Shown here: one piece after another, positions 1-64,000 of the stretch
Position numbering within the stretch: position 1 is the first letter of the stretch
How the letters are laid out: each line of letters begins with the position of its first letter
Assembly (NCBI RefSeq): GCF_000384235.1
Contig: NZ_KB913033.1
Span: 1,371,164-1,435,163, forward strand
Length of the DNA: 64,000 bases
Direction of reading: 5' to 3'
From: Hydrogenovibrio halophilus DSM 15072
GTDB taxonomy: Bacteria > Pseudomonadota > Gammaproteobacteria > Thiomicrospirales > Thiomicrospiraceae
Notes under the pieces: generated by a model
The model's database searches: none
What the model saw: only the letters and a program-made list of their open reading frames with translations
What the model was told of the DNA's origin: nothing
Program-made: the position numbers and the translations under genes

Positions 1-1
1 A

Positions 2-781
2 AGTCAGTATCGGCCCCGTTTTGCCGGGGACGCCTTGCCGGATCATCCGGTGGGGCAGGCCCTGGCGATTGCCGACAAGCTGGACACCATCACCGGCATT
101 TACGGCATCGGTCAGATTCCGAAGGGCGACAAGGATCCGTTTGCTCTGCGTCGTTCGGCCTTGGGCCTGTTGCGGATCATGATCGAGAAGCAACTGGATC
201 TGGATTTGATGGCCTTGATCCGGGCCAGCCTGTCGCTGCACCCGCAAGTCACCGACAGCGAGGACACGGTCGAAGCGATTTACGATTTTCTGATCGGTCG
301 CCTCAAAGCTTATTACGCCGATCAGGGCGTGACCCCGGAACAGTTCGAAGCGGTCCGGGTTTGCCGTCCGGCGCACCCGCTGGATTTCGATCACCGGATC
401 GAAGCGGTGCGCCACTTTGCCGACATGGACGAGGCGGGGGCACTTTCGGCGGCCAACAAGCGCATTGCCAACATTCTGAAAAAAGTGGATCAGTCTTTGC
501 CGGAAGAGGTTGATACCCGCCTTTTTGAACAGAACGAAGAAAAAGCCCTGTTTGATGCGCTGGATGCCTTGCGCGAATCGGTCAGCGAGTCCATTGCCTC
601 GCAGAATTACCGTGAAGCCCTGATTCGATTGGCGGCGATTCGCCAGCCGGTGGACGCGTTTTTTGATCAGGTGATGGTCATGGCCAAGGACGAAGCGGTC
701 AAACAGAACCGTCTGGCATTGCTGCGTCAGATTTATGACCTTTTCGGGCAGGTGGCCGATATTTCCCGGCTGTCGAACTGA
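2..781 (+). CDS. glyS: Glycyl-tRNA synthetase beta subunit, C-terminal part (5' end outside window)
   Basis: The open frame runs in from the left edge with no start, so this is the C-terminal 259 residues or so of GlyS. The first visible residues (YRPRFAGDALP) and the following DKLDTITGIYGIGQIPKG and KDPFALRRSALGLLRI stretches are typical of the beta subunit of the bacterial alpha2-beta2 glycyl-tRNA synthetase, which charges tRNA-Gly in the cytoplasm. The C-terminal end corresponds to the anticodon-binding-like helical region. A strong intrinsic terminator follows the stop codon. glyS followed by gmhB and plsC is a common gammaproteobacterial arrangement. glyQ is presumably just upstream of the window. 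Confidence 0.95.
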   Translation, partial: SQYRPRFAGDALPDHPVGQALAIADKLDTITGIYGIGQIPKGDKDPFALRRSALGLLRIMIEKQLDLDLMALIRASLSLHPQVTDSEDTVEAIYDFLIGRLKAYYADQGVTPEQFEAVRVCRPAHPLDFDHRIEAVRHFADMDEAGALSAANKRIANILKKVDQSLPEEVDTRLFEQNEEKALFDALDALRESVSESIASQNYREALIRLAAIRQPVDAFFDQVMVMAKDEAVKQNRLALLRQIYDLFGQVADISRLSN

Positions 782-810
782 AGGGTGTGCAAATTCGATT
801 CGGTTTCAAG

Positions 811-832
811 CGCCCCTCTGCGGGCGTTTTTT
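811..832 (+). terminator. Intrinsic terminator after glyS
   Basis: A GC stem CGCCC/GGGCG with a six-base loop is followed directly by a run of six T. It lies 30 bases after the glyS stop and before gmhB. Confidence 0.8.
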
Positions 833-876
833 GTTGGTTGGTTTTGTTGGTTCACAGGGAGTGTCAAAGTCGTTAA

Positions 877-1443
877 ATGACCCGTTTTCGCGATATGATT
901 GTGTTGGACCGAGACGGCGTGGTGAACGAGGATTCGGACGCCTTTATCAAACACCCGGATGAGTGGCGCGCGATTCCCCGCAGCCTGGAAGCCATTGCCC
1001 GATTGAAACAGGCCGGTTTCTATGTGGCGCTGGCGACCAACCAGTCCGGCATCCGGCGTGGCTATTATGACCGGGCCACCTTTTACGCCATGCAGCAAAA
1101 GCTGCAAAGACTGTTGCGTGCGCAGGCTTCGGGCGCTTCGGTGGACTGGGTCGGTTTCAGTCCTTATCTGGGCGAGGATGCCAGCCCGGCCCGAAAACCG
1201 GGGGTGGGCATGTTGCAGGCAATTGAACTGGCGACCGGGCGTGCATTGGCGGGCCGGGCATTTGTCGGCGACAGTCTGGGCGACATTCAGGCGGCGCAGC
1301 GATTTGGCATGCGTCCGATTCTGGTGCGCACCGGCAAGGGCGAGCGCACCCTGAAAACCGGCGATCCGGCCCTGACCTCGGTGCCGGTCTATGCCGACTT
1401 GTTTGAGGCCGTGGACGCATTGCTGGCCGAACCCGAATCATAA
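877..1443 (+). CDS. gmhB: D-glycero-D-manno-heptose-1,7-bisphosphate 7-phosphatase-like HAD protein
   Basis: This 188-residue HAD-family phosphatase should remove the 7-phosphate of heptose 1,7-bisphosphate in ADP-heptose synthesis for LPS, in the cytoplasm. The nucleophile motif is VLDRDGVVN (about residues 8-16), motif II is ATNQSG (about 54-59) and the acidic motif is FVGDSLGDIQAA (about 129-140). The family's four-ligand zinc loop (CxHxP...CxC in E. coli GmhB) is missing: the matching stretch is FSPYLGEDASPARKPG with no Cys or His. Related phosphatases without zinc exist, so activity is plausible but substrate specificity is less certain. An internal ATG at 895 is an alternative start. 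The position between glyS and plsC supports the assignment. Confidence 0.85.
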   Translation: MTRFRDMIVLDRDGVVNEDSDAFIKHPDEWRAIPRSLEAIARLKQAGFYVALATNQSGIRRGYYDRATFYAMQQKLQRLLRAQASGASVDWVGFSPYLGEDASPARKPGVGMLQAIELATGRALAGRAFVGDSLGDIQAAQRFGMRPILVRTGKGERTLKTGDPALTSVPVYADLFEAVDALLAEPES

Positions 1444-1455
1444 ACCAGACCTGGT
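1444..1455. repeat. Degenerate copy of the ACCAGGCCTGGT palindrome
   Basis: ACCAGACCTGGT starts on the base after the gmhB stop codon. One central base differs from the consensus, and an A/T-rich right flank is kept. Confidence 0.6.
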
Positions 1456-1475
1456 CAATTTAGGAGTACAACATC

Positions 1476-2240
1476 ATGTCAAACATTGTGTTAAAAGGGC
1501 AATACAGCGTCTGGTTTGTGCGTTCGGTGTTCTACACCCTGGGCGAGGTGACCAGTATGGTGCTGTTTTCGGTGCTCGGGCAGGTGTTGCAGCCTTTTTC
1601 GGCGTCCATCAAGTACCGTTTTATCCATTACTGGGCCCGGTTTTGCGTGCTCTGGCTGCGCTGGACCTGCGGGGTGCATTATCGCGTGCATGGGCGTGAA
1701 CACATCGATCCGAAACAGGCTGGTCTGATCCTTGCTAGACACGAGTCTACCTGGGAAACCTTTGCGTTTCAGGCGATTTTTCCCCAGCAAACGTTTGTGC
1801 TGAAGCGGGAGCTGTTGAAAGTGCCTTTTTTTGGCTGGGGACTGTCGTTGCTGGAACCGATTGCGATCGATCGGGGATCGGGGCGTCAGGCAATCAAACA
1901 GGTGGTAGAGAAAGGCACGGACCGGCTGGATCGCGGCATCTGGGTGGTGGTGTTTCCGGAAGGCACCCGGATGCCGCCCGGCGAGGCCGGAAAGATCAAG
2001 CCCGGCGCGGCCATGCTGGCCACCAAGGCGCAGAAACCGGTGTATCTGGTGGGGCACAATGCCGGTCAGTGCTGGCCGAAAGGGCGGTTTGTCAAACGTC
2101 CCGGTGTGATTGATGTGTACATCAGTCCGCCGATGGACGTGACGGGCAAGTCCGTCAGTGAAATCAACCAATTAACCGAGGAGTGGCTTCACTCGCATTC
2201 TGCGATTGACCTGATCAGCGAAGAGGGTGAAGTGCCATGA
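1476..2240 (+). CDS. plsC: 1-acyl-sn-glycerol-3-phosphate acyltransferase
   Basis: This 254-residue acyltransferase transfers an acyl chain to lysophosphatidic acid to give phosphatidic acid at the inner membrane. The catalytic HX4D-type motif appears as ARHESTWET, with Glu in the acidic position, a variant common in proteobacterial PlsC. The acceptor-binding motif FPEGTR is at about residues 161-166 and KPGAAMLA follows. A hydrophobic N-terminal segment (about residues 12-45) would anchor it. The start is preceded by TAGGAG with good spacing. It lies 32 bases after gmhB and 6 bases before the MotA-like gene, so read-through transcription is possible. Confidence 0.92.
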   Translation: MSNIVLKGQYSVWFVRSVFYTLGEVTSMVLFSVLGQVLQPFSASIKYRFIHYWARFCVLWLRWTCGVHYRVHGREHIDPKQAGLILARHESTWETFAFQAIFPQQTFVLKRELLKVPFFGWGLSLLEPIAIDRGSGRQAIKQVVEKGTDRLDRGIWVVVFPEGTRMPPGEAGKIKPGAAMLATKAQKPVYLVGHNAGQCWPKGRFVKRPGVIDVYISPPMDVTGKSVSEINQLTEEWLHSHSAIDLISEEGEVP

Positions 2241-2246
2241 CGTAAT

Positions 2247-3089
2247 ATGAGCAAAATTGCAACACTTGTTGGTGTGCTTACAGGGTTACTGATCGTGGTG
2301 CTGAATATGTTTGATTTCAGTACGGGACAGTTCCTGAGCGCTTTTGTGAATCCACAAGGGTTGCTGGTGGTTCTGGGAGGAACATTGGCAGCAACGCTGA
2401 TCAATTACCCCCTGAATGACTTTCGGTGCGTCGGCAGTGGTTTGAAAAGGGTGTTTGTTGCTGAACCGCCTTCAGCCACGGACGCCATCACTGAAATCAA
2501 CGAACTGAGCTACATTGCATTTCGTCATGGAACTCTGCAGTTGGAGAAAGAGATTGAACTGGTTGAAGACGGTTTTCTGCAATTTGCCTTGAATGAATTA
2601 CTGGTTTATCGCGACTATGAGCAGCTGAAGCTGAGTCTTGACAATCACTTCAATACGATCCGACTGCGTCATCTCAACTGTCAGGAAATGTTTCACAATA
2701 TGGCCTCTTATGCGCCGGCTTTTGGCATGATGGGAACGGTGATGGGGCTGATTATCATGATGACGACGCAAGTTGCCACCGGCGAAGCGACAGCGGTCGG
2801 AGCCGATTCAGAGAATATGCTAAACAGCTTGCTTCAGGGGATGGGGCTGGCATTGGTGACGACCTTCTACGGTGTGTTGTTTGCCAATTTTGTTTTTGTG
2901 CCGGTGGCTGGAAAACTCAAGGTGCTGTCGGATGCGGAGGCATTGAAGAATGAAATACTCATGCACGGCGTGCTGGGAATACATAAAAACGTGTCCCCCG
3001 CCATGCTCAAAGAGACATTGACTGCCTTTGTCAATGAGCGCAATAAAGCCAGATTGGCGCAGGACCTGAATGGTTCGGTTGATAGCTGA
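2247..3089 (+). CDS. MotA/PomA-like ion-channel stator subunit
   Basis: This 280-residue protein resembles the MotA/PomA/ExbB proton or sodium channel family. Two hydrophobic segments lie near the N-terminus (residues 4-22 and 36-52). A cytoplasmic stretch follows, and then the signature third and fourth membrane segments YAPAFGMMGTVMGLI and MGLALVTTFYGVLFANFVF. The C-terminal GVLGIHKNVSPAMLKE is also MotA-like. It heads a three-gene cassette with two MotB-like genes, so it probably forms a stator-like complex that converts ion flow into movement or envelope work. No flagellar gene is adjacent, so flagellar function cannot be assumed. The unit appears less GC-rich than its neighbours by eye. 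Confidence 0.85.
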   Translation: MSKIATLVGVLTGLLIVVLNMFDFSTGQFLSAFVNPQGLLVVLGGTLAATLINYPLNDFRCVGSGLKRVFVAEPPSATDAITEINELSYIAFRHGTLQLEKEIELVEDGFLQFALNELLVYRDYEQLKLSLDNHFNTIRLRHLNCQEMFHNMASYAPAFGMMGTVMGLIIMMTTQVATGEATAVGADSENMLNSLLQGMGLALVTTFYGVLFANFVFVPVAGKLKVLSDAEALKNEILMHGVLGIHKNVSPAMLKETLTAFVNERNKARLAQDLNGSVDS

Positions 3090-3113
3090 ACCAATCAGGA
3101 CAGGAGTCTGTCA

Positions 3114-3848
3114 GTGGGAAATTCGGTAGACAAAGCGTCAAAAAAACTGCTTCTGAACCGACTGAAACGGACAGAAAGCTGGCAACTCGTGTTTGTCGGT
3201 CTGTTTACTTCTCTGTTGGCGTTTTTTGTTTTGCTGATCTCACTGGTTGAAATCGAAGGTGTGCGGCCAGAACGGGATTATCAGCGCCTGATTCATACCC
3301 TGACCGAGGAAGTGCTGCACTCGAAAGAGTCTTTGGGGTTGTCCTGGCTGCACGTTGAAAACACCTTTTCCAAAGGCATCAAACTGACGATGTCACCCTC
3401 TCTTTTTGAAAACAAAAGTCTGTTTGAACCGGCAAGAGGCAAAATCAATCCCCGCTTTCTGCCCTACCTTAACCGTATTTCGGATTTACTGGTTGAACTC
3501 GATCTGCCAGGCGTCCCTGATCGCTATCGTAAATGGGTCAGCAGTCAGCACCGGTCAGACGAGCGTTTTCAGATCAGTGTTCGGGTTGAAGGGCATACCG
3601 ATGCGCACCCTCTGGCACCCACGGCTATGTATCGGGACAATATCGCCTTGAGCAGTGTGCGTGCCTGGGCCATAATGAACTACGTTCGCATACGAAGCCG
3701 TCTGCCGGAAAGTCAGTTTGTGATTGCCGGTTACGGTGCGCAGGAACCTGTGGTGAATGATCCATATTCGCCGGTTAACCGTCGTGTGGAAATTTATTTG
3801 CAGCCGGAAAATGTGCCGGTCCCGACTACGTCGAAAGAGGTCCGTTGA
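3114..3848 (+). CDS. MotB/OmpA-like protein lacking the ion-binding Asp
   Basis: This 244-residue protein starts at GTG after a GGACAGGAG ribosome-binding site. A single N-terminal membrane segment (LVFVGLFTSLLAFFVLLISL) aligns with the MotB membrane helix, but the invariant Asp of the YAD motif is Gly (residue 29). The C-terminal half is an OmpA-like peptidoglycan-binding domain: VEGHTDAHPL, SSVRAWAIMNYV, IAGYGAQEPV and NRRVEIYL. It could anchor to peptidoglycan, but it should not conduct ions by itself. The next gene, overlapping its stop, encodes a MotB with the Asp, which suggests the two B-type subunits work together. Confidence 0.85.
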   Translation: MGNSVDKASKKLLLNRLKRTESWQLVFVGLFTSLLAFFVLLISLVEIEGVRPERDYQRLIHTLTEEVLHSKESLGLSWLHVENTFSKGIKLTMSPSLFENKSLFEPARGKINPRFLPYLNRISDLLVELDLPGVPDRYRKWVSSQHRSDERFQISVRVEGHTDAHPLAPTAMYRDNIALSSVRAWAIMNYVRIRSRLPESQFVIAGYGAQEPVVNDPYSPVNRRVEIYLQPENVPVPTTSKEVR

Positions 3849-4552
3849 TGCAACTCAGTGCCATGAAAGCGCGCAGTGGCTGGTTGTTTTCGTTTGCCGA
3901 TATGGTCACTTTGCTGATCACGTTTTTTATTATGATGATTGTGCTCAATAAGGGAGAGATTACCCGTCTGCAGAAATGGAGTGAAGTGCAACTGGACCGG
4001 TCTTATGATCACCTTTCGCAGCAGCTGAACGCGACAGCACTGGATGACATGTTTGTGCTTCAACGCGAGACAAAGGGTTTGACTCTGGATTTGCGGCATC
4101 CTGAAGCTTTTGTTCGCGGAGGGTATGCCCTTGAAAAACCGGTTGCAGATGGGTTTGAAAAACTGGCAGGACTTCTGGAAAATCTGCCTGTTCTGGCTTC
4201 CCCTCACGACGATCTGCCTCCGGCCATTCGTCGATATGTTGAAAAAGAACATTATAAGTGGGTTGCAGCCATACGGATTGAAGGGCACACAGACCAAAGC
4301 CGTATTGACCCTCGTTCGGCTTTGCGCAATAACTGGTTTCTGAGCAGTATGAGAGCGCAGTCCGTTCGAACTGTCATGGCGGAGAACTCAACATTGGCAC
4401 CATGGCTGGCCATTTCCGGGTACGGTGCCCAGCGTCCCATCCGTTTTGAGAAAAGCGCGGAAGCTCAAGCGCTTAATCGGCGGGTGACTTTAACGATTTC
4501 AGCCGGGTTTGAAAAGGAAAGAGGCAAAGAGCCAAACCCGGAATCGGACTAA
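3848..4552 (+). CDS. MotB-like stator subunit with OmpA domain
   Basis: This 235-residue protein begins at the ATG of a TGATG overlap with the upstream stop. A TTG one codon earlier is also possible. The membrane helix FSFADMVTLLITFFIMMIVL carries the expected ion-binding Asp (residue 18). The OmpA-like peptidoglycan-binding domain lies in the C-terminal half (IEGHTDQSRI, SSMRAQSVRTVMAEN, ISGYGAQRP, NRRVTLTIS). Together with the MotA-like gene and the Asp-less MotB paralogue it makes a three-component motor-like unit, recalling the A/B/B' layout of AglRQS in Myxococcus. That comparison is inference from gene order only. Confidence 0.85.
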   Translation: MQLSAMKARSGWLFSFADMVTLLITFFIMMIVLNKGEITRLQKWSEVQLDRSYDHLSQQLNATALDDMFVLQRETKGLTLDLRHPEAFVRGGYALEKPVADGFEKLAGLLENLPVLASPHDDLPPAIRRYVEKEHYKWVAAIRIEGHTDQSRIDPRSALRNNWFLSSMRAQSVRTVMAENSTLAPWLAISGYGAQRPIRFEKSAEAQALNRRVTLTISAGFEKERGKEPNPESD

Positions 4553-4954
4553 TCCCCCCGAATGTGTCAGGAAGTGGTACCGACCTGCATGGTTTCTTTC
4601 CGGTACTGAGAAAAGTATTTCCCTCGCCTGTTGAACAGGCCCTTCGTTGGCGCGAAAGATCCATTGAAAAAGTTTCTGGATAAGTTTTGTCTTATTGGCA
4701 GAGTTTCAATGCGTAAAATACGTGATTGACTTGAATGAAGGACGCATTATCGCCCATTAATGCAAAGCCGTGTCTGTCCAAGAGTTTTTAAGCTTTTGAA
4801 AGTAAAGGAAAAATATTTTTTTTGATTCAGGTTGCTTTGATTTTCTCTTTTTGTTGGTCGAGAGCGAATCGAAGCGTTACCGGGATGAGTTGTGCTCATC
4901 AGTCTGTGGATAACTTTGTGAACAATGTTGGACTCAGTGACGTGTATCAGGGAG
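4553..4954. other. 402-base intergenic region between the convergent MotB-like and ung genes
   Basis: No reading frame here looks like a real gene. The stretch is A/T-rich around 4790-4860. It holds one exact TGTGGATAA (4905-4913), which matches the DnaA-box sequence but is isolated. No clear terminator was found. Confidence 0.6.
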
Positions 4955-5650
4955 TCAGGACGTGGACGTCGGCAATTGCCAGTCAATCGGCGTCTGCCCC
5001 TGTTGCTGCAGCCAGGTGTTGGCCTGGGAGAAAGGGCGACTGCCGAAAAATCCCCGATAGGCGGAAAGCGGCGACGGGTGAGGGCTTTGCAGAACCAGAT
5101 GGCGGCTGGCATCAATCAGGCGCCCTTTTTTCTGAGCGTAGCCGCCCCAGAGAAAAAAGACCAGGCCACTTCGTTCTTGGTTTAAGGTCTCGATCACCTT
5201 GTCGGTAAAGCGCTCCCAGCCTTTGTTTTGGTGTGAGCCGGGCTTGCCGGCTTCCACCGTCAGAACGGCGTTGAGCAACAACACGCCCTGATCGGCCCAG
5301 GGTTGCAAATAACCACAGTGACGGTTGTCGACGCCCAGATCCTGCAACAACTCTTTATTGATGTTTTGCAGTGATTTAGGCAGTGGCAGAACGTGGGGCT
5401 GAACCGAAAAACACAGCCCGTGTGCGTGGCCGGGTGTGGGGTAGGGGTCCTGACCGAGGATCACCACCTTGACCTGGTCAAAGGGGGTGGAATTGAGCGC
5501 CTGAAACCATTGATGGCCTTTGGGCAGGATCTGTTTGTGTTGTTTTTCCGCCTTCAGAAAGGCCTTGAGCTCGGCCATGTAGGGTTGATCGAATTGGTCG
5601 CCTATCCGCTGTAACCAACTGGGATCAAGTTGAATGCTTGCCTGATTCAT
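4955..5650 (-). CDS. ung: Uracil-DNA glycosylase, family 1
   Basis: This 231-residue enzyme excises uracil from DNA to start base-excision repair. The catalytic water-activating loop GQDPYPTPGHAHGLCFSV is at about residues 65-82. The uracil-contacting VLLLNAVLTV follows, and the DNA-intercalation loop HPSPLSAYRGFFG (about 190-202) contains the conserved His. Length and motif spacing match the family. It is on the minus strand, directly upstream of nothing obvious and downstream of pdxH in the same orientation with a 28-base gap, so the two may be cotranscribed. Confidence 0.97.
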   Translation of the reverse strand: MNQASIQLDPSWLQRIGDQFDQPYMAELKAFLKAEKQHKQILPKGHQWFQALNSTPFDQVKVVILGQDPYPTPGHAHGLCFSVQPHVLPLPKSLQNINKELLQDLGVDNRHCGYLQPWADQGVLLLNAVLTVEAGKPGSHQNKGWERFTDKVIETLNQERSGLVFFLWGGYAQKKGRLIDASRHLVLQSPHPSPLSAYRGFFGSRPFSQANTWLQQQGQTPIDWQLPTSTS

Positions 5651-5678
5651 AACGTTATTTGAGGTTGGGTTCGACTGA

Positions 5679-6359
5679 TTAGGGGCTTAACCTTGTTAAT
5701 GACCAGGCCTGGTTAAAATGGCCTCCCTGATCCTGGGTGCACTCATACCGAAAACGGTCGTGCAGACGGTTTTCACGTCCTTGCCAGAATTCGAATCGCT
5801 GCGGGCGCAGGTTGTAACCGCCCCAGTGTTCCGGGCAATCGATCTCCAGCCCCTGTTCGCTGTCGGCGATTTGAACGTTTTGTTCCAGGGTTCTGCGTCC
5901 CGGCAGGGGCTGGCTTTGCTCGGACACCAGTGCGACCAGCTGGCTGTCGCGCGGACGGGTCTGAAAGTAAGCCTGATTGGTGGCGGCATCGGTTTTTTCA
6001 ACCACGCCTTCAATCCGAATCTGGCGTTCCAGTTCCGGCCAGTAAAACAGCAGCGCGGCTTTGGGTTGCTGTGCCAGCTCGTGTCCTTTGTCGCTGTTGT
6101 AATGGGTGTAGAACACGAACCCTTTGGTGTCCATCGATTTGAGCAGCACGATGCGACTGTGCGGTTGGCCCTCGGCATCGACCGTGGCCAGGCTCATCGC
6201 GGTCGGATCTTTGACCCCTTCGCCGATGGCGGCTTGAAGCCATTCGTCAAACTGTTGGAAAGGGTCCAGGTGCAGTTGACCGCGTTCCAGCGAGCCGCGC
6301 TGATAGTCACGGCGTTCGTGATGAAAGTTACCGGATGGCGGCGTGTTGTCATCGTCCAT
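5679..6359 (-). CDS. pdxH: Pyridoxamine/pyridoxine 5'-phosphate oxidase
   Basis: This 226-residue FMN-dependent oxidase makes pyridoxal 5'-phosphate in the last step of vitamin B6 synthesis and salvage. Typical motifs are AMSLATVDAEGQPHSRIVLLK (about residues 53-73, FMN binding), FYTHYNSDKGHEL, ALLFYWPELERQIRIEG and the C-terminal WGGYNLRPQRFEFWQGRENRLHDR. The final residues NQAWSLTRL are encoded across a copy of the dispersed ACCAGGCCTGGT palindrome, where most homologues end in RLAP or similar. It lies upstream of ung on the minus strand. Confidence 0.96.
   Translation of the reverse strand: MDDDNTPPSGNFHHERRDYQRGSLERGQLHLDPFQQFDEWLQAAIGEGVKDPTAMSLATVDAEGQPHSRIVLLKSMDTKGFVFYTHYNSDKGHELAQQPKAALLFYWPELERQIRIEGVVEKTDAATNQAYFQTRPRDSQLVALVSEQSQPLPGRRTLEQNVQIADSEQGLEIDCPEHWGGYNLRPQRFEFWQGRENRLHDRFRYECTQDQGGHFNQAWSLTRLSP
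5702..5713. repeat. ACCAGGCCTGGT palindrome, inside pdxH
   Basis: An exact 12-bp copy near the 3' end of pdxH, read on the minus strand as Asn-Gln-Ala-Trp-Ser. TTAAAA flanks one side. Confidence 0.95.
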
Positions 6360-6538
6360 GTTCGAGTCCTGTCGTTACCGGGTCGCTGTGGTTTGAAACC
6401 ACCCCGGTTAGGGGGTAATATAACTCGCGCTTGCCGAAAGGAGCGATCCAACAACGGAATCCCTCAACGGTAAGCAGACAGAGTCCCATGCCTGTTTTGA
6501 ACGCTTGAGGAAAGGACTCTGTAAGCATCTTAACCTAA

Positions 6539-8476
<1,938 letters not shown>

Positions 8477-8477
8477 T

Positions 8478-9044
8478 ATGGTTTCTCAAGGCGTATGGAT
8501 TACCAGTGGTTTGATTTTGCTGGGGTTCTGGGGGTTGAACCATTTGTCGAAAACCCTGATCAAAAAACTCAGTGATTTCAAACAGGTGCCTTTTGGGCGC
8601 TATCAGCAGATTTACAAATATTTTCGCGCCATTCTGACCATCCTGGCCGGGGTGGCGCTGATGCTGGTCTGGGGGGTGGATTACAAGGGCTTGGTCGTGG
8701 TGGCCACATCGGTGCTGGCCATGCTGGCGGTGGCGCTGGTGGCTCAGTGGTCGATTCTGAGCAATATCACGGCGGGCGTGGTGATCTTTTTTGCGTTTCC
8801 GATTCGGATTGGCGACCGCATGGAGGTCATTGACGGTGCCTCTTCCGTTCAGGGTGAAATCGTGGAAATCACCCTGTTTCATGTGATTCTGAAGGAAAGC
8901 AACGGGCAATGGTTGTCTTATCCCAATAACCTGGTGTTGCAGAAAGCGGTGCGCAAACTGCCCAGGGACGCAGAGGACAAAAAACCGGCGCTGGCCAGTC
9001 TGCAAAAACGATTGGCTCAGCGTGATTCCGCTGGCGTCAAATAA
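8478..9044 (+). CDS. Short MscS-family mechanosensitive channel protein
   Basis: This 188-residue membrane protein has three predicted membrane segments (about residues 6-24, 48-66 and 72-105). The last holds the pore-lining-like stretch VAQWSILSNITAGVVIFF. A short beta domain (IRIGDRMEVIDG...GEIVEITLFHVILKE...YPNNLVL) follows, as in the MscS family. It is much shorter than E. coli MscS (286 residues): the large C-terminal cage is absent and the chain ends about 60 residues after the beta domain. It may act in osmotic release. The start follows the parE stop by one base, which suggests translational coupling. Confidence 0.85.
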   Translation: MVSQGVWITSGLILLGFWGLNHLSKTLIKKLSDFKQVPFGRYQQIYKYFRAILTILAGVALMLVWGVDYKGLVVVATSVLAMLAVALVAQWSILSNITAGVVIFFAFPIRIGDRMEVIDGASSVQGEIVEITLFHVILKESNGQWLSYPNNLVLQKAVRKLPRDAEDKKPALASLQKRLAQRDSAGVK

Positions 9045-9047
9045 ATC

Positions 9048-9059
9048 ACCAGGCCTGGT
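9048..9059. repeat. ACCAGGCCTGGT palindrome between convergent genes
   Basis: An exact 12-bp copy in the 21-base gap between the convergent MscS-like and PilZ genes. The flanks are AAATC and AAAAAATC. Confidence 0.95.
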
Positions 9060-9065
9060 AAAAAA

Positions 9066-9437
9066 TCAAGTGGGGTTGCTGGCCTTGTAGCCGTAGCGTT
9101 CGCTCAAGTCGTGCAAACGCTGCTTGTAATCCAGAAAGTCCTGAAGGATGGCGCGGGTATGCTCGTCCTGTTCTTCAAGCTCCAGCGAGAGCAGAAAACC
9201 GTGTTCGGTGGCGTGGCGATGGCGCACATAGCCATGCAGGCACATCTGGTTGAATTCGCCCAGTGCCGGCAGTTCAAAACGCACTTCCAGACGGATGCCG
9301 ATGCCGGCATTTTTGGGGCTTTCAATCGCCAGCCCTTTGGTGGAAATTTCCTGCAGACGGCCTTCCACTTCCACCGTCTGGCCTTTGATGATGGCTTTGC
9401 GGTCGGTTTGCGTCGAGGGCGCATAAAACAGGGTCAT
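9066..9437 (-). CDS. PilZ-like domain protein (second of a tandem pair)
   Basis: This 123-residue soluble protein resembles PilZ domains: VEGRLQEISTKGLAIESP corresponds to the D/NxSxxG strand region, followed by LEVRFELPALGEFNQMCLHGYVRHRH. The N-terminal arginine motif RxxxR that binds cyclic di-GMP is not convincing (only TDRKAIIK), so it may be a PilZ fold that does not bind the nucleotide. The ATG at 9437 is chosen over a longer frame because that frame would overlap the upstream PilZ gene. The gap between the two PilZ genes is 10 bases, so they form an operon. The target is unknown. Confidence 0.7.
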   Translation of the reverse strand: MTLFYAPSTQTDRKAIIKGQTVEVEGRLQEISTKGLAIESPKNAGIGIRLEVRFELPALGEFNQMCLHGYVRHRHATEHGFLLSLELEEQDEHTRAILQDFLDYKQRLHDLSERYGYKASNPT

Positions 9438-9447
9438 AATGGCCGTC

Positions 9448-9837
9448 TCATAAGTGGTCCACGCTGTGGTGGCGGGCAATGAAATCCCGGATCTGACTTT
9501 GGGTGTGAGGGGGGATGTCAACAAACTCGACCCCGGTCAGGTATTGCTGGCGGACCTTGACGCTGCGGCGGCTTTGCGCCCGCAGATGAAGCGGTTTTAC
9601 ACCGGTGTTGGGCAACTGAAAATCCAGCGTGACGGTTTCCCCATCCGGCACCGGTGCCTCGGACACAAACCCGGCTCCGATGATGGAGATGTCAAGCATG
9701 GTGCCGCGCAGGTCTGTGGAAGCCGTCCTGTCCTCGGCCGGATCGGTTTGGGAAAAATGAATCTGAACCGGGCGTTCGGTGGCAACGCGTTCGGCCCGGC
9801 GTCGTTCAATACCGCTTGGGGAGGTGGGTGCAAGCAT
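9448..9837 (-). CDS. PilZ domain protein, predicted cyclic di-GMP receptor
   Basis: This 129-residue protein carries a complete PilZ signature. RRRAERV at about residues 12-18 gives the RxxxR arginine motif, and DISIIGAGF at about residues 48-56 gives the DxSxxG motif. A predicted beta-barrel region follows (ETVTLDFQLP, LHLRAQSRR, YLTGVEFVDI). It is likely to bind cyclic di-GMP and control motility, adhesion or polysaccharide output. It is the first gene of a two-gene PilZ unit read away from the divergent CopZ-like gene. Two MotAB-like units lie within 10 kb on either side, but no direct link can be shown. Confidence 0.85.
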   Translation of the reverse strand: MLAPTSPSGIERRRAERVATERPVQIHFSQTDPAEDRTASTDLRGTMLDISIIGAGFVSEAPVPDGETVTLDFQLPNTGVKPLHLRAQSRRSVKVRQQYLTGVEFVDIPPHTQSQIRDFIARHHSVDHL

Positions 9838-9915
9838 AAGGGGAATCGATTGATTGTTTCGTTAAAAGCTTTATGATAAAACAATTCGCCGCAACAAGTC
9901 CATGAGGAGTGCCCC

Positions 9916-10218
9916 ATGCACACAGAAACATTCACGGTCGACAACATCAAATGTGGCGGCTGCGCCAGTCAGATCGAACGCAAACTGGGTCAGATTGACG
10001 GGGTGGCCTCGGTCACGGTCTCGGTCGAAGAAGGGCTCGTGGTCCTGCAAACCGATGAACAGGCCGCTGAAAACAGCCTGGACGCGGCGCGCGCGCAATT
10101 AGCTTCGATGGGGTATCCGGTGTCGGGAAGTGTCTCGGGTCTTTCGGCGCTGGGCGCCAAAGCCAAGTCGTTTGTGTCCTGTGCCATTGGCAAATCCGGC
10201 TCCCGATCGTCTGATTGA
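9916..10218 (+). CDS. Heavy-metal-associated (HMA) domain protein, CopZ-like
   Basis: This 100-residue protein begins with a classic HMA fold: FTVDNIKCGGCASQIERKL with the metal-binding CxxC (CGGC, residues 13-16), then IDGVASVTVSVEEGLVVLQ. It would bind Cu(I) or a similar soft metal in the cytoplasm and may hand it to a P-type ATPase. A copper ATPase lies 15 kb downstream, not adjacent. Unlike compact CopZ chaperones (about 70 residues) it has an extra tail of about 30 residues containing one Cys. The start follows GAGGAG closely. Confidence 0.85.
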   Translation: MHTETFTVDNIKCGGCASQIERKLGQIDGVASVTVSVEEGLVVLQTDEQAAENSLDAARAQLASMGYPVSGSVSGLSALGAKAKSFVSCAIGKSGSRSSD

Positions 10219-10278
10219 CGCCATAACCGCATTCGATCCGCACGACCCCGGCATGGTACTCAGCAAACTACAAAATTG

Positions 10279-10290
10279 ACCAGGCCTGGC
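10279..10290. repeat. Palindrome copy upstream of parC
   Basis: ACCAGGCCTGGC, with one edge mismatch. The flanks are AAAATTG and GAAATC. It lies 57 bases before the parC start. Confidence 0.9.
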
Positions 10291-10346
10291 GAAATCGTCA
10301 AACAAAACCTTCACTCAAAACGCGAAAGACACGAGGCCCTGAAAAC

Positions 10347-12575
10347 GTGAGTCAGCAAACCATTAATTACGACGGCATTGAAACCCAATCGGTCGCGGCC
10401 TTTACCGAAAAGGCCTATCTCGACTATGCCATGTATGTGATTCTGGATCGGGCATTGCCCCACATCAGCGATGGACTCAAGCCGGTGCAGCGCCGGATTG
10501 TGTACGCCATGTCCGAACTGGGGCTGAAAGCGTCGGCCAAATACAAAAAATCGGCCCGAACCGTGGGCGATGTGCTGGGCAAATTTCACCCGCACGGCGA
10601 TTCGGCCTGTTACGAAGCCATGGTGCTGATGGCGCAATCCTTTTCCTTTCGTTACCCATTAGTGGACGGTCAGGGCAACTGGGGTTCGGTGGACGATCCC
10701 AAATCCTTTGCCGCGATGCGTTACACCGAAGCCAAGCTGTCAAAATTTAGTCAGCTTCTGTTGCAAGAAGCCGCTCAGGGCACGGTGGACTGGGTCCCCA
10801 ATTTTGACGGCACACTGGACGAACCGTCTGCCCTGCCTGCCAGAGTGCCGCACGTCCTGCTCAACGGCACGTCGGGCATCGCCGTGGGCATGGCCACCGA
10901 CATTCCGCCGCACAACCTGCGCGAAGTCGTGGACGCCTGTGTGGCGCTACTGGACAACCCCAAACTGACGGTGGCGGAGCTGTGCCAGTATCTGCCGGGG
11001 CCGGACTACCCCAATGATGCATTGATCATCACCCCCGAAGCTGAACGCCTGCGCATGTACGAGACCGGCAACGGTTCCATTCGCCAGCGGGCGCATTACC
11101 TGGTCGAAGACAAGGTCAATGTGGTGATCGACGCCTTGCCGTTTCAGGTCTCCAGCACCAAGGTACTGGAACAGATTGCCAGCCAGATGCGCGCCAAAAA
11201 ATTGCCGATGGTGGTGGATCTGCGGGATGAATCGGACCATGAAAACCCGATTCGACTGGTGCTGGAATTGCGTTCACGCCGGGTGGATGTGGCCGCGACC
11301 ATGGGGCATTTGTTTGCCACCACCGATCTGGAGCGCAGTTACCGGGTCAATCTGAACGTGATCGGGCTCAATGGGCGCCCCCAGGTCAAGGATTTGCAAA
11401 GCCTGCTTTCGGAATGGCTGCGTTACCGCATGGAAACGGTGCGCCGCCGCCTGCAGCACCGTCTGGACAAGGTACTGGACCGGTTGCATTTGCTGGAAGG
11501 GCTGTTGCTGGCGTTTCTGAACATTGACGAAGTCATCGCCATTATCCGCGAAGAAGACAAGCCCAAGCCCGAGCTGATCAGCCGTTTCGGCCTGAGCGAA
11601 CGCCAGGCCGAGGCGATTCTGGAATTGAAACTGCGCCAGCTGGCCAGGCTGGAAGAAATCAAGATCAAAGCCGAGCAGGACGATCTGGCCAAAGAACGCG
11701 ACCGATTGGAAAAAACGCTGGGCAGCCAGACACGGATGAAAACCCTGGTCAAAAAAGAACTCAAAGCCGATGCCGAGGAATATGGCGACGAACGACGCTC
11801 GCCGATTGAAACCGTGAACCCTGCCCAGGCGCTGAGTGAGCAGGATTTGCTGCCATCCGAGCCGGTGACGGTGATTCTGTCGGAAAACGGCTGGGTGCGT
11901 GCGGCCAAAGGCCACGACGTGGATGGCCGCCAACTGACCTACAAATCCGGCGACGCTTTCCGGGCGCAGGCGTCCGGTCAGAGCCGTCAGCAGGCGGTGT
12001 TTCTGGACAACCACGGACGCGCCTATTGCGTGGCCGCTCACTCTCTGCCCTCGGCACGCAGTCACGGCGAACCCCTGAGCGGGCGCTTGAATCCCGCCGC
12101 CGGTGCCCAGTTCCGTGAAGTGTTGCTGGGTGATCCCTCGCAGGAAGTCTTGTTGGCTTCCTCCGCCGGGTTTGGCTTTATTACCCAGCTAAGCAGTCTG
12201 ATTTCCAAAACCAAGGCCGGCAAAGCGGCGGTGACCTTGCCCAAGGGTGCCGCATTATTGCCCCCAGGCGAGGTGAAAGCCGATGACTGGATTGCGGTGG
12301 TGACCGACGAACCACGTCTGTTGGTGTTTGAGCGCTCGCAATTGCCGGTGCTGGCCAAAGGCAAAGGCAACAAACTGATTCAAATGCCCAAAGGCGTCTC
12401 TGTCCGCGCTGTGTTTGCCTTTGCCCCCGGGCAAAAACTGGAAATCATTGCCGGTGACTATGGCAAGGTGTTCGGCCCCACCGCTCTGGAAGCGGCCATG
12501 GGCCAGCGTGCCAGCCGTGGTGTGACCCTGCCTCGTACCCTCAAGAAAACCGATCTGATTCGACTCGCGCCATAA
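10347..12575 (+). CDS. parC: DNA topoisomerase IV subunit A
   Basis: This 742-residue breakage-reunion subunit of topoisomerase IV works with ParE to unlink replicated chromosomes. The catalytic Tyr is residue 126 in [10 protein letters not shown]. The quinolone-determining region [10 protein letters not shown] holds Ser86 and Glu90, matching the susceptible-type residues Ser80 and Glu84 of E. coli ParC. The coiled-coil gate (about residues 350-500) and a C-terminal beta-pinwheel follow, and the length is close to E. coli ParC (752), not GyrA. The start is a GTG with only weak ribosome-binding sequence, and [19 protein letters not shown] fits the family. Confidence 0.97.
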
Positions 12576-12614
12576 CCTCATGCCCTTTCAGGCTTTTTCT
12601 CGCTCGCCCATGCT

Positions 12615-12640
12615 TCTCACCTGGCCCCTTGGGCGGTGAG
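12615..12640. other. Imperfect hairpin downstream of parC
   Basis: CTCACC and GGTGAG form a stem with an inner CCC/GGG pairing and a small bulge, 40 bases after the parC stop. No T run follows, so terminator function is uncertain. Confidence 0.35.
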
Positions 12641-12681
12641 TGCTTTGTTTCGAGCAAAGGACGTTTTGGATTTGGTTTTTT

Positions 12682-12693
12682 ACCAGGCCTGGT
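12682..12693. repeat. ACCAGGCCTGGT palindrome upstream of motA
   Basis: An exact copy flanked by TTTTTT on the left and TGTTT on the right, in the parC-motA gap. Confidence 0.95.
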
Positions 12694-12832
12694 TGTTTCT
12701 CTGTTGGTATTATTATTGCTTTTCCGGTCATGGTGGATTCAATGGAGTCTGTCATAAATTCGGAAGCCGTGAAAACACAACGGATCGGCTGGCCGGACGG
12801 GTAATTCAAATGGCTTAAAAAAGACGCAATTT

Positions 12833-13669
12833 ATGTTCGCAAAACCTTTGGCAATTCTGGTGATTCTGTTCAGTCTGTTTGGCGGCTTTATGCTGGCCGG
12901 CGGCGATCTGATTGCGCTGTGGCACCCACCGGAGCTGGTGGTGATTCTGGGGCTGGGGCTGGGAACCTTTCTGGGGGCAACGCCCGTGTATGTGTGGAAG
13001 CGGACGCTGGTGTATACCGGTCGCTTTTTCGCTGGCGGACGGATCAAGCAGCGCCTGTATCTGGAAACGCTGGATCTGCTGGACGAACTGTCACGGATGG
13101 CGCGTTCCCAGGGGTTGCTGGCACTGGAAAACCACATTGCGGCCCCCGACAGCAGTTCCATTTTCGCCAAATACCCAACCGTATTGAAACACAAGGACCT
13201 GCGTCGCTTTATCATCGACAATTTCAATTACCTGTTGCTTAATCCGCCGCAGAGCCTGAATTTCGAAGAATTTCTACATGACCAGATTGACGACCTGATT
13301 GATTCCATGATGGAGGTCCCCAAGGCCACGGGCAAACTGACGGCGTTGATGCCGGGCTACGGGATCATCGCGGCGGTCATGGGGGTGATTCTGACCATGA
13401 ACTTGTTGGGCGGAGACATGGATGTAGGCGAAATCGGGACCTCCATCGGGGCCGCGCTGGTGGGGACCCTGACCGGGATATTCTTTGCGTTTGCGGTTTT
13501 TGCGCCGTTTACCCACTCGGTCGAGATCATGATCCGTCAGGACCGGGCCCTGTTTGAAATGACGGCGTCGTTTTTTGTGGCGTTTGCGCATGGCGTTTCG
13601 CCCAGCATGGCCATGGAAATTGCCCGTCAGCGGGTGCCGCCCGAATTTGCCCTGCCCAGAAACGATTAG
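12833..13669 (+). CDS. motA: Flagellar-type motor stator protein MotA/PomA family
   Basis: This 278-residue MotA homologue has paired N-terminal membrane helices (residues 5-24 and 34-52). A cytoplasmic charged region follows, then MPGYGIIAAVMGVILTMNLLG and IGAALVGTLTGIFFAFAVFAP, the family's third and fourth helices. It closes with FVAFAHGVSPSMAMEIARQRVP. It should form the ion channel with MotB, encoded 71 bases downstream, and power flagellar rotation. The HGVSP stretch and arrangement are typical of the chromosomal motAB pair in gammaproteobacteria. No other flagellar gene lies nearby. The start follows AAAAAGACGC, a weak site. Confidence 0.9.
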   Translation: MFAKPLAILVILFSLFGGFMLAGGDLIALWHPPELVVILGLGLGTFLGATPVYVWKRTLVYTGRFFAGGRIKQRLYLETLDLLDELSRMARSQGLLALENHIAAPDSSSIFAKYPTVLKHKDLRRFIIDNFNYLLLNPPQSLNFEEFLHDQIDDLIDSMMEVPKATGKLTALMPGYGIIAAVMGVILTMNLLGGDMDVGEIGTSIGAALVGTLTGIFFAFAVFAPFTHSVEIMIRQDRALFEMTASFFVAFAHGVSPSMAMEIARQRVPPEFALPRND

Positions 13670-13740
13670 CCCCTCAGCGTCATTGGCATTCAGCTAGTGA
13701 CGCTGTTTGATTTTTTGCATCAGTGGAAGACGCAGACCTT

Positions 13741-14448
13741 ATGGCCAAAAAACGCAGAAAAAACGAGGAAGGCGGTGAAGAAGGCGGTGCCTGGGAGATT
13801 GCGCTCGCGGATTTGATGACCGTGCTGATGGTGTTTTTTCTGGTGATGTGGCTGATCTCGATTGTCGATCCTTCTGACCGTGACAGTTTTGTCGATTCGG
13901 TGATGGGCAAAGGCGGGGCCGAAAAAATCAGTGTGTCCGAATCGTCATCGGCAACCGACCAGATTGTGCCGATTGAGGAGCTCAAGCCGCCCGTGTCCGC
14001 CGAGCAAATCCAAAATTCAATGTCGGAAATGAATCCCAAGGACGTTGAAATTGAAGAGACCGCCGAATACACCAAAATCACCCTGCACTCAGACAGCTTT
14101 TTTGAGAGTGGTCGGGCCAACATCACCGACAAAACCCGCGAGGAGCTGGAGAAACTGGGGGAAACCCTCACCGGTCGCGGCCGGCCGATTACGATCACAG
14201 GCTACACCGACAGCCTGCCCATCTCCAGTTTGCAGTTTCCTTCCAACTGGGAACTTTCTGCCGCCCGTGCGGCCACGATTGCCCGCACCTTCATTTATAT
14301 GGGGGTGAACAAGGACCTGGTGACCATTCGCGGCAAGGGCGACAACGAACCTCTGGCCTCCAACGATTCCTCCTACGGACGCTCACTCAATCGGCGTGTG
14401 GTGATCAAAATCGACAAACAACCCGGCGGCAACCGCACGGAGTCTTAA
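13741..14448 (+). CDS. motB: Flagellar motor protein MotB
   Basis: This 235-residue protein has a charged N-terminus (KKRRKNEEGGEEGG). The single membrane helix WEIALADLMTVLMVFFLVMWL follows, with the ion-binding Asp24. An OmpA-like peptidoglycan-binding domain completes it: ITLHSDSFFESGRANIT, ITITGYTDSLPI, LSAARAATIARTFIYMG, NRRVVIKI. The ATG at 13741 is preferred; a GTG at 13723 would add MEDADL in frame. It pairs with the upstream motA. The intact Asp contrasts with the Gly in the MotB-like protein at 3114-3848. Confidence 0.92.
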   Translation: MAKKRRKNEEGGEEGGAWEIALADLMTVLMVFFLVMWLISIVDPSDRDSFVDSVMGKGGAEKISVSESSSATDQIVPIEELKPPVSAEQIQNSMSEMNPKDVEIEETAEYTKITLHSDSFFESGRANITDKTREELEKLGETLTGRGRPITITGYTDSLPISSLQFPSNWELSAARAATIARTFIYMGVNKDLVTIRGKGDNEPLASNDSSYGRSLNRRVVIKIDKQPGGNRTES

Positions 14449-14457
14449 TCATCCTGT

Positions 14458-15219
14458 CTAATCCGATTTGCCTGGCTGGCAGATCGGGCAGTCCGGGTCG
14501 CTGGTCAGATTCAGACTCTGACATTGCATGCTCAGCCCATCCAGCAACAGCAAACGCCCTTGAAGGGTTTCCAGTCCCGCCAATACCTTGATTGCCTCCA
14601 GTGCCTGAAAACTGCCGACGGCCCCGACGATGGGGGCGGCGACCCCGTTTTGGGCGCAATTGGCATCGGCCTGACTGGTGTCGGGATACAGGCATTGGTA
14701 GCAGGGGGTGGCTTGGCGGCGAAAATCGAACGTGGTCAGCTGGCCTTCCCAGCGAATCGCCGCCCCCGACACCAGTGGGGTTAGGTGACGATGACACAGG
14801 CGGTTGAGTTGAAAGCGGGTGGCAAAATTGTCGCTGGCATCCACCACCACATCGGCGGCCTGCACACAGTCACTGAGTTGCTCCTCGTCCAGCCGGGTCT
14901 CATGGGTGATGACGTTGGTGGCCGGATTCAGACGGGCGATCCGTTCGCGGGCAGACGCCACCTTTTTCTGATTCACATTGTGCTGTTCATGAATGATCTG
15001 GCGTTGCAGGTTGGAGGTGTCGACCTCATCAAAGTCCACCAATGTCAGTTGCCCTACCCCGGCGGCGGCCAGATACAATGCCACCGGCGAACCCAGTCCG
15101 CCCAATCCCATAATCAGAATCCGCCCGTCGGCGAGCGCGGCCTGCCCGGCATAACCGATTTCGGGCAGCAGAATCTGGCGGCTGTAACGGATCAGTTCGT
15201 CATCGCTCAATTGGGTCAT
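14458..15219 (-). CDS. moeB: HesA/MoeB/ThiF-family adenylyltransferase
   Basis: This 253-residue E1-like enzyme adenylates the C-terminal glycine of a small sulfur-carrier protein such as MoaD or ThiS. The nucleotide-binding motif is MGLGGLGSPVALYLAAAGVG (about residues 35-54). The catalytic Arg lies in RQIIHEQ, and zinc-binding Cys pairs are CYQCLYP and CPICQ. It is the last gene of hemA-prfA-prmC-moeB, a gene order shared with many gammaproteobacteria. The exact partner, MoaD or ThiS, cannot be decided from sequence. It starts 11 bases after prmC stops. Confidence 0.88.
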   Translation of the reverse strand: MTQLSDDELIRYSRQILLPEIGYAGQAALADGRILIMGLGGLGSPVALYLAAAGVGQLTLVDFDEVDTSNLQRQIIHEQHNVNQKKVASARERIARLNPATNVITHETRLDEEQLSDCVQAADVVVDASDNFATRFQLNRLCHRHLTPLVSGAAIRWEGQLTTFDFRRQATPCYQCLYPDTSQADANCAQNGVAAPIVGAVGSFQALEAIKVLAGLETLQGRLLLLDGLSMQCQSLNLTSDPDCPICQPGKSD

Positions 15220-15230
15220 AATCTGCCTCG

Positions 15231-16109
15231 TCAGGGTGCTTTCGTAGGGTCCATTGTCTGCGCCATCGTCACGCGCGGTTGCCCCCCCAAGTCCGTGTGG
15301 GTGATGGGAGGATGCCAGAGTCGCTCACTGAAATAGGATTGTACGGCTTCTGCCTGGTTATAGCCATGCTCGAGCAGCAGCCAGCCGCCTGGATTCAGAT
15401 GGGCTGGTGCCTGTTCAATGATCTGGCGCAGGTCGGCCAGTCCATGCTGTTGGGCCACCAGTGCGGTTTGCGGTTCAAAGCGCAGGTCACCCTGACTCAG
15501 ATGCGGGTCATCGGGTTCCACATAGGGCGGATTGGCGACCACGCAGTCAAATCGCAGACCGTTTACTGGCGCAAACCAGTTGCCCAAATGCCAGTGAATG
15601 TCGAGTCCGTGAGTACGGCCGTTTTGCCGGGCCACGGCCAGCGCCGCCTCGGAACGGTCCACGGCGTGGCAATCGGACTCGGGCAGCGCGTTTTTGAGCG
15701 CGCAGATGATCGCGCCACTGCCGGTACCCAGATCCAGAAATGACCAGGCCTGGTTGTTTTTGCTTTGTTCGCGCTGCAGCGTGAACGCGGTTTCTACCAA
15801 GAGTTCGGTGTCCGGGCGCGGAATCAAGGTGTCGGGGGTGACGCGCAATGTCAGCCCCCAGAATTCACGCTGCCCGAGGATGTAGGCCACGGGCTCGCCC
15901 TCACAGCGACGGTTGACCAGTTCTGCCAGTCGGTTGGCCTGCTCCGCGCTCAGGGGGCGTTCCGGCCAGGTAAACAGGGCGCTGCGCGGTTGCTCAATCA
16001 CCGCCATCAGCAGCAGATCGGCTTCCAGCGCCGCTTCTTCCAGCCCTTTCTCCTTCAGACGCTGGCGCGCTGTTTGGCGGGCCTGTTCGTAGGTGGGCGC
16101 TGGGGTCAC
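15231..16109 (-). CDS. prmC: Release-factor glutamine methyltransferase
   Basis: This 292-residue enzyme methylates the Gln of the GGQ motif in release factors 1 and 2. It starts at a GTG that overlaps the prfA stop by four bases, which fits translational coupling. The N-terminal helical domain is followed by the SAM-binding [20 protein letters not shown] and the catalytic NPPY in [15 protein letters not shown]. An in-frame copy of the dispersed palindrome encodes NQAWS just before FLDLGTG, in the inter-domain region. A longer frame extends upstream but lies entirely within prfA in another frame. Confidence 0.95.
15743..15754. repeat. ACCAGGCCTGGT palindrome, inside prmC
   Basis: An exact copy read on the minus strand as Asn-Gln-Ala-Trp-Ser. 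The flanks are GAAATG and TGTTTTTG. Confidence 0.95.
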
Positions 16110-17197
16110 GCGTTTTCCTGACTGAGCGCGGCCAGTTGCTCGGCCTGATGTTCGTGTACCAGCGGGTCGATCACCTGAGCCAGTTGTCCCTGCATCACGT
16201 CGTCGAGTTTGTACAGGGTCAGATTGATGCGATGATCGGTGACCCGCCCCTGCGGATAGTTGTAGGTGCGGATGCGTTCGGAGCGGTCGCCACTGCCGAC
16301 CTGACTTTTGCGTTCCTGAGCAATGTCTTTGGCCTGAGCGCGTTCGCGTTCGTCCATGATCCGTGCGGCCAGCAGAGCCATGGCTTTGGCGCGGTTTTTG
16401 TGCTGGGAACGCTCTTCCTGACATTCCACCACTGTGCCGGTGGGAAGATGGGTGATGCGGATGGCCGAGTCGGTTTTGTTGACGTGCTGGCCCCCGGCGC
16501 CAGAGGCGCGAAAGGTGTCGACCCGCAAATCCGCCGGATTGATGTTGACCTGTTCCACTTCGGCGGCTTCGGGCATGATCACCACGGTGGCGGCGGAGGT
16601 ATGGACCCGGCCCTGGGTTTCGGTCGCTGGTACCCGCTGCACCCGGTGCGCGCCGGATTCGAATTTCAGATGGGAGTAGGCCCCTTCCCCGGCAATGCGG
16701 GCGATCAGCTCTTTGTATCCGCCATGTTCGCCTTCGGTGGCACTGATGATCTCAACCTGCCAGCGTTTCAGCTCGGCGTAACGGCTGTACATGCGAAACA
16801 GATCGCCGGCAAAAATGGCGGCTTCGTCCCCGCCGGTACCGGCTCGGATTTCCAGAAAGATGTTGGCGTCATCGTTCGGGTCTTTGGGCAGCAGCATGGT
16901 CTGCAGACGGGTTTCGAGTTCGACCTGCTGTGCCTCCAGTTCCTTGAATTCTTCCTGTGCCATTTCCTTGAGCTCACCGCTTTCCTGGCTGATCATTTCC
17001 CTGGCTTCGTGCATGGCGGCTTCATTGGCTTCAAAGGTTTCAAAGGCCTCGATCACCGGCGTCAGTTGCGCATGTTCTTTGGTCAACTGGCGAAATCTGT
17101 TCTGATCCCGAATGATTTCCGGGTCGGAAATCAGGTGGCCGACTTCGTCCAGACGTTCGGCCAGATGCTGTAATTTGCTGCGGATGGACGGCTTCAT
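16106..17197 (-). CDS. prfA: Peptide chain release factor 1
   Basis: This 363-residue factor ends translation at UAA and UAG. The GGQ peptidyl-hydrolysis motif is in [16 protein letters not shown], and the stop-codon reading motif region is [38 protein letters not shown] is the expected N-terminus, so the ATG at 17197 is preferred to one five codons earlier. The C-terminus overlaps the start of prmC, whose product methylates this protein. It lies 53 bases after hemA in the same operon. Confidence 0.97.
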
Positions 17198-17250
17198 ATG
17201 GCTCCAAATCAAAAATGAAAACGAGGGAATCGGGGTGGTGCGCTCAGTCG

Positions 17251-18681
17251 CTAAAGCGCGTCGGAAGGCTTGACCTGAAAAAAGGTGCCGGGCGAGGGAC
17301 GTGGGCTGGGGGTCAACGTTCGTTTCTGCGGGGCGCTCGCCTGATGGGCCCGGGTGTTGGGTTCAGGCGAAGGGTTGGAGGGAGCGCTGTCGGTTGCGGG
17401 TTCGGGCGTTTGCGCCGCCTTGTCGTTTTCCGAAGGCGTCAGCAGGCGTTCGGCGGCATGCACAAGCGCCTGTTCCCCTTCCAGACCGGCCTGATGCAAC
17501 TGGGTGGTAGGGCCGTGCAGGATTTTATTGGTCAGCTGGTTGGCCAGTTTGGTGACCACCTGTTCGGGATCGGTGCCATTTTCAAGCTGCGCCCGCGCCT
17601 GTTCCAAAGCCTGCATTTTCAGTTCGTGAGCCTGTTGGCGGAACGATTGAATGATCGGGCTGATCTGACGGGTGGCCTGGTATTGGTTCAGAAACGCCTT
17701 GGCCTGCAGGTCGATGATTTCTTCGGCCGCCTGGGCGGCGTCCTGACGTGAGCGTTTGTTTTCCGCAATGATCGCCTGCAAATCGTCCACGGTGTAGAGA
17801 TAGGTATCGTTGAATTGGGCCACGGCCGGGTCAATGTCACGGGGCACGGCAATGTCGACCATGAAAATGGGCTTGTTGCGGCGTTTTTTCAGGGCGGCGG
17901 CCACCTGGGCTTTGGAAAGCAGATGCGTAGGCGCGCCGGTGGAAGCGATGACCATGTCGGCTTCGTGCAGGTGATCGTCAATTTCCTGCAGGTTGATGGC
18001 GTAGCCCCCCAGGTCTTCGGCCAGATTGTGGGCTTTTTCCAGTGTGCGGTTGGCGATGATCAGGTGACCGATGCCGCTTTCGTGCAGATGGCGGGCCACC
18101 AATTCCGACGTCTCGCCCGCGCCAAGCAGCAGGGCGGTCTGTTCGGACAGTTGACCGAAAAACTGCTTGGACAGTGCCACCGCTGAAAACGCCACCGACA
18201 CCGGGCTGGAACCGATGGCGGTGTCGGTGCGCACTTGCTTGGCGGTTTTGAAAATGTGTTGAAACAGGGCGTTGAGAATCTGATGGACGCTGTCGGCTTT
18301 GCGGGCCGCGTGGTAGGCGTCCTTGATCTGCCCCAGAATCTGCGGCTCGCCCAGAACCAGCGAGTTCAAACCACTGGCCACACACATCATGTGGCGGACG
18401 GCGGCCAGTTCTTCGTACTCATACAAGAAGGGGTCGATGCTGTTTTCCTGAAGCTGAAAACGCTGGTGCAGCCAGCGACGGAGATCCGCCGGGATCGCGT
18501 TTTTTAGAATGGCGTAGAGTTCGGTGCGGTTGCAGGTGGAAATCAATACGGCTTCGTTGGCCAGCCCTTGATCACGCAGTTCGGTCAGCGCTTCCTGAAC
18601 CTGATCGGGCGAAAAGGCGACAGTCTCGCGAACGTCGACAGGCGCTGTTTCATGATTGACCCCTAAAACCAGTAGTTTCAT
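17251..18681 (-). CDS. hemA: Glutamyl-tRNA reductase
   Basis: This 476-residue enzyme reduces glutamyl-tRNA to glutamate semialdehyde, the first step of C5-pathway haem synthesis. The catalytic Cys50 lies in [14 protein letters not shown]. The conserved [17 protein letters not shown] and the NADPH-binding [15 protein letters not shown] follow, with [13 protein letters not shown] after them. The dimerisation domain ends near TLLTP-like residues, and a further 60 or so residues rich in Pro, Ser and Thr form a tail ([17 protein letters not shown] onward) not present in E. coli HemA (418 residues). The ATG at 18681 gives the standard [19 protein letters not shown] start. Confidence 0.96.
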
Positions 18682-18964
18682 ACGTATTGAGCTGCCTGTT
18701 ATCCTTGCGTGACAAATTCCGCTGACAAAATCGCGCTGAAAATGTGGAACGTCCCTCTGCGGCGTCATGGGCCGTCCCTTGCTCGACGCGAAAACCTGCT
18801 GGCATCATCCGGCGTCTTAGTTGATAAATGGCGTATCGGCCGCCGTTTTTATCCCTTCATGACCTCGTGCAAAGGACTTGTGAACCGTTAATTTTGCTAA
18901 ATTATTGCCATAATTGCAAGTTTTCCCAAAAACCGAACGCCCGGGAGGCGCGCTGGCGTATGGC

Positions 18965-18992
18965 TTGCACAAAGACCCAAGGGTGGTATGAT
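18965..18992 (+). promoter_or_regulatory. Sigma70-type promoter for the TPR lipoprotein gene
   Basis: TTGCAC and TATGAT are separated by 16 bases. The transcript would carry a leader of about 200 bases that includes the 160-base repeat at 19015-19173. Confidence 0.55.
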
Positions 18993-19014
18993 TTGAATGT
19001 TTATTCCAGCCCTT

Positions 19015-19173
19015 GTGTTCTATGAGTTTGTGCTGAGGTCGCGCAGCAAATTGTTTTCACAAGGAAATTTTCGAAGAAGCGTCGTATCCAAGATTTCGGC
19101 CGACTGAGAAAATATTGCTTGTGGAATCAAGAGGCAAGCGAGATCGGTACAAATTTGTGAAATATTCGGGCTA
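19015..19173 (+). repeat. Copy 1 of the 170-base TIR element (left end decayed)
   Basis: The body matches the copies at 29644, 33943 and 43284: TTTGTGCTGAGGTCGCGCAG, TCACAAGG, GGAATCAAGAGGCAAGCGAG and AATATTCGGG in order. The left terminal CCCGAAT is lost; the right end reads ATTCGGGCTAA. It sits in the leader of the TPR lipoprotein gene, ending 24 bases before its start. Confidence 0.85.
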
Positions 19174-19197
19174 AGTTTACGGCGAAAAGGTGAATTT

Positions 19198-21105
19198 GTG
19201 GGGTTAAAACGTTTATTGGTATTGGGCCTGATGGTCGGCGGAGTCAGTGGTTGTTCGGCTTTGTCGTCTGCTGACCGGGATGCGGCTCTGAAACGTTCGG
19301 CCGAATTTGTCCCCGGTCCCGAGTTGAGGGACCCGCAGACATCGTCGTCAACGCAATCGTCGCAGGCCGACACAACCGGCTCCGAAGAACGCCTGATGAA
19401 ACCGCCCTCTGCCACCGAACTCGATCCACAGGTGATGTACGAGGTGTTGCTGGGCGAGATGCTGGCCTTGAAAGGGGCTCAGAATGATGCGTTCCGTATT
19501 TTGTTTCCTCTGGCCGAGCAGACCCGTGACCCAGGCCTGGCAGAAAGAGCCTTTCAGCTTTCTATGGCCACTTTCGATCTCGAAGCCATTCAGGCCGCGA
19601 CCGATCTGTGGCGTGAGATTTCTCCCGAATCTTCCGTCGCCTGGAAGGCGTCCTATCTGATGGCGGTACGAGACGGGGATCAGTCCAAAGCCAGAGAGCA
19701 TTGGGACCGTTATCGGGCCGTGTCGGAACAGACCCTGGATCAGGATCTGGTGCAAGCGGCCATGCGCCTGCGTCAAACGGCTCCCGCCGAGTCGGGACTG
19801 GCGTTCATGCAGTGGCTGTTGCAAACGCACCCGGAAAAGGCCACGGTACAATATGGGATGGGGTTGGTCCTGCATGCCTATCAGCAATACTCTCCCGCCA
19901 TCGACTATCTCAATAAGGCCATCGGTGGTTTTGAGGTGATGCTCTCGGATGTGACACCTGCCTGGCCGGCCTCGCTGTCACAGCAGTTTAGAAACGAGAT
20001 GGCGCCTGAGGGGTTTGCCCAGCCCTGGCTTTTGCAAGTTTACCGTCAGGCCCATCTGCTGATGGCCGAGTCCTATCTGGGCGTGGATCGGCCTCAGTCC
20101 GGTCTGGACGCACTGGCCGATTATGTGGAAGCCTATCCCGATGACTGGGCCATGCAGGAACGTTATGCCCGTCTGGAGGTCAAGGCCGGGTTTTATCATC
20201 AGGCCGAACAACGCTATCAGGCCGTGGTGAACCACCGGCCTGATGCGCATCAGACCCGTCTAGCGCTGGCACTGCTGAGACTGGAGCAGGGCGATTATGA
20301 GGGCGCGATTGAACCTTTGGAACAGCTGAAAGCCACGCGGAGCTTTGAATCTGCCGCCCGTTATTATCTGGGGCGCATTGCCCAGCAGCAGGGCGAGGAG
20401 GAACAGGCGCGTGCCTATTATGAATCGGTGGTTGACAGCGAATACGGGTTGGATGCCCGCCTGCATCTGGCCGAGCTGACCTATGACCAGCTCGGACTGG
20501 AAGCGACGCTGGAACAGTTGTCGGCGTTGTCGCCTGAGTCGGTGGAAGACAAGGTCCGAGTGCTTCGTGCCAGAGCGTTGTTTTATCGCAAGGCCGGTCA
20601 GTTGGATCAGGCGATCGACCAGTATCAAGACGCGATTGCTCTGACTCCGGACAATGTCGGCCTGTATCTGAAGCAGGCGATGCTGCAGTTTGAAGCCGAG
20701 CGGTTCGAGGCATACGAGGCCACACTCAAGCAAGCGCTGGATCTGGCACCGGCGCATGCGGAGCTGTTGAATGCGCTGGGGTATTTTTATGTGGAGCAGA
20801 ATCGGGAGTTGGAGCAGGCGACCGAGTTGCTGGACAAGGCGGTGGCACTGGCACCCGGTCAATTTCATATTCTCGACAGTCGCGGCTGGCTGGCCTACAA
20901 AAAAGGCGAACTGAAGGACGCCGAGCGCTATCTGAGAAAAGCGTTGAGCATGCAGATGGATCCGGAAGTGCTGGCGCATCTGATTGAGGTGCTCTGGGTC
21001 GATGGTCAGAAGCGTGAGGCGCGCGCCTTGTGGCAGAAACACAGATCGTCGTTTCCCGATCACGAACCTTTGCAGACGCTGATCCAGCGTTTGCAGTCAT
21101 CCTGA
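19198..21105 (+). CDS. TPR-repeat lipoprotein
   Basis: This 635-residue protein has a lipoprotein signal (LLVLGLMVGGVSGC, lipidated Cys19), so it is probably anchored to the outer membrane facing the periplasm. A low-complexity linker of about 60 residues follows, and the remainder is tetratricopeptide-like helical repeats. They are clearest at about residues 380-410 and 450-620, with GYFYVEQNRELEQATELLDKA and GWLAYKKGELKDAERYLRKA as examples. The start is GTG after AAAAGG. In Pseudomonas a similar TPR protein sits between hemA and lolB, and the same position here supports orthology. Its molecular role is not established; TPRs suggest protein scaffolding. Confidence 0.85.
   Translation: MGLKRLLVLGLMVGGVSGCSALSSADRDAALKRSAEFVPGPELRDPQTSSSTQSSQADTTGSEERLMKPPSATELDPQVMYEVLLGEMLALKGAQNDAFRILFPLAEQTRDPGLAERAFQLSMATFDLEAIQAATDLWREISPESSVAWKASYLMAVRDGDQSKAREHWDRYRAVSEQTLDQDLVQAAMRLRQTAPAESGLAFMQWLLQTHPEKATVQYGMGLVLHAYQQYSPAIDYLNKAIGGFEVMLSDVTPAWPASLSQQFRNEMAPEGFAQPWLLQVYRQAHLLMAESYLGVDRPQSGLDALADYVEAYPDDWAMQERYARLEVKAGFYHQAEQRYQAVVNHRPDAHQTRLALALLRLEQGDYEGAIEPLEQLKATRSFESAARYYLGRIAQQQGEEEQARAYYESVVDSEYGLDARLHLAELTYDQLGLEATLEQLSALSPESVEDKVRVLRARALFYRKAGQLDQAIDQYQDAIALTPDNVGLYLKQAMLQFEAERFEAYEATLKQALDLAPAHAELLNALGYFYVEQNRELEQATELLDKAVALAPGQFHILDSRGWLAYKKGELKDAERYLRKALSMQMDPEVLAHLIEVLWVDGQKREARALWQKHRSSFPDHEPLQTLIQRLQSS
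19531..19540. repeat. Core-only CCAGGCCTGG palindrome inside the TPR gene
   Basis: The 10-base core is intact, but the outer bases are C on both sides, so it reads CCCAGGCCTGGC. It encodes Pro-Gly-Leu in frame. The flanks are not A/T-rich, so it may be a chance or decayed copy. Confidence 0.6.
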
Positions 21106-21192
21106 CCTTTACAGGCCGCCGCGCACAGAACGTCTGTCGGGTTTGTGTCCGACCGACTTCCGGCTTTTTTCCCGGAAAAACGCAATTTCGGG

Positions 21193-21220
21193 TTGCTTTC
21201 GTGTTCTGAGTATGGATAAT
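21193..21220 (+). promoter_or_regulatory. Promoter for tRNA-Gln
   Basis: TTGCTT and GATAAT are 16 bases apart, placing the start of transcription about 30 bases before the tRNA. Confidence 0.6.
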
Positions 21221-21258
21221 ACCGACCTGTCTTAAGGACACAGTAAAAAACTGACAGT

Positions 21259-21333
21259 TGGGCTATAGCCAAGCGGTAAGGCAACGGGTTTTGATCCCGT
21301 CATGCGCAGGTTCGAATCCTGCTAGCCCAGCCA
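21259..21333 (+). tRNA. tRNA-Gln (TTG anticodon)
   Basis: A 75-base cloverleaf with encoded CCA. The acceptor TGGGCTA pairs with TAGCCCA. The D loop is AAGCGGTAAGGC, the anticodon stem CGGG/CCCG encloses TTTTGAT with anticodon TTG, and the T arm contains GGTTCGAATCC. It is close in sequence to E. coli tRNA-Gln. It lies between the TPR lipoprotein gene and prs, a conserved place in gammaproteobacteria. Confidence 0.97.
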
Positions 21334-21392
21334 TTTTTCCTTACCGAATTCTCAAGCAACAGTTTCCTGGTTCCCGCCATAGGAGCGCCTGA

Positions 21393-22367
21393 ATGGCCTA
21401 CGCATACGCTAACGTCCGGTTGTTCGCCGGTAACGCCAATGTCAGCCTCGCCGAAAGCATTTCCTCTTCCATTGATATCCCACTGGGTCAAGCCGATGTC
21501 GGTCGCTTCAGTGATGGTGAAATCATGGTTCAGATCAATGAATCGGTTCGAGGCAAAGATGTGTATGTGCTGCAGCCGACTTGTACGCCCGAACCGGCGG
21601 TCAATCTGATGGAGCTGTTGGTCATGATCGATGCCCTCAAGCGGGCATCGGCCAAACGGATCACGGCGGTGGTGCCCTATTACGGGTTTGCCCGCCAGGA
21701 TCGCCGTCCCAATTCCGCCCGAGTGCCCATTACCGCACGACTGGCCGCCGACATGATTACGGTGGCCGGGGCGGATCGTCTGATTACGGTCGATCTTCAC
21801 GCCGACCAGATTCAGGGCTTTTTTGATATTCCGGTGGACAACATCTACGGGTCGCCCACACTGGTGGACGACATGCGCGCTTCCGGCCACATCGGTGAAG
21901 ACAATATGATGGTGGTGTCGCCGGACATGGGCGGTGTGGTGCGTGCCCGGGCCGTGGCCAAGGCACTGGGATGCGAAATGGCGATCATCGACAAACGTCG
22001 CCCCAAAGCCAATGTGGCGCAGATCATGCACATCATTGGCGATGTAAACGGGCGTGACTGCGTGCTGGTTGACGATCTGGTCGATACGGCCGGCACCCTT
22101 TGCAAAGCCGCCGACGCCTTGATTGAGCACGGTGCCAAAAGCGTGACCGCTTATGTGGTGCACGCGGTGCTGTCCGGCCCGGCAGTGGAAAACATCAATC
22201 GGTCCAAGCTGACCGAGCTGGTGGTGACCGACACCATTCCATTGTCCGAAGAAGCCCTGAATTCAGAGCGAATCCGTCAGGTGTCGGTGGCGCCGGTGCT
22301 GGGCGAAACCATTCGCCGTGTTCACCAGGAAGAATCCGTCTCCGAGATCATGCCGATCCGCTCCTGA
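21393..22367 (+). CDS. prs: Ribose-phosphate pyrophosphokinase
   Basis: This 324-residue enzyme makes PRPP from ribose 5-phosphate and ATP, feeding purine, pyrimidine, histidine (hisBHAFE is in this window) and NAD synthesis. Family motifs are [39 protein letters not shown] with the flexible-loop catalytic Lys region, the metal-binding [12 protein letters not shown] and the PRPP loop [15 protein letters not shown]. Start ATG follows TAGGAGCG. It is the first gene after tRNA-Gln and precedes rplY, pth and ychF. Confidence 0.97.
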
Positions 22368-22390
22368 AGCGGTGGTCGCCTGTCAAAACC

Positions 22391-22402
22391 ACCAGGCCTG
22401 GT
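22391..22402. repeat. ACCAGGCCTGGT palindrome between prs and rplY
   Basis: An exact copy 23 bases after the prs stop. The flanks are AAAACC and CAATTTTG. Confidence 0.95.
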
Positions 22403-22558
22403 CAATTTTGCATTGACACAGATCGGCAAACCTTTTCATTTCCTTTGAAATCCGTATAATACCTCTCTTCAATGTTTCGTCTGGTCGCGGACGAAACCTA
22501 TCGGGCCTGTTTGGCCTTTGACAACAGTGAACACTGTGATGAAAATCTGGAGAAACCA

Positions 22559-23146
22559 ATGACTGATTTGACATGGACAGCCGAACTTCGTTCGGAAGAG
22601 GGGAAAGGTGCGAGCCGCCGCCTTCGTCGAGCGAAGAAAGTTCCGGCCATCGTTTACGGCGGAGAGAAGGATGCCAAATCCATCGCTCTGTCCAGCCGTG
22701 AAGTAGAACGTGCGCTGGAAAACGTGGATTTGTACAACACCGTACTGACGCTGGAAGGCGCCGGTGACAAAGAAAATTGTGTGATCAAGGACCTGCAGCG
22801 TCACCCGGCCACCGGGTTTGTGTCACACATCGATTTTCAGCGTGCCACTGATGCGACCTATATCACCAAGCGTGTGCCTCTGAACTTCAATGGTCAGGAA
22901 GGCTCGCCCGGTGTGAAAAAAGGCGGCATTATGTCGTTCATGCAATCCACCGTGGAAGTGCGTTGTTTGACCAAGGACCTGCCAACTTCGATTGATGTCG
23001 ATGTGTCTGGGCTGGACGGCGGTATGAATATTCGCCTGTCTGAACTGACTCTGCCAAAAGGCGTCACTTTGACCGCCTTGACGCACGGCAACAAAGATTA
23101 TGACCAGGCCGTAGTTGGTATTGGTAAAATCAAACGCGCAGTCTGA
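22559..23146 (+). CDS. rplY: 50S ribosomal protein L25/general stress protein Ctc, long form
   Basis: This 195-residue protein binds 5S rRNA. The N-terminal L25 domain (about residues 1-95, with ASRRLRRAKKVPAIVYGG and VIKDLQRHPATGFVSHIDF) is followed by the C-terminal TL5/CTC domain (about 96-190). It is therefore the two-domain form, unlike the 94-residue E. coli protein. The ATG at 22559 follows CTGGAGAAACC and removes a non-homologous 29-residue extension. A TATAAT at 22455-22460 is a likely -10 element. It lies between prs and pth as in Pseudomonas. Confidence 0.95.
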   Translation: MTDLTWTAELRSEEGKGASRRLRRAKKVPAIVYGGEKDAKSIALSSREVERALENVDLYNTVLTLEGAGDKENCVIKDLQRHPATGFVSHIDFQRATDATYITKRVPLNFNGQEGSPGVKKGGIMSFMQSTVEVRCLTKDLPTSIDVDVSGLDGGMNIRLSELTLPKGVTLTALTHGNKDYDQAVVGIGKIKRAV

Positions 23147-23179
23147 TCGGACTCGCGTTAAGCAATTAAAGACCCGCTT

Positions 23180-23758
23180 ATGGCACGGATAAAGCTTATT
23201 GTTGGCCTCGGAAACCCTGGGACACAATATGAGCAAACCCGCCATAATGCGGGTTTTTGGTTTGTGGACGAGGTTGCACGCAATTATCAGGTGCAATGGC
23301 GTCCAGAGACCAAGTTTCTGGGGCTAGTGACCCGCATTCAGCAACCGGACATGGATGTGTGGCTGCTCAAACCCACCACCTACATGAACCGAAGCGGTCA
23401 GTCGATTCAGGCGTTGGCGAATTTTTACAAAATCGCTCCGGAAAACATTCTGGTGGCGCATGACGAACTGGATCTTGCCCCGGGCGTGGCCCGTTTGAAA
23501 ACCGGTGGCGGTCACGGCGGCCACAACGGCCTGCGTGACACCATTGCGGCGTTGGGAACAAAAGAATTTCAACGCTTGCGATTAGGGGTTGGCCACCCGG
23601 GGCACAAGGACCAGGTGGTGCAGTATGTGCTCAAATCCGCTTCCAAAGTCGATCAACAGGCGATTTTGACCGCCATTGACGAAGCGGCGCGCGTTCTTTT
23701 GCACATGGTGAACGGCCAGCGCGATGCGGCCATGCAGCAACTGCATACGCATACTTAA
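23180..23758 (+). CDS. pth: Peptidyl-tRNA hydrolase
   Basis: This 192-residue enzyme releases peptides from peptidyl-tRNAs that drop off ribosomes. IKLIVGLGNPGTQYEQTRHNAGFWFVD includes the catalytic His22. MNRSGQSI, HDELDLAPG and GGHGGHNGLRDTI complete the signature. It lies 33 bases after rplY and 42 before ychF, as in many gammaproteobacteria. Confidence 0.97.
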   Translation: MARIKLIVGLGNPGTQYEQTRHNAGFWFVDEVARNYQVQWRPETKFLGLVTRIQQPDMDVWLLKPTTYMNRSGQSIQALANFYKIAPENILVAHDELDLAPGVARLKTGGGHGGHNGLRDTIAALGTKEFQRLRLGVGHPGHKDQVVQYVLKSASKVDQQAILTAIDEAARVLLHMVNGQRDAAMQQLHTHT

Positions 23759-23800
23759 TCTATTCTACCAACGCATCTTCACGCAAGGAGCAACACGCTT

Positions 23801-24892
23801 ATGGGCATCAAATGTGGCATTGTCGGACTGCCCAATGTTGGCAAATCCACCCTGTTCAACGCCTTGACCAACGCCGGGATTGATTCCGAAAACTACCCGT
23901 TTTGCACCATCGAACCCAATGTGGGCGTGGTGCCGGTACCGGACCCGCGTGAACAGGCGCTGGCCGAGATCGTCAAGCCGGAGAAAACCATCCCCGCGAC
24001 CGTGGACTTCATGGACATTGCCGGACTGGTCGAAGGGGCGTCCAAAGGCGAAGGTCTGGGCAATAAGTTCCTGGCCAATATCCGTGAAACCGATGCCATT
24101 GTCCAGGTGGTGCGCTGTTTTGAAAACGACGACATCGTGCATGTGGCTGGCAAAATCGATCCGATCAACGACATCGAAGTGATCAATATGGAGTTGGTGC
24201 TGGCGGACATGGAATCGCTGGAAAAAGCCTTGCAAAAGGTACAGAAAGTCGCCAAAAGCGGTGACAAACCGTCCATCGCAAAGCAGACTCTGTATGAAAA
24301 AGTCCTGGCCGAAGTCGAACAGGGCACCCTAGTGCGTTTGATTGAGATAAGCGACGACGAACGTGCGCTGCTCAGTGATCTGCACCTGTTGACCACCAAA
24401 CCCATGATGTATGTGGCCAATGTGAACGAAGACGGCTTTGAAAACAACACGGCGTTGGAAAAGGTTCGGGCTTTGGCCGAAGAGCAGGATGCCGTGGTGG
24501 TGCCGATCAGTGCCGAAATCGAAGAGCAGATTGCCGAGCTGGACGACGAGGACAAAACGGAATTTCTGGCGGAAATGGGTCAGGACGAACCGGGTCTGGA
24601 TCGTTTGATTCGCGCGGCCTATGAATTGCTGGGGCTGCAAACCTATTTCACCGCTGGGGTCAAAGAAGTGCGGGCCTGGACCGTGAAAAAAGGGGCCACC
24701 GCGCCTCAGGCTGCTGGAGTGATTCACACCGACTTCGAAAAAGGCTTTATCCGCGCCGAAGTGACTGCCTACGACGATTACATCGAACATCAAGGCGATA
24801 CGGGAGCCAAGGCGGCCGGCAAACAGCGTCTGGAGGGCAAGGAATACATTGTCCAGGACGGCGATGTGATGCATTTCCGCTTTAATGTTTGA
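23801..24892 (+). CDS. ychF: Ribosome-binding ATPase YchF
   Basis: This 363-residue Obg-family P-loop protein binds ribosomes and has roles in the oxidative-stress response. [15 protein letters not shown] is the P-loop (residues 8-22), [17 protein letters not shown] is switch II, and the TGS domain is at the C-terminus ([15 protein letters not shown]...[18 protein letters not shown]). Length is the family norm. It ends the prs-rplY-pth-ychF unit; tRNA-Met follows. Confidence 0.97.
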
Positions 24893-24909
24893 TTCGCGTG
24901 GTAAATCTT

Positions 24910-24921
24910 ACCAGGCCTGGT
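24910..24921. repeat. ACCAGGCCTGGT palindrome after ychF
   Basis: An exact copy 18 bases after the ychF stop and 28 bases upstream of the tRNA-Met -35 element. The flanks are AATCTT and GAAAATC. Confidence 0.95.
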
Positions 24922-24948
24922 GAAAATCACAAAAAACCGGGCCGAGGC

Positions 24949-24976
24949 TTGACAAGCCAATCATAAAATCTATAAT
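24949..24976 (+). promoter_or_regulatory. Strong sigma70 promoter for tRNA-Met
   Basis: A perfect TTGACA is followed after 16 bases by a perfect TATAAT, with transcription predicted to start about 10 bases before the tRNA. Confidence 0.85.
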
Positions 24977-24991
24977 ACCCAGATCTTTCAA

Positions 24992-25068
24992 GGCTACATA
25001 GCTCAGCTGGTCAGAGCACATCACTCATAATGATGGGGTCGGTGGTTCAAATCCACCTGTAGCCACCA
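24992..25068 (+). tRNA. tRNA-Met (CAT anticodon, elongator type)
   Basis: A 77-base cloverleaf with encoded CCA. The acceptor GGCTACA pairs with TGTAGCC and the anticodon loop is CTCATAA. The paired first acceptor base and close match to E. coli elongator tRNA-Met argue against an initiator. The 228 bases after it up to the DUF302 gene show no other feature. Confidence 0.96.
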
Positions 25069-25296
25069 TTCTTTCCTTTCAGATCCTTCTTTGCTTTTTC
25101 GCTTGCCCACATCGGGTTTTGCTTTTCATTCAATTTCCGTTTCAGTCGCCCTTCAGATACAGGGAGACGTGTGTGATTTTGCCGTCTTGGCCGGTTTTGT
25201 CGATCCTGGTCGAAGACAGGGCTTTGCTCAGAGCTGAAAAACGTTATGCTGACTGAAGTGTTTATTTTCAATGGAATCATCAAAGGAGAAAAACGC

Positions 25297-25680
25297 ATGT
25301 TTTACCAATTGGACAGTGACAAATCGTTTGAACAAGCCGTGTCAGATTTGGAAGCCGCGGTCAAAAATCATGGGTTTGGGGTGTTGCACATTCATGATCT
25401 GGGATCGACCCTGCGCAGCAAAGGCCAGGCGTTTCAGGAAGAGTGCAAAGTATTGGAAGTCTGTCAGCCCGCTCAGGCCGCACGGGCGCTAAAGATTGAT
25501 ATGCGCTTGAACATGGCATTGCCCTGTCGCATTTCCGTCTATACCGAGAACGGCCAAACCAAAATCGGGATGGTCTCTCCCGGAAAAATGCTGGGCATGT
25601 TGTCGCAGGACACAGAACTGGCCCCTGTCGCAAGCGAGGTGGAGCAGAAAACCATCGAAATGATCAACGAGGCAAAGTGA
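25297..25680 (+). CDS. DUF302 family protein
   Basis: This 127-residue soluble protein matches the DUF302 family: SFEQAVSDLEAAVKNHGFGVLHIHDLGSTLRSKG near the N-terminus, then ECKVLEVCQPAQAARALKID and LPCRISVYTENGQTKIGMVSP. The ATG at 25297 is chosen because AAAGGAGAAA lies just upstream; a longer in-frame extension has no such site. The family has no firm biochemical function. A strong terminator follows, so it appears to be a single-gene unit. Confidence 0.8.
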   Translation: MFYQLDSDKSFEQAVSDLEAAVKNHGFGVLHIHDLGSTLRSKGQAFQEECKVLEVCQPAQAARALKIDMRLNMALPCRISVYTENGQTKIGMVSPGKMLGMLSQDTELAPVASEVEQKTIEMINEAK

Positions 25681-25705
25681 GCGTCTGACGCACAAATTTT
25701 TCCGT

Positions 25706-25734
25706 GACTGGCAACTCTGTGCCAGTCCTTTTTT
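25706..25734 (+). terminator. Intrinsic terminator after the DUF302 gene
   Basis: An eight-base perfect stem GACTGGCA/TGCCAGTC with a six-base loop, then C and six T. Confidence 0.85.
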
Positions 25735-25774
25735 CTATGGTCTCCAATGCCAGCCGGTGTCGTGAAGCTGGCAC

Positions 25775-27847
25775 TCAATTGGCCTGGCTTTGCTTTTCTT
25801 TGGGGAAGGTCAAAAGCTGGGCGTTGATGGCGACGATGACGGTGCTCAAACTCATCAATATGGCCCCAAGTGCCGGGCTGATCAGAATGCCCTGCTGGTA
25901 AAGCACACCGGCCGCGAGCGGAATGGCGACCACGTTGTAACCGGTGGCCCAGACAAAGTTTTGAATCATTTTCTGGTGCGTGGACTGGCCAAAACCAATC
26001 AGGCCCACCACGGACAGCGGATTGCTGTCGATCAGAATGATGTCGGCGGTCTCCGCTGCCACATCGGTTCCGGAGCCCACCGCAATCCCCACATCGGCGG
26101 CCGCCAGAGCGGGGGCGTCGTTAATGCCATCGCCCGTCATGGCGACGAACTCGCCCTGTTGCTGAAATTCGTGGATTTTCTCCAGTTTCTGATCCGGCAG
26201 CAGCCCGGCGTAATAGGCATCCAGCTGCAAAGTTTCACTGACTTTGCGAGCCACCTCCTCGTTGTCGCCGGTCATCATGCAGACCCGGATGCCCATGGCT
26301 TTGAGGGCTTTGACTGCGGCAAAGGCGTCTTCGCGAATTTCATCGTCCATGGCAATGCGGCCGGCCGGTCGGTCATCAATCAGAACAAAGACGCGCGTTT
26401 CTGTGGCATGCTTGTTTTCAGAGGTGTTTTGCTGGTCTGGTTGCGGCCACCGAATCCGATGGGCCTGCAAATACCCCGGCCCGACCACTTGCACTTTTTT
26501 GCCTTCGATTTGTGCTTTCACCCCTTCACCGGGAGAGCTAGAGAAGTCTTTCGCTTCGGGAAGCGTCATCTCCTGGTGATGCGCCTCTTCCACCAAGGCC
26601 ACCGCAATTGGGTGTTCGGAACGGGCTTCGGCCGCGGCGGCCAGCTTGAGGAGCTCGTCATCGGACCATTCATCGGTAACGCTTTGGCATTGGGTGACCC
26701 CGAAGGTGCCCCTAGTCAGAGTGCCGGTTTTGTCAAAGGCGATGGTGGTGATGCGTCGGGTGTCTTCAAACGCTGTGCGATTGCGGATCAGCAGGCCGTT
26801 GCGGGCCGACATGGAGATGGAATTGGCGACCACCAGAGGCACCGCCAGACCCAGCGCATGCGGGCAGGTGATGACCATGACGCTGGCCATGCGCTCCAGC
26901 GCAAACACCAAAGTCTGCCCCAGTGACACCCAGGCAACCAGGGTGGCGAACCCGGTGGTCAAGGCAATGATGGTCAGCCAGAAAGCGATGCGATCGGCCA
27001 GGTTCTGGGCCTTGGATTTTTTTTCCTGGGCCTGATGGACCATTTGAATCACTTTGTTGAGATACGCCTGTTCGCCAACCTGTTGTACCGCCACTGTGAG
27101 GGAACCGTTTCCGTTGAGGGTGCCGCCGATCACTTTTTGCCCGGTCTCTTTGGTGGTCGGCTTGGATTCGCCGGTGACCATGGCTTCATTGACCGAGCTT
27201 TTTCCTTCCACCACTTCGCCATCCACTGGGATTTTTTCGCCGGGCTGAACGCGTACCTGATCGCCCGGTTTGAGCTCATCGATGGGCACGTCCTCAGTGG
27301 TACTATCCTGGCCAAGTTTTCGGGCCTTGGTTGGGAGCATGGCCACCAAGGTTTGCAGCGATTTGGAGGCATTGATCACGGACCGCATTTCGATCCAGTG
27401 GCCCAGCAGCATAATGTCGATCAGGGTCACCAACTCCCAGAAAAAGGTCTTGCCTTCCATGCCCAGAACCGTGGCGGCACTGTAGGCGAAAGCCACCGTG
27501 ATCGCGACGCCAATCAACGTCATCATGCCCGGGGCTTTGTTCTGGAGCTCGTTTTTGAGGCCGGTTAGAAAGGGCCAGCCGCCGTAAAAATACACTGCGG
27601 CCCCCAGCGCAAACAGCACCCAGTCGGAAAAAGGAAATTGAAACTGGAACCCCAACAACCCTTGAACCATGGGGGAGAGCAACAGAACCGGCAGGGTCAG
27701 CAGCAATGAGACCCAGAACCGTTGGCGAAAATCGCGAATCATCATCCGGTGGTGTTCGGTGTGATCGTGATGTTTGCTGTGATCATGGTGGTTGTGATGG
27801 CTGTCGTGATTGTGGTGCGAATGCGACGAATCGGAATGAGCGTGCAT
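25775..27847 (-). CDS. copB: P1B-type copper ATPase, CopB-like, with His-rich N-terminus
   Basis: This 690-residue transporter pumps copper or a similar metal across the inner membrane. The first 35 residues are about half His, which replaces the CxxC HMA domain. The membrane metal site is CPH (ITCPHALGLAVPL), the mark of P1B-3 CopB-type pumps rather than CPC-type CopA. The phosphorylation motif is FDKTGTLTRGTF, and TGES, HP (EHPIAV) and GDGINDAPALAAADVGIAVG are present. Eight membrane segments are expected. It is not close to a regulator gene. A perfect 15-base hairpin lies 19 bases upstream of its start. Confidence 0.92.
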   Translation of the reverse strand: MHAHSDSSHSHHNHDSHHNHHDHSKHHDHTEHHRMMIRDFRQRFWVSLLLTLPVLLLSPMVQGLLGFQFQFPFSDWVLFALGAAVYFYGGWPFLTGLKNELQNKAPGMMTLIGVAITVAFAYSAATVLGMEGKTFFWELVTLIDIMLLGHWIEMRSVINASKSLQTLVAMLPTKARKLGQDSTTEDVPIDELKPGDQVRVQPGEKIPVDGEVVEGKSSVNEAMVTGESKPTTKETGQKVIGGTLNGNGSLTVAVQQVGEQAYLNKVIQMVHQAQEKKSKAQNLADRIAFWLTIIALTTGFATLVAWVSLGQTLVFALERMASVMVITCPHALGLAVPLVVANSISMSARNGLLIRNRTAFEDTRRITTIAFDKTGTLTRGTFGVTQCQSVTDEWSDDELLKLAAAAEARSEHPIAVALVEEAHHQEMTLPEAKDFSSSPGEGVKAQIEGKKVQVVGPGYLQAHRIRWPQPDQQNTSENKHATETRVFVLIDDRPAGRIAMDDEIREDAFAAVKALKAMGIRVCMMTGDNEEVARKVSETLQLDAYYAGLLPDQKLEKIHEFQQQGEFVAMTGDGINDAPALAAADVGIAVGSGTDVAAETADIILIDSNPLSVVGLIGFGQSTHQKMIQNFVWATGYNVVAIPLAAGVLYQQGILISPALGAILMSLSTVIVAINAQLLTFPKEKQSQAN

Positions 27848-27865
27848 ACTCCCTCCTTTGTGGGT

Positions 27866-27903
27866 CTGGCCGCCTGTCGGACTTAAGCCCGACAGGCGGC
27901 CAG
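27866..27903. promoter_or_regulatory. Perfect 15-base hairpin upstream of the CopB-like gene
   Basis: CTGGCCGCCTGTCGG and its exact complement are separated by eight bases. No T run follows on either strand, so it is more likely a leader structure, operator or extragenic palindrome than a terminator. Confidence 0.6.
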
Positions 27904-28111
27904 GCAGAAAACATGGTGCCTTGTCCGTCAGGGCGGACGGGCGTTTTTCAGCGGTGCTGGTTGCCGTTGGTTTTCCCGTTTTCAGTCCAACATACCAAAA
28001 AAACGGTGGCGGTCAATGAAAAGCGCACACTTTTGGGGTTTTTGCTTGACGCTCTTGCCATGCTGTCGGTAAACTCTCTTCGTTTATTTGTTTAGTTAAG
28101 GAGTAAGTATT

Positions 28112-28348
28112 ATGGCCCTGGAACACCACGATCTGGCGCACGAATTTCCGGAATTGAAAGATCGGATTCATGAACTGAAAATGAACGATGCGCACTTTCA
28201 TAAACTGTTTGACCAGTATGATGAAGTGACCACCAAGATCGAAGCGCTGGAAAAAGAAGAATCGCCTGTGGCTGATGAAACCATGGAAGATTTGAAAAAG
28301 CAGCGACTGGCGCTGAAAGACGATTTGTATGCAATGCTGAAAGGGTAA
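28112..28348 (+). CDS. DUF465 (YdcH-like) small protein
   Basis: This 78-residue charged helical protein matches the DUF465/YdcH family: LAHEFPELKDRIHELKMNDAHF, FHKLFDQYDEVTTKIEALE and LKKQRLALKDDLYAML. It is probably a coiled coil in the cytoplasm. The family's function is not settled. The start follows AAGGAG with good spacing, and a terminator lies 35 bases after the stop, so it is a monocistronic unit. Confidence 0.88.
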   Translation: MALEHHDLAHEFPELKDRIHELKMNDAHFHKLFDQYDEVTTKIEALEKEESPVADETMEDLKKQRLALKDDLYAMLKG

Positions 28349-28382
28349 ACGATTTACTGATATGAATCGGTAATCAGTTCAG

Positions 28383-28406
28383 GCCCGCTTAATGCGGGCT
28401 TTTTTG
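28383..28406 (+). terminator. Intrinsic terminator after the DUF465 gene
   Basis: GCCCGC/GCGGGC stem with a short TTAAT loop, followed by seven T. Confidence 0.88.
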
Positions 28407-28424
28407 TGGGTGACGGATCGGCAA

Positions 28425-28814
28425 TCAGTAGCCGATGTCGTCATGATGGGATTGCGGAATGGCTTCGGAGCCGGGCAACAGGTACCACATCAGATAGTCC
28501 ACGACCATGGGCACCATGACCGAGTGTCTGTTGTCGGTGTCCTGCAGTTTCCGGCGGATGGCTTGCTTCAGTTCCGAACGGTTGGACGTGTCCATGATGA
28601 TGTCGATGCCTTCGCCGTATTTGTCGAGCGCTTCTTCAAAGTCGGGAAAGTTGGGAATGCCGCGCTGTTCCACGTTTTTAAGCAGTGGGTTGTTCATGTT
28701 GGGTTCGCTGACGCCGATGATTTCCACATGCTCCGGGTTCATATTGCTGAACTGTTCATAGAATTTACCGCCGATGCGGCCCAGGCCGATCATCAGTATG
28801 GTGATTTTGCGCAT
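28425..28814 (-). CDS. Small Rossmann-fold (NAD-binding-like) protein, function unknown
   Basis: This 129-residue protein starts MRKITILMIGLGRIGGKFYEQF, a beta-alpha-beta nucleotide-binding start with GxGxxG at residues 10-15. An acidic EIIGVSEPN after the second strand would suit NAD(H). It looks like a dehydrogenase N-terminal half without a catalytic domain. The start is chosen for the AGGAGCA site 8 bases upstream; a longer frame adds seven residues. I do not recognise the family. It could be a stand-alone cofactor-sensing protein or a relic of a longer enzyme. Confidence 0.65.
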   Translation of the reverse strand: MRKITILMIGLGRIGGKFYEQFSNMNPEHVEIIGVSEPNMNNPLLKNVEQRGIPNFPDFEEALDKYGEGIDIIMDTSNRSELKQAIRRKLQDTDNRHSVMVPMVVDYLMWYLLPGSEAIPQSHHDDIGY

Positions 28815-28989
28815 GGGTATTGCTCCTCGTTGCATTAATGGATATCTCGCGGTATGAAAAACCGAAGATCTGTTTCAGAGTGCAACGAACATTCTGTCGG
28901 TTGTGCCGAAAAGGACCCGAGTGCTGTGAGTCACTTTGTTATGATTTATTCGGTGAGTATAACCGATTTTTGACGTAGGTGAACATTGT

Positions 28990-29592
28990 ATGCGCGTTGT
29001 TACGCAAAGAATTATTTATTGGTCAGCAGGTTTTTTTATCACCCGGCGCGGCGCGGTCAGTCTCTGGCTGGGTTGGATGCTGGTGTGGCCGTTTTCGGCG
29101 AATGCCTATACGCAACCGTGTGAATTGGTGGCGCAGCTGGCCGGGGCGCCGTATCAGGTGCAGCCTGATCACATGGCGACTCTGCAGCCTCCCGATCTGT
29201 GGCAGGCGCAACCGCAACGGGCACCGGCCTTGCTGCAACGCAACGGGGCCTGGTTTGTTTATCAGAGCGAACGGCCCTGGTTTGAACGTGACGCCTGTGC
29301 GCCGTTTCAGCAGACTGTCGATGGCCAGACGGTGAACTGGGTGCCGGTGGTGTTGAACCGGCAAACCGGGGTCAATGCGGTGGTGACAAGCCGTTTTGTG
29401 ATCAAGGTGCGCAAGCAACGCGATCTGGAAGTATTGAGCCGACGTTACGGTTTCAATCTGATCACGCGTTTGCCCAACCGGTTTACCGCGGTGTTTGATG
29501 TGGGGCAACCGGCCTCGTACGACGCCTTGCTGGAAACACTGGACCGCGATCAGGACGTCGAATACGCCGTGCCGATTGTGTCCGAGCCCTGA
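28990..29592 (+). CDS. Exported protein resembling a subtilase propeptide, function unknown
   Basis: This 200-residue protein begins with a hydrophobic segment ending in SANA-Y, a likely signal peptide cut near residue 37. The C-terminal 70 residues (FVIKVRKQRDLEVLSRRYGFNL...VFDVGQPASYDALLETL...DVEYAVPIVSEP) resemble the N-terminal prodomain of S8 (subtilisin-like) proteases. No catalytic domain follows: the frame stops after 200 residues. It may be a stand-alone inhibitor or chaperone of a secreted protease, or a truncated gene. The middle part has no match I recognise. Confidence 0.6.
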   Translation: MRVVTQRIIYWSAGFFITRRGAVSLWLGWMLVWPFSANAYTQPCELVAQLAGAPYQVQPDHMATLQPPDLWQAQPQRAPALLQRNGAWFVYQSERPWFERDACAPFQQTVDGQTVNWVPVVLNRQTGVNAVVTSRFVIKVRKQRDLEVLSRRYGFNLITRLPNRFTAVFDVGQPASYDALLETLDRDQDVEYAVPIVSEP

Positions 29593-29614
29593 TGTTCGCA
29601 GCCAGTTCGATGCT

Positions 29615-29638
29615 TTTTTCACCAGGCCTGGTGAAAAA
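29615..29638. repeat. 24-base perfect palindrome with ACCAGGCCTGGT core
   Basis: The core at 29621-29632 extends symmetrically by TTTTTC on the left and GAAAAA on the right. This is the longest perfect copy in the window and shows that the A/T-rich flanks belong to the motif. It lies six bases before the 170-base element. Confidence 0.97.
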
Positions 29639-29643
29639 GGGGG

Positions 29644-29812
29644 TTAACCCGAATATTTCACAAATTTGCACCGATCTCGCTTGCCCCTTGATTCCACAAG
29701 GCATATTTCCTCAGTCGGCCGTAATCGCCGATACGGCACTCCTTCAAAAATCACCTTGTGAAAACAAGTTCCTGCGCGACCTCAGCACAAATCCATGAAA
29801 CATTCGGGTTAA
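29644..29812 (-). repeat. Copy 2 of the 170-base TIR element
   Basis: The ends are TTAACCCGAATATTTCAC and GAAACATTCGGGTTAA, an inverted repeat of about 28 bases with a few mismatches. It is reversed relative to the other three copies. It lies 28 bases downstream of the bioC stop. An open frame crosses it in this orientation (ISQICTDLACPLIPQGIF), but there is no start site of its own. Confidence 0.93.
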
Positions 29813-29839
29813 GGCGAGGGTGCGTGAGGTCTGAGCAGG

Positions 29840-30757
29840 TCAGGCCTTGGTCTGGCGGGAAAATTCGTCCAGACTGATTTCAATGTGCCCGGATTTGTCC
29901 CGGTTGGGACCTTTGGTCACCTCTTCGGCCGCCCAGGCGTGGCCTTGCACCACCTCAAAGGTGGCTGGAATCCGGCCATCGCTTTGCTGACGAAAGCCTT
30001 CGTAGGCGCTCAGCATTTTCTGAAAGCGGGTTTTACCGGTCAGGCCGTGGGCGCGTCCCTGACTGGCATTGGTAGCCCCAATGGCTTTCAGATCCTTGAG
30101 CACGCCCATTGGCTGATCGTAGGTCAGGGTGAAATGGCTGGTGTCCATCACCGGCTGGCCAAACCCGTTTCGAATCAACGCATCGCCTAGATCGTGCATG
30201 TCGATAAAGGTGCTGACATGGTCGCGGGCATCCACATTTGACCAGGCCTGGCGCAGTTCGGTCAGGGTGTCGGGGCCGAAAGAGCTGAACATCAGCAGTC
30301 CTTCGGGTCGCAGCACTCGGCGGATTTCGGCAAATACTCGGTCCGGGTCATCACACCATTGCAGCATCAGATTGGTCATCACCAGATCCACGCTCTGGTC
30401 TGCCAGCGGCAGGGCGTGGGCGTCGGCATTGAGCAGACGGGGCGTCGGGCGTCTGCCAAACGGGGCCTGCCACCAGCGTGGTCGCTGTGCGTGCAGCCGC
30501 TGGTTTGCCGCTTGCAGCATCTGGGGAGACAGGTCCAGCGCCAGCAGTTGGGCGCCTGGGTAGCGGCGTTGCAGTTTGGCCGAAAGAAACCCGGTGCCTG
30601 CGCCCAGATCCAGCATTCGGTCCGGGGTCAGTGTGACCAGTTGCAGACGCTGGTCCATGTCTTCGGCAATCCGCTTTTGCAGGACGGCGGCCTCGTCATA
30701 GGTGCGGGCGGCCTGGTTGAAGTGGTGTTGAATGTGGTCGCGACGGTATTTAAGCAT
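29840..30757 (-). CDS. bioC: Malonyl-ACP O-methyltransferase
   Basis: This 305-residue SAM-dependent enzyme methylates malonyl-ACP to start the pimelate part of biotin synthesis. MLDLGAGTGFLSAKL is motif I (about residues 48-62), VDLVMTNLMLQWCDDPDRVFAEIRRVLRPEGLLMFSSFGPD gives motifs II and III. It is the last gene of bioBFHC on the minus strand. An in-frame palindrome copy encodes RQAWS soon after TLTE. The C-terminus is slightly longer than the E. coli protein (251 residues). Confidence 0.93.
   Translation of the reverse strand: MLKYRRDHIQHHFNQAARTYDEAAVLQKRIAEDMDQRLQLVTLTPDRMLDLGAGTGFLSAKLQRRYPGAQLLALDLSPQMLQAANQRLHAQRPRWWQAPFGRRPTPRLLNADAHALPLADQSVDLVMTNLMLQWCDDPDRVFAEIRRVLRPEGLLMFSSFGPDTLTELRQAWSNVDARDHVSTFIDMHDLGDALIRNGFGQPVMDTSHFTLTYDQPMGVLKDLKAIGATNASQGRAHGLTGKTRFQKMLSAYEGFRQQSDGRIPATFEVVQGHAWAAEEVTKGPNRDKSGHIEISLDEFSRQTKA
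30241..30252. repeat. Palindrome copy inside bioC
   Basis: ACCAGGCCTGGC, one edge mismatch, encoding Arg-Gln-Ala-Trp-Ser on the minus strand. The flank is ACATTTG. Confidence 0.9.
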
Positions 30758-30766
30758 GGGCGTATT

Positions 30767-31570
30767 CTAGTGTATAAATCCATTGATGGCCCGGGCCGTT
30801 GCTTCGGGATGAGAGAAAAATGGCATGTGTCCGGCGCCGGGCAGAATCTCTATCTGCGCGTGAGGTTGCAGTTCGGGCAGGGTCTGGCGCAAGCTCACCG
30901 GTATCAGCGGGTCGTTTTCCCCAAACAGCCACAGGGTCGGCAGGGTCAGAGCTGGCAACAGGTCGCGGTTGTCGAGGTCACGCAGCAGTATCAACCCTTG
31001 CATCAGACCTTGGTAACTGGGCAGATGGCGTTTGCCCAGATGGGCTTTGAGTTGTTTCACCAAAGGCCGGGCGTTGTCGGAGCCTTGCAGCTGCAGGTTC
31101 CAGAACTGCTTGACCACCCGGCTGGTTTCGATGGCCAGGGCATGGATGAAGTCGCTCATCAGTTTGGGGCTGACCGCTTTGCGCCAACCATCGTTCTGGA
31201 CAAAACGCGGGGTGCTGGCCAGACAGATCAGGGATTGGATGCGTTTTGCCGATTCGGGCTGTTGGGCGCGCCAGGCCAGCCTTTGTGCCAGCATGCCTCC
31301 CAGCGACCAGCCCAACAGGTGCGTCTGTTCGGGCAAGCCCTGCCACAAGCTGTCCAGCCAGGCTTGCATCTGTTGGTCGGCGGGCTGTTCCGGCAATGCC
31401 GGACATTGACCGAAACCGGGCAGCTCCATCAGCACCAGTTGAAATCGGTCGCCAAAATGGGTCTGGGCCCAGTCTTCCCAAATGGCGTTTTCCGCCGCCC
31501 AGCCATGAATCAGGGTCAGGACCGGGGCCTCAGGATCTGGGTTGCCGAGTCGGGTCAGTCGGATGGTCAC
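30767..31570 (-). CDS. bioH: Pimeloyl-ACP methyl ester carboxylesterase
   Basis: This 267-residue alpha/beta hydrolase removes the methyl group from pimeloyl-ACP methyl ester, ending the BioC/BioH route. The oxyanion-hole motif is IHGWAAENAIW, the nucleophile Ser89 is in GWSLGG, the acid is in LFGENDPLIP, and the His is in GAGHMPFF. It overlaps the end of bioF by four bases and precedes bioC, which fits coordinated expression. Confidence 0.94.
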   Translation of the reverse strand: MTIRLTRLGNPDPEAPVLTLIHGWAAENAIWEDWAQTHFGDRFQLVLMELPGFGQCPALPEQPADQQMQAWLDSLWQGLPEQTHLLGWSLGGMLAQRLAWRAQQPESAKRIQSLICLASTPRFVQNDGWRKAVSPKLMSDFIHALAIETSRVVKQFWNLQLQGSDNARPLVKQLKAHLGKRHLPSYQGLMQGLILLRDLDNRDLLPALTLPTLWLFGENDPLIPVSLRQTLPELQPHAQIEILPGAGHMPFFSHPEATARAINGFIH

Positions 31571-32793
31571 GATTCGGTTCCTTGTGCGGTTTTCTGTGCG
31601 GCTTCCTGGAGGGTGCAGGTTTTGGCCAGGGTGTCGATCAGCCGGTCAATCTGTGCCGGGGTGTGGTCGGCACTGAGGGTGATGCGCAGACGGGCCGAGC
31701 CTTTGGGTACGGTTGGGGGGCGGATGGCACCGACCCAGAAACCGGCGGCTTTGAGGCAGTCGGCCAGCGCCATGGTCCGGGCATTGTCGCCGATCAGAAG
31801 GGGTTGAATCGGGGTGTGCGAAGGCATCAAAGGCAGCTGCATGGCCCGGGCCTGTTGGCGAAAATGCCGGATGTTGTGGTGCAGCCGTTGGCGGCGCGCT
31901 GCGTCGTTGCGTACCTGTTTCAATGCCGCCCGTGACGCTTCGGCGATGACCGGCGAGGAGGCAGTGGTGTAAATGTAAGGTCGGGCCAGTTGGATCAGGG
32001 CTTCGATCACATGGCTGCTGCCGGCGACAAACGCGCCGGCGGTGCCGAATGCTTTGCCCAGTGTGCCCACCTGCACCGTATTGGCGTCGGGTGTCAGACC
32101 CAAATGGTCAAAACTGCCCCGACCCTGATCGCCCAGCACACCGAAACCATGGGCATCGTCCACAAACAACCAGGCCTGGTAAGTTTGGCACAATGCCTGA
32201 ATTTCGGCCAATGGAGCAAGGTCGCCATCCATGCTGAACACCCCGTCTGTGACCACCATGGCTTGTTGTCCGGCCTGCTGCGCCTGTTGCAGACGCCGCG
32301 ACAGAGCAGTCATGTCGGCATGGGCATAGCGCTTGAGTTCGGCGGCACTCAAACGGGCACCATCCAGCAGGGAGGCGTGGTTGAGCTTGTCGGCCACAAT
32401 CCGATCGCCTTTTTCGGTCAGAACCTGTTGTACGGCCAGATTGGCCATGTAACCGGTGGAAAACAGCAGGGTGCGTTCGACGCCCAGCCAATCGGCCAGT
32501 TCGTCTTCCAACAGGTGATGACTCAGATGATGGCCGCTAATCAGATGGGCCGCGCCACTGCCGACACTGTTGCTGTTGTTATTTAAGGCCTGACGGGCGG
32601 CGTCCTTGATCGCCGGGTGATTGGCCAGCCCCAGATAGTCGTTGGAAGCGAAATTCAATGTGGCCAGCCCGTTGATCTGGGTGCTGACACTTTGGGGCCG
32701 GGTGGTCAGCGGGCGCTGACGCCACAGGCCCTGTTCACGCTGCCGGGCCAGGCGTTCACTCAGGCGTTGTGACAGGGGAGTGGGGGACGTCAT
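31567..32793 (-). CDS. bioF: 8-amino-7-oxononanoate synthase
   Basis: This 408-residue PLP enzyme condenses pimeloyl-ACP with alanine in biotin synthesis. NDYLGLANHPAIKDAA, GSGAAHLISGHHLSHHLLE, WLFVDDAHGFGVLGDQGRGSFDHLG (Asp and His at the PLP ring) and VGTLGKAFGTAGAFVAGS (Schiff-base Lys in GTLGKAFG) are all present. It lies six bases after bioB and overlaps bioH. An in-frame palindrome encodes YQAWL just before FVDDAHG. Confidence 0.96.
   Translation of the reverse strand: MTSPTPLSQRLSERLARQREQGLWRQRPLTTRPQSVSTQINGLATLNFASNDYLGLANHPAIKDAARQALNNNSNSVGSGAAHLISGHHLSHHLLEDELADWLGVERTLLFSTGYMANLAVQQVLTEKGDRIVADKLNHASLLDGARLSAAELKRYAHADMTALSRRLQQAQQAGQQAMVVTDGVFSMDGDLAPLAEIQALCQTYQAWLFVDDAHGFGVLGDQGRGSFDHLGLTPDANTVQVGTLGKAFGTAGAFVAGSSHVIEALIQLARPYIYTTASSPVIAEASRAALKQVRNDAARRQRLHHNIRHFRQQARAMQLPLMPSHTPIQPLLIGDNARTMALADCLKAAGFWVGAIRPPTVPKGSARLRITLSADHTPAQIDRLIDTLAKTCTLQEAAQKTAQGTES
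32169..32180. repeat. ACCAGGCCTGGT palindrome inside bioF
   Basis: An exact copy encoding Tyr-Gln-Ala-Trp-Leu on the minus strand, immediately before the FVDDAHG motif. The flanks are AAACA and AAGTTTG. Confidence 0.95.
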
Positions 32794-32799
32794 TAAGGA

Positions 32800-33816
32800 T
32801 CAGGCCGTGAGTTCGGTGATCTGCGCCGCCAGTTTTTCGGCCTGAGCCTGCGCTTGTCGGTCGGTCTGCTTGTGAATGCCCAGTCTGGCAAACAAACGCT
32901 CGTCGTGACCGGCTTCCGGGTTTTCAGTGGTCAGCAGCTTGTCGCCATAAAAGATGGAGTTGGCTCCGGCCAGGAAGCACAGAGCCTGGGCTTCGTCGGG
33001 CATTTCCATGCGCCCGGCAGACAGGCGCACATAGGTTTTGGGCATGGTGATCCGTGCCGCGGCGATCACGCGGATGAATTCAAAGGAATCGGTTTTGCCT
33101 TTCATGTGTGCCAGCGGCGTGCCTTCAATCGGTACCAGCAGATTGATGGGCACCGAATCCGGGTGATAGCGCAGGGTGGCGAAGGTGCGGATCAGTTCGG
33201 CCCGGTCTTTATGAGCTTCGCCCATGCCGATGATGCCGCCGGAACAGACGTGAATCCCCGCCTGCTGGACCTTGTCGATGGTGTCGAGCCGGTCCTGATA
33301 ATTGCGTGTGGTGATGATTTTGGGATAGAAGGCTTCGGAGGTGTCGAGGTTGTGATTGTAGTAATCCAGTCCGGCGTCCTTGAGTTGGCGCACCTGATCG
33401 TCGCTGAGCATGCCCAGAGTGAGACAGGTTTCCAGTCCCAGGTTTTTGACCACGCGCACCATTTCCAGCACTTTGGGAAAGTCTCTTTTGCTGGGGTTGC
33501 GCCAGGCCGCGCCCATGCACAGACGGGTCGCGCCTTTTTCTTTGGCGGCGACGGCCTGTTCAATCACTTCCTGCACGTCCATCATGTGCTCTTTTTCCAC
33601 CTCGGTGCGATTGCGCGCGCTTTGCGAACAATAGGCGCAATCTTCGGCGCAGCCCCCGGTTTTGATGTTGACCAAGGTGCTGGTCTGCACTTCATTGGGA
33701 TCAAAATACTGGCGATGCACCGTCTGGGCCTGAAAGATCAGGTCGTTGAAAGGTTGGTTCATCAGGGTCTGGATTTCTTCCAGTGTCCAGTCGTTGCGAA
33801 TGTCGCCCAGTGCCAT
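32800..33816 (-). CDS. bioB: Biotin synthase
   Basis: This 338-residue radical SAM enzyme inserts sulfur into dethiobiotin. The CxxxCxxC cluster motif is [16 protein letters not shown] (Cys56, Cys60, Cys63). [25 protein letters not shown] and the C-terminal [19 protein letters not shown] are typical. It is the first gene of bioBFHC on the minus strand and is divergent from comF. No clear BirA operator was seen in the 126 bases upstream of its start before the TIR element. bioD and bioA are not in the window. Confidence 0.97.
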
Positions 33817-33942
33817 AATGGAATCTGCCTTCGGTTAAAATCTGATAAAGTTTTTTTTTGCACGAATCGAAGAACTCGACGAATGGCCGAGAAATCAAAA
33901 ACGGCTGAATACCCAGTCATTTGTCGTGGTTTTGATTTTGTA

Positions 33943-34112
33943 TTAACCCCGAATGTATCATGAATTTGTGCTGAGGTCGCGCAGGAACTTGTTTTCACAA
34001 GGGAATTTCCGAAGAAGTGCCGTATCAGCGATTACGGTCGACTGAGGAAATATGCCTTGTGGAATCAAGAGGCAAGCGAGATCGGTGCAAATTTGTGAAA
34101 TATTCGGGTTAA
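33943..34112 (+). repeat. Copy 3 of the 170-base TIR element
   Basis: The ends are TTAACCCCGAATGTATC and AAATATTCGGGTTAA, and the body matches the other copies. It lies between bioB and comF, and it is inverted relative to the copy on the other side of the bio operon (29644-29812). Confidence 0.93.
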
Positions 34113-34145
34113 GCTCACATTATAACGGATCAGCACTGGGACATC

Positions 34146-34982
34146 ATGCCGAAAGCGCACAAGCCGTCAACGGGCCATTGGACGCCGTTGACGCCTGAAA
34201 AAAACGGACTTTCCTCTCTGGCCTCCCGTCTGCGCGGCGTGAGCGAATGGGTGTTTCCGCCCACCTGTGCCCGTCAAGGTGTGTTGACCGACGCGGTGGA
34301 TCTGTCGGCGGAGGAAGTCGCCGCCTTGAGTGTGCCCGGGGACGAAGGCGAATCCCTGTGTCCACAATGTCTGGCACCGATGCCCGCCGAGGTGGGACGG
34401 ATTTGCGGTCGCTGTCTGCAAACGTCGCCGCCGTTTGAGCAAACGCTGGCGGCGTTTCGCTACGAAGGCACCGCCAAAGAATTTGTCCAGGCTTTGAAAT
34501 ACGGCCCCGATCTCAGCTATGGGCAGGTGATGGCGCAGTTATGGCGGCGGCGGCTCACAGAGATGGCCGCTCACGCGGAGGCCTGCACGGCCGGTCCCAT
34601 TTACCTGATTCCGGTGCCGTTGCACCCGCAACGGTTGCAGCAACGGGGCTTCAATCAGTCTCTGGAACTGGCGAAATTGCTCTGTCAGGTCGGTGAAGAC
34701 CCCCCGTTTGTTTTGTGCCGGGACTGGGTTCGGCGGCGGCATGACACGCCTTCGCAGGCAGGGTTGTCGGCCAGAGCGCGGCAAGCCAATTTAAAACGGG
34801 CGTTTGCGCTGACCGCTGCGGGCGAGCGGCAATTGGCCGGGTTGGAGAGCGGCACGGTGGTGTTGCTGGACGATGTGATGACCACAGGCAGCACTTTGTT
34901 TCATCTGGGGTCGGTTTGCCGTCGGGCCAATGCCGACATCCCGCTGCAAAGCTGGGTGTTTGCGCGCGCCAATCCGCCTTGA
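34146..34982 (+). CDS. comF: ComF family protein (phosphoribosyltransferase-like)
   Basis: This 278-residue protein has an N-terminal zinc-ribbon-like cluster (VFPPTCARQGV, LCPQCLAPMP, RICGRCLQ). A phosphoribosyltransferase fold follows: PVPLHPQRLQQRGFNQSLELAKLL and the PRPP loop VVLLDDVMTTGSTL. ComF proteins are needed for natural transformation in several bacteria, where they act in the cytoplasm on incoming DNA. The protein is also found in bacteria not known to be competent. comF divergent from bioB is a frequent gammaproteobacterial arrangement. Confidence 0.92.
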   Translation: MPKAHKPSTGHWTPLTPEKNGLSSLASRLRGVSEWVFPPTCARQGVLTDAVDLSAEEVAALSVPGDEGESLCPQCLAPMPAEVGRICGRCLQTSPPFEQTLAAFRYEGTAKEFVQALKYGPDLSYGQVMAQLWRRRLTEMAAHAEACTAGPIYLIPVPLHPQRLQQRGFNQSLELAKLLCQVGEDPPFVLCRDWVRRRHDTPSQAGLSARARQANLKRAFALTAAGERQLAGLESGTVVLLDDVMTTGSTLFHLGSVCRRANADIPLQSWVFARANPP

Positions 34983-34995
34983 TTCGTCGCTCCGG

Positions 34996-35679
34996 TCAGC
35001 GTTTCAGCGCCCGCAGCCATTTCCACAGATTGAGCAGGCTCGACAGGGACGCGGCCACATAGGTCATGGCACAGGCCCAGAGAATCCGTCGCGCTTTTTT
35101 CAAATCCGATCTGGACAGGTAGTCCCCGTCTTTGAGAAGCGGCAGCGCACGTTGATAGCTGGCATCAAATTCCACCGGCAGGGTCGACAGGTGAATGATC
35201 ACTGGCACGCCCATGGCAATGAACCCGGCCCCGAAGGTGGCCAGCCCGATCAGGGGCGTGTGCATCAGGGGAATCAGAAACGGGGTCGCCATCAGGGCCA
35301 TGCCGCTGAATTTCTGCATCCACAGCGAACGCTCAACCAGAACGGTGCGCTGGATAAACGGTTCGTAGCCGTTTTTGTCCTGAATCGCATGACCGATTTC
35401 ATGCGCCGCCGTGGTGATGGCGGTCAGAGAGTTGCTGTGGTAGTTGGCTTCGCTCAGCCGGACCACCTTGTCGATGGGATCGTAGTGATCGCCTTCGGGG
35501 GTGATTTCCACCCGGATCGGCAAATCGTATTTGCGGGCCAGATGTTCGGCGAACTGGCCACCGGTGCCGGGGATGTCGGGATGCGGCTGGCTGTGTTTGT
35601 TGAGAATGTGGCGGGTGTACAGGCTGGGCAGGGTGGTCAATACGAACAGCCCGGCCAGACCGATCAGCAACCAGCCCAT
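34996..35679 (-). CDS. Membrane zinc metallopeptidase, YugP-like (Zn_peptidase_2)
   Basis: This 227-residue membrane protein carries the zinc motif AAHEIGHAIQDKNGYEP (HExxH at about residues 92-96) and the downstream PVEFDASYQRALPLL. These are the family hallmarks of the YugP group. Membrane segments lie at residues 2-20 and about 120-165, with another near the C-terminus. Its substrates are not known. It starts immediately after the DUF255 stop (TGAATG), so the two are coupled. Confidence 0.85.
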   Translation of the reverse strand: MGWLLIGLAGLFVLTTLPSLYTRHILNKHSQPHPDIPGTGGQFAEHLARKYDLPIRVEITPEGDHYDPIDKVVRLSEANYHSNSLTAITTAAHEIGHAIQDKNGYEPFIQRTVLVERSLWMQKFSGMALMATPFLIPLMHTPLIGLATFGAGFIAMGVPVIIHLSTLPVEFDASYQRALPLLKDGDYLSRSDLKKARRILWACAMTYVAASLSSLLNLWKWLRALKR

Positions 35680-37479
35680 TCAGCGTGGCTCCGTGGTCCG
35701 GGAGACGCAGTTGAGGCGCTGATGGATGTCGGCATACTCAAGGGGGTGGGCCCAGGCAAGAGCGCTGGCCGAATCCGATAAGGGGGCGCAGGTCAATTGC
35801 GAGGAGGGACTCGGCCAGACCTGTGCCGGCAGAATGGGGCTGGGAGGCTGAAATCCGATTCGCTCACCGTCGCTCAGGCGCCAGCCATCCGCGAGATGGT
35901 AACGTTGGAGCCAGTTCCGGCGCAACGTTTCGCGCCAGGCGTGAGCGTTGCCTTTGGGGTTGAGGCGGGTTCGGCCCATGTCTTTGGTCGCCTGATCCCA
36001 GTTTTGCAATCCGTCCAGCATGAAACTGAGGTCCGCTAACTCGGCCTGACCAATGTTTGGAAAGGGCGATTCCACACCGATCGCAGCGGGCATCGCGTCC
36101 GACTGAAGCTGCTGCCACAGTGTCTGTGCCAGTTTTTGTCCGATCTGAAGGGTGGTCACAGTGGGCTGGTGACGGATGGCGGCGGCGTAGGCGGAGAGTA
36201 GCAGCCCATTCCACCCCAGCAGAGCTTTGTTGTCGACGGGGGCCTGAGTTCGGCTGCAGCCCAATTGCGTCCGAATCAACGGCCAGTGCTCGTCAATGGC
36301 GTCGCTGGGTTTGGGCAGCCAGCCGTCGGCAAAAGGCGGACTCTGGTTTAATGACCAGGCCTGGTGGACCTGCTTCCAGGCGTCGCTGGACAGATGCGGG
36401 CGCAGCGAGGTTTGCAGAGCGTCCAGTGACCACAGATAGTTGCCTCCTTCCCTGCCACTGGCGTCCAGAGCCGATTGGGAGCCGATGGCCAGTCCCAATG
36501 CGTCCACAAACAGGACGTTTTGCACATAATGCAGGGTTCGCTGGGCGGTCTGTAAAAAATCGGTGCGGTCGTATTCGGTGCTGGCCTGAAAATACAGGCG
36601 GGCCAGCATTGCCTGGGTATAAAGCATTTTTTCAAAATGCGGGGTCTGCCAGTCCGGGTCCACGCTGTAGCGGAAAAAGCCGCCGTGAATGTGGTCCTGC
36701 AGATGCTGGTTCTGCATCTGCTCCAGTGTCAGGAGCAGCCACTCGTTCAGAGCGTCATGCTCAGGCAGGTCGGGGTGCTGTTGCAGTATCGACAGCACCG
36801 TCAGCAATAATGGCGCGCGGGGAAATTTCTGTGTGCCGCTCAGGCCTCCGCTGAGTTCGTCGGCCTGCTTAAGCAGTTCACGGCTCAGATGACGGGCAAA
36901 GTTGTCGGGCGTGCGTTCTGACGGCGGTTGATGGTCCTTTTCCGGGGCGTCGGGCTGTCTGGCCTGCTGCACCAGTTCCCGGATGCGCTGAGGCTGGGTT
37001 TGCCAGGCCCGGACGCTGCGTTCCAGTGTCTGACGGAAGACATTGGGTTGCTGATAGACAAAGGCGACAAACGGGTCGCCTTCCGGTGTCAGAATCAGGT
37101 GCTGGGGCCAGCCTGCATGACCGGCCAGTTTGCGACTGGTATCGAGCATGGTCTGATCCAGCGCCGAATCCAGTTCGCGGTCGATTTTGACGGAAATGAA
37201 GTGCCGGTTCAGGTAGGCGGCGGTGTCGGACGACTGGTAGTTGTCGGCCTGCATGACATGGCACCAGTGGCAGGCATAATAGCCACTGGAAAGCAGAATC
37301 AGCTTGTCGTTTTTGCGGGCCCGATCCAGAACGGCGGGAGTCCAGAGCTGCCAGTCGACCGGGTCGTCGCCATGCATGGCCAGGTAGGCAGACGGGTGGT
37401 CTTTCAACGCGTTGGCGGCATAAGCCGGAGAAAGAATCCCCCAGCTTATGCCAATCAGAGCAATGATCCAGCAACACAT
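35680..37479 (-). CDS. DUF255 thioredoxin-like protein with signal or anchor segment
   Basis: This 599-residue protein starts MCCWIIALIGISWGILSPAYA, a signal peptide or anchor, so it likely works in the periplasm. The Trx-like domain (about residues 20-170) contains ACHWCHVMQ with the paired CxxC and the DUF255 landmark DPVDWQLW. A helical domain follows, of the glycoside-hydrolase-like (alpha/alpha)6 type. It is related to YyaL/SPATA20 but shorter. The function is unknown; thiol redox is plausible. The start is placed here because a longer frame runs into tatC and has no plausible N-terminus. A palindrome copy encodes HQAWS. Confidence 0.8.
   Translation of the reverse strand: MCCWIIALIGISWGILSPAYAANALKDHPSAYLAMHGDDPVDWQLWTPAVLDRARKNDKLILLSSGYYACHWCHVMQADNYQSSDTAAYLNRHFISVKIDRELDSALDQTMLDTSRKLAGHAGWPQHLILTPEGDPFVAFVYQQPNVFRQTLERSVRAWQTQPQRIRELVQQARQPDAPEKDHQPPSERTPDNFARHLSRELLKQADELSGGLSGTQKFPRAPLLLTVLSILQQHPDLPEHDALNEWLLLTLEQMQNQHLQDHIHGGFFRYSVDPDWQTPHFEKMLYTQAMLARLYFQASTEYDRTDFLQTAQRTLHYVQNVLFVDALGLAIGSQSALDASGREGGNYLWSLDALQTSLRPHLSSDAWKQVHQAWSLNQSPPFADGWLPKPSDAIDEHWPLIRTQLGCSRTQAPVDNKALLGWNGLLLSAYAAAIRHQPTVTTLQIGQKLAQTLWQQLQSDAMPAAIGVESPFPNIGQAELADLSFMLDGLQNWDQATKDMGRTRLNPKGNAHAWRETLRRNWLQRYHLADGWRLSDGERIGFQPPSPILPAQVWPSPSSQLTCAPLSDSASALAWAHPLEYADIHQRLNCVSRTTEPR
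36354..36365. repeat. ACCAGGCCTGGT palindrome inside the DUF255 gene
   Basis: An exact copy encoding His-Gln-Ala-Trp-Ser on the minus strand. TTTAATG flanks the left side. Confidence 0.95.
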
Positions 37480-37502
37480 CGGCCATAAAAAAGCCCCATT
37501 TG

Positions 37503-37514
37503 ACCAGGCCTGGT
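37503..37514. repeat. ACCAGGCCTGGT palindrome touching the tatC stop codon
   Basis: An exact copy in the 34-base gap between tatC and the DUF255 gene. Its last base is the third base of the tatC TAA read on the minus strand. The flanks are ATTTG and TATTTTTTG. Confidence 0.95.
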
Positions 37515-38512
37515 TATTTTTTGGGCGACTCGTCATCATCGGGTTTGTCTGAGTCCCCGCGCTGGCGTTTGGACTGATCTTTTTCCAGTGCATCGAATTC
37601 GGCATCAATCTTTTCAAAGGCATCGTCCCATTCACTGTCGTCCCAGTCATCGTCAAGCTGATCGGCATAGCGGTCATCGAATTCCGGTTCTGTTTTGGTA
37701 TTGGCCTGTTGGTCTGAGGTTGGTTGTGACCGATCGTCGTTCCCGTCGGTTTCGTCCTCATCCTCGTTTTTACGACGGGCCTTGACGATCATGCCGCCGA
37801 TGATCACACCGGCTTCATACAGCAGCCAGACCGGTATGGCGAGCAGTGTCTGTGAAACAATGTCCGGCGGGGTCAGCAGCATGCCCAGCACAAACGCTGC
37901 GACCACAATGTAGGGGCGGGCATGCGCCATTTTTTCAGGGGAGGTCATGCCGGTGATGATCAGCAGCACCACCACAATCGGCACTTCAAACGCCAGGCCA
38001 AAGGCGAAGAACATTTTGATGACAAAGTCCAGATACAGGGCAATGTCGGTGGCCACAGTGACGCCTTCCGGGGCGGCGGTGGAAAGGAAACCGAACACCA
38101 GCGGGAAGACCACATAGTAGGCAAACAGCCCACCGGCATAAAACAGAAAGGAGCTGAAAAACAGCAAAGGCCCGATCAGACGTTTTTCGTGTTGATACAG
38201 GGCGGGAGCAATGAACCACCAGATCTGATACAGCAGATACGGCATGGCCAGGTAAATGGCCAGCACCAGACTCAATTTAAAGGGCGTCAGAAACGGGGAA
38301 GCCACGCCCGTGGCAATCATGCTGGTGCCTTCGGGCAAAAAGCGCGACAAGGGTTCGGAAATGTAAATATAGAGGTCGTTCGCAAAAGGGAACAGCGCAA
38401 TAAACAGCACCAGTATGGCCAGTACGGCTTTGGTCACGGCATTGCGCAGGTCCAGCAGGTGGTGGACCAGTGACATTTCCTTGTCTTGGGGTGGCAGGGC
38501 GCCGTCGCTCAT
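37514..38512 (-). CDS. tatC: Sec-independent protein translocase TatC with long acidic tail
   Basis: This 332-residue protein is the twin-arginine signal receptor of the Tat export system. HHLLDLRNAVTKA, the six membrane helices and the conserved FAFGLAFEVPIVVVLLI, FVLGMLLTPPDIVSQ and IPVWLLYE are clear. After the last helix (about residue 245) a tail of roughly 85 residues, dominated by Asp and Glu, extends beyond the usual TatC end (E. coli 258 residues). It overlaps tatB by four bases. Tat substrates include redox proteins that need folding before export. Confidence 0.95.
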   Translation of the reverse strand: MSDGALPPQDKEMSLVHHLLDLRNAVTKAVLAILVLFIALFPFANDLYIYISEPLSRFLPEGTSMIATGVASPFLTPFKLSLVLAIYLAMPYLLYQIWWFIAPALYQHEKRLIGPLLFFSSFLFYAGGLFAYYVVFPLVFGFLSTAAPEGVTVATDIALYLDFVIKMFFAFGLAFEVPIVVVLLIITGMTSPEKMAHARPYIVVAAFVLGMLLTPPDIVSQTLLAIPVWLLYEAGVIIGGMIVKARRKNEDEDETDGNDDRSQPTSDQQANTKTEPEFDDRYADQLDDDWDDSEWDDAFEKIDAEFDALEKDQSKRQRGDSDKPDDDESPKK

Positions 38513-39018
38513 GGGGTCGTCCGTTTTTCTGTGGTATCGCTGTCAGACGAGGGTTCCGGCTTGGCAGGCGTTGAGTCTGTCGCATCGGCGGTGGTTGGTG
38601 GTGCCTCCGAACCGGTTGTGTCCGATGATTCCGAGGTTTCTGAATCTGGCGTGTTCGGTGGTTTGGGCTGGGCCGGAGCACGGTTGAACTGCGAAGGCGA
38701 CACCTCGTCCAGCTCGCCGAACGGACGGGTGATGCCTTCGTTTTCCCGCAGGTCTTTTTCGATCTCGGAAAAATCCGTGTGCATGGAGCGGGAGATGTCT
38801 TCCAGCTCCTTGCGCTCCTGTTCCAGATTCATCGAACTCTGAAGCTCGCGAACCGTGTCATTGAGCTCGCTGTTTTCGCGAACGGAATGCACAAAACGTT
38901 TGGTCTTGCCCATGAATTGCCCGATTTTACGTGCGACTTCGGGCATACGCTCCGGGCCGATCACCAGCAGAGCGATCACCAGAATGATCATGATTTCGAG
39001 CATGCCGATATCAAACAT
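38509..39018 (-). CDS. tatB: Sec-independent protein translocase TatB
   Basis: This 169-residue protein has the single N-terminal helix and hinge MFDIGMLEIMIILVIALLVIGPERMPEVARKIGQFMGK with the conserved Glu in the helix and GPERMP. An amphipathic helix and a Pro/Ser/Thr/Glu-rich tail follow. It forms the substrate receptor with TatC. It lies 39 bases after tatA and its stop overlaps tatC. Confidence 0.95.
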   Translation of the reverse strand: MFDIGMLEIMIILVIALLVIGPERMPEVARKIGQFMGKTKRFVHSVRENSELNDTVRELQSSMNLEQERKELEDISRSMHTDFSEIEKDLRENEGITRPFGELDEVSPSQFNRAPAQPKPPNTPDSETSESSDTTGSEAPPTTADATDSTPAKPEPSSDSDTTEKRTTP

Positions 39019-39057
39019 CGCTTACACGTCCTTATGGCCGGTCAGGCCAGAGTGATT

Positions 39058-39336
39058 TCAGGCCTTGGGGGTTTTGTCCGTTGGCTCGTCGTCTGATTTC
39101 GTTTCTGACGTGGCTTTGTCGGCGTCTTTTTTCTCTTCGGCCTGGACGTCAAACACATTGTTGTCTTTTTCTTCCAGCTTGTCGTTCTCTTCTTTTTTGT
39201 CTTCTTCGGCGACGGCTTTTTTGAAGCCTTTGATCGCTCCGCCCAGATCGGAACCGACATTGCGCAGGCGCTTGGCGCCGAACAGAACCAGGACAATGGC
39301 CAGAATAATCAGTAGTTGCCAGATGCTAATACCCAT
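39058..39336 (-). CDS. tatA: Sec-independent protein translocase TatA
   Basis: This 92-residue pore-forming subunit has [20 protein letters not shown] followed by [21 protein letters not shown], the standard TatA helix, FG hinge and amphipathic helix. The tail is highly charged with Glu, Lys and Asp. It heads tatABC, downstream of a HIT-family gene and the his genes, as in Pseudomonas. Confidence 0.96.
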
Positions 39337-39450
39337 GAGTGTGATCTCCGTTATGATCGGTCGAAAGAATAGCCGCTAATCTTAGCAGAAACGCCAAGCG
39401 CATGGCAATTTTGTGCGTTTTTCACCATGACAGCGTCATGGTAAATGCGG

Positions 39451-39771
39451 CTAATTGCCCAGTAAATGAATGTGAATGTGGAACACTTCCTGTCCACCGG
39501 ATTCCCCGGTGTGAATCTGGGTTTTAAACCCGTCGAGACTCTGTGCCTGAGCCAGTTGCGGCAACAACAGCATCATGTGACCCATCAGATCCTTGTCTTC
39601 GGGGGCCAGGTCAAACAAGGTCGGGATCGGCTTTTTGGGGATCACCAGCAGGTGAACCCGTGCCTTGGGGTTGATGTCGTGAATCACAATGCACTTTTCG
39701 TCTTCGTGCACAATGTCGGCGGGAATTTCCCGGTCGATGATTTGACTGAAGAGGGTTTTTTCAGGTGTCAT
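39451..39771 (-). CDS. hinT: HIT-family protein (HinT-like)
   Basis: This 106-residue nucleotide-binding hydrolase hydrolyses purine nucleoside phosphoramidates. The catalytic histidine triad is EVFHIHIHLLG, preceded by HTGESGGQ. The N-terminal TLFSQIIDREIPADIVHEDE is also typical. It lies between hisE and tatA on the minus strand. The family is sometimes annotated as ycfF. Confidence 0.93.
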   Translation of the reverse strand: MTPEKTLFSQIIDREIPADIVHEDEKCIVIHDINPKARVHLLVIPKKPIPTLFDLAPEDKDLMGHMMLLLPQLAQAQSLDGFKTQIHTGESGGQEVFHIHIHLLGN

Positions 39772-39877
39772 AGTTTTTTCCTGTTTGTTGATGAGGCCAT
39801 TGAATTTGGCCGTCGTTGTATGAGAATCTTGTGAACACTCATAGTTGGATCACGCTATTGTGACCCTGATGACGCCT

Positions 39878-40222
39878 TTATTGGCGCCGGGCTTTTTCTT
39901 CGTGGCCGGATAGGCCAAAACGCCGTTCCAGTTCGCGGCTGACGTCCTGGGCACTGAGTCCCTGATGGTGCAACAGCACCAGTGTGTGAAACCACAGGTC
40001 GGCCACTTCGCCGATCAGGTGAGTTTGGTCCTGATGCTGAGTGACGCTGTGTTCCAGGTCCTTGGCAGCCATGACCGTTTCCGTGGCTTCTTCGCCCACT
40101 TTTTTCAGAATTTTGTCCAGTCCCTTATGATACAAACTGGCGACGTAAGAGTCATCCGGGGAGTCATTTTTGCGCGATTGCAGAACCTGATCCAGTTGCG
40201 TCAGAATGTCGTTGTCGGTCAT
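39878..40222 (-). CDS. hisE: Phosphoribosyl-ATP pyrophosphatase
   Basis: This 114-residue enzyme removes pyrophosphate from PR-ATP in histidine synthesis. [31 protein letters not shown] and [19 protein letters not shown] are the MazG-like helices with acidic metal ligands. It overlaps hisF by four bases. hisI, often fused or adjacent, is absent here and presumably elsewhere. Confidence 0.94.
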
Positions 40223-40992
40223 AAACGCACCTCTATGCCCTGTTTTTGCATTCGGTTTTTGGCCTGTTCAATGGTGTATTCCCCAAAATGAAAAATACTG
40301 GCCGCCAGCACCGCTTCGGCATGGCCTTCTGTGACCCCGGCGCACAGGTGATCCAGATTGCCCACGCCGCCGGAAGCAATGACCGGAATCGGCACTGCGT
40401 CGGCAATGGCGCGGGTCAGCGCCAGATCAAACCCGGATTTGGTGCCGTCCTGATCCATGCTGGTCACCAGCAGTTCTCCGGCACCCAGTTCGGCCATTTT
40501 CCTAGCCCATTCCAGTGCGTCGATGCCCGTGGGCTTGCGCCCGCCATGGGTGAAGATTTCCCATTTGTCCGGGTCGCCGGGTGCGCTGACTTTTTTGGCG
40601 TCGATGGCGACCACAATGCACTGGGCGCCGAATTTGTCACTGGCTTCCTGCACAAAGCCGGGGTTGAAAATGGCGGCGGAGTTGATGGCCACCTTGTCGG
40701 CACCGGCATTGAGCAGGGTACGCACATTGTCAACGCTGCGAATGCCGCCGCCAACCGTCAGAGGGATGAACACCTGACTGGCCACGCTTTCGACCACGTG
40801 AATGATGGTGTCGCGGTCATGGGCCGTGGCGGTGATGTCCAGAAAGGTCAGTTCGTCGGCCCCCTGCTGGTCGTATTTTTTGGCGATTTCCACCGGGTCG
40901 CCGGCATCGCGAATGTCCACAAACTGAACGCCCTTGACCACACGACCATTGTCAACGTCCAGGCAGGGAATGATGCGTTTGGCCAGTGTCAT
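40219..40992 (-). CDS. hisF: Imidazole glycerol phosphate synthase, cyclase subunit
   Basis: This 257-residue (beta/alpha)8 enzyme uses ammonia from HisH to make IGP and [41 protein letters not shown], the catalytic Asp in VVAIDAKK, and [15 protein letters not shown] are clear. Each his gene start overlaps the preceding stop (hisA by four bases), fitting a tightly coupled operon. Confidence 0.97.
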
Positions 40993-41750
40993 GATGAGGT
41001 CGCTCCGGCAAGTTGTTGCGACAGCTGATCCGACAGGGTCTGTCCCTGTCCGAAGTCCAGTGTGCCTTCGTAGATGGCGCGCCCGGTGATGGCAGCGGTC
41101 ACGCCGTCGGATTCGATTTGAGCCAGCGCCCGGATGTCGTCCAGATTGGTGATGCCGCCGGAAGCGATGATGGGGATGTTCAGTGCCTGAGCGAGTTTCT
41201 GGGTGGCCTCGATGTTGACGCCCTGCATCATGCCATCACGGCCAATGTCGGTATACACAATGGCTTCGACGCCGTCGTTTTCAAACCGTTTTCCCAGCGT
41301 CTCGACATGGTGGTCGGTGATTTCGGCCCAGCCATTGATGGCGACCTTGCCGTCCTTGGCATCCAGGCCGACAATGATGTGGCCGGGGAAGCGTTCGCAG
41401 GCCTGACGCACAAAGTCCGGGTCGTGAACGGCCTGGGTGCCGATGATGCAGTAACTGACGCCGGCATCCAGATAGGCTTCAATGGTGGCGAGGTCGCGGA
41501 GGCCGCCGCCGATCTGGATGGGGAGGTCGGGGTAGGCTTCGCGCACCTGATACACGGCACTGGCATTGACCGGTTTGCCGGCAAAGGCGCCATTCAGATC
41601 CACCATGTGCAGGCGTCTGGCACCCTGTTCGGTCCATTTCTGCGCCATGGCGACGATGTCGCCGGAAAAGACGGTGGCGTCGTTCATGTCGCCCTGACGT
41701 AGGCGGACGCATTGTCCATCCTTGAGGTCGATTGCGGGAATTAAAAGCAT
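40989..41750 (-). CDS. hisA: ProFAR isomerase
   Basis: This 253-residue (beta/alpha)8 isomerase converts ProFAR to [26 protein letters not shown] contains the catalytic Asp in [18 protein letters not shown] and [14 protein letters not shown] provide the second acid and phosphate site. It lies between hisH and hisF. Confidence 0.97.
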
Positions 41751-41764
41751 AGCGGTCCTTTGCG

Positions 41765-42424
41765 TTAGGTTCCTGACCAGTGCATGAAGTTTTTCAACAG
41801 ATGCAGGCCTGAGTCGGCACTTTTTTCCGGATGGGCCTGAATGGCAAAGATGTTGTCCTGGGCAATGGCCGAGCAGAATGTTTGACCATGCGTGGTCTGG
41901 CCAGCAATGGTGTCGGCGGCCTCGGGTCGCACATAATAACTGTGAACAAAATAAAACCAGGCGTCCTGCTCGATGCCATGCCAGAGCGGGTGTTCCAGTG
42001 TCTGGTGAATGCGGTTCCAGCCCATGTGCGGCAGTTTCAGGCCGGGGTAGGGGGTCAGGTCGAAGCGATGGGTGTTTCCGGGTAGGCGATTGAGGCAGTC
42101 AACCCCCGCGTTTTCTTCGCTGTGTCCCATTAGCACTTGCAACCCCATGCAGATCCCCAGAAACGGCTTTTCGTTCGATGCCTTGAGAATGGCCTGATGC
42201 AGGCCAGCCTCGGTCAGTGCCTGCATGCAGGCACGGGCCGCACCCTGTCCCGGAAAAATCACGGCGTCGGCCTGGTCAATGCGTGCCGGGTCATGCGTGA
42301 TTTCAATCCGGGTCTGGCTTGGGGCCACGGTTTGTGCGGCCTTGGCGACCGAGTTGAGGTTGCCCATGCCGTAATCGACCACGCACACGGTTTTGTGGTT
42401 GACGCCCGTTTCCACTTCCTTCAT
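41765..42424 (-). CDS. hisH: Imidazole glycerol phosphate synthase, glutaminase subunit
   Basis: This 219-residue class I glutamine amidotransferase supplies ammonia to His[16 protein letters not shown], the nucleophile Cys in [13 protein letters not shown] and the His-Glu pair in [13 protein letters not shown] are present. It lies directly after hisB and 14 bases before hisA. MGNLNSV starting at a later codon is too short to be an alternative. Confidence 0.96.
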
Positions 42425-43015
42425 TTACAGGGCCCCTTTGGTCGAAGGAAGTTGGTCGGCCATGCGGGGGTCCGGGGACAGCGCCATGCGCAAGGCGCGT
42501 CCGAAGGATTTGAAAATGGTTTCTGCCTGATGGTGGGCGTTGTGACCGCGAAGGCAATCAATGTGCAGGGTGGCCTGGGCGTGATTGACAAATCCCTGAA
42601 AGAATTCCTGAACCAGCTGAGTCTCGAATTGTCCGATCTGTTCGCGCGTGAAGTCGGCTGCAAAGATCAGTCCGGGGCGCCCGGAAAGGTCGATCACGGT
42701 GCGTGACAAGGCTTCGTCCAGCGGCACATAGGCATGGCCGTAGCGCTGGATGCCTTTTTTGTCTCCCACGGCTTCCTTGACCGCCATGCCCAGAACAATG
42801 CCAATGTCCTCGACTGTGTGATGGTCGTCAATGTGGTTGTCGCCTTTGGCGGTAATGTTCAGATCGATCAGGCCGTGACGGGCAATCTGATCCAGCATGT
42901 GCTCAAAAAAAGGCACGCCAGTGTCAAACCGGCCGTTGCCTTCTCCGTCCAGGTTCAGTTCGATCCGTATCTGGGTTTCAAGCGTGTCACGCGTGATGGA
43001 AGCTTGGCGCATCAT
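42425..43015 (-). CDS. hisB: Imidazoleglycerol-phosphate dehydratase
   Basis: This 196-residue enzyme dehydrates IGP. It is the single-domain form without the phosphatase of E. coli His[34 protein letters not shown] and [19 protein letters not shown] give the metal-binding histidine clusters. The ATG at 43015 (or the adjacent one at 43012) gives the family's start. It heads hisBHAFE; the 270 bases upstream hold one palindrome and then the TIR element. Confidence 0.95.
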
Positions 43016-43121
43016 GAATAGACTCCCGCATTCGGTCGCGGACCCATGCCAACGTTTTGTGTACAGGTCACTGAGAAATGGCAATATTATAGCCGCCTGG
43101 CCATCGGGTGTGAATTTTTTT

Positions 43122-43133
43122 GCCAGGCCTGGT
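43122..43133. repeat. Palindrome copy upstream of hisB
   Basis: GCCAGGCCTGGT, one edge mismatch, flanked by ATTTTTTT and GGAAAAGG. It lies 107 bases before hisB. Confidence 0.9.
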
Positions 43134-43283
43134 GGAAAAGGTGACGGGGTTGTGTGCGGGGTAAAGGGGCGTTTTCGTGCGTTATGAATGGCTTAGATAT
43201 TTTTAATTGCGCTCATAAAAAAAATTTGCGTCAGCGTGATGATAAGCGCGGGCGGATTTTGCGATAATGTCGCGTGTTTTGAT

Positions 43284-43452
43284 TTATCCCGGAAATTTCA
43301 TAAATTTGCGCCAATATCGCGCAGGAGATTGTTTTTACAAGGAAATTTCTGAAGAAGTGTCGTATCCACGATTACGACCGACTGAAGAAATATTTCTTGT
43401 GGAATCAAGGGGCAAGCGAGATGGTGCATAATTTTATGAATTTTCCGGGTTA
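43284..43452 (+). repeat. Copy 4 of the 170-base TIR element
   Basis: The ends are TTATCCCGGAAATTTCATAAA and TTTTCCGGGTTA, and the body matches the other copies at somewhat lower identity. It lies between hisB and ccoN, ending 43 bases before the predicted FNR box. Confidence 0.88.
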
Positions 43453-43494
43453 TGACTTGGTTCGCCAAAGTCTGGGCTTTGAGCGTTTTAAAAT

Positions 43495-43508
43495 TTGATC
43501 TGGATTAA
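43495..43508. promoter_or_regulatory. Candidate FNR/Anr box upstream of ccoN
   Basis: TTGATCTGGATTAA matches TTGAT-N4-ATCAA at nine of ten defined bases. Its centre is about 61 bases upstream of the start expected from TATAAT at 43551-43556, a spacing used by class I activation. Such control is common for cbb3 oxidase operons. Confidence 0.45.
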
Positions 43509-43638
43509 GTTTTAGCGCGTTTTAAAACGGCCGGAAAAGGCCGAAGTCATTATAATGGCCGACGAGGAAACCGGCTTGTTTGAAAGCAAAGGCTTTCGTG
43601 GCAAGTTGAATTTTTGACTATAAGGGGGAATCCTTCCG

Positions 43639-45069
43639 ATGGATACGACAGTAAAACCACAATACAATGATGGTGTGGTCAAGTACCTGACGGTCGGGGC
43701 AATTGTGTTTTTGGTGCTGGGTACCTTTCTGGGTACTTTTGCCGCTTCACAGCTTGCCTGGCCGGCGTTGAACTTTGACATCGCTGAAATCACGTTTGCG
43801 CGTCTGCGTGTGATGCACACCAATACCGTTATTTTTGCCTTCGGCGGCATGACCTTGATGGCCACGGCCTTCTATACCGTCCAGCGGACGAATGGGGTCA
43901 AGCTCTGGAGTAATGGCATGGCTTGGGTCACCGCCATTCTGTTTACGATTGGTTTGCTGCTGGTGGTGGTGACCATCTCACTGGGCATGACCACTGGTAA
44001 GGAGTACCACGAGCAGGAATGGCCGCTGGCGATTGCGATTGCGTTGGTTTGGACGCTTTACACCCTGAACTTCGTGATGACCATTGCGGCACGCAATAAA
44101 GAAACGCATCCCAATGTGTACGTGTCCAACTGGTTCTTCCTGGGGATGATGATTGCAATCACCTATCTGTATGTGGTGAACGGTCTGGCCATCCCTGTCT
44201 CGCTGTTCCGTTCCTATTCACTGTTTGGTGGTGTTCAGGATGCCATGATCCAGTGGTGGTGGGGCCATAATGCGGTTGGCTTTTTCCTGACAGCCGGTTT
44301 CCTGGGGATCATGTACTACTTTGTTCCCAAGCAGGCTCAACGTCCGATCTATTCCTACCGTCTGTCGGTGATTCACTTCTGGGCTCTGATGTTCGGTTAT
44401 GTCTGGCTGGGTGCTCACCACCTGCAGTATACCGCTCTGCCTGACTGGACCGGGTCGCTGGGTGCGGTCATCTCACTGGCCATGATCATTCCGTCATGGG
44501 GTGGTGCGCTGAACGGGATGCTGACGCTTTCCGGTGCGTGGGACCGTTTGAGAACCGATTACATTCTGCGTTTCCTGATCATCGCCCTGGCGTTCTACGC
44601 AATGGCGACCTTCGAAGGGCCTGTTATGGCGGCGAAGACCGTTAACGCCCTGTCTCACTACACAGACTGGACAGTCGGTCACGTTCACTCCGGTGCACTG
44701 GGCTGGGTTGCCATGGTTTCCATCGGCGCTCTGTACCACATGGTGATGAAAATGTGGAACACCGAAATGTATTCCATGAAGCTGATCAACTTCCATTTCT
44801 GGTTGGCGACCATTGGCACCGTGTTCTACATCGTCGCGATGTGGGTGTCCGGTATCATGCAGGGCTTGATGTGGCGAGCGTATGATGAGTACGGCACACT
44901 GGCTTACACCTTTGCCGAATCGGTTGCTTCTATGCACCCATATTATGTGATGCGTGTCGTCGGTGGTGTCCTGTTCTTCTCAGGCGCGGTTGTGATGCTT
45001 TATAACGTCATTATGACCATCCGCACGGCAAACGCCCGACAGGAAGTGGGCACGACTGCCAACGCATAA
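43639..45069 (+). CDS. ccoN: cbb3-type cytochrome c oxidase subunit I
   Basis: This 476-residue haem-copper oxidase subunit holds the low-spin haem b and the haem b3/CuB site where oxygen is reduced. Multiple membrane helices with the expected His ligands are visible: RLRVMHTNTVIFAFGG, WWWGHNAVGFFLT, MFGYVWLGAHHLQYT and YTDWTVGHVHSGALGWV. It lies in ccoNOQP order. The start follows AGGGGG with good spacing. Confidence 0.97.
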   Translation: MDTTVKPQYNDGVVKYLTVGAIVFLVLGTFLGTFAASQLAWPALNFDIAEITFARLRVMHTNTVIFAFGGMTLMATAFYTVQRTNGVKLWSNGMAWVTAILFTIGLLLVVVTISLGMTTGKEYHEQEWPLAIAIALVWTLYTLNFVMTIAARNKETHPNVYVSNWFFLGMMIAITYLYVVNGLAIPVSLFRSYSLFGGVQDAMIQWWWGHNAVGFFLTAGFLGIMYYFVPKQAQRPIYSYRLSVIHFWALMFGYVWLGAHHLQYTALPDWTGSLGAVISLAMIIPSWGGALNGMLTLSGAWDRLRTDYILRFLIIALAFYAMATFEGPVMAAKTVNALSHYTDWTVGHVHSGALGWVAMVSIGALYHMVMKMWNTEMYSMKLINFHFWLATIGTVFYIVAMWVSGIMQGLMWRAYDEYGTLAYTFAESVASMHPYYVMRVVGGVLFFSGAVVMLYNVIMTIRTANARQEVGTTANA

Positions 45070-45141
45070 CAGCTACAAAAAGGTGGTGAGCCGATTGGCT
45101 TGCCACAAAATACATATGATGAGTTGAGGAGCATTAGACTC

Positions 45142-45969
45142 ATGTCAGAGAATCAAAAGCCCAAAAACTTTCAGGAACGCCTGGAGCAGAACATCTTCGG
45201 CTTGTTCATGGTAACGGCACTGTCGGTTTCCATCGCCGGGATTGTTGAAATCGTCCCGTTGTTCTATCTCAAGGAAGCCGTAGATTACACCGAACAAACC
45301 GACAAATACGGGAACGTGAAAAACGAGAAATTCCCGGAATTGGTCTGGGAGCGTGAATTCACGATGGAGGATGGCCAGCTGGTGTCCGACAAAGCGCTTT
45401 ACGAGCAGGACAAGAACGGTAACTGGATGGTTGCAGACTGGAAAGCGGGTGACGGGGTTCGTCCTTACACGCCTTTGGAACTGGCCGGTCGTGATATTTA
45501 TCTGCGAGAAGGTTGCTACATCTGTCACTCTCAGATGATTCGTCCTTTCCGTGATGAACGCGAGCGTTATGGTCATTTCTCACTGGCGACCGAATCCATG
45601 TACGATCACCCGATGCAGTGGGGGTCCAAGCGTACCGGGCCGGATCTGGCTCGAGTCGGTGGCAAGTACTCCGATGAATGGCACGTTCTGCACCTGATGC
45701 GTCCTCAGGATATGGTGCCTGAATCCGTCATGCCAGCTTACCCCTGGTTGGCTGAAAACCCGATCAACAAAAGTTTCTTCGGAACCAAACGTGATATGGC
45801 CAAGCGTTTGACGGCTATGCGTACGTTGGGTGTGCCTTACACCGATGAAGAAATCGCCAATGCGGATGCCGCCATTGAGGGTTATACCGAAATGGATGCC
45901 ATCGTCGCGTATATGCAGGTGCTTGGCACCATGGTGAAACTAGACGACAGCAAGTCTTACCGAGAGTGA
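45142..45969 (+). CDS. ccoO: cbb3-type cytochrome c oxidase subunit II, with insertion
   Basis: This 275-residue membrane-anchored monohaem cytochrome c passes electrons to CcoN. The helix at residues 18-40 is followed by [13 protein letters not shown]. The haem motif CYICH is at residues 125-129, and [11 protein letters not shown] supplies the Met ligand. Between FYLKEAV and [16 protein letters not shown], which are nearly adjacent in typical CcoO proteins (about 200-240 residues), there are about 55 extra residues rich in charged and aromatic groups. The ATG at 45142 follows GAGGAG. Confidence 0.95.
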
Positions 45970-45972
45970 TAT

Positions 45973-46146
45973 ATGCTTGATTATTTCAAGACAGACTGGT
46001 CAGCCATGACGACCTCGGATTGGGTCGGGTTGATCATCACTGTTGCGGTATTCTTCGGAATGCTCATTACCTTCTGGCGCGCCCTGCGCCCCAGTAAGCG
46101 TAAAGAGCTGGAAGAAGAAAAATATAAAATATTGGACGACGATTAA
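45973..46146 (+). CDS. ccoQ: cbb3 oxidase subunit CcoQ
   Basis: This 57-residue protein is too short for standard gene finders' cut-offs. It has one membrane helix (GLIITVAVFFGMLITFW) followed by RALRPSKRKELEEEKYKIL, a charged cytoplasmic tail. CcoQ stabilises the assembled oxidase in other bacteria. The gene begins three bases after ccoO and ends 20 bases before ccoP, which is the standard place. Confidence 0.88.
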   Translation: MLDYFKTDWSAMTTSDWVGLIITVAVFFGMLITFWRALRPSKRKELEEEKYKILDDD

Positions 46147-46166
46147 TTATTCTGAGGAGCACAAGT

Positions 46167-47066
46167 ATGGCACAACATAACCCTTGGCCAGATGAAGGTA
46201 ACACCGGCCACATTTGGGATGAAGACATCCGTGAGCTGGACAATCCACCACCGCTTTGGTGGATGCTGGCCTTTTATGCCGGTTTTGTCATGATTGTTTT
46301 CTATGCACTGTATTACCCCACCATTCCGTGGACCGACTCTCACTATAAAGGGATGACCGGATGGACTCAGGTGGAAGAGTACAAAGAAGACTACCAGGTT
46401 CTGAAAAACTGGCGTGATCAGAAGTTTGCTCAGGAAGAAGAGCAACTGGCGGCACTGCCACTGAAAGAAATCATTGAAAACGACGAACTGAAAACCTACG
46501 CCGTCAAAACTTCCAAAGTGCTGTTCGGTGATTATTGTGCCGGTTGTCACGGTGCGGGTGGTCAGGGTAACCCCAACTTCCCGGTTCTGGCCGACGACGA
46601 TTGGTTGTGGGGCGGAAAGATTGATCAGATCTACACAGCGTTGGAAAAAGGCCGCATTGGTAACATGCCAGCTCGTGGCATGATGGGTAACCTGAACGAC
46701 GAAGAAGTGGAACAGGTCGCCGATTATGTGATCGCTCTGGCCAATGGTAATGGCGATGACGCGTCTGTTTCGGCTGGCAAGGCCGTGTATCAGAAGGGCA
46801 TGTGCCTGGCCTGTCATGGCCCGCAAGGTAAGCCTTTGGCCGCCAATGGCGCAACCAACTTGACCGACCAGATCTGGCGCTTCAGCAGTGAGCGGGATGA
46901 AGTGATCAAAACGATCAAATACGGTGTGATGGTCAAGAAGGACGGTGAATTGGCACCAAACACGCGTAACGCTGTGATGCCATCGTTTGCGGACCGCCTG
47001 CCGGATGCCGAAGTCAATATGAAACGATTGGCGGTTTACGTCCACGCGTTGGGTGGCGGGCAATAA
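46167..47066 (+). CDS. ccoP: cbb3-type cytochrome c oxidase subunit III (dihaem)
   Basis: This 299-residue protein has an N-terminal membrane helix (PPLWWMLAFYAGFVMIVFYALYYP) and two cytochrome c domains with CAGCH (residues 124-128) and CLACH (213-217). It receives electrons from soluble cytochromes. The start follows GAGGAG. Confidence 0.96.
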   Translation: MAQHNPWPDEGNTGHIWDEDIRELDNPPPLWWMLAFYAGFVMIVFYALYYPTIPWTDSHYKGMTGWTQVEEYKEDYQVLKNWRDQKFAQEEEQLAALPLKEIIENDELKTYAVKTSKVLFGDYCAGCHGAGGQGNPNFPVLADDDWLWGGKIDQIYTALEKGRIGNMPARGMMGNLNDEEVEQVADYVIALANGNGDDASVSAGKAVYQKGMCLACHGPQGKPLAANGATNLTDQIWRFSSERDEVIKTIKYGVMVKKDGELAPNTRNAVMPSFADRLPDAEVNMKRLAVYVHALGGGQ

Positions 47067-47117
47067 AACCCGGTTTGTTTAACCTCCATCACTATTGCTC
47101 AAAACAAGGAGTAGATC

Positions 47118-47261
47118 ATGAATGAATTGAACAACGACTGGGTCCTCTGGGGGTCGATTGGAGCCATTGTGTTTTCGATCGTTGCCCTGGTTGCCTTTGC
47201 CTGGAAAGCCACTCGTGGGATGGAAGGCATGGAAGAAGATGACGAGGACAAACAGTCCTGA
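47118..47261 (+). CDS. Single-helix membrane microprotein after ccoP, function unknown
   Basis: This 47-residue frame has an AAGGAG site eight bases upstream of its ATG. It has one membrane helix (WGSIGAIVFSIVALVAFAW) and a short acidic tail (MEGMEEDDEDK). It is separated from ccoP by 51 bases and closed off by a strong terminator. It could be an accessory subunit of the oxidase in the manner of CcoQ or CcoM. It is not clearly homologous to either. Confidence 0.7.
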   Translation: MNELNNDWVLWGSIGAIVFSIVALVAFAWKATRGMEGMEEDDEDKQS

Positions 47262-47282
47262 GTGACCGTGTCACCGTTGGTT

Positions 47283-47323
47283 AGAAAAAGGCCTGAACAG
47301 TACGTTTGGGCCTTTTTCTTTTC
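47283..47323 (+). terminator. Intrinsic terminator ending the ccoNOQP unit
   Basis: An 11-base perfect stem AGAAAAAGGCC/GGCCTTTTTCT with a T-rich right arm, 22 bases after the microprotein stop. Confidence 0.85.
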
Positions 47324-47355
47324 CGCAGCCAAAAAATCGGCAAATTTTTATCGGC

Positions 47356-47401
47356 TTTTATAAGAAAATTCGCATTTTAATATAAGTGTTTTCTTATAAA
47401 A
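47356..47401. promoter_or_regulatory. 13-base perfect inverted repeat upstream of ccoG
   Basis: TTTTATAAGAAAA and its exact complement are separated by 20 bases, centred about 60 bases before the ccoG start. The centre-to-centre distance of 33 bases, three helical turns, would suit paired regulator binding. A weak hairpin is an alternative. Confidence 0.55.
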
Positions 47402-47437
47402 TCAGATGGCAATTTTCAAGAACCAAAAGGATGGGTC

Positions 47438-48895
47438 ATGTCAGATCAAAACAAGGATCCGCATTACGACGCCACACACAAATCTCAGCTGGAAGGCATG
47501 GAAACTTCGAACAAGAATCTTCAGAACATCGGGGTGGAGCTGCTCTCTGTGCACACAGACGGAACCGTGCATGCCAAACGCATCAGTGGGCGTTTTCGCA
47601 CGATCAAATGGGTTGTGGCGGCGATGTGGCTGACCTTTTTTCTCGGTCCCTATCTGCAATGGGACGGGCGACAGGCCATTTTGTTTGATCTGGTGAACCG
47701 TCAGTTTCATATTTTTGGCTTAACCATCCTGCCGCAGGACATCTGGGTGCTGGCCATGATGCTGTTGTTTGCTGCACTGGCTCTGGCCGCCACCACGGCG
47801 GTAGCGGGTCGTCTTTGGTGCGGTTACGCCTGTTTTCAGACCGTTTGGATGGACGTGTTTACCTGGCTGGAAGAAAAGTTTGAGGGCAATCCCAACAAGC
47901 GTCAGAAGCTGGAACAACAGCCCTGGAATCTGGACAAGATCAGAAAGAAAGTTCCAAAATGGCTGGCATGGGCTTTTATCGGCTTTATGACCGGGTTCAG
48001 TTTTGTCGCCTATTTCGATCCGGCACTGGACCTGTGGGCACGACTGTTTACGCTGGAATGGACCTCCACCGAAACCATCATTATTTTGGGGTTGGCTGCG
48101 GCCACGGTTTTCTTTGCCGGTTTTCTGCGTGAGCAGGTTTGCATTGGCTTCTGTCCCTATGCCCGGATTCAGGGTGCCATGATTGACACTGAAACCGTGG
48201 TGCCCACTTACGATGTGGACCGGGGTGAACCCCGGGGTCGGATGCGCCGTCCAAAGCCCGGAGAGGAGGCACCGGAACTGGGGGACTGCATCGATTGCAA
48301 CCTGTGTGTGGCCGTTTGTCCAACCGGCGTTGACATCCGCAAAGGTCAGCAGTTCGGTTGCATTACCTGTGGCCTTTGTATTGATGCCTGTGATTCGGTG
48401 ATGGAAAAAATCAAAAAGCCGAAAGGGCTGATTCGTTACGCCTCTCTGGCCGAGTTTGGTGGCAAGCCCTTCACACCATTTTACAAACGCCCTCGTGTGC
48501 TGGTGTATACAGGGATCATGACGTTTGCCGCTGTCGCCATGATCTGGGGGCTTATTAACATGTCCCCGATAGACATGAAAGTCCTGCACGAAAGGGCTCC
48601 GTTGTTTGTTCAGATGAGCGATGGTTCCATTCAGAACAAATATTACGCGAAGGTTGTCAATAAAACCGATCAGTTGCTGGAAGCAGAAATCACGGTGGAT
48701 GGACCGGATTCGCTGATCTATATTGTGGATGAGAAGATCAACGTTCAGCCCGGGACTGTGGGCACGGCCACGTTACTGGTCCGGATTCCAAAAGGGGACA
48801 TTGAACAGACCAATACGCCGATCGACATCAAGGTTCAGGACTTGAACAATCCACAGGTCAAAGAAACCTACGAAAGCATGTTTATCAGCCCATAA
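47438..48895 (+). CDS. ccoG: cbb3 oxidase accessory protein CcoG (FixG/RdxA family)
   Basis: This 485-residue membrane ferredoxin-like protein acts in copper reduction for cbb3 oxidase assembly. CGYACFQTVWMDVFTWLE near residue 130, several membrane helices, and two 4Fe-4S motifs CIDCNLCVAVCPTGVDI and CITCGLCIDACDSV are present, with an immunoglobulin-like C-terminal domain. The start follows AAAGGATGG. It heads ccoGHIS. Confidence 0.95.
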   Translation: MSDQNKDPHYDATHKSQLEGMETSNKNLQNIGVELLSVHTDGTVHAKRISGRFRTIKWVVAAMWLTFFLGPYLQWDGRQAILFDLVNRQFHIFGLTILPQDIWVLAMMLLFAALALAATTAVAGRLWCGYACFQTVWMDVFTWLEEKFEGNPNKRQKLEQQPWNLDKIRKKVPKWLAWAFIGFMTGFSFVAYFDPALDLWARLFTLEWTSTETIIILGLAAATVFFAGFLREQVCIGFCPYARIQGAMIDTETVVPTYDVDRGEPRGRMRRPKPGEEAPELGDCIDCNLCVAVCPTGVDIRKGQQFGCITCGLCIDACDSVMEKIKKPKGLIRYASLAEFGGKPFTPFYKRPRVLVYTGIMTFAAVAMIWGLINMSPIDMKVLHERAPLFVQMSDGSIQNKYYAKVVNKTDQLLEAEITVDGPDSLIYIVDEKINVQPGTVGTATLLVRIPKGDIEQTNTPIDIKVQDLNNPQVKETYESMFISP

Positions 48896-49035
48896 ACAAA
48901 AGCATGCAAAGCGTCACAGTTTCTCCATGCCCTTGACTTTTTCAGGGTGTGGATTTGGGTATAATAGGCCTTCGGCGTCAGCCTGAGGCTTTTTTATTGC
49001 CCGGAGCGCTTCAATTTTTGAAAGGGAGTTACCCA

Positions 49036-49599
49036 ATGTCTGCGTCACCCAAATCGTCTGAAAAAACATCATCTCAAAAGACAGACCAGCGTGATTGGAG
49101 TGTGGCCTGGAAGAACCCGTTTGTGATTGGCTGGTTTTTGATTCTGGTGCTGGTGCTTTCCGTCAATTTTTTCATGGTGAGCATGGCGATTGTGACGGCG
49201 CCGGGTCTGACGGTGCCCGACTTCTATGAGAAGGGCAAAAACATGGGTGAGATCATTGCCAAGCGCAATGAAATGGAAAAAATGGGCTGGCAGATGAAGG
49301 TGGACATGCCCGAACTGACCGCAGGCCAGCCGGAAACCGTGACCGTGACCGTACTGGATAAAGCCGAGCAGGCTTTTGATGTGGATTCGGCGGTACTCTA
49401 TTATTATCGGCCTTCCAACAAGGAATACGATGGACAGTTGACGCTGAGCCCGACCGGTCAGACGGGTCAGTACAAAGGCGAGCTGACCTTGCCATTGAAA
49501 GGCAAATACGACTTTGTGATGGAAGTGGTCAAGGGCGATAAAACCTTCAATCTTGGGCGTACGGTTTTTGTCAAAGACGCTGAGTCCAATGCTTCCTGA
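49036..49599 (+). CDS. ccoH: FixH/CcoH family protein
   Basis: This 187-residue protein has one membrane helix ([28 protein letters not shown]) and [15 protein letters not shown], followed by a periplasmic domain, as in CcoH proteins needed for cbb3 oxidase maturation. The ATG at 49036 follows AAAGGGAG; a longer frame upstream spans the promoter-like TATAAT at 48960-48965. Its stop overlaps the ccoI start by one base. Confidence 0.9.
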
Positions 49600-52142
49600 T
49601 GAGCGGTGACAGCTGCTTTCATTGTGGCCAGCCGGCGCTCAAAGCCAGCCAGGTCACGCATCCGATAAACGGTCAGTCTCAGGTTTTTTGCTGTCATGGC
49701 TGCGCCGGAGTCTGTGAAGCCATTCATGAGGCGGGGATGGACGCCTTTTACCGGCGTACGCCCGAAGGCGAGCTGCTTTCTCCGCCGCCGCCGCCAACGC
49801 CCAATGCCGATTTTTACGACTACGACGAAGTACAAAGTCAATTTGTTCCATCACTGGACAGCCGCCGCAGCATCACACTGATGTCCGAGGCGATTCATTG
49901 CGCTGCCTGCATCTGGTTGATCGAGCACACTCTGGCCAAGCTTGACGGCGTGCTGATGGCCAAAGTCAATTTCACCAACAAACAAATCAAACTGCGCTGG
50001 GACAATGACCGCGTTCAATTGTCCGAGATCATTCACGCTCTGAACCGCATCGGCTACGATGCCACGCCTTATGACGCCTCGGCCAGCGAAGAGGCCTACC
50101 GCAAAGCCAATCGCGATTTGCTTTACCGACTGGGGTTCGCTGGTTTTGCGATGATGAATGTGATGTGGTTCGCGGTGGCTCTGTACGCGGGTGCCGATGA
50201 AGACCCCGCTTTCCGTCATTATTTTCATTGGGTGCAGTGGGCCATCGCCACCGTGACGTTGATTTATTCCGGCAAGCCTTTCTGGCACGGGGCTTGGAAA
50301 TCTCTCAAGGCCCGCAGTGTGGGCATGGACGTGTCCATCACTCTGGGGATATTGACCACCTATTTTTATTCGTTCTGGGTCACGGTCGATCCCTCCCATT
50401 CCGGGGACGTGTATTTTGACACCATGATCGACTTCATCTTCCTGTTGCTGATCGGTCGTTATCTGGAAGCCATCTCCAAAAACAAAGCGATGGATTCCAC
50501 CAAGCGTTTGATGGATTTGCAGCCGAAAGTGGCCCGTTGTGTGGATCCGGAAACGTCCGAAGTCTCTGTTGTCCCGGTCAGAAAACTCAAGCCCGGAGAC
50601 CAGGTCATGGTCAAACCCGGCGACCAGATCCCAGTGGATGGCAAGGTGCTGCGGGGCACCGGCAATGTCAATGAATCCATGCTCAGCGGCGAATCCCGCG
50701 AAATCTGGAAGCAGACTGGCATGGATGTGTCTGCCGGGACCCTGAATCTGGACGGGACTCTGACCGTTGAAGTCAGCGCGATCCTTCAGGGCACCATGCT
50801 GGGACGCATTGTCAGCATGGTCGAAGATGCGCAAGGTGCCAAGGCCCCGATACAATGCACGGCTGAAAAGATCATGCCCTGGTTTGTCACGGTGGTCATT
50901 GCTCTGGCCGTGCTCAGTTTTTCCTATTGGATTGTCAATGCGGATCTGGAAACGGCCATGATCGCGGCGACCGCCGTCCTGATTATTACCTGCCCCTGTG
51001 CCTTCGGGCTGGCCACCCCCATGGCCACGGCAGTCGCATCCGGCGTTTCGGCTCAGAACGGGATTCTGATTAAAAACGGTGCGGTGCTGGAAGTGCTGCA
51101 ACAGATGAACCACTTTGTGTTTGACAAAACCGGCACCCTGACCCAGGGCAGAATGCAGTTGCAGGAAACGGTCTGGGTGGATCATATTCAAAACGATGAA
51201 GCCGAAAAAGCCCACCTGATCGAAGCCATTGTCCGGATTGAATTTCATTCGGAGCATTCATTGGGCAAGGCGATTGTGGCGGCTTTGCAGGATCAATACC
51301 CGGCGTTGAAAAACCAGCGTTTGACCTTGGAGCATTTTCAGGCGCACCCCGGCCGAGGTGTGGAAGCCGAATGGCAGGGCCAGCATTATCTGATCGGCAC
51401 GCGCACCTGGCTGAGTCAGTATGGGGTGGATTTTCCACCAGGCCTGGTCAAAATGGAAGCCGAACGGGGAAAAACCGGGCAGACCAGCGTTTGGGTGGTG
51501 CGCAATCAGCAGGTTCAGGCGGTGTTGTTTTTGCAGGACCCGTTGCGTGACGATGCGCGTGCGCTGATTGACCGCTTGAAAGCACAGGGCAAACAGGTCA
51601 CGCTGCTCAGTGGTGACCGTCAGGCCGTGGCCGAGTCGGTGGCTTCAGAGCTGGGCGGGATGGAGGTCATTGCCGAAGTGCTGCCGGACCAAAAGCACGA
51701 TGTGATTGCCCGATTGCAGCAAACACAATCGGTGGTCATGGTGGGTGACGGTGTGAACGACGCCCCGGCACTGGCCCGTGCCCGGGTCAGTGTGGCCCTG
51801 GGGTCGGGCACAGACGTGTCCATGGATTGCGCCGACATCATTTTGCTGAACAATGAATTGCTTTCGGTGGACACCGCTCTGGCGCTGTCACAGCGTACCC
51901 TCAAAACCATCAAGGAAAACATCGTCAGTTCCATTGTGTACAATGTGACGTTTGTGCCTTTGGCCATGGCGGCCATGCTGACACCGTTGGTGGCGGCCAT
52001 TACCATGCCGTTGAGCAGTCTGGTGGTCATTCTCAATGCCGCACGCATTCGCCGTTTTTTTCATCCCAAAGCCGTCGCCAGACGCGAGGCCCAGCTGGCC
52101 AAAGCATCAAAGCCGGCACCGAATAAAGCCGATCAAAGTTAG
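49599..52142 (+). CDS. ccoI: P1B-type copper-transporting ATPase CcoI
   Basis: This 847-residue pump supplies copper for cbb3 oxidase assembly. The N-terminus has a metal-binding Cys-rich domain (CFHCG and CCHGCAGVC), then an HMA domain with CAAC (residues 101-104). The membrane site is CPC in IITCPCAFGLATPM, phosphorylation motif DKTGTLTQG, TGES-type LSGES, and GDGVNDAPALARARVSVALG. It is in ccoGHIS order, overlapping ccoH and 9 bases before ccoS. A palindrome copy encodes PPGLV in the nucleotide-binding domain. Confidence 0.95.
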   Translation: MSGDSCFHCGQPALKASQVTHPINGQSQVFCCHGCAGVCEAIHEAGMDAFYRRTPEGELLSPPPPPTPNADFYDYDEVQSQFVPSLDSRRSITLMSEAIHCAACIWLIEHTLAKLDGVLMAKVNFTNKQIKLRWDNDRVQLSEIIHALNRIGYDATPYDASASEEAYRKANRDLLYRLGFAGFAMMNVMWFAVALYAGADEDPAFRHYFHWVQWAIATVTLIYSGKPFWHGAWKSLKARSVGMDVSITLGILTTYFYSFWVTVDPSHSGDVYFDTMIDFIFLLLIGRYLEAISKNKAMDSTKRLMDLQPKVARCVDPETSEVSVVPVRKLKPGDQVMVKPGDQIPVDGKVLRGTGNVNESMLSGESREIWKQTGMDVSAGTLNLDGTLTVEVSAILQGTMLGRIVSMVEDAQGAKAPIQCTAEKIMPWFVTVVIALAVLSFSYWIVNADLETAMIAATAVLIITCPCAFGLATPMATAVASGVSAQNGILIKNGAVLEVLQQMNHFVFDKTGTLTQGRMQLQETVWVDHIQNDEAEKAHLIEAIVRIEFHSEHSLGKAIVAALQDQYPALKNQRLTLEHFQAHPGRGVEAEWQGQHYLIGTRTWLSQYGVDFPPGLVKMEAERGKTGQTSVWVVRNQQVQAVLFLQDPLRDDARALIDRLKAQGKQVTLLSGDRQAVAESVASELGGMEVIAEVLPDQKHDVIARLQQTQSVVMVGDGVNDAPALARARVSVALGSGTDVSMDCADIILLNNELLSVDTALALSQRTLKTIKENIVSSIVYNVTFVPLAMAAMLTPLVAAITMPLSSLVVILNAARIRRFFHPKAVARREAQLAKASKPAPNKADQS
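51437..51448. repeat. ACCAGGCCTGGT palindrome inside ccoI
   Basis: An exact copy read as Pro-Pro-Gly-Leu-Val, a different frame from the QAW copies. The flanks are TTTTCC and CAAAATGG. Confidence 0.95.
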
Positions 52143-52151
52143 GAGAGCGCA

Positions 52152-52415
52152 ATGGATGTGGTTTATGGGTTGATTCCGATGATGCTGTTTTTTGGCTTTC
52201 TGGTGGTACTAGTGTTCATCTGGATGGCCAAAAAAGGGCATTTTGATGATCTGGACGGTGCGGCGCATTCCATTTTCATGGACGACGACGATGACGAGCC
52301 AGGCGCCTCACGGCACAACCCGGATTCAGACAAAGCGCAATCGACCGAACGGGACGAGCACACAGAAGAGGCAGTGAACCCCTCTGTAGATCAGACAGAT
52401 CAAAAAAAATCCTAA
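52152..52415 (+). CDS. ccoS: cbb3 oxidase assembly protein CcoS
   Basis: This 87-residue protein begins MDVVYGLIPMMLFFGFLVVL and continues with FIWMAKKGHFDDLDGAAHSI, the family's membrane helix and the WxxKxGxFDDL motif. A long charged tail of about 40 residues rich in Asp, Glu and Ser extends beyond the family's usual end. It closes ccoGHIS; a bidirectional terminator follows. Confidence 0.92.
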   Translation: MDVVYGLIPMMLFFGFLVVLVFIWMAKKGHFDDLDGAAHSIFMDDDDDEPGASRHNPDSDKAQSTERDEHTEEAVNPSVDQTDQKKS

Positions 52416-52417
52416 CC

Positions 52418-52448
52418 AAAAAAAACGGGGCGAAGCCCGTTTTTTTTG
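52418..52448. terminator. Bidirectional terminator between ccoS and gltD
   Basis: AAAAAACGGG/CCCGTTTTTT stem with a short loop. It lies between convergent genes, with A and T runs on each side able to end transcription from both. Confidence 0.88.
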
Positions 52449-52493
52449 GTCTGAACTCATGACCCATGACCTCATGGGGTGGGTCGGACGCGA

Positions 52494-58401
<5,908 letters not shown>

Positions 58402-58618
58402 GGTGAATTCCTGTCTGCGTTTTCGGACCGCAACACGTGGGATGCCAACGTGGCAAGGCCGTTTATGTCACTGTTATTTAAGTCACGTTGTAAAGTAACC
58501 GTTATTCCGTTTGTCAGAGATATGGTGTGTTTCCATAACCTCCGGCAAGGTCCGTTGTCCAGTTCGATGTCGGTGTCAGGCAAAACCTTGTCCTGTCACC
58601 AGACAAAAGGGTGCGAAA

Positions 58619-58996
58619 TTATACTTTTTTCAGGTTTTGAAAGCAATTATAGCAATCTGCGTAGCGCATTGTGACAAGGGATGGGGGTTCGTTGGGGATT
58701 ACTTCAGTCGTTTTCCGGCTTTTTTTGTATACCGTCTGTCTGTCTCGCTTGCCGATGGCAATGACCGTGACCACACAGACATCATCATGCACCTCGTAGA
58801 CCAGCCGATAGCCTGCGCTGCGCAGTTTGATTTTGTAACAATCGGCCAGGCCGCGCAACTGGTCACCAGGGACGACCGGCTGATGTAATCGTTCGGCGAG
58901 TTTTTTCTTGAATTGCGCCTGAATCCCGGCATCAAGCCGCCGCCATTCTTTCAGGGCGGATTTTTTGAACCGAAGGGCATAAGGCTCAGAGGTCAT
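58619..58996 (-). CDS. RelE/StbE-type toxin with extended C-terminus
   Basis: This 125-residue protein shows the RelE/ParE fold: YALRFKKSALKEWRRLDAGIQAQFKKKLAERL, DCYKIKLRSAGYRLVYEVHDDVCVVTVIAIGKRDRQTVY. RelE-type toxins are ribosome-dependent mRNA endonucleases. About 35 residues after VYKKS (TEVIPNEPP...CYNCFQNLKKV) go beyond the usual family end. The ATG at 58996 overlaps the antitoxin stop by 11 bases, the usual toxin-antitoxin coupling. Confidence 0.85.
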   Translation of the reverse strand: MTSEPYALRFKKSALKEWRRLDAGIQAQFKKKLAERLHQPVVPGDQLRGLADCYKIKLRSAGYRLVYEVHDDVCVVTVIAIGKRDRQTVYKKSRKTTEVIPNEPPSLVTMRYADCYNCFQNLKKV

Positions 58997-59237
58997 CGAG
59001 TTCGACATCGATTTCTTCTTCGTTTGCACGGGCGTGGACTTTCAAAGCCAGTTCCATGTCTTCCAGTTTGTTCAGTAGCGCTTCGTAGGACTCACTGGGG
59101 ATGCAGTAGAACGCCGGTTGGTTTCGGTTCAGTACGGCCACCGGCTGGCCCTGTCCGGCTTCCAGAATGCCCATCGGGTTTTTTTTCAGCTCGGAAATGC
59201 TTGTGGTGAGTGGCGTGAGCACGGTGTGTGTGTTCAT
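58986..59237 (-). CDS. StbD/Phd-like antitoxin
   Basis: This 83-residue protein matches the Phd/YefM/StbD family: TSISELKKNPMGILEAGQGQPVAVLNRNQPAFYCIPSESYEALLNKLE. The N-terminal part should bind DNA and repress the operon, and the acidic C-terminal tail (NEEEIDVELDDL) should wrap the toxin. It precedes the toxin gene, as usual. The promoter likely lies in the 160 bases before dut, where a palindrome copy is also found. Confidence 0.87.
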   Translation of the reverse strand: MNTHTVLTPLTTSISELKKNPMGILEAGQGQPVAVLNRNQPAFYCIPSESYEALLNKLEDMELALKVHARANEEEIDVELDDL

Positions 59238-59331
59238 GATTTTTGTCTCTGTTTAGGTTGTCTGGTTATCATGAAGTTTTTTTAAGGTGTTTTCAATGGT
59301 GCTTTTAAAGGTCTTTTCGAGCAGGTAAAAA

Positions 59332-59349
59332 ATCACCAGGCCTGGTGAT
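59332..59349. repeat. 18-base palindrome with ACCAGGCCTGGT core, upstream of dut
   Basis: The core at 59335-59346 is extended by ATC on the left and GAT on the right, all symmetric. It lies between the divergent antitoxin and dut genes, 49 bases before the dut start. Confidence 0.95.
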
Positions 59350-59397
59350 GGGTTGCGGTAAAATGCGTGGTGTTTTTTTAATGGGAGCGGCTTTGTT

Positions 59398-59859
59398 ATG
59401 AGTTTACAGGTTGAATACAAAATTCTGGATGCCCGTTTGGGCAATGAGATTCCGTTGCCGCATTACGGCACCAAAGGGTCGGCGGGACTGGATTTGCGTG
59501 CTTGTATTGATGCGCCGATGACGATTGAACCGGGGCAGGCGGAACTGATCCCGACCGGCATGGCGATTCATCTGGACGATCCGGGGCTGGCGGCGATGTT
59601 GTTGCCGCGTTCCGGGCTGGGCCACAAGCACGGGCTGGTGCTGGGCAATCTGGTCGGGTTGATTGACTCGGATTATCAGGGGCCGCTGATGGTGTCCTGC
59701 TGGAACCGTTCCGACAGCGCCTACACCATTGACGTGGGTGAGCGCATTGCCCAGATGGTGATTGTGCCGGTGATGCAGCCGGTGTTTACTCAGGTGGACG
59801 AGTTTGGCGAAGCCACCGAGCGCGGTGCGGGCGGTTTTGGCCACACCGGACAGGCATAA
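59398..59859 (+). CDS. dut: dUTP diphosphatase
   Basis: This 153-residue trimeric enzyme hydrolyses dUTP, keeping uracil out of DNA; ung in the same window removes what escapes. Motifs in order are [46 protein letters not shown] and the C-terminal [11 protein letters not shown]. dut followed by algC and argB matches the Pseudomonas order, though dfp (coaBC) is not upstream. Confidence 0.97.
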
Positions 59860-59899
59860 TGGTCATCCGGCTGTCATCAAGCCGGGCTACACTGAACGG

Positions 59900-61333
59900 A
59901 TGTCAGCATTGATCGATCCCAGTATTTTTCGCACCTACGACATTCGCGGCGTGGTGGACCAGACCCTGACCGAAACCGCTGTTTCGGCCATTGCCCGGGC
60001 GTTTGCCCAGTCTTTGCGCGAGTCGGGCGAAACCCATGTGGTGGTGGGGCGAGACGGGCGTTTGTCCGGCCCGCGCTTTGCCCGATTGATGATCGAAGGC
60101 CTTTCCGGTGAAGGCCTGGCGGTGATTGACCTGGGCGAAGTGACCACGTCCATGGTGTATTTTGCGCGTGAGATCCTGCCCAACGTCCGGTCCTGCATCG
60201 CGATCACCGGCTCGCACAACCCGCCGGACTACAACGGCATCAAGTTGGTGGCCGGTGGGGTCACGCTTTATGGTGAGCACATTCAGGCCATTCGCCAGCG
60301 CATTGAAACCAACGCACAAACCGCTGACTCCACACAAATCACCAGGCCTGGTCAAAAAGCCATGACGCCCGGCCCGGTGCAGTCGCTGGACATTTTCCCG
60401 GCTTACTGCCAGCGCATTGTCGATGACGTGGCGCTGAACCGGCCTTTGAAAGTGGTGTTGGATGCGGGCAATGGCGTGGCCGGGCGCTTTGCGCCTGTGG
60501 TGTTTCGGGCATTGGGCTGTGAGGTCGTGGAACTGTTTTGTGACGTGGACGGGCGCTTTCCCAATCATCACCCCGATCCGGCCAAGGCCGCGAATCTGGC
60601 CGATCTGGCCAGGGCCGTGGTGGCGCAAAAGGCCGATCTGGGTCTGGCGTTTGATGGCGATGGTGACCGTTGTGGCGTGGTCGATGACACCGGGCAATCG
60701 CTTTACGCCGACCGCCAGCTGATGTTGTACGCCCGCGATGTGCTGACGCGCCAGCCGGGTGCAGAAATTTTATACGACATCAAGTGTTCGGCTCTGGTGG
60801 CGCGCGACATCGAAGCCCACGGCGGCCGGGCCACCATGTGGAAAACCGGGCACTCCTATATGAAAGCGAAAATGAAAGCCAGTGGCGCGGCGCTGGGCGG
60901 CGAGGTGTCGGGGCACATGTTTTTCAAGGAGCGCTGGTACGGGTTTGACGACGGCATCTACACCGCCGCGCGCATGGCTGAGATTGTGGCCGCTCAGAAG
61001 CGGACGGCGGCCGAGTTGTTTGCCACCTTGCCCGATGCCTGCAATACCCCGGAAATCGATCTGCCGTTTGCCGAAGGCGAGCATTATAGCTTTATGGACA
61101 AGGTTCGCGAGACCGCCGGGCGCAGCGACTGGCTGAGCGGTGCCAGCCTGTTTACGCTCGATGGCATTCGCGCCGACTTTGACGACGGCTGGGGGCTGAT
61201 CCGGCCGTCCAACACCGCGCCTTTGATCACCCTGCGCTTTGAAGGCGACACCCCGCAGGCGCTGGCGCGCATTCAAGCCCGTTTTCGCGGCCTGATCCAG
61301 CAGGTGGATCCCGCCTTGATGCTGCCTTTCTGA
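59900..61333 (+). CDS. algC: Phosphomannomutase/phosphoglucomutase
   Basis: This 477-residue enzyme interconverts hexose 1- and 6-phosphates for LPS and polysaccharide precursors. Motifs are FRTYDIRGVVDQ, the phosphoserine loop ITGSHNPPDYNGIK, metal loop FDGDGDRCGVVD, sugar loop GGEVSGHMFFKER and the phosphate-binding RPSNTAPLITLRFE. The ATG at 59900 is chosen because the longer frame overlaps dut. A palindrome copy encodes ITRPGQK in the linker after the first domain. Confidence 0.95.
   Translation: MSALIDPSIFRTYDIRGVVDQTLTETAVSAIARAFAQSLRESGETHVVVGRDGRLSGPRFARLMIEGLSGEGLAVIDLGEVTTSMVYFAREILPNVRSCIAITGSHNPPDYNGIKLVAGGVTLYGEHIQAIRQRIETNAQTADSTQITRPGQKAMTPGPVQSLDIFPAYCQRIVDDVALNRPLKVVLDAGNGVAGRFAPVVFRALGCEVVELFCDVDGRFPNHHPDPAKAANLADLARAVVAQKADLGLAFDGDGDRCGVVDDTGQSLYADRQLMLYARDVLTRQPGAEILYDIKCSALVARDIEAHGGRATMWKTGHSYMKAKMKASGAALGGEVSGHMFFKERWYGFDDGIYTAARMAEIVAAQKRTAAELFATLPDACNTPEIDLPFAEGEHYSFMDKVRETAGRSDWLSGASLFTLDGIRADFDDGWGLIRPSNTAPLITLRFEGDTPQALARIQARFRGLIQQVDPALMLPF
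60341..60352. repeat. ACCAGGCCTGGT palindrome inside algC
   Basis: An exact copy read as Thr-Arg-Pro-Gly-Gln, a third reading frame, in a linker. The flanks are ACAAATC and CAAAAAGCC. Confidence 0.95.
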
Positions 61334-61439
61334 CTTTTCATGGTCCGGCGATCCGGCAAAACGTCCCAATGCCTTCACTGCGGTTGTGTCAGGATGCGTC
61401 AATGATATAATTGTCAAAAAAACGTGAGCACAAGCAACC

Positions 61440-62258
61440 ATGGAACAACAACTCCGCGCCGCCCTGAACGCCATCAAAGGCGTCAAAATCCCCGATCTGC
61501 CCAAGGAAATCCTGGAACTCGACGAAGCACTTTCCAGCAAATTCCCCAACAATCAGGTCATTACCGACATCATTAAAAGCAATACCAAACTGTCCGGCGA
61601 AGTTCTGCGCATTGTCAATTCGCCGGTAATCAAGGTAAAAGCGGAAGTCAAAACCATTCGCGATGCGGTGGATGCTCTGGGGCACAACAATCTGAAAAAT
61701 CTGGTGCTGGCCTCGGCCATGAAAAATATTTTCAACAAGCGCGAGGTCAATGAAATCATTGAGCACTCTAAAGATGTGGCCTACTGCTGTGCCGAACTCT
61801 CTGATTATGTGCATGGTGTAAGCCGTGATCAGGCCTATCTGACCGGGTTGTTTCACAATGCCGGTGCATTGCTGCTGGCAACCAAAGACCCGGAGCATTA
61901 TGTAAAACTTTTCAGCCAGTTGAACACACATCCCGTGACGGCCATGGAAAAGGAATTGAAAGCGTACGGTGCCAATCACACCTTTATTGGCATTTTGATG
62001 GGGCAGAAGTGGAAGTTGAATGTGAACGTGCTCAATACCATCATGACTCATCACAATCCCATTGACAGCATTCGAAACGAACAGGTCAGAACCCTGGTGG
62101 CCATGATCAAAGTCGCCAATGTGGTTGTCAACGAAATCTCTTTTGGCAGTTTTATGGCGCAGGAAGCGAAAGACGAGCTGAAAGAGGGCCGGGAGGAACT
62201 GATGCTTGATTCGGACCAGATCAATGATGTCCGCAATGCACTGGCCACCTTCGGTTGA
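61440..62258 (+). CDS. HDOD-domain signalling protein
   Basis: This 272-residue soluble protein is a stand-alone HDOD domain: LPKEILELDEALSSKFPNNQVITDIIKSNTKLSGEVLRIVNSP, AVDALGHNNLKNLVLASAM and YLTGLFHNAGALLLA. The HD catalytic residues of true HD-GYP phosphodiesterases are replaced, as is usual for HDOD, so it is more likely a regulatory adaptor. It sits between algC and argB, which are adjacent in Pseudomonas. Confidence 0.88.
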   Translation: MEQQLRAALNAIKGVKIPDLPKEILELDEALSSKFPNNQVITDIIKSNTKLSGEVLRIVNSPVIKVKAEVKTIRDAVDALGHNNLKNLVLASAMKNIFNKREVNEIIEHSKDVAYCCAELSDYVHGVSRDQAYLTGLFHNAGALLLATKDPEHYVKLFSQLNTHPVTAMEKELKAYGANHTFIGILMGQKWKLNVNVLNTIMTHHNPIDSIRNEQVRTLVAMIKVANVVVNEISFGSFMAQEAKDELKEGREELMLDSDQINDVRNALATFG

Positions 62259-62291
62259 GCGGGGGGCTCGCAACCAGTCAGTCAGACGCGG

Positions 62292-62313
62292 TTTTCACCA
62301 GGCCTGGTGAAAA
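62292..62313. repeat. 22-base palindrome with ACCAGGCCTGGT core
   Basis: The core at 62297-62308 is extended symmetrically by TTTTC and GAAAA. It lies between the HDOD gene and the microprotein gene on the minus strand. Confidence 0.97.
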
Positions 62314-62314
62314 G

Positions 62315-62413
62315 TCAGTGTTTCGAGTCTTTGCGGTCGGTGTTTTTGAGTGCAATGAGCGCCAAGGTGCCAAAAAAGATGCCAGCGGCCAGAATAAGAA
62401 AAATTTCACCCAT
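62315..62413 (-). CDS. Single-helix membrane microprotein, 32 residues, function unknown
   Basis: The frame MGEIFLILAAGIFFGTLALIAL plus the tail KNTDRKDSKH makes one membrane helix with a positive tail. AAGGAG lies eight bases upstream of the ATG. No homologue is recognised. The frame begins two codons after another ATG (MTMGE), which is closer to the ribosome-binding site. It ends one base from the palindrome at 62292-62313. Confidence 0.55.
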   Translation of the reverse strand: MGEIFLILAAGIFFGTLALIALKNTDRKDSKH

Positions 62414-62432
62414 GGTCATAACTCCTTATGTC

Positions 62433-62660
62433 GTCATTCCTGCGAAAGCAGGAATCCTTCAAATTTTACCCAACCAACTTGAATTCAGGCAAAAATAACG
62501 TAAAACAAAATAGAGGCAGCAAGGTAAGTTTGATTCTGCTCAGCTAAACCACCCATGTCATCCCGACCGAAGCGGAGGGATCTTTTCGACCCGGCGCTAC
62601 CTTGAAAATACCCTTCGGCTTCGCTCAGGGAACCGTCATTTCTGCGAAAGCTGGAATCTC
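62433..62660. repeat. Cluster of REP-like GCGAAAGC and GAAGC repeats upstream of argB
   Basis: ATTCCTGC-GAAA-GCAGGAAT (62436-62455) forms a stem-loop. Related units follow: ATCCCGACCGAAGCGGAGGGAT (near 62560-62582), CCCTTCGGCTTCGCTCAGGG (62611-62630) and a degenerate CATTTCTGCGAAAGCTGGAATC (62636-62657). Such short extragenic palindromes are frequent in proteobacterial intergenic DNA. Confidence 0.75.
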
Positions 62661-62747
62661 TCAATGAGAGTTTCAATGGATCAAAACGCATTCCCGCCCA
62701 CTTCATGCTAAAATTCAGCAAATATTTACCCAGCATTTTTACTTTGA

Positions 62748-63671
<924 letters not shown>

Positions 63672-63696
63672 AAAAGGCGTCAGTTAGCAAAGAAGC

Positions 63697-63807
63697 GTTG
63701 TCACCCTGAGCGAAGCCGAAGGGTCTTGATCAGAGTGGCAAAGTCATTCCCGCAAAAGCAAGAATCTCCCAACCCCCCACACGTCAATCCTGCGAAAGCA
63801 GGAATCT
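63697..63807. repeat. Cluster of REP-like repeats downstream of argB
   Basis: CACCCTGAGCGAAGCCGAAGGGT (near 63700-63723), CATTCCCGCAAAAGCAAGAATC (near 63746-63767) and CAATCCTGCGAAAGCAGGAATC (near 63783-63804) are members of the same families as those upstream of argB. Confidence 0.72.
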
Positions 63808-63835
63808 TTCAAAGGATGGCAAAGGCTCAAACAGC

Positions 63836-63931
63836 CTAGTCCTGTGACAGTACCTCGATCATATAAAAGAGCAATACAGCCGTGGCAATGGCAAGGCCCC
63901 AAATAGCGATTTCTGCGAGAGTGACATCCAT
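63836..63931 (-). CDS. Possible single-helix microprotein, 31 residues
   Basis: The frame reads MDVTLAEIAIWGLAIATAVL then LFYMIEVLSQD, one membrane helix with a short acidic tail. No good ribosome-binding site precedes the ATG. The high hydrophobicity is the main support. Confidence 0.35.
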   Translation of the reverse strand: MDVTLAEIAIWGLAIATAVLLFYMIEVLSQD

Positions 63932-63994
63932 GTAATGGTCTAATAAAGTTGGAAGTTGTGATAGCCTTCCCAAACTGTTATTCAGGAGACCACA

Positions 63995-64000
63995 ATGTCA
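63995..64000 (+). CDS. Possible start of the next gene, cut by the window edge
   Basis: CAGGAGACCACA precedes an ATG whose second codon is TCA. Only two codons are visible, so nothing can be said about the product. Confidence 0.35.

Follow-up and report, generated by a model that had tools for sequence, protein, structure and literature searches.

A short palindrome recurs throughout the 64-kb stretch of Hydrogenovibrio halophilus DNA that was analyzed here (referred to below as the window), and the question that it raises is which cellular system reads it. The window contains 18 exact copies of the core CCAGGCCTGG, 14 of which are exact over the 12-mer ACCAGGCCTGGT, compared with a mean of 0.14 cores in shuffled versions of the window, none of which (0 of 100) reached 18 copies. 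An earlier, sequence-only reading of this DNA had listed 18 cores, 14 full 12-mers and a degenerate copy at 1444, all of which were recovered by our recount; its positions hold as starts of the 12-mer, with the cores beginning one base later, except that 19531 is the start of a core.

Occurrence and placement of the palindrome

About 10 of the 18 cores had been placed between genes, and 10 of 18 likewise lie outside the genes called by a simple custom caller. Among these, the exact copy at 9048..9059 is located between convergent called genes (8478-9044, plus strand, and 9066-9437, minus strand), that at 12682..12693 downstream of parC, and that at 24910..24921 between a called gene and tRNA-Met (24992), while those at 22391..22402, 59335..59346 and 62297..62308 are intergenic. 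The exact copy at 29621..29632 is also intergenic and its symmetry is extended (TTTTTC...GAAAAA), and at 37503..37514 the core of an exact copy lies between called genes with the last base of the 12-mer touching the next gene (37514-38512, minus). Two other intergenic copies have an intact core, viz. that at 10279..10290 upstream of parC (10347-12575), in which an outer base is altered (..GGC), and that at 43122..43133 (GCC..). The degenerate copy ACCAGACCTGGT (1444..1455) is similarly present between called genes. Inside genes, exact copies are found at 5702..5713 in the 3' end of a pyridoxamine-phosphate-oxidase-like gene (5679-6359, minus), at 15743..15754 in a prmC-like gene (minus), at 32169..32180 in an aminotransferase gene (31567-32793, minus), at 36354..36365 in a thioredoxin-domain (DUF255) gene (35680-37479, minus), at 51437..51448 in a heavy-metal P-type ATPase gene (49737-52142, plus) and at 60341..60352 in a phosphoglucomutase/phosphomannomutase-like gene (59900-61333, plus). 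The core is also intact at 19530..19541 in a TPR protein gene, where both outer bases are altered (CCCAGGCCTGGC), and at 30241..30252 (..GGC) in a SAM-methyltransferase-domain gene (29840-30757, minus).

The whole 2,356,686-bp contig contains 599 cores and 515 exact 12-mers, versus 1 and 0, respectively, for the reversed-pattern controls on the same contig. The detailed analyses on this genome cover 864 kb (0-800 kb plus the window at 1.37 Mb), in which 173 exact copies are observed against 0.44 expected under an order-3 Markov model, so that chance or local composition, as judged by the shuffles and the Markov counts, is ruled out as the explanation. The proposal of an undescribed genome-wide signal, which a lack of over-representation, an explanation by composition or a restriction to the window would each have refuted, is borne out by this excess over both the reversed control and the Markov model, and the copies are spread through the rest of the genome rather than being a patch limited to the window. 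Their density is about one per 4 kb, with 14 copies in the window and 6-13 in each 50-kb bin over 0-800 kb, along which no gradient is visible. The sites are spaced more evenly than by chance (CV 0.747, dispersion index 0.45), with 0 of 5000 random simulations giving values as low; this evenness is also compatible with a chromosome-organizing site.

The A/T-rich symmetric flanks noticed in the window are seen as a trend over the 173 exact copies of this genome, with A/T-rich positions from -5 to -2 and from +2 to +5, and the consensus unit wwwtnACCAGGCCTGGTnawww thus spans about 22 bp, comprising the 12-bp core and an A/T tract on each side. The A+T fraction at positions +2 to +6 is 0.815, compared with 0.468 following isolated CCTGG. 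Beyond the unit no homology was observed (flank identity 0.256 versus 0.250 for random sequence), and none of 159 exact copies has a neighbour within less than 150 bp. Intergenic copies number 86-91 of 173, in comparison to 17.7-23.7 expected, with 75-80 of 173 within called genes, and sites between convergent genes are enriched, making up 28-32 of 86-90 intergenic sites as against 13-21% of intergenic bases. These ranges reflect gene calls from a crude custom caller, whose non-coding share varied from ~10% to 21% by setting, and the intergenic conclusion was stable at all settings tried.

Spellings of the word within one family

The word was found only in one gammaproteobacterial family, whose nearest named relatives are Hydrogenovibrio and Thiomicrorhabdus. 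The palindrome (dialect D1) is represented by at least 90 cores in 27 of 62 family genomes, and exact 12-mers occur 0-1 times per genome in 21 genomes outside the family. The sequence-only reading had recommended a comparison with sister species, and these turn out to carry different, related words, some of them non-palindromic; such dispersed words are present instead of D1 in 8 other family genomes. The D2 word ACCGGCCGGT has 1025 copies in G031 and 0-15 in the other 61 genomes; the D3 word CCCCAACCTGGYAGATTTT, counted as CCAACCTGGYAG in 55 genomes (34 of the family; the core and the other dialect words were counted in 62), has 382 copies in G001 and 338 in G010, and no more than 6 in any of the other 53; and the D4 word CCCCAGCCTGGCAGATTTT, counted as CCAGCCTGGYAG, has 328 copies in G004 and at most 4 in the other 61. 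Further words, including AACAGGCCTGTT-like ones and ACCCGGCCTGTTgAgTTT, occur in 100-kb samples of G076, G021, G025 and G029, and D5 and D6 are based upon such samples. The six dialects are nearly mutually exclusive, except that the D5 genomes also carry 24-37 D1 cores. According to the consensus for each dialect, D1, D2, and D5 are palindromic, whereas D3, D4, and D6 are non-palindromic with a one-sided A/T tract and have in common a half-site consisting of CCTG followed by the tract.

In samples of 79-120 kb from five relatives (G012, G018, G061, G062, and G079) no such word was observed, which indicates that the family can do without its function. Of the 27 family genomes in which no motif was detected, five are these, five others were sampled at ~10-20 kb (G007, G011, G016, G057, and G060) and 17 were assessed by word counts only, so that further dialects may remain.

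Perfect copies exceed one-mismatch copies in D1 of this genome (173:45), in the other D1 genomes (66:21 over 16 stretches, leaving out G002 with 5 cores and no exact copy in 20 kb, G082 with none in 16 kb, and the named locus L011 with 3 exact copies), and in D2 (36:8), D3 (13:4 and 15:2), D4 (10:3), and D6 (17:6). D5 is the exception (8:12 for the 12-mer and 15:18 for the 10-mer). Close inverted pairs in terminator orientation number 16 in G001, 11 in G010 and 3 in G004, versus 0.3-0.5 expected, where the search covered the terminator-shaped arrangement of a hairpin followed by a T-tract. They account for ~32 of 382, ~22 of 338, and ~6 of 328 sites, respectively, fractions that are approximate because the paired-site numbers and the totals use slightly different words.

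Three sister genomes have either spelling at collinear positions, viz. D3 in G001 and G010 and D4 in G004. Two collinear chains of 5 sites each were detected, with orthology inferred from collinear spacing and not from alignment, whereas the longest random chain was 4 (200 random runs per comparison); the input consisted of the listed plus-strand sites (58 of 199 in G001, 72 of 186 in G010, and 64 of 183 in G004), and with a loose tolerance the totals were not above random. Between genera most sites are not common to aligned positions, but a few are (e.g., D4 in G004 versus D1 in G063), and few are in common at greater distance. Several D2 sites of G031 align gap-free to motif-free relatives and others align with gaps. 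For H. halophilus and its congeners, the compared stretches overlap too little for site alignment.

A candidate uptake sequence and its rivals

Of the candidates put forward earlier, a DNA-uptake sequence gives the best fit by the dialects, A/T flanks, perfect-copy excess, intergenic enrichment, even spacing and inverted pairs. Based upon these results, we consider it probable that the palindrome is the local spelling (D1) of a family-wide candidate recognition sequence of the DNA-uptake type, and that it represents a putative third, largely palindromic uptake-signal system. A cell-surface receptor of the natural-transformation machine would bind the core, the A/T tracts may make the duplex easier to kink or melt, and fragments so marked would be favoured for uptake. 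As DNA of the same species is taken up and recombined again and again, the mark could become enriched and purified, and a shift in receptor specificity would convert the whole set in place, by point mutation and recombination, giving rise to the dialects. In palindromic dialects the mark would be recognized in either orientation, and the non-palindromic ones would keep one half-site; in two or three genomes with the latter, some inverted pairs may have assumed a terminator shape as well.

The distribution of the competence protein ComEC is consistent with this candidate uptake-type recognition sequence. For this analysis and that of methylases, genomes were scored as motif-positive if they had at least 90 copies of D1-D4 or if D5 or D6 was found by sampling. 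Of the 35 motif-positive genomes, 34 have a ComEC match above the cut-off, and the remaining one (G066) is an 82%-complete draft with a fragment at a contig edge; the ComEC of G029 is split over two separate matches. The motif is present in 34 of 52 ComEC-positive versus 1 of 10 ComEC-negative genomes (Fisher p 0.0016, with no phylogenetic correction), and 18 of the 52 have no detected motif. ComP_DUS (PF16732) was above the cut-off in none of the 62 genomes, with one sub-cut-off match in G018, and GspH/FimT (PF12019) was found in 3 of 62 (G071, G012, and G018), none of them motif-positive. Hence no receptor was identified by these profiles, which may miss diverged pilins. Prepilin-like genes at 136-147 kb of the H. 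halophilus genome matched only the generic N-methylation motif.

The main rival is an intracellular binding site of a chromosome-organizing or nucleoid protein, for which a fairly even spread would be needed and whose dialects would track the protein. Noc, SlmA, and MatP provide models for the working of such a protein. The palindromic core suits a dimeric cytoplasmic protein, and the even spacing, the intergenic preference and the switch of spelling at collinear positions also accord with it. However, D3, D4, and D6 are non-palindromic with a tract on one side, no gradient is visible over 0-800 kb, and five relatives lack the word in their samples. Further, in five of the six dialects perfect copies are far more numerous than those with one mismatch, unlike the sites of ordinary regulatory proteins as these are described in the text cited (PMC1626085). 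Overall, we regard this explanation as unlikely.

A HIP1-like element, generated and maintained by a DNA methyltransferase together with methyl-directed repair, would likewise be palindromic, GC-rich and dispersed, and alternate HIPs with matching methyltransferases are described as replacing HIP1 in some cyanobacteria (PMC4390886). However, neither the C5 methylase profile PF00145 nor PF01555 (N4/N6 methylase) has a match in H. halophilus, which argues against this explanation and also against the earlier suggestion of a methyltransferase target of either type. Both are lacking in 16 of 35 motif-positive genomes, including H. halophilus and G031, whose core ACCGGCCGGT has A-T pairs only at its outer ends, and the motif shows no positive association with the presence of PF00145 (p 0.07, in the negative direction) or PF01555 (p 0.80). 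As a non-palindromic 19-bp dialect is also unlikely as a methylase site, an element of this kind appears quite improbable.

That the word is a transcription terminator or another RNA element is suggested by its enrichment between genes and at convergent genes, and by the inverted pairs of the D3 and D4 genomes, but we consider this very improbable. Nearly half of the copies (75-80 of 173) are inside called genes, a single D1 copy offers nothing but GGCC as a loop, its tracts (T before and A after) are in the wrong order, only a small share of D3/D4 sites is in close pairs, and terminators do not need a fixed word. A Chi-like recombination hotspot word would agree with a density near one per 4-5 kb and with species-specific spelling. 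It is highly improbable, however, as D1, D2, and D5 are palindromic and therefore carry no polarity, and the strand totals of D3 and D4 (199/183 in G001, 186/152 in G010, and 183/145 in G004) are not far from equal; Chi is also not known to include A/T tracts. In favour of a transposase-driven mobile repeat of the REP/MITE type is a Y1-transposase-like gene at genome positions 143482-144552, with a weak match below the cut-off, but this alternative is contradicted by flank identity at the random level, the lack of neighbours within 150 bp and the gap-free alignment of several G031 D2 sites to motif-free relatives, and its probability is negligible. Lastly, a parS- or matS-type segregation site, also suggested earlier, is ruled out by hundreds of copies through 0-800 kb and the window, at 6-13 per 50 kb over the former, instead of a few copies at the origin or terminus only.

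Relation to known systems

The exact 12-mer was not found in the literature searched, with most subscription journals outside the search; among the matches listed, shorter words occurred under titles on other subjects, and none linked these bacteria to uptake sequences; nor did an uptake experiment on the family come to light. In the literature examined, as far as the passages cited go, Neisseriaceae and Pasteurellaceae are the only families for which uptake sequences are described. If the uptake reading is true, these marine, sulfur-oxidizing bacteria would be the third, in which six or more spellings occur, some palindromic and some directional, with two of them found at collinear sites. The tag looks like a self-recognition mark for DNA from relatives, and the origin, spread and change in specificity of such marks would become directly testable in free-living autotrophs. 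If it does not serve uptake, the word nevertheless constitutes a genome-wide signal whose spellings co-vary and for which no reader is known. On a broader proposal our judgement is evenly balanced, viz. that this is a third independent lineage of self-recognition and the first based upon a palindrome, with a receptor outside ComP/FimT, with palindromic and directional forms within one genus, and with genome-wide switches of dialect at sites already in place (a one-base change at collinear positions of sister genomes).

Of the other known systems, parS and matS are also palindromic chromosomal sites, but hundreds of copies are present here, in contrast to the separate parS-like GTTTCACGTGAA words, a few of which occur in four relatives (first 100-120 kb). 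HIP1 and the alternate HIPs similarly consist of a highly repeated GC-rich palindrome with other palindromes in some relatives (PMC4390886, in the text cited), whereas H. halophilus lacks PF00145 and PF01555, some dialects here are non-palindromic, and the repeated unit, which includes A/T tracts, is longer.

The uptake sequences known so far are described as non-palindromic (PMC1939737, in the portion cited), and the USS and DUS have a density of about one per kb according to the passages cited (PMC1626085). The palindromic nature of most dialects, the lower density and the absence of a ComP-family receptor are against full membership of the USS/DUS class. The Neisseriaceae DUS resembles the present word in having several dialects in one family and inverted pairs linked to terminators, as described in the text cited (PMC3630211). 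However, the word differs, ComP_DUS exceeds the cut-off in 0 of 62 genomes here, and A/T tracts are present, unlike the Neisseria DUS, for which the passages cited describe no flanking motifs (PMC1626085). In comparison to the Pasteurellaceae USS, the word again differs, in most species its core is palindromic and flanked on either side by A/T tracts, it occurs about once per 4 kb instead of once per kb, PF12019 has no match in any motif-positive genome, and its role in uptake is a predicted one. However, as far as the portions cited describe it (PMC1626085, PMC1852404), the USS is likewise a dispersed exact word with A/T-rich tracts by the core, with clade-specific spellings (two in the USS) and inverted pairs in terminators, and it shares with the word described here the excess of perfect over one-mismatch copies, which for USS and DUS is a stated puzzle (PMC1626085).

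Copy number, structure and placement of the palindrome

The palindrome is a real genome-wide signal, which is found in one bacterial family and whose spellings co-vary. The window contains 18 exact copies of the 10-base core (CCAGGCCTGG; dinucleotide shuffles gave a mean of 0.14 and a maximum of 2), 10 of them intergenic, 14 exact copies of the 12-mer (ACCAGGCCTGGT), which adds one outer base on each side, and a one-mismatch 12-mer at 1444. These numbers bear out the sequence-only reading, which had reported 18 cores, about 10 between genes, 14 full-length copies and a degenerate copy at 1444. Its proposal of a genome-wide signal also holds: in a word count of the 2,356,686-bp contig of Hydrogenovibrio halophilus (genome G000), of which the window forms positions 1,371,164–1,435,163, 515 exact 12-mers and 599 cores were present, and the pattern reversed without complementing gave 0 and 1, respectively. 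In the Markov comparison that it had suggested, carried out with an order-3 model on 864 kb (positions 1–800,000 of G000 plus the window), 173 exact copies were observed against 0.44 expected, and 45 one-mismatch copies against 9.5. The 173 copies have the consensus wwwt.ACCAGGCCTGGT.awww, and the A/T-rich flanks noticed earlier are evident from an A+T content of 0.815 at positions +2 to +6, compared with 0.468 after isolated CCTGG (1083 sites). Outside this unit no sequence common to the copies was found (flank identity 0.256 versus 0.250 random), and none of the 159 exact copies in the first 800 kb lies within 150 bp of its neighbour.

Based upon a purpose-made gene caller, 86–91 of the 173 copies are fully intergenic (17.7–23.7 expected), 75–80 lie within genes and 7 cross gene boundaries; an earlier version of the caller gave 96, 70 and 7 for the intergenic, within-gene and boundary classes. 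Convergent gene pairs are favoured, with 28–32 of 86–90 intergenic copies compared with 13–21% of intergenic bases, and copies within genes fall mostly in two of the reading frames (40 and 28, against 2 in the third). The 159 sites are spaced more evenly than random (CV 0.747, with 0 of 5000 simulations this low), and exact copies in 25-kb bins have a dispersion index of 0.45, a value reached or undercut in 0.4% of simulations. Within 0–800 kb of G000, the largest core-free gap (763,530–789,149) resembles, on visual inspection, the cluster of ribosomal-protein genes with rpo, tuf and fusA. The second largest (401,763–420,515) contains, besides PhoX and a P450-domain protein, a transposase of the IS3 type and a two-partner-secretion pair.

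Occurrence and spellings among relatives

The nearest named ParC relatives are from Hydrogenovibrio sp. JE_KL2 (76%), Hydrogenovibrio UBA650 (74%), Thiomicrorhabdus NP51 (72%) and Sulfurivirga (68%), and the family of the motif is therefore that of Hydrogenovibrio and Thiomicrorhabdus. Four cores lie within the 22 kb of the Thiomicrorhabdus ParC locus, and the JE_KL2 locus holds one full word of the D3 spelling described below; neither was found at the loci of UBA650 (18 kb) and Sulfurivirga (14 kb). In 76 ParC loci from other bacteria (1.53 Mb) there were 6 cores and zero 12-mers, and 21 non-family genomes had 0–1 copies each by word count. At least 90 cores are present in 27 of 62 family genomes, comprising 7/11 from the window's genus, 10/32, 9/9 and 1/1 from genera g3, g6 and g4, and 0/9 from g2, g5 and g7 (0–5 copies each).

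The comparison with sister species that had been proposed revealed, by k-mer counting in sequenced stretches, that genomes without the palindrome (spelling D1) carry other dispersed words. D2 (ACCGGCCGGT) has 1025 copies in G031 and 0–15 in the remaining 61 genomes. The inner word of D3 (CCCCAACCTGGYAGATTTT) occurs 382 times in G001 and 338 times in G010, both of the window's genus, but no more than 6 times in any of the other 53 genomes counted, while D4 (CCCCAGCCTGGCAGATTTT) has 328 copies in G004 and at most 4 in the remaining 61. A D5 word resembling AACAGGCCTGTT is found in G076, G021 and G025, which still hold 24–37 D1 cores, and D6 (ACCCGGCCTGTTgAgTTT) in G029. By consensus, the element common to all dialects is a half-site (CCTG or CCGG) with A/T-rich positions after it, the A/T tract being one-sided in D3, D4 and D6. 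Five genomes of the window's genus (G002, G003, G006, G008 and G009) have many cores and few exact 12-mers (24–40%); in G002 (673 cores, 162 exact 12-mers) 3 of 5 copies in 20 kb read GCCCAGGCCTGGGC, a possible further dialect. The k-mer method has a useful positive control in words resembling parS (GTTTCACGTGAA, 4–6 copies), which are prominent in the first 100–120 kb of contig 1 in G018, G061, G062 and G025. In the first 100 kb of G004 contig 1, a set of related 10-mers, for example AGACCTAGCC, occurs at 26–28 copies and is perhaps a CRISPR array.

Coordinates, rather than sequence, provide positional evidence that D3 and D4 changed in place between G001, G010 and G004. From the plus-strand sites listed (58/199 D3, 72/186 D3 and 64/183 D4, respectively), D3 sites of G001 and G010 line up in two collinear chains, 11 and 6 sites long, in which successive spacings agree within 100 bp. 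In both intervals D4 sites of G004 occur at matching spacings, giving two chains of 5 with G001 and, with G010, two of 5 and one of 4; the chain of 4 is not evidence, since random runs reached at longest 4, in 6–10 of 200 per comparison. By coordinates, the three genomes also share a D3 site immediately ahead of the comEC match, which in G004 is one of only six D3 words remaining. Of the D2 sites of G031 compared with motif-free relatives, several align gap-free, which would fit an origin by substitution, and others align with gaps.

Competence genes and alternative readings

Of the 35 motif-positive genomes (at least 90 copies of D1 to D4, or D5/D6 found by sampling), 34 had a ComEC match above the cut-off in profile searches; the remaining one, G066, is a draft of 82% completeness in which a ComEC fragment lies at a contig edge. 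The motif is present in 34/52 ComEC-positive and 1/10 ComEC-negative genomes (Fisher p 0.0016, a statistic that ignores kinship), leaving 18 ComEC-positive genomes in which no motif was detected. In G079 the ComEC match is weak and at domain level only, and no motif was seen in 120 kb of the genome. The ComEC of G029 is in two hits ~37 kb apart, and four g2 genomes (G011, G017, G024 and G028) match in the N-terminal half only, below the cut-off. ComP_DUS, for the receptor of the Neisseriaceae DNA uptake sequence, was over the cut-off in 0/62 genomes, and GspH/FimT matches are limited to three family genomes (G071, G012 and G018), with no motif detected in any. Prepilin-like genes, one with 12 cysteines, lie at 136,005–147,188 of G000; a weak Y1-transposase-like gene nearby has a motif core inside it.

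The strongest rival, a site for a chromosome-organising protein, fits the palindromy and the even spacing but not the directional dialects or the surplus of perfect copies. A methylase target fails for the two families tested, as neither PF00145 nor PF01555 matches G000 or 15 other motif-positive genomes. A terminator, Chi or a mobile repeat would each leave several of the observations unaccounted for.

Comparison with known uptake sequences

The available excerpts of PMC1626085 describe uptake sequences as having a strong consensus, more perfect than one-mismatch copies, clade-specific spellings and no significant orientation bias, with A/T-rich flanks in the Pasteurellaceae signal. The perfect to one-mismatch ratio is 173:45 for D1 in G000, 66:21 in stretches of other D1 genomes, 36:8 for D2, 13:4 and 15:2 for D3, 10:3 for D4 and 17:6 for D6; it is inverted for D5 (8:12 or 15:18). 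Plus/minus totals lean modestly to plus in G001 (199/183), G010 (186/152) and G004 (183/145). Inverted pairs at terminators, and dialects, are described in excerpts of PMC1852404 and PMC3630211, and ~10% of uptake sequences are in inverted repeats according to those of PMC1939737. Searching for one arrangement, a hairpin and then, by consensus, a T tract, we found 16, 11 and 3 close inverted pairs in G001, G010 and G004 (expected 0.3–0.5, reversed control 0), which involve ~32/382, ~22/338 and ~6/328 sites. The same excerpts of PMC1939737 cite Karlin for significantly even spacing, and counter that it is less even than compaction sites would show. Membership among uptake sequences is not claimed, because the palindromic form differs from that of the known members and no receptor of a known family was found; by analogy, the signal appears to work most like an uptake sequence.
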